From Morchella semilibera (Eukaryota; Ascomycota; Pezizomycetes; Pezizales; Morchellaceae): 64,000 bases of DNA. Made by a program: the position numbers and the translations under genes. The notes under the pieces are model-generated. The model ran no database searches. It saw only the letters and a program-made list of their open reading frames with translations, and was not told the origin of the DNA. The DNA lies in NCBI GenBank assembly GCA_009192285.1, contig WBVU01000009.1, forward strand, positions 1,302,001-1,366,000. Reading direction: 5' to 3'. Shown one piece after another: positions 1 through 64,000 of this stretch (its first letter is position 1; every line of letters begins with the position of its first letter).

Positions 1-577
1 GGCAGTCTTAAGAAGCGGAAGGAGATTCGTGGCGAACCGTAGACGACCGTAGTAAGAAACGGTCATTTTACGGTCGAGGCCTTCGGGGGTTTCCTCGCGA
101 CCGGCCATACTCATGTAGCCGGGTGACATAAAGAGCAGATTTAGCTTCTTCTCTTTTACAGCGATTTGAGAGCTGATATTATCAACACTTGAGAGAAGAG
201 TTGCATCGGCCTTTAAAAACTGGATCTTAGAGTCGGGGTTGAGCTTTTGTAGCTCGTTGGTGATCTTTTCTCCGGAAGCTTCGGACCTGATGCTTGTTAG
301 TGGGGATTCTGATCAGTGTGTAGGGATTTCGTGCTAACCGTCCAACAAAGTAGACCGTAGGTGCCACTGTTGAAGACACAAATGTCTTCATCGCAGTCTC
401 GCCAATCCCAGATGTTGCGCCAACTATATTGAAAAGGCTATCAGTATCATAGCTAGCTAGATTAGCTGCCTAGCCACCTGAACGTAGTAACGTACCAAAC
501 ACAGCAACTAAGCCCTTCGCGCCCGGTGTGCTTGAAAAAGCAGCATTCGTAGACCTTATTGAAGCTATTCCAACCAT
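1..577 (-). CDS. Short-chain dehydrogenase/reductase, 5' part only
   Basis: NAD(P)-dependent oxidoreductase of the SDR superfamily, cut by the left edge of the window. Reading the minus strand from the ATG at 577 and removing two GT-AG introns (424-495, donor GTACGT, and 287-338, donor GTTAGC with a CACTAAC branch-like site) gives one continuous protein of about 150 residues. It contains the Rossmann nucleotide motif G-A-T-S-G-I-G near residue 30, the turn V-G-R after beta 2, an acidic A-D-A after beta 3, and a beta-4 segment ending in S-P-G where classical SDRs have N-A-G. The catalytic S-Y-K part lies outside the window. Such proteins often modify ketones or alcohols in fungal secondary metabolism. 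No biosynthetic core enzyme is visible nearby, so the substrate is unknown. Confidence 0.75.
424..495 (-). other. Intron 1 of the SDR gene
   Basis: 72-nt GT-AG intron, donor GTACGT and acceptor TATAG. Removing it joins the N-terminal exon to the nucleotide-binding motif in frame. Confidence 0.7.
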
Positions 578-3556
578 ATTTTTTCTTGCTGATCTGTCAA
601 AGTTTGTAGTTTAGTTTTTTGGGGGTTGGACGTAGCAACGAAACCTTATTATATCCCGACCCCGGATTTAATACACAGTCAGGTTAGGCTTAATTCCGCA
701 CCCCTGTGTGACAGAAGCTTCAACCACACAGGAGCTTCAGCTGCCCGAGTATGACGTTGGCACGGATGAACGATACCTCCGTTGAATGATTCGAAAGGTT
801 CTATGGGGGCTCGGAACATATGTGTCACAACATCGGAACTCCGCGCCTGGGTAGGGAAGTTTCGGTTCGGTAGCAAAACAGATAGATGCATTGTATGCTA
901 AATCTCGGGCGGATAGATAGACCAATTGAGCGTGTATATCCGGTTAATCGTTGATTTGACTCGAAATCATTGGCCTCGTTAGTTGAAACCAAGAACCAAT
1001 AATTACGAGTGCCAAGACTGGCTTTGTTTGTCGAGTGACAATACATGAACCAGGGTCATTTTTTTTTAGTGCACATCTAGGGGAATGGTGTCGGTGTGCC
1101 GTGATAACCAAGATGTGATATGTACCTGCATGTACCAAATACTGCCCAAGGCTGTGGCTGTGGATCCCTTGGTTAACCCATTTTCTAAGTTCATAAGGCT
1201 TTGGGATCATGGGACGTCGATGCCTACCTGCTGTGTATCCCAGAAAATGGAGCAATAACAGGGACTTTTAGCATAATGCAGACTCCATGTATGCAATATT
1301 CTGCACCCTCAGATGTAGAACACTGTTCCAAATCGAAGGTTGACAGCCGTTGCCAACACTTTTTACCCCACGAATGACAAGGTTCCCGGCGCTCCCAAGA
1401 AGCAGGCCACTTTAAAATCCTAGGCGGCATATCAATGAGCTTATATCATATTTCTTTGTTGAAGGGTTGGACCACTCTCGGAGACCTGTGCAGAAGATAA
1501 GCATACATGTAGTAACTTGCTGTATTATATCTATAGTTGAACCATCTAGTCGAAGGTTCCAATGTAGACCCGAGCAGCCTGTATACAGCAACCATGACTG
1601 GTATCTATCCGCAAATACCCCTTTGCAAATTTGTTGGTCTGAGAATGATCGTGGGTGTATGGTAGATATCTACACCCCTCATCCAATGATTGATGGGCCT
1701 GTCACACGCTCTTTCTTTATCTTTATGCCAATAGTGGTTTAAGTGAGGGGTCGCCGGGACGAAGGCGCAACTTTCTAACCCAATCTCCTAGGTACAGGCT
1801 GTGGAAAGTTTTTTATTATTATCATTATTATTACATGTATTTAGCCCATTACTCTCTAGCACTGATGCTGGTGAGGGGTTGAGCCATAAATGGATGCTGG
1901 TGGTGATGTTTATGGTGAGGCATTAATGGAATGTTTTGTTGAGAGGGGTTGAATATTGAGAGAAGAGAAGTGGCAATTCACACGAATCGGGTGAATTCCA
2001 GAAAAGCAGGCCAGCTCATTGAAAAGAATTAATACTCGATGCTGATAGCATAGCATCTTTCGGTCTTTCCTTTTGTGGGGTGATGTGGTGGCGGGAGTAG
2101 GTGGCTTTAAGTGGCTTTAGACAGGTTGGAAACCTCGGACAACAACGGTGTTCTACCCGTCGGAACAAATAAATCTACGGAGGGAGCATCTTGACAACCT
2201 CCAAGAATGCCGAGGCATGAGTATATGTAAGTACATACCACCAAGTCTATAAACCATTGGCTTGGTGAGCTAACTGCTGGTGTTTAATTAGGCCTCAGAA
2301 AGGTAAGTACAATTGCTTGCTAGGTCCTCGCTGTCTCTCTCGCTTGCACCCCCTCATTTATGCATAATCCGGGCCGACCCGAGTGAGCCCCAGTGACCGA
2401 GTGATGGGTGTTTCCCTCCCTTAACCGAAAAAAAAAAAAACTCACCCGGTTTAACATAAGCGAGCCTTGGCATAGCCATGGCGACAACATGCGATGCACA
2501 ACGCATGGCGCCTTACCAGTAACAAAAATTTTCAAGTAGTCGCCTAACTATTAATATTGTAATCCATATCGAAGAACAACACATGGCAAAAGAAGGGCTG
2601 CATGAGGGATTCTTACACGCTAAATAAGGTACCTCTCGGACATGCTCTACGTCTGGCATTTGACAGGAATACGAATAATGAGCCTCACACCCAAGGAAAC
2701 AAACCCTGGCTTTATCCTCTTAACCCGGGCACATCGCGCATACAAGTACATACTCCTGTAGCTATGGACACCCATCACCCTTGGAATCGTATTTCTGGAC
2801 AGTCCATCCAATCCAGCCAGTAGACTTCGATGCCTAGACCCCACACACAACATCCACCATGCAGAGATCAAGCAGCTAGGGGAACCGTGAGTTGCCTGTA
2901 CGGAAGACGCGAGTACACATACGTGGGCACTGAACCGACAGGCCCTACGCCAGAAGGGAAAAAAAAAAAAAAGAAAGAAAAAAGTCCCCAGTATGTGCTC
3001 TACTATGGTCTACGTACATAAATGATATAGAGTACTCCGTACCTACCTTTTCTACAAAGTGGGATCGATTACTTACACTTAGCTACACACACATGCCTAT
3101 CCGAATTCTCAGCCCCTCCCTTCATCCGGTGAATACTGGCTACCACCTACATACGTACAATATTTAATCTACCATCCTCACGACTTTCGGCCGCTGGCTC
3201 ATTCAGATTCCAGAAGTACGAAGTCTGCATACATCCATACATCACATACGTACCCCGGAAATTGATCATAAAGTATAGAGCACCTACATACGTGGATTCA
3301 TTCGGTAAGTCTCATCTAAGATTCTCCGTACCTGGTGGGCGATTCGATAAGGCTGAGAATGAGGTGCATCCATCTCCCTTAAATAGCTGCCTGCCCTTAG
3401 GGAAAAAGGAAAGAAGAAAAAAAATAGAAAGGATCTGCACCTTTTAAAGGCCACCGTTTTATAAAAATTACCCCCTGATCACCATCTCAACCATCTCTTC
3501 TCTCTCTGTGGTCAAAGAAAAAAGGTAAACAAGAGAATATCGACCACAATATCATC
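578..3556. other. Intergenic, no supported gene
   Basis: About 3 kb with no open reading frame showing a recognisable domain. It holds short homopolymers (A runs near 2429 and 2959), two TACATGTA palindromes (about 1505 and 1833), and a pyrimidine-rich leader with an AAAGGTAAAC context just before the F-box gene at 3557. The 60-100 codon frames on both strands have no family-like patterning. Confidence 0.6.
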
Positions 3557-5260
3557 ATGAACATCCCGCAAGAAATCATCGATCAGATAGTGTCGTACCT
3601 CCCCAACCATGGCAGCTACATCAAGGCAGCGTTGGTCAATAAGGCGTGGAATTACGCTGCAACCTCAGTTTTGTATCGCGATATCACTATGAGGTTCATA
3701 CCTAGGAAATCTCGCCCCGCCGATCAGGAACGCCGGGGGATGCACGATATTTGTTTGACACTGGCAAAGTATGTTGCTCTCTTGTGCACTCCCGTGGTCA
3801 ACTACATGTAGCTTGTGGAAGCTGAATTTGTCTTGAATTACTCTTCAAGGAACCCCTACACCAGCTCCGTGGTTCATTCACTTGAACTGTACTTCCATCA
3901 ACCTCAAGCTAGCGCAGCACAGGAGTGGGAGGCTTCATTGTCGCCCGTCCGGTCATCTTTAAGAGAGGTCATCGAACGCAACGGGTTTCCGCGCGTTAGA
4001 AAGCTAGCACTTTGGTGCCCTGATTGAAAATTGCTCAGATCCTTCTAAAAGGACTATTACCGCAACTACACAGCTTGCACATCGTCTCACAATCCTTTAA
4101 AAACCTATATTTTGAGTACGAGGGGCCCACAGTACTCAGCAACCTCCAGGAGGTTGATTTTGAGTTCGCTCAGGACATCACTCGACGGGGGGGAGGTTTT
4201 TTGTTTACAAATGAGCAACTAGCCCTTAATCAGGAGTGGAAAGTGATGGAAGACAGGATGCATGCCCGAATCAACGCTTTTTTGTCTCGATGCCCATCGC
4301 TCCAGGTTTTGAAAATAGCTGGAACGAAAGAACTTCACACACTACTCCAATCGGTCTATTTCCCGTCACTGAAAACTCTTGAAATTGGCCAGGTTTTTAG
4401 TCACCAGATCGACTTTGCAGTAATATGTCTAAATTCATTCCTTGAACGGCATCCAAACATAACACGGTTGGCACTCAATAGATTGCCCGATGGTTCATCG
4501 CATGCCATTGCCCTCACGAAGGAATCAATGCTCAACATCCGAGAGTTTGTGTCCTGCTTTGAAGAGATACCATCGGACTACTATAACTTCATTAGACAGT
4601 TCCAACAGCTAGAGACATTGAGGCTTGAACATCATATTATTGTAGGATCAGTCTCACATAGGGAGATCCTTGAGTTGCTGCCCGATTTGCAACACCACAA
4701 GCCTGGGATAAAGAACCTAACACTGCCAATGCCAACACACATACCCGGGTGGACGCTAACAGACGACAAGCGGGCGTTGGCAAATTCTGCATTAGCAGAA
4801 TTTGGCATGGCATTCGCGGGAAGTGTCCCGGCAGTTGAAAAATTTGGAATCAGCCATGTTGGGCGGTTCCATGATATGGGAGCAGTACGCGCATTCCCCC
4901 CTTCGCGTATCCTCTGAGCATACAGTATTAATCTGACACGAGTAACAGTCGGAATGGGCACAAGCACTCCGCTTTCACAACACTCTCCGACATCTTGCTA
5001 TCAAAACGTCGTTCATACCCGGTATACCTGATCACGAACCAGCGAGCTCTAGGCAAGATCTCATCAATGACATAGCGCGATCGTTCTCCGCGGTACCAAA
5101 ACTGGAGACTGTGGTGTTTCTCGACCTCCCACACGAACATTCGGTCAAAGTTACAATTAAAAGGCTAGACAACGGGGTAGTGGAAGGAGTTGAGCGAGTG
5201 ATGAGCACCGGAGATGTGAATGAGGCCTTTTTTGACGACTTTCTCCAGTATGGATGGTGA
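3557..5260 (+). pseudogene. F-box/leucine-rich protein, interrupted
   Basis: The N-terminus from ATG 3557 is a clear F-box (I-P-x-E-I-I-D-x-I-V-S-Y-L-P, then A-A-L-V-N-K-A-W). It is followed by a long leucine-rich-like region that continues to a TGA at 5258-5260. F-box proteins link substrates to SCF ubiquitin ligases. The frame is broken. An in-frame TAG sits at 3809-3811, and no intron of acceptable size removes it and keeps the downstream frame. There is a frame change near 4024, which a 44-nt GT-AG intron ending at about 4040 or a one-base deletion could explain. A third change lies near 4880-4950, where a 42-nt GTATCC...AACAG intron (4907-4948) is possible. The last 100 codons remain well formed, so decay is recent, or gene models with micro-introns apply. 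The TAG falls inside a CTACATGTAG palindrome, a motif abundant in this DNA. Confidence 0.6.
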
Positions 5261-7035
5261 TTGTGGAAATCCGGCCAGCCCCTGCTTTTGTTGGGGTGTG
5301 ACGGCCTCCTAGGAAGGGAAAGGTTGAGGGGAATAAGCAATTATTTTTCTTTTTTGGCTATCTACATGTAGTTATGCGGATGTTGTTGTCGTGCTTGTCT
5401 GTGCTGTATCTAGCCGTACCGGTATGTACCGTACACGTAATATTTTTCTCTTGGGATAGAAAGGTAAAGATTTTCTGATATTCTTCAAGCCAGCCCCTAG
5501 TATTAGAGGTATGCCAGGCCTAGGCTAGGGCGATCATTGTGATGAGAGCGTATCCAATTCTCTTTTGTATGCACGCAGCTTCTCTAGTTACCGCTTCACA
5601 ACCTGTCACTCGGGGAGCTAGTGAAAACCAATGGAATCTGGAAATGATAACCGAATCTTATCATCGCGTACCCACGTGGCTAACCCACTATTCCGCACTG
5701 CCAAGCAAGCACTCCGGTCCGTTACGCTATATCCAGAGATCTGGATTATTAGGGTGTCGATATAAGTATAATACCAGAGCAGTCGACACGATGGCGTGCT
5801 AAGAAACCATTGTGGGAAAACGCCCCAAAGGGGTAATGAAGCCAATAGTGGGGCCCCAGCCCGGGGACACGATGTACATAGGTTACTAGTGCGTCAACTA
5901 TATATATAACGGCCCCAGACCCACTTACTCACCAGCACCCCTGACCGCTAGCTATCGTGCCTAGACAGAATCCCGTTAGAGGTACTTTTGTTTGTGCAGC
6001 GGTAGTACCGGGCTGGACGATTTAGAGGACATATACCGCTTTGTAAACCATCACAAAGTTACCTGACGGGTGCTGAGGTTGCTGCCTTTGTAATAATAGA
6101 ACCCGTGTATGTACTGTGCTTTTGTCGACGATGTGTTTTTTTTTCGCCTGGGTGAAAACAGAGGGTTACATTCCTTCCTTGTAGCTCCTCGTTTCCCTGT
6201 ATTCCTCAGCGTTTTCTGTATTGCTCCCTTACTAGCTATACATATAAGACCCCCAAAGGATGTTGCACTCACATTCGGTATGTTTGTTCTTGTCCTGCTT
6301 GTAATCTAAGGACGGGGTGATTATGTATCCCGAGAGAAGCCAGCTGCATGTAACCAGTGTATCTATCTGCTCGTAGATAGCAGCAAGTCATTGGGGGCGG
6401 GGACTCTGGGTTGGTAATCGAAACGTATCCCTCCGTGTCAGCACAGTCCGAAGAGAAAGAATCCCATCAGAGTTGGACCGCAGCTGTTAGCTGTCATCTG
6501 TCAGCGTTGAGTCCTGATCGTTGTGGAAGTGGAAGTTTATGGGGGGGGGAAGAGGTCCTATTGGCCAGCCAGGCCAACTTCTAAACCCTGCCTGTTGTTC
6601 CCCCCTGTATTTTTGCCGAAGAATAAAGCCGCTACCAGTGGGTTGCTCCTTCTCCTTTATTACGTGATCCTACATGAAGTTGGGGGCAGAGCTGATTACT
6701 TTACCTCGGCGCGCCGTCGTGGGGTTGCCGAGGAATCAGTAATACAGAAAATAAGCTTAACTTGGGGTCTTGGCAGGGAAATGATCACTAAACAGCCAGA
6801 CGATAGATTAACCCACAAATGCTTGATTAGAATTTGAGGATAAGGAAAGTGATCAAGAGAGAGAGAGGGTAGGATTTGTCAAGATTGAATTATTTATATA
6901 TGATTCATGAGCTGTTCTTTGCTCTGAGTACTCTTAATTCTTCAGTCTTCGTCGGCGGTGATTTCGAGTTGCTATATATTATAGGTTTCTGTTTTTGGTA
7001 TATTGTACCGTTTTGAAACAGACTATTTCTTTGAA
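5261..7035. other. Intergenic; contains a degraded repeat relic
   Basis: About 1.8 kb without a supported gene. At about 6555-6602 it holds a diverged internal piece (GTCCTATTGGCCAG then AAACCCTG) of the inverted-repeat element found intact at 22435 and 50914. A TACATGTAG lies near 5365 and a short GA repeat near 6856. Confidence 0.55.
6555..6602 (+). repeat. Relic of the CAGCG-type inverted-repeat element
   Basis: It shares the core GTCCTATTGGCCAG, a CAGCCAGGCCA-like middle and CTAAACCCTG, in the same order and spacing, with the elements at 22435-22543 and 50914-51031. The terminal arms with AAAATTATTGTAG are gone or unrecognisable. Confidence 0.55.
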
Positions 7036-8845
7036 ATGTCTCAGCCGTCCTACAGATCAAGCGGGCCTCAGCAGGAGCTAGAAAATATCCAAGACGAAGG
7101 CACAGATCTCGAAAAGGCCACCACTGTCTACAAGGAAGAACCCAGCAACACTCAAGCAGCCCATCCCCATATCACCAATTCCCTGGATTGGGACGGTCCA
7201 GAGGACGCCGAAAACCCAAAGACATGGAGTCTCGGAAAACGTCTGTTTCACAGCGTCATTCCCGGTCTCTTTAATTTTGTCGTGTAAGGGCGCACATCAC
7301 ATCCCTCATTGAAAGCTTATTCCTGACCCATGTATTCAAATCTGCGCCATAGCTCTATAGGGACATCAATATACACCCCCGGCGTCCCCCAGATCAGTAA
7401 AGAATTTCACGTGACATCTACCGTGGCTCTACTGGGCCTTACTGTATACTCTCTCGGCCTCGGCCTCGGCCCTATCATTGGCGCACCGATATCAGAGACG
7501 CAGGGCCGGAAAGCCGTGTATGTACTGACGCTCCCACTGTCACTGCTCTTCACACTTGGTGCAGGCCTAGCGCAGAACTTCGAAACGCTGCTAGTGTGTA
7601 GGTTCCTGTCGGGGGCGTTTGGGAGCCCGGCGCTGGCGGTCGGGGCGGGGACAATTGCGGACGTGTGGGTGCTTGAGGAGGGCGGAGGGTTAGCTACTGT
7701 GTTGGTTATTTTGGCGCCATTTATGGGGCCGGCTTTAGGTATGGGTGTTGGCCTTTGTCTGCTTGGCTTAGGATTTGGTACTGACGGTGGAGGGGGGATT
7801 TAGGGCCGCTGATTGGTGGGTATACGGTGCTTCACCGGTCGTGGGAGTGGTTGATGTGGGCGCTCCTGATCATTGGCCTTCCCATTTACCTCTTGACCTT
7901 CTTCACCACCGAGACGTACAAAAAGGTGATCCTCGCACGGCGGGCCAAGGCCCGCGGCATCCCTCTCCCGCCCGGACCAACGGGCGTTCAAGCCGCCAAG
8001 GTGCTCCTCACAATCACGCTCATCCGGCCGCTGCACATGCTAGTCACCGAGCCCATTGTCGGGTTCATCTCGCTCTACGCCGCCTTCTCGTTCGGCGTCC
8101 TGTTTGCGTTCTTTGCCTCGTTCCCGTACGTGTTTGGGACCGTGTACGGCTTCGACAGCGGCTCCGTAGGCCTTGCATTCCTCGGGCTCTGGGTGGGGCT
8201 GTTGCTGGCGGTGGGGACGTTTGCCGCCTTTGATAGGACGTGGTATGCCGCCGCCAGGGCAAAGGCAAAGCTGGAGGGGAGAGCGACGGAGCCGGAGCAT
8301 AGGCTGTATGCAAGCATGGCCGGGTCTTTGGGGATCCCGGTTTCTCTGTTTTGGTAAGTTGCTGGATGGTGGCAGTTTGTCTCTCCCTGGGGGGTTTTGT
8401 TGGGACTGACAGGTTGATGATGTTTATATATATAGGTTTGCATGGTCTGCAAAGAGAGATGTGCACTGGATCGTACCGATTCTCGCCGGTGTCCCGTTTG
8501 GCTGGGGGAACCTGTGCCTTTTCGTAAGACTCCGTTCTCTATAGTTGTGTTAGTTACATGTAGTTAACAGCGCCCCAGCTTGGAACAACAACCTACCTCG
8601 TTGATGTGTACCACGCCCTCAACGGCGCATCCGCCATGGCCGCCAACGGGCTTCTGAGATATGCCTTTGGCGCGGTGTTTCCACTGTTCACGGTGCAGAT
8701 GTATAGGGGGCTTGGGATCCCGTGGGCGGGCAGTCTGTTGGGGTTCTTTAGTCTCCTGCTGCTGCCGATTCCGTGGGTGCTGTTCAAGTGGGGGGATAGA
8801 ATTCGGAGCAGGAGTGCTTATCCTACGGGGCAGGATGCTAGGTGA
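7036..8845 (+). CDS. MFS transporter, DHA1 (drug/polyamine:H+ antiporter) type
   Basis: Twelve-helix proton antiporter of the plasma membrane. Five exons, with introns at 7284-7352, 7739-7803, 8354-8435 and 8524-8578, give a continuous protein of 512 residues. The N-terminal 80 residues are hydrophilic and end in the W-D-G-P-x-D-x-x-N-P-x-x-W motif typical of fungal DHA1 members. Helix 2-loop-helix 3 shows G-P-I-I-G-A-P-I-S-E-T-Q-G-R-K (motif A region). Helix 5 shows A-P-x-M-G-P-A-L-G-P-L-I-G-G-Y (antiporter motif C), restored exactly by removing intron 2. A long cytoplasmic loop separates the two halves. The start was chosen because 7036 is the first ATG. Intron 4 carries a TACATGTAG shortly before its acceptor. 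The substrate cannot be read from sequence. The flanking hydrolase is on the opposite strand, so co-regulation is not shown. Confidence 0.9.
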
Positions 8846-9583
8846 TGGCCGGGGGGAGGGGGCGGTTAGGGCTGGGTTTGGGTGGATAATAGGGACTGCA
8901 GTTATGATTGTTAGATTATAGAGATTGCATATAGAGCTTCTAGAGGTAGATCGTTAATAGAAGAGGATGAAACCTATAGCTATTCCCGCACAAATTGGGG
9001 GAAGTGGTCACGAAGGTGTTTGCGTGCGGAGGGTTACCCAGACAAATACCACTGAAATGAGTTACCCGTTAACCGCTTCATACGTGGAATCGACATTTCG
9101 GTTTACAATCATGTCATGTCACTCGGATTCACGCAAGCTTTCAAACGGCTGTGCACTCTGTCAGGTACTACTGGTTTGATCTACAGCTATGTGTTTGGAT
9201 ATTTAGGGCTTTGGGACTAGATGCTTGCTGGGTTGGTTCATGCTCCAAGTCCTGTGCTTGATTGTTGACGTCCCAAGGGGGGGGGGGGTATTTTGGGCGT
9301 GAATGGTAGAAACCGGGTAGTTTGGCTTTTGTAACTACTAAATTATATACTTGTACTTTTGCTTCACTTGCCCTTCTCACCTATATCTTTGTGGGGGACC
9401 TGTTTTTCTTTCTCTCTTGTTTTGGCCGTGTATATGGCTTTACTACTCGTTTTAAAGTTAACTCCCAATAGTAATTACCTAAAAACATACGAGGTATAAA
9501 CACCTATGCTACGTTAGCTCGCACCGCCCGCACAAACTGGATGGAGCAATATAATATCAAAAAAGGGACCTCAGTTTCTCACC
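8846..9583. other. Intergenic spacer between convergent MFS and hydrolase genes
   Basis: About 740 bp between two convergent 3' ends. It has a G run near 9280 and AT-rich stretches near 9340-9500 that could hold polyadenylation signals. No gene seen. Confidence 0.6.
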
Positions 9584-10548
9584 TTAAAACCCCAAATGCC
9601 TCTTCAAAAAGTCCAAAGCCAGCTCCAGAGTCCTCTCCAACCCCCCCTGCAGCACATCAAAGTGCCCCCCGGGGACAACCCCCCACTCCTTCGGCCCCGT
9701 CGCAATATCCCACACAGGGCGATAACTCTCCCCCGACTGGCCATCCACCAGCATGAGCCAGGGCGTGGGCGCCAGCACGGGCAAGCACGACTCAATCTGG
9801 TACCCGCGGAGCCACAGCACGCTCTGCAGCGTGAGCCTGTTCTCCCACGCGGGCGTCAGCTCCCCCCGCATCCGTGCATAGAACTCTGCCGCGTCGGGCG
9901 TGGGCATGAAGGCCGTCTCCTCCGCCGCCTCCACGTCCTCGCCCGGCTCCGGCGCAACACGGATGTACGCGGGCGCCGAGCCGGCCACGCGTGCCGCGCG
10001 GTCGGCGAGGATGCGGGCGTCCCAGGGCTCGCGGTTGGGGTGCGCCCAGTTGAGGAGCCAGTCGCCGTTTGTGAAGGAGGCGACGGAGACGACGGCTTTG
10101 ATGCGGCGGTCGAGCGAGGCGGTGCGGAGGCTGTGGGCGGAGCCGTAGCTGTATCCGAGGGCGGCGAGCCTGGCGGGGTCCACCTGCTCGGGGAGGCTGA
10201 GGAGGTGGGTGACGGCGTCGTGGAGGTCGGATTGTTGCTGGTTGGGGTCGATCTCGTGGCGTGGGGCGCCGTCGGAGGCGCCGAAGTTGCGGTGGTCGTA
10301 GAGGAGGACGGAGACGCCGTGGGATTGGAAGCGTGCGGCGAGGGTCTCGAAGCACCATTCTTTTAGGCAGGCTAGCTGGGGCTGGTTAGCTATTGGGTAT
10401 GTAGAATCAGGAGGGGAGGGGAGGGGATACTGACTCCTTGGACCAGAATGATTGAGGGTGCATTCTTACTGGTGGGATAGAACCAGCCTCGGAGGGTAGT
10501 GCCATCAAGAGTCTGGAAGTCGATGTCGCGGCGGTTTAGTTGTGCCAT
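9584..10548 (-). CDS. Alpha/beta hydrolase
   Basis: Soluble serine hydrolase, 301 residues from two exons, with an intron at 10376-10434 (donor GTCAGT, acceptor CCCAG). Exon 1 encodes a beta-hairpin D-G-T-T-L-R-G-W-F-Y-P start as in S15/YcjY-like hydrolases. The nucleophile elbow G-Y-S-Y-G-S puts Ser at about residue 114. The oxyanion region precedes L-K-E-W, and Y-D-H-R-N-F-G-A-S-D-G is the conserved strand after it. A probable acid lies in M-L-V-D-G near residue 250 and the catalytic His in G-G-H-F-D-V near the C-terminus. The protein is close to fungal DltD/X-Pro-dipeptidyl-like hydrolases of unknown substrate. No signal peptide is visible, so it is probably intracellular. Exon 2 is strongly GC-rich, unlike its flanks. 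Confidence 0.88.
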
Positions 10549-13383
10549 TTTCTTTCCTTCTTGCGAGTTTGTTATTTGACTGCGGGGTTAGAAGAATTGA
10601 GGGTTATATAAAAGTACATGAATGCATTTATATTTATCCCCGATCTGGAAGCATCCTGGCGAGCAAATCATTGGCCCATCGGCCTTCCGTCGCACCTGTG
10701 CATATGACGTACGAACTAAAAGCTGACCGGAACCTTCGGAGCCCGAGTGATTTGCATCCGTATCGAACGTCGCAGGCTGTTGTTTGTATTGTAAAGTATA
10801 GATATATGTCTATCCAGCGACATCCGGGGTTGGCATGCATGTGGTGGTGGAGTGATTCGTCCCGTTGCAGTGCGGGTGTGGTCTTCCCGGCGGGGGTGGG
10901 ATTTGTCTATACCGGAACCACCACCCTTGGAGGAAATAATACACCATTCACGAGGGCCCAAATCAAATACATGGATTGGAGGTGATTTCAGTAGTGCCAT
11001 TTGCTTGCTTGCTTGATTTATTGCAGTAACGCTAGAGAAACAAACACTGTTCAGAGCTAGGTGACGGCGAATCCTGTCTGATCGATCACGGGCCCAAGAC
11101 CACTATAATGTAGGTAGTAGTGCCCATGCTGGAGGTTCCAATAACGCGGTTTTTCTATATAACCGTTTCCAGCTGGACGAGGGGGTGGTTATTGCACAAA
11201 CAAGCTGGCCGGTATATATGGTTTGGTTTGGAAGCTGCGCTGGGCTGGGACGTTGGGGCGTAGCTATAGGTACATGTAGCCATTTCCGCGACCTATCTTC
11301 CCCAGCTGGTTCTCTGTTCGTTGCTAGTCATGTCGTATGTGTATGTAGACGTCCCCAGGCCCCCATCGAATATCTATATCCCCGGCCGCGGGATATGTGG
11401 TGCCTTTCCCCAACTGAGCGCTTCCCCCCGTGCATAGCTATCGGTCTAGCTAGCTAGGAGGATTTAGAAAACCGTAGAGACACCAAAGAGCTCTGGCTGC
11501 AGTGCTCGGAGGCTAAACAGCCGCCCATGGCCACATGAGTACGTAAGTACCGACCACTCCGAGACCACCGCTCGGCAAGTTGAGGGAGGGGGGCCATCCT
11601 GCGTGGCTGTTAATACGTACCTTAAGCTGATCTGAGGGTGGATGGCGAAGGGGAGACACCGGCCGGGACTACGTGCTAGCACCTAGGGCCGGCCAACTGT
11701 ACTGTGGAGGTGATAACCGATTCAGCAAGTAGTTGTTTCAGCTAGACGTTCCGATAACCATGGTCCTCATGACAGGACTGTCTACAAGTATATGTACAAG
11801 CCTATGCCTAGGACATCCTACAGAGCAAGAGGGGTCGGAAAAGACAAACAGCCAGCCGAGTGATCGTCCGTGACTGACCCGGCGCGGCATAAACCACCCA
11901 CGCTGTGATCTACGAGCTACCTTCCGGGCAATTAACTACCCTATCTCCGGATATTTCGAGGGGCTGGTTGGGTTCCGGGCTGGGGTGGGGCTAGATAAGG
12001 TACATATACAAGAGGACCAGGTACGTAGGAACTCACTCCTCAACGAGACATGGGGGTGCTCATGATCAGTGCATGGGCCAAAGCGCTGATGAACTGCGTC
12101 GGCGGTCGTGGCGGCGGTGCTGTGCGGGGAGTGGGCCATGGTAGCAGCTCAAGGAGGAAATGGGTGTTTGGTGGGCGCCGTAGAGTGGGCTCGGGGTAAG
12201 GCTTGTGCGCATTATATACAAGGCCATGTCCTCGAACACGAACAGGAGTAAGTATTACAGCTGATCTGCAAGGGGGCCAAGATCCTCTTTGTTCGTAGAT
12301 GACCCCAGGTGCAGTGCAGCCGTGGTGATGTTTTAGTATAATATATATATATATATATAGCCAGGCCCAGCAAAGAAACACCCGAACGTCACTGCCTCCC
12401 CCATATACCAGCAGCCTGCCCATGTCCGCTCTCAAGCACCGGCCTATAGCTATTTTCACCAGTCCCCGACTACCACCACTGAACCACAGGCCAGCACCCT
12501 AATACAAGTATATGCAAACACACCCACCCCCACCATCTAGCAGCCAATGCCTCCATCAGACTCCCAACCGCATGTCAGCACTCTTTTGTTGGTGGTAGCA
12601 TCAGTCAGGGTTAGGTTTTAGTATGCCCAGCCACGCACCAACCGAGTGACACTCCATGACGCCCGCGCAACCCGCAGAACCACCGCAGAACTAAAACGCC
12701 GCCGACTTGACATTCTACCACCAAGGCGGCATTTCCTGGCACCCCCGTTAAAGCAAAAAAAAGGGAAGAAAGGAAAAAAAAGGTTAGTCCACCAGGGGCA
12801 GGAACCGAATGAACCCACCCCCACAGCACCCTCTCCTCCACGACCACCCCGTTCCGCAGCCTCTCAACGCATGGCTTTATATTCTACCATAACCCACACA
12901 GAACAGGCCCCGCAAACCCCAGCGGGGGGAGATACAATTACACTCGTACCCACCACGTACCCGGGGTAGTCCATTACGTCCACATGCACGTTAGTAGTAG
13001 ACAAACAGATGGTAGAATGGCATGGAAGCATAAGTCATGTATGTAATTATAACAAGGGAAACACACACACACAGCCACAACTCAATTGAAATAAAAGAAC
13101 AACGCCAGAAAGAACTCCATGGTCCCCATTAAAAAAGAAAAGAAAAGAAGAAAGAAAAACCCAGACAGACAGGCGGAAAAACAACCTCCTCAAATGCCAT
13201 CCACAGCCATCACAACATAACAAGAGAAGAGAAAAGAGAAAAGAGAGAAAAAATGCCTATGATACGATACACATACCCCCTCAGCGTAAAGAAAACTCAG
13301 AGAAAGGGTCAATCAATACCTATACACTACACGTCCACACTCCCAATCAAAAAAGGAAAGAAAAAAAAGGAACAAGTCCACCA
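10549..13383. other. Intergenic, no supported gene
   Basis: About 2.8 kb. Several frames of 60-150 codons exist on both strands, but none has domain-like composition, and most are antisense pairs of each other. It holds a TA repeat at 12341-12359, a TACATGTAG near 11270, and purine runs (A/G-rich) from 13120 to 13370 just beyond the 3' end of the forkhead gene, a plausible 3' untranslated region. Confidence 0.5.
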
Positions 13384-15833
13384 TCACGCCACACTCGTAG
13401 TCGTCCCCAAATCCACCTTCTTAGCCACCGGCTCTCCCCCCCCCTCCTCCAACGGCCTCTTCACCCCACTCGCACCAGCACCCGCACTCTCGGCGGCGGC
13501 GGCGGTGGCGGCGGCGGCGGCCTCCCGCGCCTCCCGCTCCTTCTTCTCCTTCGCCTGTATAAGCGCTCGATACAGCGCCTGCTTCTTCTCGATCGACAGA
13601 TTCTTGTAATCCACCTTTGCCTGTGCCTGTTGCTGTTGCTGTAGCGGTTGTGGCTGTGGCTGTGGTTGTTGTTGTTGCGGTGGTGGTGGAGGTGGAGGAG
13701 GAGGAGGAGGTTTCGGATCCTTGACGCCCCTTGCCTCCAGCAGCCTACTGAGCTGCTTGACGACCTCGATGCCCACGTTCTTGAGCTTCCCGCTGACCAG
13801 GCCCTGCACGACGCTCTGCGCCTGGAGCACGAGGCGGGGGTCGAGGCCCGAGGCGTCGCGGGTGGCCTGGTCGGCCGTGATGCGGGCGAGCTGGTTCTTC
13901 AGCACCTCTATCGCGGCCACGACCTCGGGTGATGCCTGGAGCTTTGCCGCCGGCGAGGGGATGGGGGCGTGCGGGAAGACATGTGCTTGCGCGGGAGGCG
14001 GAGGAGGTGGTGGTGGAGGTTGCGCGGAGGGAGGTTGACGGGAGGCGGGGACGGAGGAGGAAGAGGGTTGTTGGTGGTGGGACGTAGAGGCGGGGGGGGG
14101 CTGGTAGGCCAGTGGCATGGGGGGCATCCGCTGTGGCTGCTGGGGGACAGGGGCTGGCGGGTATGCATGTTGCGGGGGGGGAAGGGGGGGAGGATGCGAC
14201 TGCGGCGGTGGCGCGGGGTGTGCGTACTGCGGACGCTGCTGCGGGGGGAGGTGGTGGGCGGTACCGTCGGGGGCGGAGGCGGGGTTTTCCAGTCGGGGGA
14301 GCATACATTGGTATCACCTGATGGAAGTGATTCCCATTCACGCCCACCGCATGCTGCTGCGGATGATAATATTGAATGCCCTGCCCGGGAGCTCCCTGAT
14401 GTAGATGATGGTGATGGTGCAGTCCGCCGGGGCCTGCAGGATGCTGCTGATATGCCGCGGGCCTCTGCGCCGCAATGTTTGCCTTGTTCTTCTCCTTTTC
14501 GATGCTAACGCCCTCATTGATGCCCCAGAGCCAGCCCTTGCCACTGCGCATCACCTTCGTGAAGGCCTTGTGCGCGCCGAGGTTATGGCGGACGCTGCTC
14601 TGCCAGCCCGTGGTGGTGACGCGCAGCTTGAAGTACGGGTACTTGCGCTCGATTGCCTTGTAGATTTGCGGGAGCGTGAGGGCCTGCTGCCCGCTGTTTA
14701 AGATTGCCTCGTGGATCAGAATCACGTACGAGGCCGAGGGCTTGAGCAGGGCCTCGGGCGGGTAGTCGGCCTCGTTGATTTCGGGCGAGGGCGTGCGCTT
14801 CTTGGGCGCCGGTTTCTCCTTCTTGGGCTTTGGCTCCTTGCGCTCTCGTTCGCGGCCGCGCGGGGGCGGGGAGGGGTCGTTGTGCTGCTGCTGTGTGTTG
14901 GCGTGTGGGTGCAGCGCGAGGGGCGGTGTGTAGGTAGGGACGGAGTTGTAGAGCTGCGGATCGATGGGGGGCGCGGAGGCATTGAATGCGGCGACGGCCA
15001 TGAGCGGGTTAGAGGGGGAGAAGGCTTGCTCTGGCTCCGGGATCACTTGCTGTGCTGATGGAGGAGGGGGAGACTCAGTCGCCGATGCCAGTGTAGCCAT
15101 CGGGTCAGCGTACGTCTGCTGGCCCATATCGTGCTCCACGTCCTGCCTTGCCTGAAGTTGAGGTTGCGGTGCCGGTGGCTGCTGCTTCGGCGGTCTCCCG
15201 GGCCCCTTCCTCACCACCGTGGCTACCGCCGCCTTCTCACCCTGCTGGTCCTTCTTCTTCGCCGGCGTGGGCAAATACAGCTTTGCCGTCTTCTTCTGCT
15301 GCTGCTGCTGTTGCTGCTGTATCTGTTCCCTCCTCGCCTCCCTCTCCCTACGCTCCTTCTCCTTCTCCCTCACAAGCCTATCCTTCTGCCGCTGCCGCTC
15401 CTCCCTCTCGAGTCTCTTGCGCTCCGCCGCCGCCTCCTTTGCGCGCCGGGCCGCCTCGAGCTTCTCCTTCTTCTTGCGCTCCTCCTTCTGGCGGGCGAGT
15501 TCCTTTGCGCGCGCCTTGCTGTCGACGCGGGAGTGGTTTGCGCTCCCGTCCTTCCGGGGGCGGCCACGGCCACGCTTCTTCTCGACCTTGACGGGTTCCG
15601 GCGGTGGAGGCGGAGGCGGGGCCACTTCTGCCTCTACTTCTTCTTGGTGGTGGTGGTGGTGACGGTGGTGTCCATGCTCCTGTTCCTCCAGGTCGGAGGA
15701 GGAAAGCGGGGATGAGGAGGAGGACGAGAGCTCGCTGGAGGAGTCGCCGTCGTTCTCGGCGTCGCCGTGTTCGGCCTCTTCGTCCTCGACGTCGAGTTCT
15801 TCGTCGTTGGAGTCCCCCCCGCCCTCCCCGTCT

Positions 15834-15865
<32 letters not shown>

Positions 15866-17771
15866 TTCCTCCTCGTCGTCAGAACCCTCCATGCTCCCGT
15901 CACTATCAATCTCGCCGTCCCCCTCTTCGCCCATCTGCGCCATCACCTCGTCCCCGTCCCCTTCCTCCTCCCCCTCTTCGCTACTGTAATCGTCCGTCTT
16001 GACCTCGTTCCCATGCTCGTCCGTAAACGCCAGACTCATCTTCCCCTTCCCCTTGCCTTTGCCCTTTCCCCTCCCCGGCGGCGCCGCAGGCTTCTTCCTA
16101 CTCTTCGCCTCGACCCCAAACTGTCCTTCGCCGGGCTGCTGCTGTTGCTGCTGCTCCATCGACGGCGGCGGCACCACAATCTTGAAGCCAATCCCGCCAA
16201 TCTGCACCCTCATGCCCGCCGCCGGAACGACCCACGTGGTCCCCGACCCCACAAACTCCTCGTCCACAAACGCGCCGTTCTTGCCCGTCACCTTGAACTC
16301 GAACCGGCGCTTGGCAAAGTTGTACGACAGCAGCGCGTGCCGTCTCGATATGTTCTTTCTCGGCGGCAGCGGCGGCGCGTCCGCACCCGCCCCGTTCAGC
16401 GGCAAGTGTATCACTGGGATGTCGTCCTCGTCCTCGCCGACACCGACACCAGGGCGACCACGCAACATCTGCGGCCGCATCACCACCACCGCCTCCTCCT
16501 CCGCCTCCTCCGCCTCCGCCTCCCCCTCTCCACCCTTCTTCTTCCTCCGCTTCTTTTTCTCCCTCTTCATGCTCATTGCGCCCGGCGCCGTCCTAGGATC
16601 GAACCCACCGAACCCCACGCCCCCGCCGCCGCCGCCGCCCCCCGCCGCTGCTGCCAACAACGGTGCTCCCGTCGGGCCCGCACTGCGTCTGCATCTGCAT
16701 CTGCTGCATCTGCTGCATCTGGAAGGAGCTGCTGCTCGCGCCCTCGGCCCGCCCAAACACCACCGACGAGTTCTGCACGTAAAACACCTGCCCGTCGTCA
16801 AAGTCCAGGCGCACAAACGCATTGATGACGTGCGCGCACTCGACCAGGTCCTGCAGCGACGCCGCGTGCTCGCGGTTGCGCAGCTCCTCGAGCCCCGCGA
16901 TGCCGGCGTTGAGCGATGACCGGCGGCGCGCGTGGGGGTCCGGGTCGGCCGAGAACTCGTGCAGCTCGCCCGGGTGCACGATGGGGGATGGGAGGATTTG
17001 CGGATGTGGGGGCGGGAAGGTGCTTTGTGCGGCGGCGGCGGCGGCGACGGCAAAGTCGAGGGGGTGCTGGGGGGGCCTATTGGATGGGATTAGTGCCATT
17101 GAGGTGGCCTCCTCTTCCTCCTCCTCCTCTACTGGGAGCGGTGGGGGGGAGAGGACTCTTTCTGGCTCTACTGCTGGTGCAGTCGGGGGTGGTGGTAGCG
17201 GCGGCTCTATTGGTGCTATCGGTGCGATCGGTGCTATCGGTGCTATCGGTGCTGTCGGTGATGTTTCTGGCGGCGGTGGCAGGACGTCGTCCGTTCCCGA
17301 CATTGGATGGTCCTCTATATCCGCCGCTACCGCCTGTACCTGCAGCAGCGGCTGTGGCTTATGCGAGTCCTCCTCCTTCTCCACCTCCACCACCACCGGT
17401 TCCCGCGCTGGTAGCGTCTCAGCGGAGACCTCCCGCGGCTGTTTCTCCGGGAGCGTCTCCTCCTCTTTTACCACCGCCAACGCATCCGTCATTGCCTCCT
17501 CAACTGCCGCCGCGCCCTCCTCCCCCTCTTCCTTGACCCCTCCAGCCACACCTCTCGCCATTCCCTCCCCCTCCCCGTCCTGTGACTGCTCCTCCCTGTC
17601 GTGCGCCTCTGCTACCGGTGAGGCGTGTGTCTGTGGTAGTGTCTGTGGTAGTGTCTGTGATGGTGGCTCTGGCTCTACCGGGGGGGCCGCTGGTGTCTCC
17701 TGGTGCTCCAGGACAGGCACCGGCACCGTCACCGTCCCCAGCGCCGGCGGTACTGGCTCGTTCTCGTGCAT
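13384..17771 (-). CDS. FHL1: FHA and forkhead domain transcription factor, Fhl1-like
   Basis: Nuclear regulator with the domain order of yeast Fhl1, which controls ribosomal-protein gene expression with Ifh1. The order is a Pro/Glu-rich N-terminus, a split FHA domain (V-F-G-R first, then after a charged low-complexity insert of about 100 residues S-R-R-H and later N-G-A-F-V-D), an acidic tract, a basic coiled coil, two AT-hook-like G-R-P-R/G-R-P-P motifs, then a forkhead (K-P-S-A-S-Y to W-Q-S-S-V-R-H-N-L and G-K-G-W-L-W). A Pro/Gln-rich C-terminus follows. Two frame changes must be bridged. One near 16593-16683 is either a 91-nt GTGCGG...CTAG intron or one extra base in the C6 run at 16638-16643. 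The other, at 14239-14317, is a 79-nt GTGATA...GCAG intron or an indel. The protein is about 1400 residues, longer than yeast Fhl1. The start at 17771 is the first ATG of the frame. Confidence 0.85.
14239..14317 (-). other. Probable intron in the Fhl1-like gene
   Basis: A GTGATA donor and CCCCGCAG acceptor join two long frames in phase just after the forkhead. There is no strong branch-point sequence, so a single-base indel in the C5 run inside it is the alternative. Confidence 0.5.
17210..17262 (-). repeat. 9-bp tandem repeat coding an Ala-Pro-Ile tract
   Basis: Repeats of GGTGCTATC (with one GGTGCGATC) encode A-P-I repeated about five times in the N-terminal region of the forkhead protein. 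This is a likely length-variable site. Confidence 0.7.
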
Positions 17772-18275
17772 CAGCGCCGATCTGTGTCTGCCAGTGTTTC
17801 CGTCTGTCGTTCCTTCTCTGTCGTCAATGTTGTGCAGCCGTCCTCGTCTTCGTCTTCCTCTTCTCTGTAGTGTAGCGATATCTATAACCCCCAGCCGTAG
17901 ATGTGATCAATGTACAACTCGAAATCAATCAGGTGCGTGGTGTTGGTTCTCGTCCGTCCGTTCGTTCGTTTGTTGGTTCACGAAGACGACGACGGCGGAT
18001 GAAATGAAATCGAGTGGATTGGGGGTAGCGGTGTCTTGGCGTTGTGGGTTAGGGTTTGTGATATAGATTACGGTTGATCGCTGATAAGAGATGCCCTGCT
18101 TGGAATAGAGTGGAGAGAGTAGAGTAGATGGAGTAGAGAGAGTAGAATGGATATTGGAATATTGGAGTATTGGAGTATTGGAGTATTGGAGTATCACGGT
18201 GTCTGTTTGAAGCCATTGGTATTGACATTGATATCACTCTCACTCACACTCTAACAATACACTCTACAATACACA
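17772..18275. promoter_or_regulatory. Divergent promoter region between FHL1-like and TEN1-like genes
   Basis: 504 bp shared by two genes transcribed away from each other. It contains degenerate GAGTAGA repeats (about 18109-18149) and a tandem ATTGGAGT array at 18153-18194. Some elements may serve both genes. This is inferred from position only. Confidence 0.45.
18153..18194 (+). repeat. 8-bp tandem repeat ATTGGAGT
   Basis: About five head-to-tail units of ATTGGAGT (the first is ATTGGAAT), less than 100 bp upstream of the TEN1-like start. Confidence 0.8.
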
Positions 18276-18695
18276 ATGGCCACGACCTCCACGCCCTCAA
18301 CCCCAGCCTCGCGCCTCCTCCCGCTCCCACAAGTCCCCAAGCACCCCGCCACAAAGGTGCGCTTCCTCGGCTGGTACCCTCCCCCTTCTCCCCCCTCTTC
18401 ACCCTCACCACTAACACCCCCAGCGTAACGCACGACCCCACGGCGCCCGCCTCGCAGCTCACACTCACGCACCCGCCGCACCGCACGCGCGTGCGCATCG
18501 ACATCACGCTCGTGGCCCGAGTCGCACGCGCCGGGCACGCTGCGCGACGGCGAGTGGGTCAACGTCATTGGGTACACGCCTGTGTCTGCGCCTTCGGGCG
18601 GGGTGGTGGTGGTGCGGGCGCTGCTGATGTGGAGCGCGGGTAATGTGCGCTTGGGGGCGTATGAGGGTCTTGTTTTTGGTGGTGGTGATGGGTGA
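18276..18695 (+). CDS. TEN1: CST complex subunit Ten1-like (telomere capping)
   Basis: Small OB-fold protein that with Stn1 protects telomere ends. The ATG at 18276 opens exon 1, ending T-K-V-R-F-L-G. A 50-nt GT-AG intron (18374-18423, CACTAAC branch) then gives L-G-C-V-T-H, as in fungal Ten1. The second exon carries L-T-L-x-H and V-R-I-D-I-T-L-V, then, in the next frame, G-E-W-V-N-V-I-G-Y and the tail L-L-M-W-S-A-G-N-V-R-L-G-A-Y-E. These two blocks match the family's core strands. The change of frame lies at the CCC run 18516-18518, where one base too many would explain it. With that correction the product is about 122 residues, a normal Ten1 length. The C-terminus after Y-E is Gly-rich and may not be the real end. 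Confidence 0.72.
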
Positions 18696-19196
18696 TGGTT
18701 GTGGTTGTGGGTGGGTGGGGATAAAGGCGCGTAGCGGTCATTGGCACCGTTTTTCTTGCTTCTCTTTTTCCGTGTTTCTGATCATTGACACAAACAGACG
18801 GACAGAAGTAGCAAAGTATTTATTTTGCTTCCTTGCTTCCTTTCCCCTTCCTACATGACAACAATGATGATGATGATGACCGTCCTCTAAGATGCATACA
18901 AGTAAAAATGAAATAAAAATGGAAAAAACTAACAAGCCCATTCCCCAGGAGTCCCCTTTTTCTATTCACCCCCATGACTCGGTCTAAAACACCCCCACCC
19001 AGAGCGAGCCAACGAACCAGCCGACGGACGACATGCAAAAGGAAAAAGCAAGAGAGAGAGAGAGAACCCAACAAACCCAGAACCCAAAGTCTACCCATCT
19101 ATCCCAACCAGCACGCCCCCAGAACACAGAAATCCCAAAAGAAAGAAAGAAAAAACACAAACGACCAGCCCCAAAAGCCCAGAATAAAAACACTAC
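18696..19196. other. Intergenic, simple-sequence rich
   Basis: About 500 bp between the TEN1-like 3' end and the kinase 3' end (convergent). It holds GGT/GTG-rich and GA-rich simple sequence (GA run near 19051). No gene seen. Confidence 0.55.
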
Positions 19197-20257
19197 TTAC
19201 CACCCCCACCGCCCTCCCTCCCTCCCTTCCTCCCACCACCTCCCCTTCCACACCTCCACCCTCTCCGCTATCACCCCCAACCCCACCCTCCCTTCCTTCT
19301 CCTTCCCGAAACACCCCTCCAGCACCTGCGCCACCACGCCCCCCTTCCCCACCTTCGCCGCCCTATCACCACCCCTCACCCACCCCACCGATCCCCCTGC
19401 CTCGCGTAGATCCCGACATGCCTCACCCCCTCATACACCTCCGTTCCCAGCGCCGCCGCCAGCAGCGTCATAACCAACACATAAACATCCGCCTCGACGC
19501 CGACCGTCGGCGCCCCCTTCAAGAACCCCGTGAGCACCTCAGGCGCCGCAAACCCCGTCGTCACGGCGCTCACCTCCCGCCCCCTCCCCCTCCTGGCCCC
19601 CGCCAGCACCTGCGCGCTCGAAAAGTCGCACAGAACGGGCTCATACAGCGTCTCCCCCGTCTCGGCGCACCACCGATCCCACACATCGCCATCAGCAGTA
19701 GCAGCAGACGGCTTATACTCCCGCAGCAGCACGTTCCCCCACTTTACGTCTCCGTGGACCACGCCGGCGCCGTGCACGGCGGCCACGGCCGCCACCAACC
19801 GCTCCGCTGCAAACAACCACTGCGCGAAGCCGGAGCACTGGGGGGCGCCGCGGGGGGCGCCGCCAGCAGAGCGGGACAGCGATTCGAGGGTGCCCGCGGG
19901 AGGTGTCGAGGTAGAGATGTGCGGCCTTGGGGTCGTAGTAGTGGATGCGTGCGATGCACGATGCGTCTTTTAGGGTTGTGGTGAGGCGGGATAGAATTGC
20001 AGCCTCCGTGTCAAGGATGGGGAAGGCGGAGGGTTTGAGGGTGTCTTGACGGCTAGGCGGGGTGAGCGCGTATACCGTTGACCAGGCCCCTGTTCCGAGT
20101 CGGGAGGAGTACGGGGCTGAGAGGAGGTGTGGGGGTGGTGGAGGGGTGGCAGTGAGAGGGTGTGGGGTGAGTGGGGTGAGGGGAGGCGTGGGGTGAGTGT
20201 AGGTGTTTGTGGGGGGATGGTGATGGGAGTGGGGAGTTTTGAGGTTGTGGGCGACAT
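19197..20257 (-). CDS. Protein kinase-like protein, frame-disrupted
   Basis: The catalytic core is clear: glycine loop L-G-T-G-A-W-S-T-V-Y, catalytic loop V-H-G-D-V-K-W-G-N-V-L-L, D-F-S-S in place of D-F-G, and A-A-P-E-V-L for the APE motif. Helix F/G follows (V-E-A-D-V-Y-V-L-V-M-T), with a tail V-G-K-G-G-V-V. HGD instead of HRD and DFSS are usual in a fungal-specific kinase-like family. Three shifts separate the pieces: one in the Pro-rich N-terminus between ATG 20257 and the glycine loop, one at the CCC run 19893-19895, and one near 19388-19392, where a missing base hides the real C-terminus ending at 19197. No GT-AG intron explains them. The gene is either decayed or the consensus has errors, and neighbours show the same problem. 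VAIK-type lysine not located with confidence. Substrate unknown. Confidence 0.65.
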
Positions 20258-20950
20258 TTTGGTTGTGATAGCGTTGAGTGGTCGCCTCAATGGTTAATTA
20301 GAGAAGAAAGGTAAGTCGATCCTGTCCGTGAATTGCTTGTAGAAGTATGTAGGCAGGTAGACAGAAGGTAAGGTGTATAGCTGCAGGTATTTGGGGTCTC
20401 TGCGGAACTCGAGGCCTAGCGTGTGCCTCGGAGTTCAATTACTCCGGCGCACAACCAAATAGAATCGCTTTGATGACGGCAGCAATATGTAACGAAGGGT
20501 ACAAGCAGCACCGATAGTATTATGCTGTAGCCCGTTCAGGTAGGTACGACGTTAATGATGGTGATAGTAATGATTGAGAGTCGACGGTATATATATATAA
20601 TATATATATACCTCTCCGTGCACACAGGCAGTGTCGTGAGTAAAAAAAAAGTACTCAAACGGCCAAGTAAGCAGCAACAGCCTTTTTTTTTTTTTTTTTG
20701 CCTCAACAAAGCTGTTGTAACTACCAATAGCAGCAGTAGTAATAGGAGAAGCAGAAGTTGAAGTAAAGTAGAACCCAGTTCCTTCCTCGATCAGGTCAGG
20801 CGAGACAGCAGCAGCTGGCAGGAATATATATGTGGGTAGTAGTAGTATCCAGAAGTGGTGGCAGTGGCTGTGGTTATTAAGTGCCATGCACCAACAACTT
20901 TTTTTTTTTCTTTCCTTCCCACCATGAGTGTGGAGCAGAGTTTCCAAACA

Positions 20951-21022
20951 ACGAGTGAGTGAGTGAGTGAGTGAGAAGTGAGTGAATGAGAGAGTGAGAG
21001 AGTGAGTGAGTGAGTGAGTGAG
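20951..21022 (+). repeat. GAGT microsatellite
   Basis: Mostly tandem GAGT units with a few interruptions (GAGA, GAAT). The ser/leu/thr-rich minus-strand frames over it are products of the repeat. Confidence 0.9.
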
Positions 21023-22434
21023 GTGCGGTGTTGCCTGCACTGCACTGCACTGCATTGAACTGAACTGCACGTACGCACTGAACTGCACAGAAGGGAAGGA
21101 TCCACAAAGTAGTAACAGACAGCCAACCAATCAACCATTCCCATTCCCATTCCCATTTCCCTTCTTCCCCCACACAACCCCCCCATCCATCCATGGCCAT
21201 CCCCACATGCGCCCAACGCCCAACGTCTCTGAAACCCAATTGCCCCATTAAAGAGTAACACTAAATTCTATTGAAAAGAAAAAAAAAAAGGCTCTCTCTC
21301 TCCCCTCCAGGATTAAGGAATGACTTCTGTGTGACGTATGTCGATCCTCAATTGATGTCCATTACTACTGTAAGTTCTCCATAGCCATCCAACAACAACG
21401 TTACTCCCCCCATCCCACGACAGCTAACCCCAGCAGAACAAAAAAACAAGCAAACAAAAACAATCCTGCCCGCCCGCCCGCCCGCCTGCCTGCCAGAAAA
21501 AACGAATTAAAAAAAAATACCAGATACCAAGTACCAATACCAAGAACCACCACTACCCTCGCCATCGGTCCCATGGCCACAAAACAAAATTATCCCGGAC
21601 GAAACGGAAGCACCGGGTCTTATCTTCCTGCCTACAGCACCCAAGTACCTACCTGCCGGTTGAAACAGGGTTATTACAATGTATCCCCCCCCCCCCAACT
21701 CTAACTTAGTCTCCTCTCGTAGAGGGATTTTCCGGAGGAGAGAGAGAGCGAAGAAAAACAATTCAGATAGATAAGCGACAGGGGAGGTATACATATAATT
21801 TTATGTAGGGAGTTACATACATATGTAGCGTTAGAGTACGGACTGACTGCCGGACATGAACATGACCATCATGAGGCGGGTATCGGTCGTGTTTGTGATG
21901 ATTTTTCATTTCCCCCCCCCCCCCTTCTCCCCCGAATCATTCAAGCTAGGTTTGAGCAGTGAGGTGAGGCGAGGAGCGCCCCCTGGTATCTTAATCTATC
22001 TATTCATTCAGAATCCTCTATCTTTGAGAGGAGAGATAGGTAGCTGGCTGGCTGGCCATTTACTTAGCTATCATCTATCTCTGCCTCGGGTTGTGTAGGA
22101 AGAAGGCAGTCAGGGAGCTGTTCCTGCGAGAATGTAGTCCATTCGTTGTACGGGGAGATGGAGATAGAGAGAGTTAAGTGAAGTGTCAGCCAGCCAGAGA
22201 GATAGAGATAGAGATAGAATATAAAATAATCCTCAATGATATGAAGTGAGTGCTGACATTCACTCCTGCGGCCCAGCCAACCCAATTTGAGCCGCAATGT
22301 CCGTGCGCCCCCGGTTAACTTTTTTACCTATGTACAACGTTTCGCGCGCCGGCTAATTCCATCTGCTTTAATTCTTCTCTCTCTCTCCTTCTAAAATATT
22401 CTCGTCCCCACAAACAACCGCAGCTAGGTACATA

Positions 22435-22543
22435 CAGCGTGTGGTAAAATTATTGTAGAAGTATGGGGAGAGTCCTATTGGCCAAATCAGCCATTCAAAC
22501 CCTGTTTTAGACCCCCGTTACTACAATAATTTTGCCCATGCTG
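22435..22543 (+). mobile_element. TA-flanked MITE, CAGCG family, copy A (109 bp)
   Basis: The left end reads CAGCGTGTGG...AAAATTATTGTAG. The right end, reversed, reads CAGCATGGGC then AAAATTATTGTAG. TA sits directly outside both ends. The interior GTCCTATTGGCCA...CAGCCA...AAACCCTG is shared with 50914-51031. Ends starting CAG with TA target duplication are typical of Tc1/mariner-type elements. There is no coding capacity, so it would need a transposase elsewhere. Confidence 0.8.
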
Positions 22544-22977
22544 TACCTACATGCCCTCCCCCCCTCCAAAGCAAATAGCATAGAGCACTCTCTTTCTCTC
22601 TCCACATCATGCTAGGCACAACTGTAGATCTCCCCGTGGGTGTGTTTCCGTGCGTTGATTCGCCAATTGGGACCACCACCACCACCAACCTCACACACAT
22701 AGTATGATAGTGTGGAGTACCTTAGGCAGAGTAATAACTGGAGCCCAAACGTCAATAGTTTCGAGGTACACCTCACCACCTATTCGGTATTTACATAACA
22801 GATCGTCACAGGCTCACAGCCACGCACGGTGGTAGGATGAGTCTGATGTCCGCCCCTTCCCGAGGATATATCGGAAGATCAGCAAATGGTGAATTAAGGT
22901 CCTCTTGGCGAGTAAGGCATCCGTCCACTTACTAGCCTGAGCTGCTCCGTGGTGTGAGTAAATATCTGCATACACAA

Positions 22978-23002
22978 CCTCTCTCTCTCTCTCTCTCTCT
23001 CC
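22978..23002 (+). repeat. CT microsatellite
   Basis: About 12 uninterrupted CT units. Confidence 0.85.
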
Positions 23003-26000
23003 TCTCCCTCCAGAATATTCCATGTCAAACCACATGTACTCTCTACAAGGCAAGCCACGCACGGCAACACCATCCGACGATCATCGTCAAAAGTGTAGTA
23101 AAGAGAAAAAAAACTCACATCTCGATGATCCAAAACCCAATGAAGAATCCCGAAATGAAATAGAATAAAAAAGCAAGTAGAGAAAAGTTTCATATTATAA
23201 TTTATAAGAACACGGTTCGCGATCGGCAGCACGTGCTCCGCTGTAGACCGAATCATATTTAATTCCTCCCCCGCTTTTTTTTCAATTGGGGCGTTTGAGG
23301 ATGAAGGGAGGGGAGGTGGAGTGGATATCATGATTGTGATTCTGCCTGTCGCGGGTGGTGTGGGGGGGCGAGTGAGGGGTTGTGATCGATAGTTGCAATT
23401 GTCTGTGCGGTGCGCACGGTAGACTTGTGCTCCGCATATGCATGGTTTCTTGAAACGAACCCATTCTATAGGTACTGTATTCTACTACTCTACTTTAGAG
23501 TGAAGTTGCAGGTGCATATAGATCGATATCATGACTCAGGGGTCTTTGTCAATTTGATCAGACACCTGGATCGCACCTAGGCTGGATTCGATGAGGAGCA
23601 CATATAACCTCCCCCAAGAATAGGAGAGCCATTGGATAAATTGATGTGATCTAAGATCGCGACGTTACATGGGCATATGGATGTTCATCGTGACCGCCTA
23701 AATGCAGTCAAAATCCAATCCAGGGGAACGATACTATGGATTGACTTCCGGAGAGATGCTGATGCCAGATGTTAGATATGGGATCATCCCTGCCGTTTCA
23801 TGACGGATGAGGAGGATGAGGAGGAGGAGCTCTTGGGTATGGTGAGTGGCAATAAGATTTAGCTTTTTCTCCCCCGTCTTTCGGGCGAGGGGGCGCGATG
23901 AGGCATAACCAAGATCTGGAGTTATCGTTCAGGGCGCCTATTCTATACAGCCCTCGACGGATAAAGTTTACTATACAAGGTCAGTCATCGATTTTTGAGG
24001 CTTAATCGCTGCAGTGGTACGTACTTTCCTGACCAAGGTCGGCCGTATGGATTCCGGCGCTGTGATGGTTTTGCAGGCGTAACGCGTGCGGTGAACGGAG
24101 AAATAGGTTGAGCAAGAGGCAGCCCTTTACGCACCGTCTAGGACGAGCAAACCCCCAGCCATGTAGATGTCTTTTCTTGACGATAGTGTTTATGCACAGC
24201 CGCAATTGCAGCTTTAGCCTTTCCAGCTTTTACACCTCTCAAACCACAAACATAGTTCAAGGCTCAGCACGGAGGGATGGAGATGAGAAGGGCAAGAAGG
24301 TGACTGACAGGTTACACGGTAGCTACTGACCTGCGACGTCACCGGGTTGGAGACAGAGAGCACAGAACCTAAACCAACAGAAAACTAGACAGGTTATCAA
24401 CAACAGGGAACCGACGGGTAAACAATCCACCACACGACCTATCAATCCAGTAGTTCTCCAGGCCCCCAGTCCTTCCATCACATCCTTCAATTACTTGGTA
24501 TGCATGTCTTGGCCTCCACGGGCGGCCTTTGAATGCTCCCTATAATTTTAAACAGGATCTCAAACCAACGGCGGGCATGAGACAAGGCGGGGCCACTGTC
24601 TAGTCTCATCCTGTTCTACCCTAGTCTTGAAAACACCGAGACCTAAGACAACCTTCGGGACAAAATTTCGAGACCGGTCCACGAAACAAAACCCCTCCTT
24701 AAAGCTCGTCAATTCTCAAAGTAACTAGGGGATCCAAATATTCCTAAGGGGGAAAAAAAAAAGAAAAAGAAAGAAAAGGCCAAAAGAGGCCTACCTTGGA
24801 ATGACCTGCATCGGTTTATCCTCGGGTTAAGGTCTCGAGACATCTCATTTGGTCCTAGGCTTGTCTCTAGGGTCTTGTGAGACGATACCCCGAGACGAAA
24901 ACCTCGAGACATTCAGCCTCGGTCAATCATCACGTATCCCCAAACCTGGTATAATACGCATCGACGTCATTCAGGCGGACAGACTCTGGGGCCAGCACTT
25001 CATCACATTGAGCTAGAGTAACAGATATTGTGATCGGATGTGATTGGGTTGAGTGGGGATTCGATCGAGTTTGGGGGTTTGAGGAAGGTTGTAGCTAGGC
25101 AGGTCTATGGGTGATGGCCAGTGTACTACATGTAGCAGGGTGAGCCGGCAAGAACGCACTCATGAATATAGACTACATGTAAGCTATGAAGATTGTCCTT
25201 TAACAGTAATAATAACGACGAGTATCAAAATATCCGTGCAATACGCCAGATCCATTCTTTTCTCCGTCTCGACTCTCACGCTATCATGAGAGTTTACACA
25301 ATTCACAGTGACTCGTATGAACTCTTAATTCCACGTATATACCCTTTGCCGGGACGTGTAGACTGAATCACACCACTCTCACTCGTCTAAGCGGGCCCCG
25401 CCAGTAGTGCCTTTTTGTCTGTCCGTTTGTTTAACCCATCAATACCCATCAATCCAGACATTTCACCCACCCCCCATCGGCAACCACAATACCATATCTC
25501 GGAAGGGCTCATCAATATCCTTCTGGCATAGATGTATAAACCGTATTCCTCGTCGGTGCTTTATCTCTGGCACCAACACCGCCCTCCAAACCCTACCTAA
25601 TCCACCTGTTTTCGTACCCTGTATACTCACTCCTCTCTCAAAATGCAAACCGTTGCCACCCCTCTGGCATGGCCGTCAAGAGAATAGGCAGATCCATAGC
25701 CCTTCTCTCGAGCCATCACTCCCTAGTATCTCTACGTCCTCGTTCTCAGCCAGTGGGTTTAGTGTCTTACCTACCCTTCTGCTAACATCTACGTACGTTC
25801 CAGTCCCCGTATATATCACCCCCAAGCACGACCTCCTCCGCCCTAACTTGGCCCTTCTTTCACTTGCACCTTCTAGGCTCTGTTCCCCGTCCACACCGCT
25901 ACATGTATACAAGGTACATACATGTAAGGAAAAGACCCCAAGTCCGCTACCTGATCTCCTAAGGCCGAAAAAGTAATCTGGCCCGCCCTTCGGCCCCCAT

Positions 26001-28597
26001 CTCTACAGGGCAGAGAACCCGCACAGCCAGGTAGCTACACACCCTAGTCTATACCACCCATGAAGACCCCGTCCCCCCACAAACCAGAACATACGTGCAC
26101 CTTACCCGTAAACCAACTTCATCACCAAGCCCCCCCCCCCGGAGTAACCGATACGTCTTTGCAGCAGCCATATCTCGGTCTGCGGCGGCAGTAGTGGTGA
26201 GTAGGGTGCCATTGACCGACAAGCTAGGTACCGCCCACCAACGCCATGGGAGGCACGGGGCGGAAGCGACTTACACCTCTACTCTACTCCGGGGGTGATG
26301 AAAAGCGTGGGTGGAGGGCGAAACCCAAGAGGGGGGAGAGGCTGGCCGACCAACGTATCCAGAGGAGAAAACGTCACACTTCTAGGGCCCGGGTAATAGG
26401 GTCAATAAGATTTGTGGGGGGCTACATACACGGCGAGTGATAGTGTGTGACGGAAATGGATTGAAGGTATTTCTGAGCATATCAAAATACATGCATGTAT
26501 TGTGCATGATACAGTATCGTGTATGACTGGCTACATGGTCCCGTTGCTAGACTTTTTGTCAACCCGTTCTGAAATCTTAAGCTTTCAGAGTGATTATCAG
26601 ACTCTGTGCACAAGAAGTATAAAAACCCTCCGATATTTAAGGTTTTGGTGGAGATATTTAAGGTTCAGACATGCTCCGTTAGGCGCCACACAACACAGTT
26701 CCGAGCCTAATCCCGAGCCCATACAACCAAACAGGCCGGGCCAGAGACTACATGTAGCAGTAGTAGCGTATGGTATGGTCTTGTGGTATTATTGTTCATG
26801 CCGCATATCTCAATCGATCCCACATCCACACCCAACCCCAACCCCTCTACTACATACGCCCCCATCAACCTAGTTCTAGCCATCCGTCAAGCCCTACAAA
26901 GCCCATCCGTCCGAGTAGTATTCATTCAGTTTACAGACACTACATAAGATGTATGTATCCACCGCCAGACCCATACCGGCAGAACAGACGCGCCCGAACG
27001 GACAGCCTACATCAAGTGAGAGGTAGACTCATGACACTATGCCGAACATAAGGGAATACCGAGCAGGCAAGAGTATCATACCATCCGTAAGGCTATCTTT
27101 GGCTGTGGAGGCGGAAGTGGGACTATGTAGGTTTGCTCCGTAAGTTTGCTTTGCTGCTGGAATTGGGCGCTGGCTGTGCCTACCCGGTACGTCGGTGACC
27201 TACTTACATGTACTCTATGTATCTCAGCCAAGAGGGAGCTGGGGAGCTGCATGTTACCCGGTTGATGAATCAGTTCAATTAATACATACATGTAGTATTA
27301 CCTCTAACCCCCCCCCCCCGGGGAGCACGGGCTGGGGTGCACATCCCGGCACGCCGCCACAAGGAGCTATGCTATCCCCAGGCTAATGTTAGGGATAGCG
27401 ATGTTATTGAAGGGCTAGCATCTATTGCAAATCAGAGTAGCTGTGCCAACCGTACAGGCCCCCCAAGGAAAATCGGAGAGAGAGATCGAGAGAGTGTGTT
27501 AATGGCTTCTTGTGAAGAGAATGCCGTTTGACATTGGCCAGATCACGTTTCCCAGTCAGGGGGAAAGGAGTGAAGTAATGATTTCGTCAACGTCGATAAC
27601 TACATGCATGATGCGTACTTACTTAGTTTTCATAGGTCATCACTCGCGTTATTCAGCTACTCAGTACTATGCAAGAATACCCAGGAAGTCGATCGAGCCG
27701 GCAATATATGAGCTTCGAACTAGACTACCCACCACATATAGTACAGAGCTGCTTCCAACATAATATTACAAGCGCCGAGTTCAGCCGATTATTAAATATA
27801 TGTAAGTTAAGTAGATATACCCTGTTGCCAATCACTTTAGCACGTCCTGTCTTGGCTGGGAAATTATTTGCCGGTCAGCTATAAGCTACTACATGTAAGA
27901 TTCAACGATTGGAAGTCTACTGATAATATTTAACTATTGCGGCAGTTGTAATGTTGTATGTGCATATGCAGTATTGCGATATATAACAATGCATTTTTGC
28001 ACGCCTTGTCTCGACTCCCTACTTTACATTGCATAGCATGTAAGTACTTACTTCTTGTTACATACTTGCATACACCTCCACTCCACGGAGCCAATTCAAT
28101 TAGTAGGATCGGTATTCCGATGTCATTTTCTATAGCCAGCATCAGATAGAATAGAAAATGTGAATGGGGGGGGGGGCCGGAACAAATCGAATAGTGTTCA
28201 GCTGGTTTCAAGTGTTTCGTGGTGATGATGCATCTACCAATTATATAAGCCCCCCATTAATTAATGGGCGTCGATCGCCCTTTACCTTTTCGGCATTGTA
28301 ATCATTGGCGGATTATTCTACAAATGTGCTGGCCATGTACTACTTACTTACTTACTTAATTCTCGGTTCTGCAAGAGGTTGAGTAAAACAATAAGGGGTA
28401 TATGGAGATATAATCAATTAACTAAATCTACTTATAATTAATATACACCAGTAGATAAGCAAGTACTTATATCAATTAAGTAATTATAACTGCTTGTTAC
28501 CGCCAAGACCTCAAGCTTCACGACGCGATATCAAACTCACCTCCAGAATCCAAATCCACCTCCCACCTCCCACCAATACCACAACCAAAACTACACA

Positions 28598-29236
28598 ATG
28601 TCTCTAATCTCTGCCTCCCACGACTCTCTCCCCTGTAAGCCCTTCTCCCCCCTCCTAGCTGCTTCCCCCCCTCACTAACACACCCCCACAGACATCGAAC
28701 CCACGCCCACCGCGGACGAACTGACCCAGATCACCGCCCTCCTCACCGCCGAGCTCCCCTCGACCCACGCCACAGAGCCCCACCCCCTCCTCCCACTGCT
28801 CACAGAACCCACCTTCACGCCAGCCATGGCGCAGGAGCTCTCGCGCATCGCCGCCGGCACACCAATGACCGACGGCATCGACCTCTCACGGTACGAGCCG
28901 GCGGCGGTGCCAGGGTCCGCCGAGGCCTCGGCCCACGAGACGGCGCTCGCGGCCGCATACGCGTCCGGCGAGCACCTCAGGACGCGGCTCACGAACCTGA
29001 CGCTGCTGAACGAGTTTGGCAAGAACGCGTGGCTGGTGCACAACTCGCAGCTCGAGCACCTGCTCACGCGCCTCGAGGAGGAGCTGATGGCGCTCAAGAC
29101 CGAGTGCGAGGTCGTCAATAAGGAGCGCAAGGGGATGCAGAAGGATGTTGAGGCTGAGCTGCGGGGCCTCGAGGAGCGCTGGAGGAGGGGGGTGGGGAGG
29201 GTGTTGGAGGTGGAGGTGGCGGCGGGAGAAGGTTAG
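28598..29236 (+). CDS. SPF27: Pre-mRNA-splicing factor SPF27/BCAS2 (Cwf7) homologue
   Basis: Core component of the Prp19/NineTeen complex, which activates the spliceosome in the nucleus. ATG 28598 starts a 37-nt exon. Removing a 57-nt GT-AG intron (28635-28691, CACTAAC branch) yields D-S-L-P-Y-I-E, the conserved N-terminal anchor of the family. The 193-residue product matches the usual fungal size. It has a helical C-terminal half with the family block L-T-L-L-N-E-F-G-K-N-A-W-L-V-H-N-S-Q-L-E, then a Glu/Lys-rich coiled coil (residues about 145-190) used for contacts with Prp19-complex partners. It is convergent with the PKA regulatory subunit gene, with 805 bp between the stops. No disruption seen. 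Confidence 0.93.
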
Positions 29237-30041
29237 GATGGAGATATTGGAGAGGAGGAGGCAGAAGACGGTGGCGGCATAGAGAGAGAGAGAGAGGGTT
29301 GTAAGTTTCTTTTCCCTCCTTCTCCTTTTTATTATTTATGTCTTTAGAGCTTCGCGGAGAGAATACCTTTTTTCTCTTCTTTCCCCCTTCTTGTATTATT
29401 ACACATGTGTTGATTCCTGCAATTTATGTACTTTGACCATTTCTGTGAGGGCTTGGGCATTTGGTCTCTACTTCCAGACGAAACAAGAAAACATGACTGA
29501 AAAGCGAGTGAGAATAAATAGAATCAAGTGGACAGACGGCTCAATCGTGCACGGTAGGCATCATCAAAATAAGAATAAAACTCCCCTGTTGAAAGCGAGT
29601 ACCAGCCGCCACAACCAATTGTTTGTAGAGTTGACATGATAAACTCGCCCGATGCCACATTCACACTACCCAATTCATTCCACCTCTATTCTTAAGGACT
29701 GGCCAGGAAAGAAAAGAAAAAAAAAAGGAAATAAAGATAATAGAAGAAAATGAAACACCCAGTTTATTCCCCTTCCTTCCAATCGAAACTTCTGTGCCTC
29801 GTGAAACTCACCTGACCGTTGATACGCGCGCGGGTGCCCATTTCAAGGCCAGGAGAGAAAAGCAAGGGGGAATGTGAACAAAAAGGCAGTTACACCGAAA
29901 CAAGAACAGCAAACAGGAACACTCTAGCTACTTATATAGTAGCTCATGACCAACACCCGCGCATTGAAGCAACCTGCCCTGTAGACACCATGAAAAAAAA
30001 AATCCGAGCAGTAGCAAGGAAACTTGACTCCCATGTCTCCA
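29237..30041. other. Intergenic between convergent SPF27 and PKA-R genes
   Basis: Holds likely 3' untranslated regions of both genes: T/C-rich and A-rich tracts, a GA repeat near 29282. No gene seen. Confidence 0.6.
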
Positions 30042-31648
30042 CTACACTTCTACTGCTCTACCTCTAGCTGCCTCCCCAAACACATTCAACCCACCACCAA
30101 AGCCTCCCGGAGGTCCCGGAGATCCTGGGCTCCCAGCTCCAGCTAATGGATCCACGCCTTCGGCCAGCCTGGGGTCGTTCCTCCGCATGATTTCCGTCAC
30201 GGGCCCCAACAATCGCTGGAAGCCGTCCTTGCCCAGTGTTGCTAACTTCATCTTTGTGACTGCTCGCACACTGGCTGCACGTGGTGCATCGTTCAACAAC
30301 GCCAACTCACCGAAATAGTCGCCTTTCACGAGCGTATTAACAGCACCGTGAAGCCCATCCTTGATTACTTCTGCCTCTCCTGATTCGATAAGATAGAAAT
30401 TGTCACCGGGATCACCTTGTCTAATGATAGTCTCCCCAGCTTGAAACGTCACACTCTCCAGTGCATCCGCAATTTTGGATCGTTCGTAGGGGAGGAGAGA
30501 AGACAGGAGGGCAACCTCTTCGAGGAATGCTTCGTACATTCTCCTTTTTTTGAACGTGTTCTCCATCAGAATACGGCGGAAAGTGACACGGTCAAGGGCC
30601 CACAAAACAGCTTGACTGGTTGTTGATATGATAGTTGCCGCACGAGGAGCATTGTACATCAAGGCTAATTCTCCAAACGAGCCTCCAGGGCCAATCTCGT
30701 TTACTTTCTGGCCCATTCCATCTGTGCCCGGTAGCATGCTGCCGGCAGGGTTTACGTGGATATCAAATGAGCCACGTTCAACCACATAGAAGTAGTCACC
30801 AACATCGCCTTGGGTAATGACTCTAGTGCCCTTCCCAGGGATTGGCTTCTCCATCAGAGCTGAAAGTACTTGAGAGCTCTGGTCATCGTCGAGGTGCATA
30901 AACAAAAAGTTCCCGGAGACGGCTACTTTGAGGCGTTCAAGTTGCTCAGTAGTTTTCGGGTATACCGGGGGTGTCCATTCTTCCGTTGAGGAAGATGGGA
31001 TGAGAGATTCGGCGGAAACGGAAGTCCGTCGACCCATATTGTAATTTGATGGGAAATCACCGCCCGTGGAGGAGTTCATGAAGCTTGAGTTCGGATGTAG
31101 GTGGTTGTTGTTGGCTGGCGGACCATGTGGGGGCTGGTCGTTACCAAAGCCAAAACGTGCGCGTGGCGAAAATAAGGACTGTCCCTGGCCTGGGGATGAC
31201 GACAGCATTCCTAAGTTCGACGGGTCGGGATTTACTAAGGGATTTGGTCGGAAGCTTGGCGTGGTCGGGCTTTGGCCTATGTCTTCGTCCTCTTCCGTAA
31301 TAGTGGTCGAAAAAGGGTTGTGAGAGAATGGGCTCTCACGACCATGAGAAAACGGACTCTCACGACCATGAGAGAACGGGCTCTCACGACCGCCATCTAC
31401 AGCAAGGCCCAATCCAGGTCCCGGGAAAAGACTCTCTCCCCCGGAGTATGCTGTTGTGGCTGACATCCCACCAAATGGATTTGAAGAGGAAAAGCCCTGA
31501 CGGGAAGAGATCAGAAACTCGGCCCGTTGAGCTTCAAGGCGGCGGTTGAAAAGTTAGCGCAGAACTGGAGAACATCTGAGGGGTTTTCTCTAGTAATTTC
31601 GCGGTTGAGGGCGTCGAGGGCGTCGGTATATGCGGCTGGGAGGGACAT
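30042..31648 (-). CDS. pkaR: cAMP-dependent protein kinase regulatory subunit
   Basis: Binds and inhibits the PKA catalytic subunit until cAMP binds. Domains in order: N-terminal dimerisation/docking segment (L-P-A-A-Y-T-D-A-L to R-R-L-E-A-Q-R-A-E-F-L), a low-complexity linker with three copies of G-R-E-S-P-F-S-H, and the inhibitor site R-R-T-S-V near residue 207, a phosphorylatable RII-like sequence. Two cyclic-nucleotide-binding domains follow, each with a phosphate-binding cassette (F-G-E-L-A-L-M-Y-N-A-P-R-A-A and F-G-E-L-A-L-L-N-D-A-P-R-A-A). The long frame begins at 31466. The docking segment from ATG 31648 is one base out of phase, because the A4 run at 31549-31552 (T4 in the sense strand) needs a fifth base. 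With it the protein is about 535 residues. No intron fits, so I read it as an assembly error in an otherwise intact essential gene. Confidence 0.93.
31319..31390 (-). repeat. 24-bp tandem repeat coding G-R-E-S-P-F-S-H
   Basis: Three near-identical units in the linker of the PKA regulatory subunit, each adding an S-P site. Confidence 0.85.
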
Positions 31649-34600
31649 GCCTCCTGCTTTTCTTGAAGGAGATGGTGGGAGAGTAGGGTGTTAACGAACT
31701 GTATTGGATCTCTCCAGGAGGTGAAGTAGAAAGGTTTGTTGGGTTGCAGTGAGTAAACTACAGGTTGAAGGAAGATCAGACTTTGCTCTATATAATTATT
31801 TCAACTAGAGCAAAGAGTCATCATACACACAGGTAGTTATATGGGAGAGAATCTGCTAGAGTGTCTCACATGGTCAGTCAAACTTGACACAAACAAGCGT
31901 ACCGGAAGACAACTAAATGAACGGTAACTCACCAGGTTCGCAGCTAAAGGATTAACAAGTCAAGATGATAGAAATAGAATTTTATTTGCCTTCAGCAGTC
32001 GATCACTAAAGTGAGGCTGCTGGCTGGCTGACTGGCTGTCTGTCTTGCTGTTGCCTCGCAATGACCCTGGTCTGTCCTATCCCTTTGTTCTCAACTCAAC
32101 CAAATGACGGTGCCTGCAGGAAGCCGCCTGAAACCAGAGAAATGCCAACAGGAACCCTTTCTATGTTTCTAGAGCTGATGATAAACACGGACTCGTTTTG
32201 AGGCTTGGAAAATAGCCGGTTCTTTTTTATTAACAGTCATCAGCTTACTTCCTCCAGTCATGGTCATCATTTGTTTATAGCAGGAAGAAGAAGAAGCAAT
32301 GTTATGCAACCCTTCCAGCAGGTGGTAATATGGGATGGATGATAATAGGTAGTGGGATGAGGAGGAGCAGCAGTAGCAGTAGCAGCAGAACATCTAAGAG
32401 AAACCTACAGAAAGCGATTATGGATGCTAATTTTACAAAAAAGCAATCCAATCCAGCTCCGTGTAGAACGAGTAAATCGAAAGACGTGTGTTCCGAGCAA
32501 CCTGCCTGAACTGCCGACCGCACGCGATAAACGAGCAAACAAACGCACGTTTTGTTAATCTCCTCTCTTTTTTTCTCTCCCCTAATCTTCTGCTTGCTTT
32601 ATCTCAGAAGAAGAAGTGACGATGGCGATGATACAGAACGATGCGGGGGGGGAGGAAATCAACGAATAAAAAGCTGGGGTGTGTGTGTGTGTGTGAGGGA
32701 GTAATGTGTGGGAAAGAGATGGGACGATAGTCGTTGAGACGGATAGATGAATTGTATGAATGTATGGGTAAGGGAGGGGGAAGAGGGAATAGGCGTGGGG
32801 AAAAAAGGACCAGGGCAGTACTAGCGATACTAGCAGTAACAGCAGTAACAGCAGTAGCAGGTGCGAATAACTGAGTGGATTACTTTTTGGGAGACCTGAG
32901 CGGAGAGATGAATGGCGGGGGAGGGACGAGACCGACTAGAAGCACGATCCTACCCTACTTCTGTATGGGAACTGCGGGTGGTGGGGATTGGGAAATGACG
33001 AGGGAGGGCTCGAGCGGGCGTCAAGGGCGATTGGCGAGGGCACGGGCTAAGACAAGGAGTGCTGCAATGAACGCAAAGCAGCAGCAGCAGCACCCACAAC
33101 GAGCCAGGGCAAGACGGACGGAGACGAGGACGTCGAAGCCGAGCCTGAGGAAGGAATTAAATCTTCCATCGCATCTAGAAATGAAAATAGAACAACTTAC
33201 TCTGAAACGTTCCACAAACACTTTACACCTACTACTAACTCTCCCCTGTCTTAAAATCCCCCCCCCCCACCCCCAAACCATCCAACAAAATACCTATCAT
33301 ACCTAAATAGAGTACGCATCAGGTAGAGTACAACCGATAACTTTAAACTGTATCTAAGGTTGACCCTCCCGATATCGATACGAGAGAAAGACCCACTGCT
33401 GCGTGAATGGCTGGTTGGTGGTGGGGCCTAGGCAGGGCACGTTCCATCCATCACCGCCGTTCCTGGAAGCGCCCCATCCATGGAGCCTTGCCTGTCTTGT
33501 CTGCACAAGCATCGGATGGCTGACTGACTGACGGTGTGAACAGACCAACCAAGCACGCACCGAAAGCAATCCGGTTTTCGGCATTTTTACGAGAGATGCG
33601 GGGTGGGGTTCCTGCGGAAACAAACACTGAGACAACGCAGAAATGAGGATAGCCAAACCTGCAGGTTTTCGTGCAGAGAACAGCAGCGAACAATTCCAGA
33701 AGTCCTTCGCCAAAATCGCTCAAAGGGGGAGATATGGCTTCATCGCGCATGGCACACACCTCGGAAAAAGTTGTTGCTTGTGAATTTGCACTTTGTGAGT
33801 GTACTTAGTGTTTTTTTCCTTCTATTTACGACATACATGACATGAAACGCTCTCGACCATTGGAAACTAGAAGAAAAAGAAAAGAAAAGTAAGAAAAGGA
33901 AAAGGGAAAAAAAAAGTAACTTTTCAGACACCCATCGGTGCCCACTCTCGATCTAGGTCCGTGTCCCCCCGGGAGGGGGACATACTACTGGTAATCGGGT
34001 CGGGGCCATCACCATCACCGAGAAGCAAAGGTCTCCTAGATGATCAGAGGATAATCTGTAACTAGCTCTTATGGGGGTTTCAGATGAGATGACTTACTGT
34101 GCTGGACTGACAATTGATATGCTCATGCGTCCCAGTTACAGAGTTCACGGGCTCTCTTTGGAACTAAACTACCAAGATGACCATGGCTTGGATATAAAAA
34201 CCCCGAGAGGTGCCAACGACTGATTATTAGGGTACGATCAAAGGCCGAGAGCCGATCCACTCTGCGATTCGCCTCAGCGCCAAAGGACTAGGGTACAAGG
34301 TTCCGGGATAGTGGAACAGTTGGGATTTCCTAAATCATTCGTCCTCGAGCTCTCATAGTGTACTTTGTCCTACGTGACAGCCCTAATACCCACTGCATTT
34401 AAAGGCAAACATGACAGATTACGTGAGATCGCACACATTATCACTCGATCAACGCATGAAACGTTAACGCGTCATGCCAAAGTGCCCCGGGGAAATCTAT
34501 GCAGTCATCTACAAGATACGACTACTAAGCTCTTAATTCGAACTCTAAATACAAGTTTGGCAACTGTATAGATAGATGCATTGGACTATCAGAAAGGTTC

Positions 34601-37543
34601 CTAGAGGTGCGGGTTTTCATCTTCTGCGCACATTATGCTCAACATAGACTCACACCTTATCACTCGGGCTATCCCTAGAACTATCAGCCGGTGGGTTAAC
34701 CCCATACGTCAGAGTTTTAATCAATAAGTGGCGTTCACTAACTAACCAAAGACACCATGACACGTGCCAGTCAAGTGATGAGATATTATCCCATCGGAAA
34801 AACCTGCACAAATGATCGCACTGCCACTAAGATGAGAGTGTAAATCTCGATTCTTGAGATCTAGATAGGAGATCCGGTATTATGTATAAAGCGGATTCGC
34901 TTAAGAGCATCTGGCACGGGATTGTACGGATGGAGCGCATAGTGCAGCAGCGTTCTATTCTAATTGCACATCAATATCCAACTCAAAGTACTTGCATGTA
35001 CCCTAAAAGAATTTCCCCGGGGATATCGTAGCGATGAAAAACATCGAATCAAGACCAAGAAATTTTGCCCCTGGGACGAATCGGGGGGAGCCGTCAATGT
35101 TAGCCATTTACCACTCCACGTCCCCGCCACTGCCGCCAGAAGCGCGTGGCAGTCTTGTCTCAAATGCACACTCTAAGGTCGTCCACTGATTAATGATCAT
35201 AAGATGGACGTTAGATACACGTGGATGACCCCGCTTATACTGACCAACACGAAGGTAGCCATTTGTCTGAACTCACTTATGAGAACGATAGATTGCTCGT
35301 AGAATACGGGTACTACACCTACATGTAAGTGCTGTGCTCTAAATACAATACAAAGCAATCTGAGACAGGTGGCCTGACAACGCTCACACGCAAACAGATG
35401 CATACATGTACATAGAGTACTCGTCCCAGAATTAGTTATACATGTAGTTTATTTCCAAGAATATGTGCATGTATGTACTTGATGTTAAATCACCCCTCTC
35501 ATATCAGATTGAAACCACAAAATAAAGGCTCCGTGTAGCTTACCGACAATCGAAGTAAATCAAACACATAGACAACACATATGGTGGGGACATGCAGTAC
35601 GTACGTGCAGAAATGCAGTGGTACCAGGTGATATTTCAACACCTAAAGCCGAAGGCACAGAGAGGGCTTTGTTGATTGATTGATTGATTACACAGAGAGG
35701 ACTATATACAACAGTGTTGCCACGAAATAGGTACCGGATCTGGTCTCCTAGAGCATTTTTTGGCAGAGTTTAGATGTCACTCACTCAAGTGCAGTAGGGT
35801 CCTTGGAGATATTGCTTCTAGAAACAAACATCTGTCGATTGTTCACCGACTGCCGAACAGTTTCAACACCTTATCTTCATAGACATCGACGAATCGTGTA
35901 GTGTCGATTCATTTGGCGCAAACACAGAGGATCTGTGCGCTCATCAACGGCCCCATATATCATTGGACAATTCGCTCTCACATCTGATTGGGACGATTTC
36001 AAACTACGATCTATTTTTTGTTTTTGATCTACAGGTACAAGTTTTCGCCGGTTGGTTCTATAAAGCTATGAACACGCATGTTTCTAAGCACCTATGTGTC
36101 CTGACCTTTATTAACCATCCCGAGCTTGCATAATTACCACGCACGTGCTTCATGTACTGGTTTAACAGATCTCTCGAACGCTCGCTCCGTAGGACCTAAT
36201 TACTAGACTCTTAGAATTATTTCAATTTACTCTGGGTATTCACCTTCAATGGCATCTGCTAAGATAGGTTGATATGTTCCCTCATGACTGATCACTCGAT
36301 CTGAACATCGGAGCTGAGTGCAAACACACCTAACGAACCGAGAACATAACCACAAAAGATAATGAGTCCTCAAAGCTGGAAGATATCCCTCACAGCTGTT
36401 CCAGTATCGATTTTTACCTCATGGTCCGTGGCTCGACTACCTTTGGGCGTTATCGGTCAAGTTTAGGGCGTGTTTATCTTTCGCAATCAATGGCAACAAA
36501 GCCAAGGAGTCTTCCACACACAAGATCGAGCTATAGCGCAGTGTAGGATTCCTGAGTCTTTGTCGGGAAAAATTGCATTGTGATTGATAAAATACATGTA
36601 GCTATAAATCTTGGGCCGCGGCTTGATTTAACCCAGGTAGAGTAATATTTGTGATAAAAGATCGGATGGATTTATTACTTACCAAAGCTGCTGGTTTAAC
36701 AAATATTTGATCATTCGGCTGTCAAGCAACCGTATTGACTAAAGTCAAACTTTGTTGTTCTTGATTATGCTTGGGGCTGGGTTGGTTTCTTACTAGTGGT
36801 CTAATTGCGGAGAGGGTGAAATTGAATTCTTTACAGCGTAAATGCACGCTTTTGGCAGCCAGTACCTACATACGGTGTGGGAATATTTCTAATCTGTCCG
36901 TTCCAGGCGTACCCCTATAGAATATGTCTCCCCATGCACGAATCGATCGCGAGCGCTCGTTGGTTATCACTTGGCCAGAAGGGTTATGAGTCTCGACATC
37001 TAATGTTTTCTTCATTTAAAATATTTCAGCAAATGTTGTATGCTGCGTAGGATATTATGATTTATGTAGTCATCATACTCGCGCGTTAAGTCAATTTTGT
37101 GAGCCCGTTGCTAGGACTTATAATACGTGAGTACTCACGCCTTCTAACATTGAAGTGCTGTCCGAATTTGGATATTTATGCCAAGACTGTGACGTATGAC
37201 GTTAGCGTGGCTGCTAGCACTATCTAACCAGCAGGGTCTTGTTTTAATCAACCCTATTCGTGATGATGACAATCGTTACCCCGGCCCGTTTGAAGCCGCC
37301 GGAGCAGAGATTGAATACCGTGGCTTCGTTGATCTAGGAATTAACCAGGTTTTCGAACCAGGCGCGAACAGATATTGCGGTAAAGCAGGTTCTCGACATA
37401 TTGTGAAGTCATGTTTCTCGTTATGTTTAATTTTTCATACTGTGTAGCTTAATTTCCCACTCGCGTCTTTTTGATACATGTAGTCTCGGTTTCCCTCCCT
37501 CTAGGTCAGAATATCTTTATTTTTGTTGAAAAATAGCATATAA
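31649..37543. other. 5.9-kb gene-poor stretch
   Basis: The first kilobase is probably the PKA-R promoter and leader: GCTG-rich short repeats near 32019, AG-rich tracts, a GT microsatellite at 32679-32693 and AGCAGT repeats near 32829-32859. From about 33.9 kb the DNA is AT-richer with no coherent reading frames. It contains a GATT repeat (35675-35689) and TACATGTA palindromes near 35322, 35404, 35440, 36594 and 37478. Nothing else supported. Confidence 0.5.
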
Positions 37544-39626
37544 ATGTATCGAATATTCCGCGCTAAACATTTAACTTTCACACCTTTTCAATCGGGCTTA
37601 TTACCACGGGTGTCTCTCTACTTTACCATACTTATCCTTTTCTTCAGCTCCTCCCCACACCCACATCACCACGGTCATCAACTAGAAGCAGACGCAAACC
37701 CAGTCGCTTCTGAGGATTGGATGGTCGTTCCAGGAGCTGGGTCCGATGAGGAGAAATGGGGTTGGGACAGTAGAATTAAAAGGGCGGAAAGTAGGACGGA
37801 TGTTTGTCTGAGATGGAGCCACCAGAGCGTGTTGGTAGGAGATAAGGTCTATATCTATGGAGGACAAGCAAAGACAAGCGCTGACCAGACTTCAAATACC
37901 TGGAGTATGAGTTCTCCATCCTTATAGAAGGTTTTGATTGCTAACGCCTTCAGACAACAATTTTCTGACTTTGGACATGAGTAAAGATTGGAGTATTGCC
38001 ACTCCATCCTTTCAAGGGCTTGCCCAACCGGATGGGCCACCTGCGGTAGCGAATGGGTTCGTACCTCCTCTGAATATATTTATGAAAAATACTAATATAT
38101 AGATAGCTATCTTTGGCATAACAGCAAAAATATCTACCTTTACGGCGGCCTCTTCTCTGATAAACCCGACGTGGCACCGACTGCATTCTCCCTCTGGCAG
38201 TATAACACCGAATCAGCAAGCTGGTCCGATATCACGTCCAAAACCTCCATTGCTAGTGACTCTGGGAGCAAGGTTATACAAAGAGCTGCGGAAGGAGCGG
38301 GAGTTAGTATTCCTGACAGAGGACTTGGGTTCTATTTCGGAGGGCATTTAGACTCCCATACAACCGAAGGATGGAGTAATCAAATACGACGAATATATTT
38401 GAAAAGTCTACTGCAATTTGATATGAACCAAAACCAGTTTCTTAACATCACCGAAAATGGGCTGGAGGACGCTGGAGTTCCAGAGAGAGCAGACGGTGTT
38501 TTAATATTTGTAAGCCAGGACCCTGGTCAAAGACTGATAAGCTAACTAATTATCCCAGGTCCCATGGGGTCCCGAAGGCATCCTTATTGGCATTGGTGGT
38601 GGCTTGAACGATACTTTTTCCCAGCTAAATATAGTTGATGTTTACGATCTTTCTAGCCGTAGATGGACAAAACAAGCAACTGATGGCACAACCCCTAAAT
38701 ACCGTGTTAATCCTTGTGCAGTTGTCGGCTCTGCATCTGATGGCTCTTCCCATAATATCTACTTCTTCGGCGGACAAAACCTAGTACCTTACGGCGAACA
38801 AGTCCAATATAACGACATGTGGATTCTTTCAATCCCGTCATTCACCTGGATCGAAGTTGATACAGACGGCCAGACAGTCCCCATTGCCCGAGCAGGCCAC
38901 ACTTGCGAACTCCATGGAAGCAATATGATTATCATTGGCGGTTATGTGGGTCAAGAATTAAGTTGTGATAGTCCTGGAATCTATTTGTTTGATACCCACG
39001 CAGCACAATGGAAGACAGAATACAAGTCACCCACCAGTAGTTCGAGTAATAGCGCAGAGAAAGAGGTGGCCGAGTTTTATCGCGTGCCAGATGTGGTAAT
39101 CAGCGTCATTGGCGGAGATGCAACTGGCGGGGCGACAGTTACAAAACCTGGGATGGCTGCGGATCCTGATTCTCCTGTTGCGACTGGGAAGCCTGGAGAT
39201 TACAAGTATACTACTGTCATCTCGCATACAGCCGCTCCACCGACTGTTGCAACCATCACGAATTCCGATGGCTCTGTATCTACGACCACCACATATGCCA
39301 ATAGCACAATCTTGGGCGGTACCGGAAATTCTGAGAAGTCGGCTAATGTTGGTCTTATAATTGGAGCTAGCTTGGCTGGAATAGTTTTGTTGGTGCTGAT
39401 GCTGTTAGGGGCAGCCTATGTGTGGTATCGCAAAAAGATCAAGGAGCTGAGAGAAGCAAGTGAGAAGCTAGCCACAGGTACAGAGTACAGTGGAAGAATG
39501 AGTAGAGAAGGTCTGGGGGAGGAATTGAGTAGAAGTGAGAGTGCCAATGAGTTATTGGGTGAGGAACCAACCTTTTGGGGAGTCTTACTGAGCCCCAGAA
39601 GGAGTTTAAGGGTTGTTAATCATTGA
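37544..39626 (+). CDS. Kelch-repeat membrane protein
   Basis: Predicted type I surface or secretory-pathway protein of 644 residues. Four exons: introns at 37905-37953, 38057-38106 and 38510-38558, each GT-AG. The N-terminus has a hydrophobic segment at residues about 22-36, suggesting a signal peptide or anchor. Kelch blades follow, each with the Y-I-Y-G-G / Y-L-Y-G-G / Y-F-G-G / Y-F-F-G-G / I-I-I-G-G-Y type strand and the following W. They form a beta-propeller like galactose-oxidase-type fungal proteins. A Ser/Thr-rich stalk leads to a single transmembrane helix at about residues 553-577 (G-L-I-I-G-A-S-L-A-G-I-V-L-L-V), then a basic Y-R-K-K stop-transfer and a cytoplasmic tail. The family is common in fungi but the partner is unknown. 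No neighbour shares the strand closely. Confidence 0.88.
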
Positions 39627-40622
39627 TATTATTTGTATTCCTTACTTGCTGTTAAGCAGCATGTTGACGACTCTGCGGTGCTTTGCGTTACGAGTTTGAT
39701 TCTTGCACAACGGTTTGGGGAGTTTTCTGGTACCATGGGCTACGAAGTATAGAAACGCATAACTTTGAATAGCGATTGTTTTGTTTGCTTTGTTTTGTTT
39801 ACTGGTGGTCCTTTTCAATGTAGAACAGGATATGAAGATAACACGGGAGGTTAATTTAATAGTACATGTATGCATGGGGATTGATGGGCCCACGAGTGAT
39901 AACATATGAAGGGAATATAGAAGGAGCAATTGTTTGAGGTGAGTTTACATACGGGCCAGTCTGGTAAAGCGTCGATCCTGTGTGGCAATGAAACGAAGTC
40001 TTATCAGTTCGACACTACCTCACTCTATAGATCTACAGCTCCCGCAGATCCTAATTGAGGGGCAAATGTCCGAAAAACTAATTCTAGGCCCTCACTAAGG
40101 TTATCTAAACTTTAGGAATATTTAGAGTTTATTATGTAGTTCTTTGGAATAATAATTAGGCTGTACAGGCGGCCAGTTTTACCATGGCCAGATCACCACC
40201 GATCATATAGATACATATGAGGCGGCCAAGGTTTGCTATAACAGTACATATACCTTCTCTAAAGGTAGTCTCCCTATAAGGGTGCATGTAATTTCTCTAT
40301 AAGGGTGCAAGGTTCTGGTCGCAGGCGTAGTATACCATTATGGAAATTTTTCGTTGTAATATGATAAATTTTCATATGCATGGAAATACCAAAGAGGCAC
40401 TCGAGGTTAATATACATGTAGTAATACTCCATCTATATTTATTTTAAGTAACCGGGCGGCACTATAGCATTAATATTCAAAAGAGTGCATACATGTAGCA
40501 TCGTGATCAGTACCGGGTTTTCTCTCAAAGACCGATCACACGTACTTTTGAGACTGCTACATTGTGCCGGAGTATTATAAGGGTTACATTTGATTCAAAA
40601 ACTAAAACATCATACAACCATA

Positions 40623-40780
40623 CAGTACCAAAAAGAGGGGTGGGATCACTACGGTATTCCCGTATACGCTAGAAATGCGGTAAGAATACGGTATTTGTAC
40701 AGTACACTTCCTCTAATGCCGGTTTAATTCGGTATTTGTCATTAAATTCCGTAGTGATTTCACCCCATTTTTTCATACTG
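40623..40780 (+). mobile_element. TA-flanked MITE, CAGTA family (158 bp)
   Basis: The ends start CAGTACCAAAAAG and, reversed, CAGTATGAAAAAA. The arms share GGGGTG and ATCACTACGG over about 36 bp with about seven mismatches. TA lies outside both ends. CAGT termini plus TA duplication point to a Tc1/mariner-type origin. No coding capacity. Confidence 0.8.
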
Positions 40781-40871
40781 TATATATAGGCTTAGTGCTA
40801 ACGGCCTGGCTCCGAAGAAACCGGCTACAACGAGAGAGGGGCTTTCTTTTGTTCTCCTTGGTTTAGTGCTA

Positions 40872-41180
40872 TGGTGCGGTAAATGTGTCAAAAGTAATTT
40901 TACCACCGGTGGTGAAAACAATACCAACATTTATGCCTTAAAATGGATAAAAGCACAGACCCTTTGGCCAAAAGGGGCTATATAATGCCAATCTATGGTC
41001 CAATTGTCCACCGGTGGTGAATTTCACCACCGGCTGGAAACCTTCATAAGTATTGGCACTAAGTAATATAGTATAGCGCAGCATAAAGACTGAAATTCAG
41101 CATTTGTATTGGCACAAGGACTGAAATTCAGTGCTTATACCACCGTTGGTAAAATTACTTTTGGCACATTTACCGCTCCA
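40872..41180 (+). mobile_element. TA-flanked MITE, TGGTGCGG family (309 bp)
   Basis: Terminal inverted repeats of about 42 bp with only three mismatches (TGGTGCGGTAAATGTG and, reversed, TGGAGCGGTAAATGTG, continuing through AAAAGTAATTTTACCA and CGGTGGT). The interior has nested CCACCGG palindromes (about 41010-41035), so a single strand would fold into a long hairpin with a side hairpin. TA flanks both ends. Confidence 0.82.
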
Positions 41181-41281
41181 TATAATGCTGCAGTTATGTA
41201 TTGCTGTAGATATAGATATTGGAGCTATAAAAGAGAAAGAAATACGGCACCGATTTGAGTAGGACAAACTTATGCCAAAGT

Positions 41282-41303
41282 CCTAACCCTAACCCTGACC
41301 CTA
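41282..41303 (+). repeat. Short interstitial telomere-like repeat
   Basis: Two exact CCCTAA units and one variant (CCCTGA) in tandem, the complement of the TTAGGG fungal telomere repeat. Too short to prove a fusion site. Confidence 0.6.
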
Positions 41304-41596
41304 CGAGAATTATAGAAAATTTCCTCTGGATGTTTTACTTATTTACCGTGACTTGAGTAGTAGTACTTTTGCATTCTATAGTATCTTGATGGATAATCTC
41401 ATACCCTTTTTCAAAACAGATTTGAGCATCTAATACTTAAGCGTTCAGTAAACGAAAACATTGAATTCAATCTAGGTCTAAATCAAAGTTCACAACCTAA
41501 CGCGCAATTGATCGACTTATGGCCAATATTACTTTAATATCTTCATTACCGGTTGGATTAAGACTACATACATGTATGTAGAAGTACATGTATGTA

Positions 41597-41752
41597 CCGC
41601 ACTAATTCGTCTCAGCAGCCGGCCACACAGGACGTTGAAATTCCCCTATATGCTTATTTGCCTTGAATACACCCCCTAATCTCCCCTCATGCTGGCTCGG
41701 GAAGGCAACTTAGACGTCTTGTATGACCGGCTGCTGGGACGAGTTAATGCGG
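41597..41752 (+). mobile_element. TA-flanked MITE, CCGCA family (156 bp)
   Basis: Arms of about 32 bp begin CCGCACTAATTCGTC and, reversed, CCGCATTAACTCGTC, sharing CAGCAGCCGG. The five mismatches are all C/T transitions. TA flanks both ends. No coding capacity. Confidence 0.8.
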
Positions 41753-41948
41753 TATGCGTTGCGACTTTGTTTTGTGTCATGGGTAATTCTGTTAAATATT
41801 GCCTCGATTTCACTGAGCTGCCCTGAAATCTGTGGTGCAGGAGCGAGAACCAGGTTATAGCTCAATTGTACCGCGTACAATATGCAGGGTGCACTAAATT
41901 AAATTTTAGACATAGAAAAAGTTGACACTTGCTTTTGCGGGGAATGTA

Positions 41949-42173
41949 CCCAGGGTGTTGGAAAGTGATGCACATTTTGACTAGACAACGCCCAAATACT
42001 TTACCACAATACAACAAAACCGTACAGAACTTCTCTACCATACCTAAGTACTAAGCATATACTTTTATAAAGAGTATCTGCACTCATATTTACCTTGAAA
42101 TAGCCTGGTGTGGGGGTTGGTTCCCGTGTGGCTATGAAACCACCAAATGTGCATCACTTTCCGACACCCTGGG
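41949..42173 (+). mobile_element. TA-flanked MITE, CCCAGGG family (225 bp)
   Basis: Terminal inverted repeats of 29 bp with one mismatch, starting CCCAGGGTGT and including GGAAAGTGATGCACATTT. TA flanks both ends. The near-identity of the arms suggests a comparatively young insertion. No transposase frame inside. Confidence 0.85.
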
Positions 42174-43803
42174 TACACGTAGTTTCTGTCACGCCACTGC
42201 GCTTGTGCTATTGCGACGGGAGTAGAACACAAATCGTTGGTTTCTCAACACCATCTACTTCATACTAAGTACATACACTAGCTTGTATATGAGCCAATCA
42301 ATACATCGGCTAATATGTTTGCACAACCGTATATGTATTCGCTTGGCCTTCACGACCTCCTTGGGGATCTAAAGATCTAAGGTGTATGAATATGAGTAAT
42401 ATGGTACTTTTCAGGGCCGAGGCTGCTCAGGCTCGGATTTCCTTGCAACCGCATCACCTCTAGTGCTCTAGGCACCTTCCACGGCTTCGAGAATTTGTGG
42501 GTACTGTGGCTGCCTGATATGACTGGAACTATCGACCTCTCAACTGTACCTACTCTACCGTTAATATTTTCAGCCGATTGGCTCCGGAATTGTGGGTCTA
42601 TATCATCAGGTGCGTATAAAGATATCCCGCAAAGGAATGCCGGCTGAGTTTTCCAGTACATCGGGATTTATGTCACGTACACATGTACCGATAGGTCGAC
42701 CCGGTCCATATCGATAACTATAGGACTACTATTTTCTTTTTCCTCTTTTTTGATATCGCAATTTCGCTATCCAACCCTAAACGCATATCAGAATGAAAGG
42801 GGAGGGGGTTACGTTTATCCGCTGCTCAAGGACCAGGTCTCAAAAGTTTTTTCTTTGACGTTCAAATCTCTTGTCAGCGGCCAAGCCCAGCGGCTCCACC
42901 CCGGACGACAGGGTCTACCCCCGTTTGATATGTCTTTCCCTTTACGATAGGCCGAAGCCCTAAGCCTAGGGTAACCGGTAGAGTAGATCCTACTGAATAT
43001 TGCAGGCTTCACTCCCACATCGGAGGCTTTGCTCTCCGCCTAACCCGGACCCTTGGTGCCGAACCAGAATATCGGGTCCATCCTGATATGTCTCGGAATG
43101 TACAATGATCACCTCATTATGAGCAATCTTTAGGGTAAAAGAAAAATCCCTTTCATAAAACTAACGGGGGAGTTCTTCCCTCTTTTTTTTCTCTTTTTTT
43201 AGAGCATGACCACCACTGTCAATGGTGGACCGTGAATCTTCCTTCTGATGGGCGGGGCCAACTTGGCATGGAGCAAACGCCGCATTAAAATCTCGGATAT
43301 TCGGCACTGAGGGGCAAGCCATGCCTCATATACCGAGGGACAGAAAACCGAGTTTTACTAGCTGCCATCGGCGAAATCTACCAGGAGGTTGGATATGTTA
43401 CGCATAGGAAGACAGTGTTGCAGGGAATTCATTACTCAATTAGACAGGTTAACATGGCGGTTTGTCAGGAGTTCTTTTGGGACACCCTGCTTTACAAATG
43501 GCTGTTGCTTGCTTCCCCGCCCCTGAGAGGAAATAAATAGTCCCTGCAATACCGGTATTGTAACTTTTTAAAGCTCCATAAATCCTTCCTTTCTCTGTGA
43601 TATGGGATTTTGTTATTTGTAGGTAAGCTCACCACCCAACAATTCTTGGCTTGACCGGAAGTTTGAACTAACGAGAACCAAGGTTATTTAAATTAACAAT
43701 CCTACATAATTCATAGCTTCTACATTTGTCGAAGTCAAACTTTACGCCCCCATATTGAAGGGGTATTTTACATACACGCAAGTTTTTATTGAGGTGTATC
43801 GCA

Positions 43804-45756
43804 ATGGCAAAAAGCGATGATGTTATCTCGGCTTCTCTAAGGGAAAAAGACATTGAATCGGGTATCGGGGCAGAAAAAAGTGATTTTAGGAATGATATCG
43901 ATTCCTCCTCATCAACCACAAGCTCTAGCTCGGATGATTATAGTGAGGGCGTCACACGAATTGCTACAATAGTGGACCCTGATATTACCAGAATAGCTAC
44001 CAAAGCTTCACGAGCTTCTGGAAAGTCCGGGAGAACAACAAAAGATCTAGAAGCAGTTCTTGGTACAGAGTTTGAGGTCAAGTGGGAAAGTTCAGATGAT
44101 CCACAGAATGCTTTGAATTGGTCGAGAAAGACAAAAGGTTTAATTCTTGCATTGGTATCCTTACAGACTTGGATGGTGTATGTTATAATCAAAACATCGG
44201 TATGGCTGCATGGTAGGCTAATTATAGACTGCTTATGTTCTTAGGGTTTTCTATTCTACCTCCTATGTTTCCGGCTCCCCCGGGATAATGAAAGAGTTTG
44301 GTATAACATCCAAGACAATCGCCACGTTGGGTATGACAACGTATATGCTTGGGCTGGCAGCCGGACCGCTAGTTTTGGCGCCAATGAGCGAGCTTTACGG
44401 TCGAAGACCAGTCTACCTAATCTCTCTGTCTTTGTTTTTCATCCTCGTACTCCCGGCATGTCTAGCTCAGAACTTTGCGACAATTCTTATAGTTCGCTTT
44501 CTAGGGTATGATAAAACACTTTAAGTTTGTTTGAATCAGGCTTATTAAAATATTTATACAGGGCTTTCGCTGGGTCAGTCACAATATCAAATGCACCTGG
44601 AACAATTGGAGATATTTTCGATGAACATAGTCGAACTATGGCAATTACAATCTTCTCGCTAGCTCCAATGAATGGACCGGTCCTCGGCCCAATCATTGGC
44701 GGGTTGGTTTATGGAAACCTTGGGTGGAGATGGACAAGTTGGCTAGTTTTCATCATTGCGGGAGTACTAGGTTTCTTAGGGTTTTTTATTCCAGAAACAT
44801 ACGCCCCTGTCCTCATGAGAAAAAAAGCGGCAAAACTTCGCAAGGAGACTGGGGATGACAGATATATGTCGAGATTCTGTTATAAGGATGGCGAAGGTGA
44901 CTTTTGGGTATTAATTAAGACAAGTCTACAGCGACCAATCGTCATGTTGTTTACTGAACCACTGTGGTAAGTTACCGTGGTGCCTTACAGCCCCACCTAG
45001 AATGATTTTACTGATGGGAAGGTTTACATAGCATTTTCTGGGCATTTTATATTGCTGTTATCTATGGTATTCTGTACCTTTGTTTCACAGCCTATCCCAT
45101 TGTTTTCGCCCAGATCCGTGGCTGGGGCCCATCAACCGCTGGCCTTGCATTCTGTGGTATTGGCGTCGGCACGGTATTATCAGCTATTCTAGACCCGGTA
45201 AACCAGAAGATCTATGAAATGCACAAAATAGATCCGGACACTGGTAAAAGACCACCAGAGGCCCGTATTGCATGCACATGCCTTGCTGCAATCTTGAGTC
45301 CTGCTGCAATGTTCTGGTTTGCTTGGACTTGTGTGCCAACAAGCATTCACTGGATCTGGCCCATTTTAAGCGGAATTCCTTTTGGATTGGGAAACACTTG
45401 GATCTTCCTACACGGGAACAGTTATCTAATCACGAGCTATGATGTTTATGCTGCATCTGCTTTAGCGGGAAATACCGTAACAAGAAGGTAATAAGTCCTT
45501 TCGTATCTATATCGGTGAGTTAGATTTTAGTTCTAACACTAGGCGATCTAGTATTCTTGGTGGGGTTTTGCCTCTGGTTGGACCGCAGCTGTACTCAAAA
45601 CTCGGCCCAAATTGGGCAGCAACTACAGTTGGTTTTATCTCAATGGCACTGATTCCAATCCCATGGGGATTCTATAAATGGGGCAAGCAAGTAAGAATTC
45701 GGTCGCCAATGTTGCAGCGACTACAGAAGGAAAGAGAAGAGAGAGGGGAGGAGTAA
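43804..45756 (+). CDS. MFS transporter, DHA1 (drug/polyamine:H+ antiporter) type
   Basis: Twelve-helix plasma-membrane antiporter of 566 residues. Five exons: introns at 44178-44244, 44506-44561, 44967-45031 and 45488-45551. The N-terminus is long (about 110 residues), hydrophilic and Ser-rich, ending in W-x-x-S-D-D-P-Q-N-A-L-N-W. Signature motifs are G-P-L-V-L-A-P-M-S-E-L-Y-G-R-R-P-V-Y (motif A region) and A-P-M-N-G-P-V-L-G-P-I-I-G-G (motif C). The last helix is followed by a basic tail. The family is the same as the transporter at 7036, and two of its introns fall at corresponding places (before the helix-1 exon and before the last exons), yet the proteins differ clearly, so they are distant paralogues. 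Start chosen at the first ATG. All exons are clean. Confidence 0.92.
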
Positions 45757-48741
45757 TCCTCTAGGTTTCTTTAGGAGCGCAGAGTTCTGACCTCATTTTA
45801 TTTATAGAGCTCGAGTTGGGGTATATTTAATGTCATAATGTCTAAAAGTACATGTAGATAATGATTTTATTGGGAATGACAATAAAGGTTTCGTGGATTG
45901 TGTTCTGTTTAACAAGGACAATTTTGTGCTACTACCTACATTTGACAGAACCTCTAATGAACTTATTTTGTTAGGTGTTTTGATCAGTGCATTTACCTTC
46001 AGCCTGATCACATTTTAACATAGCTTACTCTATGCTGACAAACATTAACCAAGGGTATGTACCGAACCATGATTCATGACTCGTAAACTTACCTCGCGAT
46101 TGATTGGTTGATTCGCTACTATGATCGGGGCGCTCAAATTTTGGAAGTCAAAGACCCTAAAGTAGTAGATCTTAACATCTTGGCAAGTTATGCAACGACC
46201 TCAATACTCTAGGGTCACAACTCTCCTCCCACAACTCAGAGTTCCGGACCGATGTTTATATTTTTTATATAGTTGGACTTAGCTCATTCTGATCTCACTA
46301 TACCTATATGTCTGGGCTCGATGTTTATTTATTGCGGTATTGTTGGTTGGCGACTTTGTAATGGCGATTCGTGGTGGACGTTGCATCACTTTAAGGACCC
46401 CCGGGGTACAGGCATCGGTACGCGAAATCTGTTTCAATGCCTTGAGATTCCAGAGGTGATAGGGAGGGGGGGGGGGTGCTTCGGCGGTCGTGCTGATGGC
46501 GTCGATGTTGACCCTCCGGTACAGGGAGTTTGAAGTTTTACTCGTGGAGACTTAATCTCGAGTGATAGCCTGTGAGTGACCCAAACAAGATGTGGTTGTG
46601 GACCCATTTGCTCTAACCCAACCGCTAGGAGTTATGGGTAACGCAGCCTGTTAGTGAAACTCATCTTGGCGCTCGCTCTGCCGCTCTAATAACCGCAAAA
46701 TTCGGTACATTTATATTGTTCATACACGAAAAAGGTCCGTAAATGGATAATGCATCGCCTTATATTGACCGACGACTCTCCTAAGCGTCGTGTAACTCTA
46801 CCAACTATTTAGATGAATCTAAAAAATGCGTCATCTTTGCTTATTATGTTTCTATGTGAAATGAATCACCTCCAACCTGCTCTCTAAAGGGACAAACAAG
46901 GGAAAAAGCACCTTTTACTATGTGAGTTAAATTATGCCATTTGCTACTGTGAGACCATACATAAGCATTATGACATCATTTGAGACAATTTAATGAATTA
47001 CAGCACACAGCTCGCCATAATGCAGCTTTTTCCGAGGGATCCGCAGAATGATTCTCTTGTGCCCGTGTATCCTGTCAAAGCTCATTGACAAAAGTGTAGG
47101 TAAAATTATGCAGATGCGTCATTTGGTTCATTTATAATTTACCGATTTCCTTTGTACGGGAAAAAAGCACATTTGTGTGTTGGGCTATTAGAGATGTATA
47201 TGTCCCCTTCGACATTTTTATTGACTCTTTATTGAGTACTTATATTCTATTTATGTTATATTGATTCACAAATTTTATAATTAATGGGTCATGCTAGACG
47301 GATTGTTGGAAAAAAAGGGGGGAAAAAAAAAAACAGGGCTTAAGTTCACAAAAAAGATGCCCGGCAACTTATTCGTGCTAGAAAACGATATATATATACA
47401 TGTATGTATGTACAATGCGGTCCATGGCAGACTTAGACTTTAAAGGCGAGTACATGCGATGTGAATCATCACCTGTACGTAGAGCCTTTCTTATTCTGTG
47501 GTCGAGTAAAAATTGGTGTTGAACGAATGATATCATCTAAAATTGCGTGTAGAGCCTGAGTGTATAATTGTTCGTACGTTGTGGTGTCTGATACATACTT
47601 ACATGTATGTATATACTCGGGGCAGGTAAAAAGTACCGGACAATGGAGGTTTTTGGTTCACCAATTGCAATGGGTGCGCGTACTAGGCGAGAACCACTGC
47701 AAAAAAAGCCCAGAGACAAAACTTGCATTGTCCGGTACTATTTACCTGCCCCGAGTATACGTCAAGTGTGGGGCACCTAGATTTCCACGTGTTAAGTGCA
47801 TATCCGGTCTTTTTTTTTTTTTTGACTCGCGAGATCTACGAGTAAGCATCGAGCCCGGCCGCGGGTGGTTTTAGTCTTAGAAGGATATCAAGATACCGTA
47901 TATAGATATTCGAAATATTCGCGAGCGCCGTTAAAAATTACTCAAAGTGTTGTTTTTGGTGCGATAAAGCGCAAAAACGCTAGCGAATTAATCGAATATT
48001 CATGGTACGTGTTTTAGGACACCGCGAAATCTTGAGAAACTCGGGGAGATCACCGCCTAGGGAGTAGTCGGAGCCGATTAAGCCCTCTATAGTAGAATCT
48101 AAGCCTGAGATTTTGCGGTTACATATAGGATTGTTTTTGTAATATTAAATGCATGTAAACTCGGCCAGGCTCCTACGTACATGTAGCTATAGGTCGAATC
48201 ACTACATGTAGTATGCCAGAGTTGTTACTAAAATATGTAATCGAACCAATTAGGCTAGCGTTATATTCATTCCAAACCTAAAATATAAAATTAAATCTAT
48301 GTACAATATCCAGTCTACAAGCCCCTAAAGCTGTTAGGTCTCATATATCGGATTAAATGCTTTAAAATTGGCATACATGTAGCTTCGTTGGCGGCGCGCG
48401 AGTGACAATTCGTGATGCGCCGCGGCTGCCAAAATTTGTGAGTATTTTGGTGCGCCTGGGGGGGGGCCGGGGGGGGGGGGGCGCTCCTCTGACTAGTTTC
48501 TACGCAAGTCCTAGGCTTAGGCTTTCCACTTATATTCGTATGAATACAGTACTACATGCAGCAAGGCTAGATCAGCTGCGCCTACTGCGCACGAAGCGAA
48601 TATATAGTATTCTAAGTCTGATATAAGTCAAAGCTACTTGATTTTAAAGAAAACTATTCTAACAGAATGTACATGCAGTTTCCTTGACGTGACCCTGTTC
48701 TATGAAAATCTAGTAGTTTTTGTTTTTAATATGAGGGTCCA
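45757..48741. other. Intergenic with inverted-repeat elements
   Basis: About 3 kb of AT-rich DNA. Contents: a pair of similar direct repeats around GGGAAAAAGCAC (about 46898 and 47158), an element at 47616-47755, weaker inverted repeats at 47896-48005 and about 48016-48122, a T run at 47811-47823, a G-rich tract at 48458-48481, and TACATGTA palindromes near 45850, 47396, 47600, 48177, 48202 and 48374. No gene supported. Confidence 0.55.
47616..47755 (+). mobile_element. TA-flanked MITE, CTCGGGG family (140 bp)
   Basis: Arms of about 30 bp with one mismatch (CTCGGGGCAGGTAAA then AGTACCGGACAATG). TA outside both ends. No coding capacity. Confidence 0.84.
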
Positions 48742-49410
48742 CTAGAAAGAAGTACTCAGACACCTCGTGTACACGACTAAACAAACAAAAAGATAATTTA
48801 GTCCGCTAAATAATAGATACCCTATATAAATCATAGCACACTGCAAAAAGATTGACGTTAGAGATGTTGACTCATATAGAATTATTGTACTAGTTCTTTG
48901 ATTTACCTTTGACTCAGGGCCCCATTGTTGATCCCATAGTGGACAAATCACCAAAAAAGTAAGCCCCAGAAAGTAAGACATCAATGAAACGCCCAATAAT
49001 ATTCCTGGCACCTGTAAAGCGTAGAGGAATATCCAATCTACGCAAGTCGAATCCGCCCCACCCCTCGCAATGGCTCTATGAACTGCCTGTGGTCCTTTAA
49101 TGCCGAGGTGTGCAAATAGGATGGTGTGGTGAAAAGAGATTATGGCAGATGCAGTACTAAGGAGAATACTGCCGTACCAAACACCGAGAGTAAACCAAGT
49201 AACCTTATCACTCGAACTTGCCCAAGAGAGTGATGCAATTACGGAGGAGGCTACCACTGTTCCCTGTTTTTGTTTTCGGTGAGTTTTAAAGAAACATCGT
49301 GACTTGGAAAATCGTTTTCTGCGTACCGACATAGCGACATGATGATACTCTGTTCTTTTATTTTTGCACCACGACTCAATGGTGATATTTCGTTCTTCAG
49401 TTTGATGCAT
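48742..49410 (-). CDS. Small multi-pass membrane protein, function unknown
   Basis: I recognise the type but not a function: fungal proteins with a block S-S-V-I-A-S-L-S-W and W-F-T-L-G-V-W-Y-G-S before the first helix. Three to four hydrophobic helices follow: one after W-Y-G, one around L-Q-V-P-G-I-L-L-G-V-S-L-M-S-Y-F-L-G-L-T-F-L-V-I, and one near the C-terminus. A 66-nt GTAAAT...TGCAG segment (48841-48906) is a likely intron that keeps the frame and brings the last helix to the domain. The start is uncertain. ATG 49410 is the first ATG in this frame, but a second frame from ATG 49510 reads well up to it, so an upstream exon or a frame break is possible. Confidence 0.6.
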   Translation of the reverse strand: MHQTEERNITIESWCKNKRTEYHHVAMSVRRKRFSKSRCFFKTHRKQKQGTVVASSVIASLSWASSSDKVTWFTLGVWYGSILLSTASAIISFHHTILFAHLGIKGPQAVHRAIARGGADSTCVDWIFLYALQVPGILLGVSLMSYFLGLTFLVICPLWDQQWGPESKVNQRTSTIILYESTSLTSIFLQCAMIYIGYLLFSGLNYLFVCLVVYTRCLSTSF

Positions 49411-50238
49411 CTGGAGAATATGAACGACTGGCGTTTTTAAACACTCCCATGGTGTCGTTAGAGTAGCGAAGAGGAAGCGAACCACAACCGGCGTTTTTGT
49501 TGAAAGACATTTCCAAGCGTTCTATCCCCCTCCCCTTTTGTTAGTCAAATCAATGTAAGACAACCTACTACAGGTGGGTGCGGAGAAGGGATAGCAACAC
49601 ATACGTTCTTAAGACCTCTGGCACAACCTTTCAATGCATCCGTTATGTAAATCATCTTTTACCCCTAAAAAGAAGTCCACAAGCTATATATATATATTCG
49701 TGTACACTAGGGACGGACTCGAGTGAGCTATAGAAGTCAGAAGGAACTAGGAAGATACGGGAACTGGTCTTTATATATATATAATACAGTACTATTGTCT
49801 GCACGTACATAAGCTCCATAGATATCAAAAGGCGATGAATTAACATACTCTTTGTCTGCAATCCTCACTGTTATAACGCATGTTGGAACGCAAAGAATGA
49901 GATCCCCATTATCCTGCTAACAATTGAGGCTGTAACTTGAAAACTGTTTGATTACTGTAGTGGACAGCATACGCATACTTCGGCCAGCGTCTGATCGCTG
50001 ATATACCGGGTACCCGGGTGTCACTGTCACCGTGCAGCGCCTCAAACCGTCCGGTCTCAGCCTATAAGACGCGACTGAATCGTGACCAGATGGACGGTCT
50101 ACTTACTAAGTTACACTATGAATCTACGGTCTGACCATGGATTGCATGAGGGCCCGTTGGGTGTTGCCTAAGTTGCTTTTTTCCTAGGTTGAGGTGGCTC
50201 CAACCTAGAGTAACAGTAACCACAAAATCTCAGACTTT

Positions 50239-50298
50239 GGACGGTTGCCAAGAGGAAATTTTGCTTTTTACAGCCAACACCACTCTTGGCAACCGTCC
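50239..50298 (+). repeat. Perfect 16-bp inverted repeat (hairpin)
   Basis: GGACGGTTGCCAAGAG and its exact complement separated by 28 bp. TA is not at its ends, so it differs from the neighbouring elements. The related words GTCCGTCC occur again at about 50430-50450. Confidence 0.75.
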
Positions 50299-50529
50299 GA
50301 ATGAAAATCAAATCAATATCAAAATAATTCCAATCATACTCTTCAGCTTCCATGTAGATATTCATTTGGTTATGTACTATAAACATAATAAACAAGATCA
50401 CTATACTCTTTTAGGCCATTATGCAGTCCATAGTCCGTCCAGTCCGTCCAAAAGATTAACGGACTGGCTTGGCTGGAAAACCGCGGCCGACTGCAGTCTA
50501 CTGTCTACTACAGTCCGTGTACAGTAATA

Positions 50530-50621
50530 CGCGTGGAGGGGTAAGTCTGTTGACACTCAGCCTGCCGTGGTTGCAATAGTTCAGAATCTCACTATCATTG
50601 ACAGGCTTACCCCTACACGCG
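50530..50621 (+). mobile_element. TA-flanked inverted-repeat element, CGCGTG family (92 bp)
   Basis: The arms begin CGCGTGGAGGGGTAAGTCTG and, reversed, CGCGTGTAGGGGTAAGCCTG (two mismatches in 20). TA on both sides. Too short to code. Confidence 0.78.
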
Positions 50622-50913
50622 TACCGCAAAATCTGAAAGATTTTGCAGTAGTACGTCCCAATTTTTGGACCGCTCAGCTTGGACCCGGGGTGTGCACGTA
50701 GAATACAGAGACACCTCCCCTATCCAAAAATTAGGAGTTTGGGGGTGTAGGGGGTGGCCAGTAGTATCACCTCTGCCTACCGCTTCACCTGAATTGCATG
50801 AATAGCATTTCTGAACCCCTAGCTCTATTGATAATTGATGTTTTGTTGATTTCGCGCTGCCAAGTGTCACCTTGCAGACACTCACTTCCAAAATAGGCGT
50901 CTCAGTACTCATA

Positions 50914-51031
50914 CAGCGATGGGGAAAATTATTGTAGAAGTATGGTAAAAGTCCTATTGGCCAGGGCAGCCACCTAAACCCTGGTCTTAGACCCCTGTAG
51001 CTGTTTCTACAATAATTTTTCCCCATCGCCG
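50914..51031 (+). mobile_element. TA-flanked MITE, CAGCG family, copy B (118 bp)
   Basis: The ends read CAGCGATGGGGAAAATTATT and, reversed, CGGCGATGGGGAAAAATTATT. The interior GTCCTATTGGCCAG...CAGCCACCTAAACCCTG matches copy A at 22435 and the relic at 6555. It has TA at both ends. It is the only family with more than one recognisable copy in the window. Confidence 0.85.
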
Positions 51032-52823
51032 TATACCCATTTACTCAAGGAACCGCTAGCTATTGCATGCCATACAAATACGCGCCAAGTCCAGAACTTA
51101 GTATGGTCCTTTTTACAAGTGTGGCATACGTGGTACACATCGTATGTTATCTCTTTGAGTCAAATGAATGCATGTCTCTTCCTAATATGTAGTTGGAAAA
51201 ATCAACAGGAACAGTCCATTTATCTCCATGAGTGTTATCCTCTTCTCTAAAGTTCCTTGTCAACAAAACGTACCCCTCCCTATAACCAAACCCTGCCGTG
51301 CAGCAATCACGGCCAACAATCGGATACAAATCAAAGATGGTCATCGTACATCACTGACCTCCGTCACTACCATTACAAAAAAGAATCTACTATGCGGCCA
51401 AAATATTTGCTCCATTACCCCGTTGCAACGGTGCAATTCCTCACGACCTTTACTGAACACCTAAGTACATCTGTCGAAAGGATCCTAGAACCGATAGAAT
51501 CAATCTTCAGGTTGAGTTTCAGCCAGTAGATCTCTTCCATGCTAATTCTGATGACCGGCTAGAACAACACTTCGGGGCGCAACAACGCAAAAGCACACCC
51601 CAATTATATGGCCAGGTATGTGTGCGTGTGACCCATACCCGGGCATCATAAGGAGGTATAACCAAGGCAGTTGAATACAGCGTAAAAGTGTCGTTGGGTC
51701 AAGAACGAGAGCAATTGCTAAAATCTAAAAAAAAAAAAAAAAACCATTTAAAGACAGTTGCAGGGCCGGAATTAACGGAGAATAGTGTAGCCTCCCACAG
51801 GTGATATTCAAAAACGAGTATCTAGCAACAAGAGCGCCTATAACCTTACAGTACATGAAAGAGCTAGCTGTTCGGGGGTTGATTTTCCCACTACCACGAT
51901 TAAATCGACGCACTTGGCCATGAGGTCATCGACTTTACGATAAACTACGGGGCTAGCTTCCTGCCCAGTGATGGTAACTGCCATTGGCCTAATCAGTGTC
52001 AGTGGCCTCTTCTTTTATGGTGCCGCTCTGCGCTGAAGATCCTAGGCACGAGCTCGAGTGACATCCGGTGATCCGCCTCTCCGGCCTAGAAAGGCCGGGA
52101 ATTACACACACGTGTGTGAAATCTATGGCGGAGAGTAGAAGAAGTCCTAGCCTGACCCAGCACTCGTTAGGCTGGCACACTATACATTATATCAAGAATT
52201 GTTCGTGCGTGCGTGAAGGCCGACACAAACCGACACGCGGAATACTTGCCAAATTTAAAACTGCAGCGAAATCACCCTGCATTCAGCAAGAAATATTTGC
52301 CCTACTCGCCTCAAAAACCGATGATGTTAGAGCTTCTCTAGCCTTGTGAGGGGTAAAGGGGTGAGCTCCGTGCAGGTCCCTTTGGTTGGGATAGTATATA
52401 AAAACGTCAAATGGAATCTCACAGTCGAGAACACAACGATGACCAGAACTGCGACAAATAAATCCATTAGGAGCCGAACTCAGCATAATCGCTCCCCTAC
52501 AGCTCCCCTACAACGCTTGGTTAGGATTCGCTCGGTATAGAAGGCTACATAAGCACTGGAAAGAACTCTAGGGTTCCATGTATACGTAGTCAGAGGGTAA
52601 TACAAGGTTGACTGTAAGTTTTATCTTGTCTTAAATCCAAAAAAGCAAAAAAAAGAAGATATTGACATCCTCGTATTTATCAGCCTTGCCGAACTATATG
52701 TACAAATCTCCTTTAGCCCGGTGATTTCTTTTCTTTTTTTGGGTTATGATAACGCGAGGGTGCATTAAATTCTTTTTTTGGTTGACTAATGTAGAGCGCC
52801 TTGAATCAAACTTGTAGCTTCTA

Positions 52824-52997
52824 TCCCTTAAGCTGTCACCAAAGTGCTGACCATTTTTGTGGGGGCCAAAAGTGTGGCTTTGCTAACGAATTCCTTCAAT
52901 TATTGGATCTGAACCAATCTCTAACCAATTGCTTGTCCGCAATTGCTGTGGCTTTTTGGCCCCCACAGAAAGGGTCAGCATATGACAGCTTAAGGGA
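52824..52997 (+). mobile_element. TA-flanked MITE, TCCCTTAAG family (174 bp)
   Basis: Long arms of about 45-50 bp share TCCCTTAAGCTGTCA, TGCTGACC and TGTGGGGGCCAAAA, with a 4-bp gap and few mismatches. TA outside both ends. A plus-strand frame of 92 codons over it is an artefact of the element. Confidence 0.82.
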
Positions 52998-53465
52998 TAA
53001 CAGCATGAGCCGGGCTTCACAGTGTGTAGCTTATGCACACGTGCCCAACATTAGTCGCATTGAACTTCTAGCCAACTAAGCCCAAAGAAGGTAAGTAGCT
53101 GCAACAGAAATCTGTTGATATTGAGCACTGACACCAGTGCCAAAGAAAAGATCGCCAGATCTGATCTACCTATGTGTGCACATGTTGATAACCTTGTAAA
53201 GACCGGGGACATCACCGAACACTTATTCAGTTGATCAGATCACCTTAAACCTTTATAGCAGTACCCTTTGACAGCAGAATATTTGAACAAAGGCTAGTGC
53301 ATAGATGATACGCTCTACATGTATTGCCCCTTCGGAGAATCAGGCTCTATAATTATCCATAAGGAGAGCTATAAGCCCAATTAAAGTACATAAACTTTTC
53401 GTTTGATTGCTACCATATACATACAGTACCGTATCTAGGACCGTCCTGCCCGCCCATCAACAGCC

Positions 53466-54892
53466 TTAAATCCACAGGGGTTCAAGTGGAGGGTTTGCGT
53501 TCTTGACTAGAGTCCTGGTAAACTCATTAAACCAAGCCCCAGCCTCTGGTGCTGGTACATGTGCAACTGCCGAAACGCACATCTCATCAAACCTCGCCGA
53601 AGTAGAGTCACTCGTTCCGTCGCTCTCGCCACCTATCATAGACGATTATATTAATTAGTACAGCCTCATAGTGGTCCTCAAAGCTTTACTTACCAGGCTT
53701 GACCCAAACCAGAGCGTCGACCAAGGTATCATTGGTGTTAGTAGTAGGAAGGGCCCCAAACCCGGCACCTTTGACGTTACACCACTGACCCCATTCCTGC
53801 CTGATTCCGAGCTTTCCAGCACGGCCCTGGTCGATGATGAAGTGAGCGGGGAAGCCTTCAGCTTCGAGGAATGGCGCGAGGGAGTTAACGTAGTGGGACT
53901 CATCCCATGAATTGGACCATTCAGTAAAGTTCTCACGTGGGTCCGCGTGGTAAGCTGTGGCTTGTGTCAGATACTTGAAGTAATTCTAGAGTATTCATGG
54001 CCTATTTAGGTGTAGACCTACCATTGTAGTTGGATACGTTGGTAGCCAATCCTCTAACCTTTGCCGGTGTGGTAGAGTTAGAGCTTGCCATCCCTAGAAC
54101 TTCAGCGAACAGTTTCGCCGATGGTTCTAGGTTACCATCCCAACCGAGCCATCCGCCGTGTGCAGCATCCAGATATAAATGCACGTTCGAAAACTGGAGC
54201 TTCTTGATCGCGTATGCGACACCAGCCTTATATGCGTCTGCAGCACCCGCACATTTTTCAACTGATAGGTTGGTAACCAGGTTGGCTAGCGAGTCAGGCT
54301 CGAGGATCACAGCGAAAGATAGCTCATCTGCCTTCGCAACAGAAATGGCTGTAGCGACATCTAGGGTAATCGTCAGTATCATGTGTTGAACTTTACCCGT
54401 AAGGTTTGAGAATACCATCGATAAACTTCTTGTATTTGTTGAGACCATCGTTGGCAATTTTCAGCTCACCATCGGAAGCTTTTGCGGAGCAGTCACGGTC
54501 TGGGAGATTATAGACTACAAGCTCGACGATTTGGGCCCTCTGGGAGTTCGTTTGAATAGTGAGTGCTTCATCAATGTAAGTCGCAATGCTTGGGACCTAC
54601 TCTTACTGTGAGCTTTACTATTTATGAATATCATGGGCAGACAACGGAAGAAACATACATCAGCATTGGAACTAATCCAGGCAAAGGTTCCAGTTCGCTG
54701 GACTCTCTTTGTCCTTGCAGCATTGATTGAATCACCCTCTTGGTAGAAAGAGCTAATCGTTGCTTCTAGCTTTGCGGCATACTTGGAGTTTGCGTAAAAT
54801 TGTCTGCCCAAAAATGGGTTTCCAGTCGAAGGAATCACAATAGCGAGGGTACTTGGGACAAGTGCAAGGGAAAGGAGTGAGGAGAACAACAT
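53466..54892 (-). CDS. Glycoside hydrolase family 6 (secreted cellulase)
   Basis: Inverting beta-1,4-glucanase/cellobiohydrolase acting on cellulose outside the cell. Five exons, with GT-AG introns at 54597-54658, 54361-54415, 53955-54021 and 53633-53693, give 393 residues. A signal peptide (M-L-F-S-S-L-L-S-L-A-L-V-P-S-T-L-A) leads straight into N-P-F-L-G-R-Q-F-Y-A-N. Family marks: V-V-Y-N-L-P-D-R-D-C-S-A (supporting Asp), V-I-L-E-P-D-S-L-A-N-L-V-T-N (catalytic acid Asp), Y-L-D-A-A-H-G-G-W-L-G-W, and K-P-G-G-E-S-D-G-T-S, where most members have Cys before the Asp. There is no CBM1 or Ser/Thr linker, so it is a bare catalytic domain, shorter than Trichoderma-type CBHII. Endo or exo action depends on loop lengths I cannot model. 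All splice sites are clean. Confidence 0.95.
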
Positions 54893-57431
54893 CCTGACTT
54901 TTCGGTAATGATTGAATGTGAGAGAATGTGCGAAGGATAGTGTCAACTGCAGGAAAATCAGATGGATTATATACCACCAAATGGTTACTAATATCTGATG
55001 AAGTCCTTTCTTGGTATGAAGCTATTCATTTTTTTAATATATGGGTACCTTATTTTTCTCATAGCTAGCCCCGCAGTATGCATATGTTGTCCCACAGTCC
55101 ATCAACTTAGATGTTAATTAGTGAATCAGCACCATTTCCCCGGATTTAAAGTTGATCATCCCGGTGCCTGTGTACCTGCATGTAAGCTACAAGGATTCAT
55201 TCGGAGGGTGAGGGAAACCTACCGCCTCGGCACCTCGTTGCGAGATGATTCCGGATAAATCATTTCGCTTGTCATAGCTCACAACCTAGCCTATACTCGA
55301 AACTCAAGACTTCCATGCCAGGAATGAGCTTCACTTGGCCCTTTTCTTCAGCATTAATCGCCGCGCCCCAAATCTAGTAGTAAAGCTATCAACTTTCTCT
55401 GCCCGGTACCCCGGGCCTTAAACCCGCATTTGCCCCATGCAAACTGCATGTACATCAATACCGATGACTAGTTGAAAATTAACCACCTACCTCCAATGTT
55501 ATCATATAGAGTAATCACAATATGTGATGATGATAAATCTTATCTACGGGTAGTACTTGCCGTTTAATATATATTTTGGTATGATGCCATATAACCGTTT
55601 ATTGTATGCTTTATTTCACATTTGAGCCAGTAATCGGGGTCTTGATCATGTGAGTATCTGCGTAGTATGTCTTACAACCCCTTCTAGAGACTACAAATAA
55701 CGGCCCAGTATTGCGAATGTTTTAGGAATGTGGTTGAGTACGTAGTACAGTGTAAGGGATATATATGACAGTACCAAAGATTGAGAGACTTCCATAGCTA
55801 CTTGTATGTAGATAAACCTATTATTTTGATACAAGGGGCAGGAGAAACGACGGATCGGGGCCCCCCTGGATACTGCTTCATGTGAGGGAAATATGATTAA
55901 TTAATCATGAGATCTACATAGACGCCCTTTACCGTGGCTATAGACTACAATTACATTAATAAACTTAGGTCTGTGGCAAGTCACCTAGAGAAAAAAGAGT
56001 GATCCGGCATAATTTGAGAGCTGGGAAACCTCTCATGATTGAGAATACTCTTGTATAGACGGTTCCTGCTTATAGTAGGTGTATGTGTAGTAGCTACGTA
56101 GGTTATAGGTGTTTATCACTTGATATATACATAGCAGCGCTGGCGAGGTTGATATAGATACGTGTAGTATAAACGGGAAGTTTGACTGTCCCATCCTCAA
56201 TACAAATCGCTCAGACAACTATTACTTCCCCCTAAGGTTTTTCTCTCCGTTCCGTTTGATCGGAGAGATTGATAAAACGGGTTTACATAAGTACACATGT
56301 GGACCGTTTTTGACCCGATGTGGTGGCGGTTTGTGCAGAAGGGCGGGAGTGGCGCATGCTGTGAAATGTTAGAACACGTGCACGCGACCAAACAACCGCG
56401 AGTGATAGTTTGTGATCCCATCGTTCCAAAACGACCCCAAAGTTTCGTCTGTGTGCCTATCAACCTAGGATACAATTGCAAGTATGTAGTTAAAACTATC
56501 GAGCACAGCCTCTAATCCCACATCGGATTTAACTACCCGACATCGTGCATAAACCGCGGCCGTGTTGGGATTAATTCGATCCAAAATGAGAATATCACAT
56601 TCCCAAGCGAAGCAGATGAGCAAAAGCTTGATTTTGTCCCATGGCCAGAGATAATTAATAATAGGTTTGATTATAGTCGCCGGTTCTCTTTCCACATGTG
56701 TACAAAAGTTGTGCCCCGATACCAGGGTTTTCGGCGATCTATGTACCGGGTAGATGATATAGGATCCGGATATCCGGTTTTCTACATATGTATATATTAT
56801 ATACTATTCGGAAAACGCTGAGCGAGAGCGGCCTGTTCAACTATTGCGATGGGGTAGTTGAGTCAACAAATCCCTCTAAATAAGCTTCGAGACTCATTAC
56901 CTCCAAATAGTGCCTGGAAATGGCATAGGAGACATGATTAGCTGCGAATCTCTCTATAACCCTACCTAGCTGCGATAACTCATAAATATCCACGCCGAAA
57001 TCCAACAATACTAATCGAGGTACTTGAATGGTAGGTAAAGTTCGAGTGGAAGTGTGTATTTATATTAAGTAGATCAACCAGTAAAATTCGGCTCGAATAG
57101 CCTATTTAAGATACATGTACTTACCTCAGGAACTAGTACATACTTGTACTTACTTATGTCTCAACAATATTGTTATTGACGGTTTTTGTAGACGGCATAT
57201 TATGAGTAGTGTGAATATGATAACAGAACTCTTTTGATTCGGATATAAATATGTATTAGCGAAACGATCGATACGAAAGAAAACACCTTCTGTTTTTGAC
57301 GCGCTACAACCTGTCAGCTCAATGACATCCGCCTCCAAATATGCGTTTCTTCACATACTCTCTCAAAGATAGGTAGTTGATGAGCTGAGGTAGATACAGA
57401 GTAGCTCACATAGGAAACTGCCCTAAAAATT
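54893..57431. other. Intergenic, no supported gene
   Basis: About 2.5 kb of AT-rich DNA: the GH6 promoter side (about 54.9-55.4 kb), then DNA with scattered TACATAC/TACATGTA words and a weak inverted repeat at 56294-56700. No regulator site recognised with confidence. Confidence 0.5.
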
Positions 57432-59820
57432 CTAGAATCTCAGATACACCAACACGCTTGTTCTCTCAGATGATGACCCCATAAAATAATCTTCCTCCTC
57501 GCTGCTACCCCTGACCAAAAGCTCTCTCAAGGTCGTTTCAAGCCCACACTGTGCACGGCTCTCTTGAACTCTTTTCTTCCTTTCTTCTTCGATCCTCCAG
57601 TTGCCCCGTCTCCATTTTAGAAGGTAGAGAATCCATCCAGTCCCTTCATGGAAGAATGTGTTATCTACCGGTCCCGGTTTATGGCATTCTGGTTCTCCTG
57701 TTTGACTTTCCGCCCGAATAGTCTCTTCACCAGGTACCAATAGCTCTGGGGCGGTTTCCCCTACACTCGCAAATCTACAACCTACCACTGTGCTCCCACA
57801 CCCATTATCTAGTACTGACCTCCATCTCGGGGATAATAGTGTTCCACGGGTGACGATATGCCCCTCAGACCTTGCGTTGCGACTTCTATCGTACCATAAA
57901 GTGATAGTCCTATGATGATCGACTATCATTTCGCTAGAATCGGTAGTGTAGTATCCTTTTGCACCAACACATGCACCCCACCTTAAAATATTTATCTTAG
58001 GCTCCGACGATTTAAATGATCGATACGGGTTTACTGCCACTGGCCACTTTATAATATCGCCTTTGGCCCTTAGCTCCTCCCATCCCATATCCTGCTCTGG
58101 TAGTCCCAAAACACCCCCGTGATTGAACTCGGTTGGGGCGTAGAAAACCGTTGGTTTAGAACTCTCAACTACATCGTCAGGCTGTAGATGTGTAGTTAAC
58201 GTATCGATCTTCCATTCCACCATGACAGGAGAATTATCCCCTTTGAAAACTCCATTGTCATCTAACTCATCAAGACCAACACTATAGTCTCGGGTACCGT
58301 CCAGTCCATACCTCCCCACCCATGTTAATCTCACTTCTTCTCCATCCTCGCTCTGGTATACGGGTTTGATGTCATTTTCAAATCGCCATTCAAGTATGCC
58401 TAAGTCATCCTGTTTAAACCGCCATCTGAGTGAACTAGAGGTTTGACTAAGGTCAACCATTTTCACCACTTTCGCATCGATTGACGAGACGACATACACG
58501 GTTGAGCTGTTACCGCCTCCTGGCAGCGTATTGGTGTAAAGAAAAAAGTATTTTCCGCGGCTGTCAACACTGATTACACGTCTGCACTGGTAGCAGGACC
58601 AAAATCTTGGGTCTGTATATATAGCTGGCGCGGAGGATATCACTGGTAACATGCTTTGAAGGGGCTGTTGTGGCGCCATGAGAGTGCCAGTGCTGTCTTT
58701 TAGGAAGTTGAAGAGAAACAGAGAGTGGCCGTGATAGGCAACAAAGAAATGCCTGTTGCAGGCCGCGTGGGCAAGAATAGTACTGCCGTAGAAGCTGAAT
58801 GAGGAGATCATTTGACCGAAATTTGAACGTTGAAGTGAGTATATCTGAATAAATGTATGTGCATGTTTCATTCTAGGCTTTTTGATTAGTTTATGAAGAA
58901 ATGTGAGGGGATTAACTCATGATAAAGACTGGCATGCATACCTCCTTGGAGCTATTTCTATCCCATAGTTTCCTAGCCCCAATTCGACCCCGGTATACTC
59001 TCCCCTCCGGGCATCGTTATCACTTGCAAACCTGTGGTGTATATGATGCCCATGTAGTACCATAACCCCTCTTCCTCTCCAACACGACACATCACGTACA
59101 ACCGCACTCTCATACAACTCTCCATTCTCGTTGTAGCACCCCCCAACCTTTGCAGATCCATCAGAAAGCTGCACTTCTACTTTTTTGTCGTCCCTTAAAT
59201 CCCACAACCAAGCAGCCCACCCCTTAGCTGAAATCTGCTCCCCGGTGCGATAAACCAATACCTCTTCCTCATCGTCACAGAAGATTGGATAACACTCAAC
59301 AAATTCCTCCTTACAAGGACTTTGGCGTCGCGGTTGCGTGTAAGAACGGCGGGCTACACTATCGTAAACGGCCTTTGTACGTTCAGAGTGTGAGAGCTTT
59401 GATTCACGTGAATAAGGGTAGTGCTGAATGAGAGCCCTTGAGACCAAATCGTGGCAGGAAAATATATTATAAAATGCTCTAGAAACTTTGCGGAGGTTGA
59501 TGATCTCGAGGCCGTTTGGAAGGTACTTGGTTATATTATTAATTATCTCTATAGGGAGACTTTCGAAAAGTGGCTAGATAAAATCGATAAGCCCAGATTA
59601 TACGGTGGGAAAGATAGCCTCATGTAGCTGTGAAGCGCATTCACACTTTGATGGATCGGGCGCGTGAAGAGATTGGAAATCATACCGGCATCATAGACTT
59701 CTTTCTTGTAAAGTACCTCGTCCCGCTCCCTTTCCTCCTGTAAGCAGAAGGCGTTGATCCGCCTAAGACAGGGATTTCCTCGATGTTATACTGAGATATC
59801 TTTGCCCCGAAAGCACTCAT
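57432..59820 (-). CDS. F-box protein
   Basis: Probable substrate receptor of an SCF ubiquitin ligase, 735 residues in three exons (introns at 59574-59685, donor GTATGA, and 58873-58941, donor GTATGC). Exon 1 (45 codons from ATG 59820) splices to F-E-S-L-P-I-E-I-I-N-N-I-T-K-Y-L-P-N-G, a typical F-box at residues about 48-85. The rest is a long region without LRR, Kelch or WD motifs that I can see. It is rich in Trp and beta-like strands (for example W-R-F-K-Q-D-D-L, W-V-G-R-Y-G-L-D-G), as in the large fungal F-box family with an unclassified C-terminal beta-rich domain. Pathway unknown. The reading frames are intact, in contrast to the F-box locus at 3557. Confidence 0.85.
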
Positions 59821-61594
59821 GTCGTCAAAGGTTGCGGATGGAGAGTCGTTGAGCTGTTCTTATCTGTTATAAGCAAAGTGAGGTCATTATGTGCACGGGG
59901 CTCTCTTACCCCGCAGAGGGTGGGCATATGTTATCACTCGAATATCTACTCTTTCGCGAAAGTCAAATTGAACCCAACGCTAAATTAGGAATATCTAGAG
60001 CCTTATATAAATGTCTACATAGGTATATACTCTACTTGTATCTACATACATGCTGGCCCGGTTCTCGTTCGCAAGCGCGGTATGGGGTTTTGGTTGTGCA
60101 ACCTCAGTTGGCGGCGCCAGCGTAACGTTGCTTGTTTTGTTTGGTATGAAGCACAACGGCTACAAGTCAGTTCTAATAGAATTGTATCTTTGCTTCAATT
60201 CTTATCATAACCTCGTGATTAGGGGAGTACGTTTGCCCATTATGCCCCAAATTACTCGACTGCAGCACTCTAACTTTCTTATTTTGATTAGTACAGCCCT
60301 GTTCTGGCACCCTACTATATTGTGTCTATGAATTCTAACCCACCAACAACCATTTCTCCTGCGCATACTCAAAAATTGATAGGTATGGCCGTAATGGAGA
60401 TATTGTAGCTCTCTGTTATTTTAGTCACAGATATGGGAGAATTAGGACTTTTCGAACGGGGCTGGACATAGCCCAACAGCAAAAGTTTGCCCGGCCTGCG
60501 CAAGAGAGCTAGAGCCTTTCGTTTATTCGTTTATTCCTGATATTGCATACACTCAAGGCGTTGGCGCTTGCACATGTGCATAAAGCTGGTTGCCTTGAAA
60601 TTTAGGTCTTATCCTAATTGGGATCATTATTTAAAGTATTGCCGATCACAAAATAGCTCTAAATCGCATATACATACATGATTGTAAGTAAGAGTACATG
60701 GCTAAGCAACGGCCAGCGCCCGCTACCCAGATAATGGAAGAGTAGATAGAGACTTTGCGCAGGTACTTTAGAACCAGCTCTATATCCTAGCTAAGTATCT
60801 GATTGGCGGACTTTGGGATCGGCATTAATCAGATTACCTTACCGGAAACGGAGATGGCTCTTGTTATGCACGCTCTTGCCAATTAAAGTACATGTAGTAT
60901 TAATGTATGTATCTATCTGTAATTCGGTGCGGACAAGTCATATGGAAGTAGCTGTAATAATAGGGAGCGTAGGAATGGATATAAGCTACATACATGTACT
61001 TACCTAGTGCTATTGGAGGCTTAGAAATACGCAGTCTGTCCCACTTTCGATCGCGATAGGACCAGTGTAGAGTAGAGTCCCACAGCTGTCTCACGGGGCT
61101 GAGTTTTGTTATTAACACTATATGTGGCTAAGAACATGTGTGTAAGTACATGTAGATACATCATATTCGAGTATGGTCATACTTTATGTACGTCAATGAC
61201 TGTATGTACCTACATAGGGCGCATTCTCATGTAAGTAGGCAGGCGCGCATATACAACCAATCCACGTCGCTTGATCATCACTTAACCCTTCATCTCTCAA
61301 AAAAAAACAGGCTTTCGAATTTCAGCCCTACCGTATCCCTTTGTTTGCGGGGTCGCCCGTGCCTGCCAGCGCACAACGTATGCTTGTTCTCAAATTCACA
61401 GTCAAATGTTCTAACTGTGACTCACTTCTTTGAATTTGAGGATCCATCACATGCGATACGTTTATATAACAGACCAACCCCATCCTCATGTTACAATTGT
61501 CGCACTACCATTGAACTTTACCTCTACCAATATCTTCCTCACAGAGAAAAAATACTTACTACCTAAAAAGCTTCATATTGCTCCCCCAATTACG
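59821..61594. other. Intergenic between divergent F-box and vWA genes
   Basis: About 1.8 kb with short frames only. TACATGTA palindromes near 60890, 60990 and 61145. No supported gene. Confidence 0.55.
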
Positions 61595-63816
61595 ATGCGC
61601 ATTTACGGGGTTTACTATATTACGCCGAGTTTGACGGAAAGTCCTCTCCCGCTTATTGCTTCCCGCCTACGAACCGAAGTCGTCGACTTAACTGCAAACC
61701 ATACACTCACCCAAATATTTTATAATCCTTCTTCGACAGACTCTACTCCTGCCGGGGTCAGAGAAGCTAAATATACCTTTCCTATTTATGAATCATGCGC
61801 TGTTCGATCATTTTCGGCCGAGATAGGTTCGAAGTTCATAAACGGGGTTGTCAAGCCAAAGGAGGAGGCCAAGGCCGTCTATAATGCTGCCAAAGCTGCG
61901 GGAAAGCGTGCAGCATTGTTAGAGCAGAACACTGGCGAGGTCTTTACCACAAGTATCGGCAATATACACCCAGGGGAATTTGTGACCGTCGTGATCAAGT
62001 ATGTACATGAATTGAAACAGGACATTGAGGCTGAGGGTGTGAGACTGGTAGTACCTACTATCATATCGCAAAGGTACGGGACAGCGGATTTTACGACATT
62101 TGGAGCAGGTTGGGACCATCAGTGGAACAGAATGAGTGAAAAACTCGAGAAGATCGCCGAAGGAAAACTCAATACGAAAGACACGCTGGCAATCGAGGTT
62201 GTTGCGACCATGAATGGTCCTATTCGAGGCGTCCAAAGCCCAAGTCACCCCATTGCTATCAATATCGGCTCCCACGATGCGTCTGGTCAGGGAGAATTTA
62301 ATCCGAATATGGCTCGAGCAGTATTAGCTCTTTCTATTGCGTCAACTACAGGTCTCGGAAAGGACTTCACCCTGATCATCAACTCTACTGATATTTCCAT
62401 GCCCCGAGCTTTCCTTGCACCTCATCCTACTATACCTTCAAAGTCAACCCTTTTGGTAACACTAGTTCCACGCTTCGAACTACCTCAACAGCAGCCAGAA
62501 ATCGTCTTTGTGGTTGACCGCTCAGGCAGTATGACCGACAAGATCTCTACTGTCCGCTCTGCACTTCACCTATTCCTAGCCTCTCTTCCAGTAGGAGTAC
62601 ACTTTAATATTATTTCCTTCGGGTCTAGACACTCGAGCCTCTGGCCTAAATCTAAACTTTATAGCGCCAACACCTTTGAGACTGCTAAAAAGTATGTTGA
62701 CAGCATAGACGCGGACATGGGCGGGACAGAAATGCTTGGTCCTTGTCAACAATCTGTGAAGAACCGGTTAGAGGGCTTGAACCTAGAGGTTCTTGTTTTG
62801 ACTGATGGAGATATATGGCAGACAGAGGCATTGTTCGATTTTATCAGTAAAAGCACCTCTTCTGGCGATGCAAGATTTTTCTCCCTAGGTGTTGGCGAAA
62901 GTGTGAGCCATCTACTTGTGGAGGGAATTGGTAGGGCTGGAAAAGGGTACTCGCAAATTGTTGGTAAAGAGGATAATATGCAGAAGAAGATCATGCGTAT
63001 GCTCAAATCTGCACTCACCCCACATGTCAATGATTGGAGCATCGACTGGGACGGAAAATCAGCAATTTTGTCATCTTTTTCACAGAAAAACACAGCAGAG
63101 CCCACCTTGCACGCCACAATCTCCCTTTATGACACTTCTAGCAACCCCGATGAAGTTAAGCCTTCACAATCCCCACTTCCCGCACGTCCACCAATCCTCC
63201 AAACTCCAGCGACTATTCCATCCCTTTACTCCTTCACACGAACAAGTGTCTATATCCTTTTGACAGACTGCACAGCCCCAAAAAGCATTCGGCTTCTGGG
63301 TACCGCCAAAGATCCCAATACAAACTCCATTTACCCCCTTGCACTCACAATTCCTGTTACTACTATTACCTCACCCTCATCAGCCCTTGGACTCTACTCA
63401 CTCCTTGGACGTAAACTCCTCCAGGACCTAGAAGAAGGTCGCTGTGGATATCTGCCCGCCGACTCTCCGCAAAAAGACGCCGAGGGTACAGATTTAGGGG
63501 TTACGTTTGGGCTAGCATCAAAGTGGACGAGTTTTGTGGCTGTCACGACTCGTACGGGCGACGACGGTGAGGAGACACCTGATATATTAACACCCCAAGG
63601 TTCAGATGATGAATCTGTAGCACCGAAAAGCGCATATCTCCCTGCCGGCCGCAGTGCTATGATTTTTTCCACAGTGAGAGCTGGGTCGTTGCGCGGGGGG
63701 GCTACATACGGAGCACGTGGGGCTTCTGCTGTACCCTGCTCAGCACCTGTCCAACAGCAACAGCAACTGCAACTGCAACTGCAACAGCATGCGCAACTGC
63801 GACAGCAACAGCATAC

Positions 63817-63862
<46 letters not shown>

Positions 63863-64000
63863 TCCCAACAGCAACAAGTGCAGAAGCGGATGCAGGTGCA
63901 TGGGGCGAAACAATCCGGGTACCCATCAGTGTCAGAACGGCACTCCCTCCGCCGCCCCTTTGTTAAAGGCGATGAAGGCGACGACTGGCTATGTGCCAGC
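61595..64000 (+). CDS. VIT and von Willebrand factor A domain protein, 3' end beyond the window
   Basis: Single open frame of at least 802 codons from ATG 61595, with no intron needed. Residues about 1-140 form a VIT (vault/inter-alpha-trypsin) domain: Y-T-F-P-I-Y-E-S, then K-E-E-A-K-A-V-Y-N-A-A and E-Q-N-T-G-E-V-F-T-T-S-I-G-N-I-H-P-G-E. Residues about 298-470 form a vWA domain with a complete MIDAS start, F-V-V-D-R-S-G-S-M, the T of G-G-T-E-M and V-L-T-D-G-D, so metal binding is expected. The C-terminus becomes Gln-rich (CAG/CAA repeat) and is still open at the edge. These fungal proteins are intracellular and of unclear role. Partner unknown. Confidence 0.92.
63747..63887 (+). repeat. CAG/CAA repeat coding polyglutamine
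   Basis: Mixed CAA/CAG codons, interrupted by CTG and CAT, with an uninterrupted stretch of about 14 Gln codons near 63822-63865 in the vWA protein tail. Confidence 0.9.

What the first reader, a model, noticed from the sequence alone, without database searches (positions are those of the whole stretch)
1..64000. Extreme over-representation of the palindrome TACATGTA / CTACATGTAG
By eye I count roughly 35 ACATGTA sites. A given palindromic 8-mer is expected about once in 64 kb of random sequence. Nearly all lie outside exons, are scattered on both sides of genes, and often extend to CTACATGTAG. It could be a regulator site, a scar of a tiny mobile unit, a chromatin or replication mark, or a genome-wide mutational product. 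This is the strongest unexplained signal of the window.
Basis: partly seen in the sequence, partly recalled or inferred. Interest (0 to 1): 0.75.

Follow-up and report, generated by a model that had tools for sequence, protein, structure and literature searches.

The report
Genome-wide palindromic DNA-binding site in fungus
An eight-letter palindrome, TACATGTA, is scattered about 22,000 times through this fungal genome, mostly outside coding DNA and with an excess of pairs exactly one helix turn apart, which looks like the docking site of an abundant, still unidentified DNA-binding protein.

Summary
The window holds 35 exact TACATGTA sites; dinucleotide shuffles give 1.05 and a third-order Markov model 1.96. 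It is genome-wide: 22,206 sites in 56.76 Mb against 3,723 for the word read backwards. It is discrete: 10 of 12 one-base variants are near background. Against crude gene models, intergenic DNA has 24-33 times the density of composition-matched words, predicted introns are also enriched, and coding DNA is near chance (1 of 106 sites). Sampled repeats hold few. "Often extends to CTACATGTAG" is overstated: 5 of 35.

New here is a spacing rule: of 2,666 close pairs (gaps 0-30), 606 have a gap of exactly 2 (10 bp, one helical turn), about 9 times the mean of the other gaps. Spacers vary, with no sign of tandem duplication in 50 pairs. This favours a protein that binds as a dimer, cooperatively on abutting decamers, over scars or mutation. 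The protein was not identified, and no promoter or 3'-end preference was found. The same palindrome is a predicted promoter motif in Phytophthora (PMC3520976, PMC3597505); I saw no fungal report in my searches.

The parts
1504..1511 (.). TACATGTA site 1
   Evidence: exact match; upstream of predicted + gene 3557-5528
1832..1839 (.). TACATGTA site 2
   Evidence: exact match
3803..3810 (.). TACATGTA site 3 (CTACATGTAG)
   Evidence: exact match; in a predicted 96-nt intron, model uncertain
5363..5370 (.). TACATGTA site 4 (CTACATGTAG)
   Evidence: exact match; in a predicted 124-nt intron near a gene's 3' end, model uncertain
8555..8562 (.). TACATGTA site 5
   Evidence: exact match; in a predicted 57-nt intron near a gene's 3' end, model uncertain
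11271..11278 (.). TACATGTA site 6
   Evidence: exact match; upstream of predicted - gene 9584-10703
25127..25134 (.). TACATGTA site 7 (CTACATGTAG)
   Evidence: exact match; cluster 25.1-27.9 kb upstream of predicted + gene 28598-29236
25174..25181 (.). TACATGTA site 8
   Evidence: exact match
25900..25907 (.). TACATGTA site 9
   Evidence: exact match
25919..25926 (.). TACATGTA site 10
   Evidence: exact match
26749..26756 (.). TACATGTA site 11 (CTACATGTAG)
   Evidence: exact match
27205..27212 (.). TACATGTA site 12
   Evidence: exact match
27287..27294 (.). TACATGTA site 13
   Evidence: exact match
27890..27897 (.). TACATGTA site 14
   Evidence: exact match
35320..35327 (.). TACATGTA site 15
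   Evidence: exact match; cluster 35.3-37.5 kb upstream of the + Kelch-repeat gene model 37721-39626
35403..35410 (.). TACATGTA site 16
   Evidence: exact match
35439..35446 (.). TACATGTA site 17
   Evidence: exact match
36593..36600 (.). TACATGTA site 18
   Evidence: exact match
37475..37482 (.). TACATGTA site 19
   Evidence: exact match
39863..39870 (.). TACATGTA site 20
   Evidence: exact match; between the Kelch gene and the + MFS gene at about 43.8-45.5 kb
40413..40420 (.). TACATGTA site 21
   Evidence: exact match
40490..40497 (.). TACATGTA site 22
   Evidence: exact match
41569..41576 (.). TACATGTA site 23
   Evidence: exact match
41585..41592 (.). TACATGTA site 24 (16 bp from site 23)
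   Evidence: exact match
45849..45856 (.). TACATGTA site 25
   Evidence: exact match
47397..47404 (.). TACATGTA site 26
   Evidence: exact match
47600..47607 (.). TACATGTA site 27
   Evidence: exact match
48178..48185 (.). TACATGTA site 28
   Evidence: exact match
48203..48210 (.). TACATGTA site 29 (CTACATGTAG)
   Evidence: exact match
48374..48381 (.). TACATGTA site 30
   Evidence: exact match
53316..53323 (.). TACATGTA site 31
   Evidence: exact match; just 3' of the - GH6 gene model 53482-54723
57112..57119 (.). TACATGTA site 32
   Evidence: exact match
60889..60896 (.). TACATGTA site 33
   Evidence: exact match; between gene models 57432-60353 (-) and 61136 or 61196-63975 (+)
60991..60998 (.). 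TACATGTA site 34
   Evidence: exact match
61147..61154 (.). TACATGTA site 35

Best explanation
TACATGTA is the core of a binding site for an abundant, sequence-specific DNA-binding protein of this fungus (a transcription factor or general chromatin factor). Shown: discreteness of the word, enrichment in non-coding DNA, scarcity in predicted coding DNA and in sampled repeats, graded flanks, clustering, and an excess of pairs exactly 10 bp apart. Inferred: the protein binds the palindrome as a symmetric dimer, each subunit reading TACA/TGTA, and two dimers touch when their decamers nTACATGTAn abut, one helical turn apart on the same DNA face. Also inferred: selection keeps the sites. The protein, and whether it activates, represses or organises chromatin, are not known.
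For: 35 sites against 1.05 expected in the window; 22,206 against 3,723 for the reversed word genome-wide. Discrete: 220 on both strands (110 sites) in the window plus 19 sampled stretches, while 10 of 12 one-mismatch words number 5-13 on both strands; TGCATGTA has 28 and TATATGTA 39. Predicted intergenic density 5.85 per 10 kb (4.15 without the four loci chosen for CTACATGTAG) against 0.176 per composition-matched word; CDS 0.19 (1 site) against 0.095. Repeats: without those four loci, 1 site in 23.4 kb of repeated non-coding DNA against 62 in 126.1 kb of the rest (binomial P 3e-4, though sites cluster and are not independent); with them 2 in 27.2 kb against 103 in 154.8 kb. Pairs: 2,666 with gaps 0-30 (control 129), 606 of them with gap 2; the other 30 gaps average 69; gaps 31-60 average 54 (1,627 over 30). 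In the first 100 listed pairs 19 lie at 10 bp, P 5e-10 against uniform spacing before correcting for 31 spacings. In 50 flank-printed pairs the spacers fall into 9 classes, 47 of 50 22-mers differ, and the spacer equals an outer flank in 8 against 6.6 expected (P 0.34), so they do not look like 10-bp tandem duplications. Flanks: TA at -4,-3 on 68 of 212 sides against 16 expected; resemblance to a neighbouring site peaks at offset 10, z 9.8. TGTA-N2-TACA occurs 18 times, the other gaps of 0-24 each 2-12 times.
Against: No binding protein was identified. No clear peak at starts or stops; upstream and downstream densities are similar, and predicted convergent regions are as dense as divergent ones (9.75 in 5 regions, 9.46 in 4, tandem 3.01 in 11, per 10 kb), although the largest 'convergent' region hides a missed gene. 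Predicted introns are as enriched as intergenic DNA (4.27 per 10 kb against 0.215 control; 4 sites on uncertain models), which a promoter-only site would not give. The overlapping form TACATGTACATGTA (501, control 90) hints at 6-bp slippage or alternative occupancy. The reversed control also has 37 of 129 pairs (29%, against 23% for TACATGTA) at 10 bp; in a flank-restricted version (115 pairs, 50 + strand rows listed) all 13 such rows have an AC/GT spacer and contain a TACATGTA themselves (read by eye), so I take them as derived, which is interpretation. In the sampled loci only one exact 10-bp pair occurs, and unrelated repeated 8-mers have uneven spacings too (91 pairs at 10 bp, 117 at 12, 97 at 21). 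No relative was available to test conservation.
Confidence: 0.64

Rival explanations
1. Mutational or slippage product: TACA/TGTA-rich simple sequence expands and yields TACATGTA as a by-product, without function.
For: TACA is the commonest 4-base flank (14 of 220 sides); TATATGTA and TACATACA are raised; the 6-bp overlapping form numbers 501; predicted introns are enriched like intergenic DNA; the reversed control, made of the same TACA/TGTA blocks, also pairs at 10 bp.
Against: Few sites in sampled repeats (1 in 23.4 kb) and near chance level in CDS; the 8-mer is 17 times its third-order expectation in non-coding DNA; the 10-bp pairs have varied spacers, unlike slippage.
Confidence: 0.15
2. 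Excision footprints of a Tc1/mariner-like element (TA target duplicated around CA/TG end bases).
For: taCATGta is mentioned in PMC3520976 as a rare Tc1 footprint in C. elegans (passage; the original was not read). Tc1/mariner-like MITEs occur here, one copy abutting a TACATGTA (L013).
Against: The MITE seen here ends in CCC/GGG, so its footprint would be TA-CC-GG-TA; TACCGGTA has 5 sites, within the 1-9 of the other doubly changed palindromes apart from TATATATA. Footprints would not be expected to prefer an exact 10-bp spacing. 103 of 105 non-coding sampled sites lie outside DNA repeated among the sampled loci.
Confidence: 0.05
3. RNA-level signal (3'-end formation or mRNA stability; UGUA-type element readable on both strands).
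For: Some sites lie just 3' of gene models (53316, 57112, perhaps 5363 and 8555), and predicted convergent regions are dense.
Against: Density within 250 nt of stops is not higher than at 1-3 kb; an RNA signal need not be palindromic or spaced by 10 bp.
Confidence: 0.06
4. DNA-modification or chromosome-architecture mark (for example adenine methylation at CATG, insulator or pairing site) rather than a gene regulator.
For: Abundance, lack of start/stop preference, clustering.
Against: No methylation or contact data could be consulted; it overlaps with the best explanation, because a protein would still read the site.
Confidence: 0.1

Closest known systems
Phytophthora motif-1 (PMC3520976) / M93 (PMC3597505), TACATGTA
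   Same: Identical 8-bp palindrome, very abundant in upstream regions (12,070 Phytophthora genes in the first paper; 4,150 occurrences in P. infestans promoters in the second); the first paper reads it as suggestive of a homodimer site (passages).
   Different: Oomycete, not fungus; the passages I read do not mention a spacing rule. Here, with crude gene models, sites are about as dense downstream as upstream and lie up to kilobases away. The passages name no proven binding protein; none is known here either.
Iroquois (Irx) TALE homeodomain site TACATGTA
   Same: Same preferred 8-mer, as cited in PMC3520976 (passage).
   Different: The one Homeobox_KN match found in this genome reads WFINARRRR, with Ile at position 50; Irx has Ala there and Ile-50 TALE proteins read TGACA/TGTCA (numbering and both rules recalled).
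p53 response elements (two abutting RRRCATGYYY decamers)
   Same: CATG core, abutting decamers in a 10-bp period, inverted pentamer quarter-sites (p53 side recalled).
   Different: Base preference TA-CATG-TA, not RRR-CATG-YYY; most sites here are single; the p53 family itself was not searched for.
HIP1 highly iterated palindrome of cyanobacteria
   Same: Genome-wide iterated short palindrome (recalled).
   Different: HIP1 also occurs in coding DNA (recalled); this word is about at chance level in predicted coding DNA.

Membership tests
Phytophthora motif-1 / M93 class of cis-regulatory motif | Exact consensus TACATGTA far above background | tested here: met
Phytophthora motif-1 / M93 class of cis-regulatory motif | Enrichment in upstream regions rather than elsewhere in non-coding DNA | tested here: inconclusive
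   upstream, downstream and intron densities similar with crude gene models
Phytophthora motif-1 / M93 class of cis-regulatory motif | Correlation with gene expression; conservation in related species | not testable with these tools
   no expression data; the tool states that this genome has no relatives held
Irx/TALE homeodomain target | Irx-type TALE homeodomain encoded in the genome | tested here: inconclusive
   1 PF05920 match among 7 scored candidates, Ile-50 type; homeodomains split by introns could be missed, and the residue rule is recalled
p53/CP2-like tetramer site | Two palindromic decamers abutting with a 10-bp period | tested here: met
   606 pairs with gap 2, about 9 times the mean of the other gaps; most sites are nevertheless single
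p53/CP2-like tetramer site | Known base consensus (RRRCATGYYY or AACCGGTT, recalled) | tested here: not met
   bases flanking CATG are TA/TA; GACATGTC 1 site and AACATGTT 4 sites against 110; AACCGGTT was not counted
p53/CP2-like tetramer site | A p53-fold factor in the genome | tested here: inconclusive
   one CP2 gene (on both C12 and C13) and one NDT80/PhoG match (that these share the p53 fold is recalled); binding untested, p53 family not searched
Tc1/mariner excision footprint | Source element whose end bases give CA/TG | tested here: inconclusive
   the one TA-flanked MITE noticed ends CCC/GGG; other elements not surveyed
Tc1/mariner excision footprint | No preferred spacing between footprints (my expectation) | tested here: not met
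   10-bp spacing excess
Highly iterated palindrome (HIP1-like) | Occurs genome-wide including coding DNA (recalled) | tested here: not met
   1 of 106 sites in predicted CDS

The most novel reading that the evidence does not exclude
The fungus uses a still-unknown, very abundant factor that tiles its non-coding DNA through about 22,000 TACATGTA sites and assembles as tetramers on abutting decamers, an architecture like that of p53 sites; the same palindrome was put to use separately in oomycetes.
Probability: 0.2. Interest if true: 0.75.

Novelty: new variant of a known kind. Interest (0 to 1): 0.52.

Why it matters
If right, one protein reads about one site per 2.6 kb across a whole fungal genome, which would make it a major organiser of non-coding DNA that I did not find described in the searches made. 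The probe (one or two abutting decamers) is short and exact, so the protein can be fished out directly. The same word in oomycete promoters would allow a test of convergent use of one DNA site.

Tried and rejected
Excision scars and slippage were tested and disfavoured (see rivals). CP2 and NDT80/PhoG were looked for because of the one-turn pairing; each is present as one gene (CP2 on two near-duplicate contigs), which decides nothing. An allelic partner of the window for a polymorphism test: none found with window 25000-28000; the C9 and C10 stretches are identical over 9,842 bp, so they carry no information. Species identity was not established: a PKA regulatory subunit, a GH6 cellulase, a forkhead gene and gene models that I read as PHD- and HMG-box-like suggest a filamentous fungus, and its class stays open (the inference is mine). 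Telomere-word and palindrome searches of the literature gave no organism and, in the rows listed, no fungal report (only two papers were opened, as passages). Position relative to starts and stops gave no peak. My gene finder missed an MFS gene in its first run and scored it weakly in the second, so all coding/non-coding splits are approximate. Loci L010-L013 were chosen because they hold CTACATGTAG and bias densities upward; one search includes them, searches also give results without them. Repeats were defined only by similarity among the sampled loci. Changed after re-checking: intron enrichment and the reversed-control percentage are now told in full, and I lowered the main odds slightly (0.66 to 0.64) and raised the slippage rival (0.13 to 0.15).
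Full report
What was checked. The window has 35 exact TACATGTA and 37 ACATGTA; 100 dinucleotide-preserving shuffles give 1.05 on average and at most 4. A third-order Markov model gives 1.96. The control palindrome ATGTACAT occurs 5 times.

Genome scale. The window is G000:C23:1302001-1366000 of a 56,756,124-base assembly in 23 contigs. TACATGTA occurs 22,206 times, the reversed word 3,723 times. CTACATGTAG occurs 2,029 times, its reversed word 30 times. Some contigs look like near-duplicates (C9/C10 stretches identical over 9,842 bp; C12/C13 carry a CP2 match at nearly the same coordinate), so genome counts are somewhat inflated.

Anatomy of the site. In the window plus 19 sampled 10-kb stretches there are 110 sites, or 106 without the duplicate stretch L021. 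The core is sharp: 10 of 12 one-base variants number 5-13 on both strands against 220 for the word; TGCATGTA (28) and TATATGTA (39) are moderately raised. Flanks are graded and symmetric: C at -1 is favoured and T avoided, and TA at -4,-3 is found on 68 of 212 sides against 16 expected. Of 105 non-coding sites, 103 lie outside DNA repeated among the sampled loci, so no long shared element carries them.

Where the sites lie. With ab initio gene models made for this purpose, 101 of 106 sites are intergenic, 4 in predicted introns and 1 in predicted CDS. Intergenic density is 5.85 per 10 kb against 0.176 per composition-matched word (33x), or 4.15 (24x) without the four loci chosen for CTACATGTAG. 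Introns give 4.27 against 0.215, and CDS 0.19 against 0.095. So the sites are enriched in non-coding DNA generally; the intron placements are few and rest on uncertain models. A second set of models gives 100, 5 and 1. Repeated non-coding DNA holds 1 site in 23.4 kb against 62 in 126.1 kb elsewhere, without the four loci (binomial P 3e-4). No peak at starts or stops was seen, and convergent (9.75 per 10 kb, 5 regions) and divergent regions (9.46, 4 regions) are equally dense, tandem ones less (3.01, 11 regions). This counts against a promoter-only reading, but the gene models miss genes: an MFS gene at about 43.8-45.5 kb lies inside the largest 'convergent' region.

The spacing rule. Genome-wide, 2,666 pairs have gaps of 0-30 bases (reversed control 129) and 1,627 have gaps of 31-60; against about 9 per gap for evenly scattered sites (my arithmetic), the sites cluster. 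Exactly two bases, a 10-bp period, separate 606 of them (23%); the other 30 gaps of the first set average 69. In the first 100 listed pairs, 19 have this spacing (P 5e-10 against uniform, before correcting for 31 spacings). Of 50 such pairs with flanks printed (the first 50 of 394 that fit the flank-restricted pattern), spacers fall into 9 classes, and the spacer equals an outer flank in 8 against 6.6 expected (P 0.34), so tandem duplication does not look like the source. Among the 50 pairs listed there are four triples at 10 + 10 bp.

Results that cut the other way. The reversed control has 37 of its 129 pairs (29%) at 10 bp. In the 50 + strand rows listed for a flank-restricted version (115 pairs), 13 lie at 10 bp, all with an AC/GT spacer and all containing a TACATGTA (read by eye); I take them as derived from the TACATGTA family. 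The sampled loci themselves hold one exact 10-bp pair, and unrelated repeated 8-mers there have uneven spacings (91 pairs at 10 bp, 117 at 12, 97 at 21). The overlapping form TACATGTACATGTA occurs 501 times, control 90, and is not explained by the dimer-pair model.

Mechanism. Discreteness, graded flanks, non-coding placement and a one-turn pairing preference are what a dimeric DNA-binding protein with dimer-dimer contacts would leave. That the sites are bound, and by what, is inference. The genome gave one TALE homeodomain match of the Ile-50 type, one CP2 gene and one NDT80/PhoG match; none is shown to bind TACATGTA. The two densest sampled clusters, L012 and L013, were fetched because they are dense; L013's 21 sites lie between two + strand gene models, the downstream one HMG-box-like by my reading.

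Known precedents. In Phytophthora the same word is motif-1 (PMC3520976; passages) and M93 (PMC3597505; passages). The first paper finds it upstream of 12,070 Phytophthora genes and correlated with up-regulation during infection. The second counts 4,150 occurrences in P. infestans promoters and suggests a link to general growth. PMC3520976 also mentions the Irx preference and the Tc1 footprint; those original papers were not read. Full-text searches for TACATGTA (290 papers, 40 listed), for TACATGTA with motif, fung and promoter (13 listed) and for CTACATGTAG (3 listed) showed no title or start of abstract reporting it for a fungus; apart from the two Phytophthora papers none was opened.

Verdict. 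A real, genome-wide signal, best read as the binding site of an abundant unidentified factor. It is a new variant of a known kind: the word is known in oomycetes; its density in this fungus and the 10-bp pairing are what is new here.

Noticed in passing
window 41945-42177; L020 7197-7421; L013 about 3206-3404: A Tc1/mariner-like MITE of about 200-230 bp with inverted ends ..GTGCATCACTTTCCGACACCCTGGG next to TA; the L013 copy abuts a TACATGTA.
   Followed up: partly
L006 about 1-200, L007 about 1-250 (starts of C1 and C2): Telomere-like array of a 10-base unit, CCCTAACTAA; a literature search for it named no organism in the rows listed.
   Followed up: partly
contigs C9/C10 and C12/C13: Near-duplicate contigs (L020 and L021 identical over 9,842 bp; CP2 match at 218754 on C12 and 218769 on C13), perhaps two nuclei or haplotypes kept in one assembly.
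   Followed up: no
sampled non-coding DNA: GCTCGAGC is another palindromic 8-mer about 10 times its third-order expectation.
   Followed up: no
L013 3405-6328 (C1 2188404-2191327): Densest sampled cluster, 21 sites in about 3 kb, upstream of a predicted gene with an HMG-box-like stretch (label is my reading).
   Followed up: partly
genome-wide: 501 overlapping TACATGTACATGTA (6-bp period), not explained by the dimer-pair model.
   Followed up: partly
window 13384-17771: Large predicted gene with a forkhead domain on the - strand, with several tandem-repeat arrays.
   Followed up: no
window 53482-54723: GH6 cellulase-like gene on the - strand; the closest solved structures are cellobiohydrolases.
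   Followed up: no
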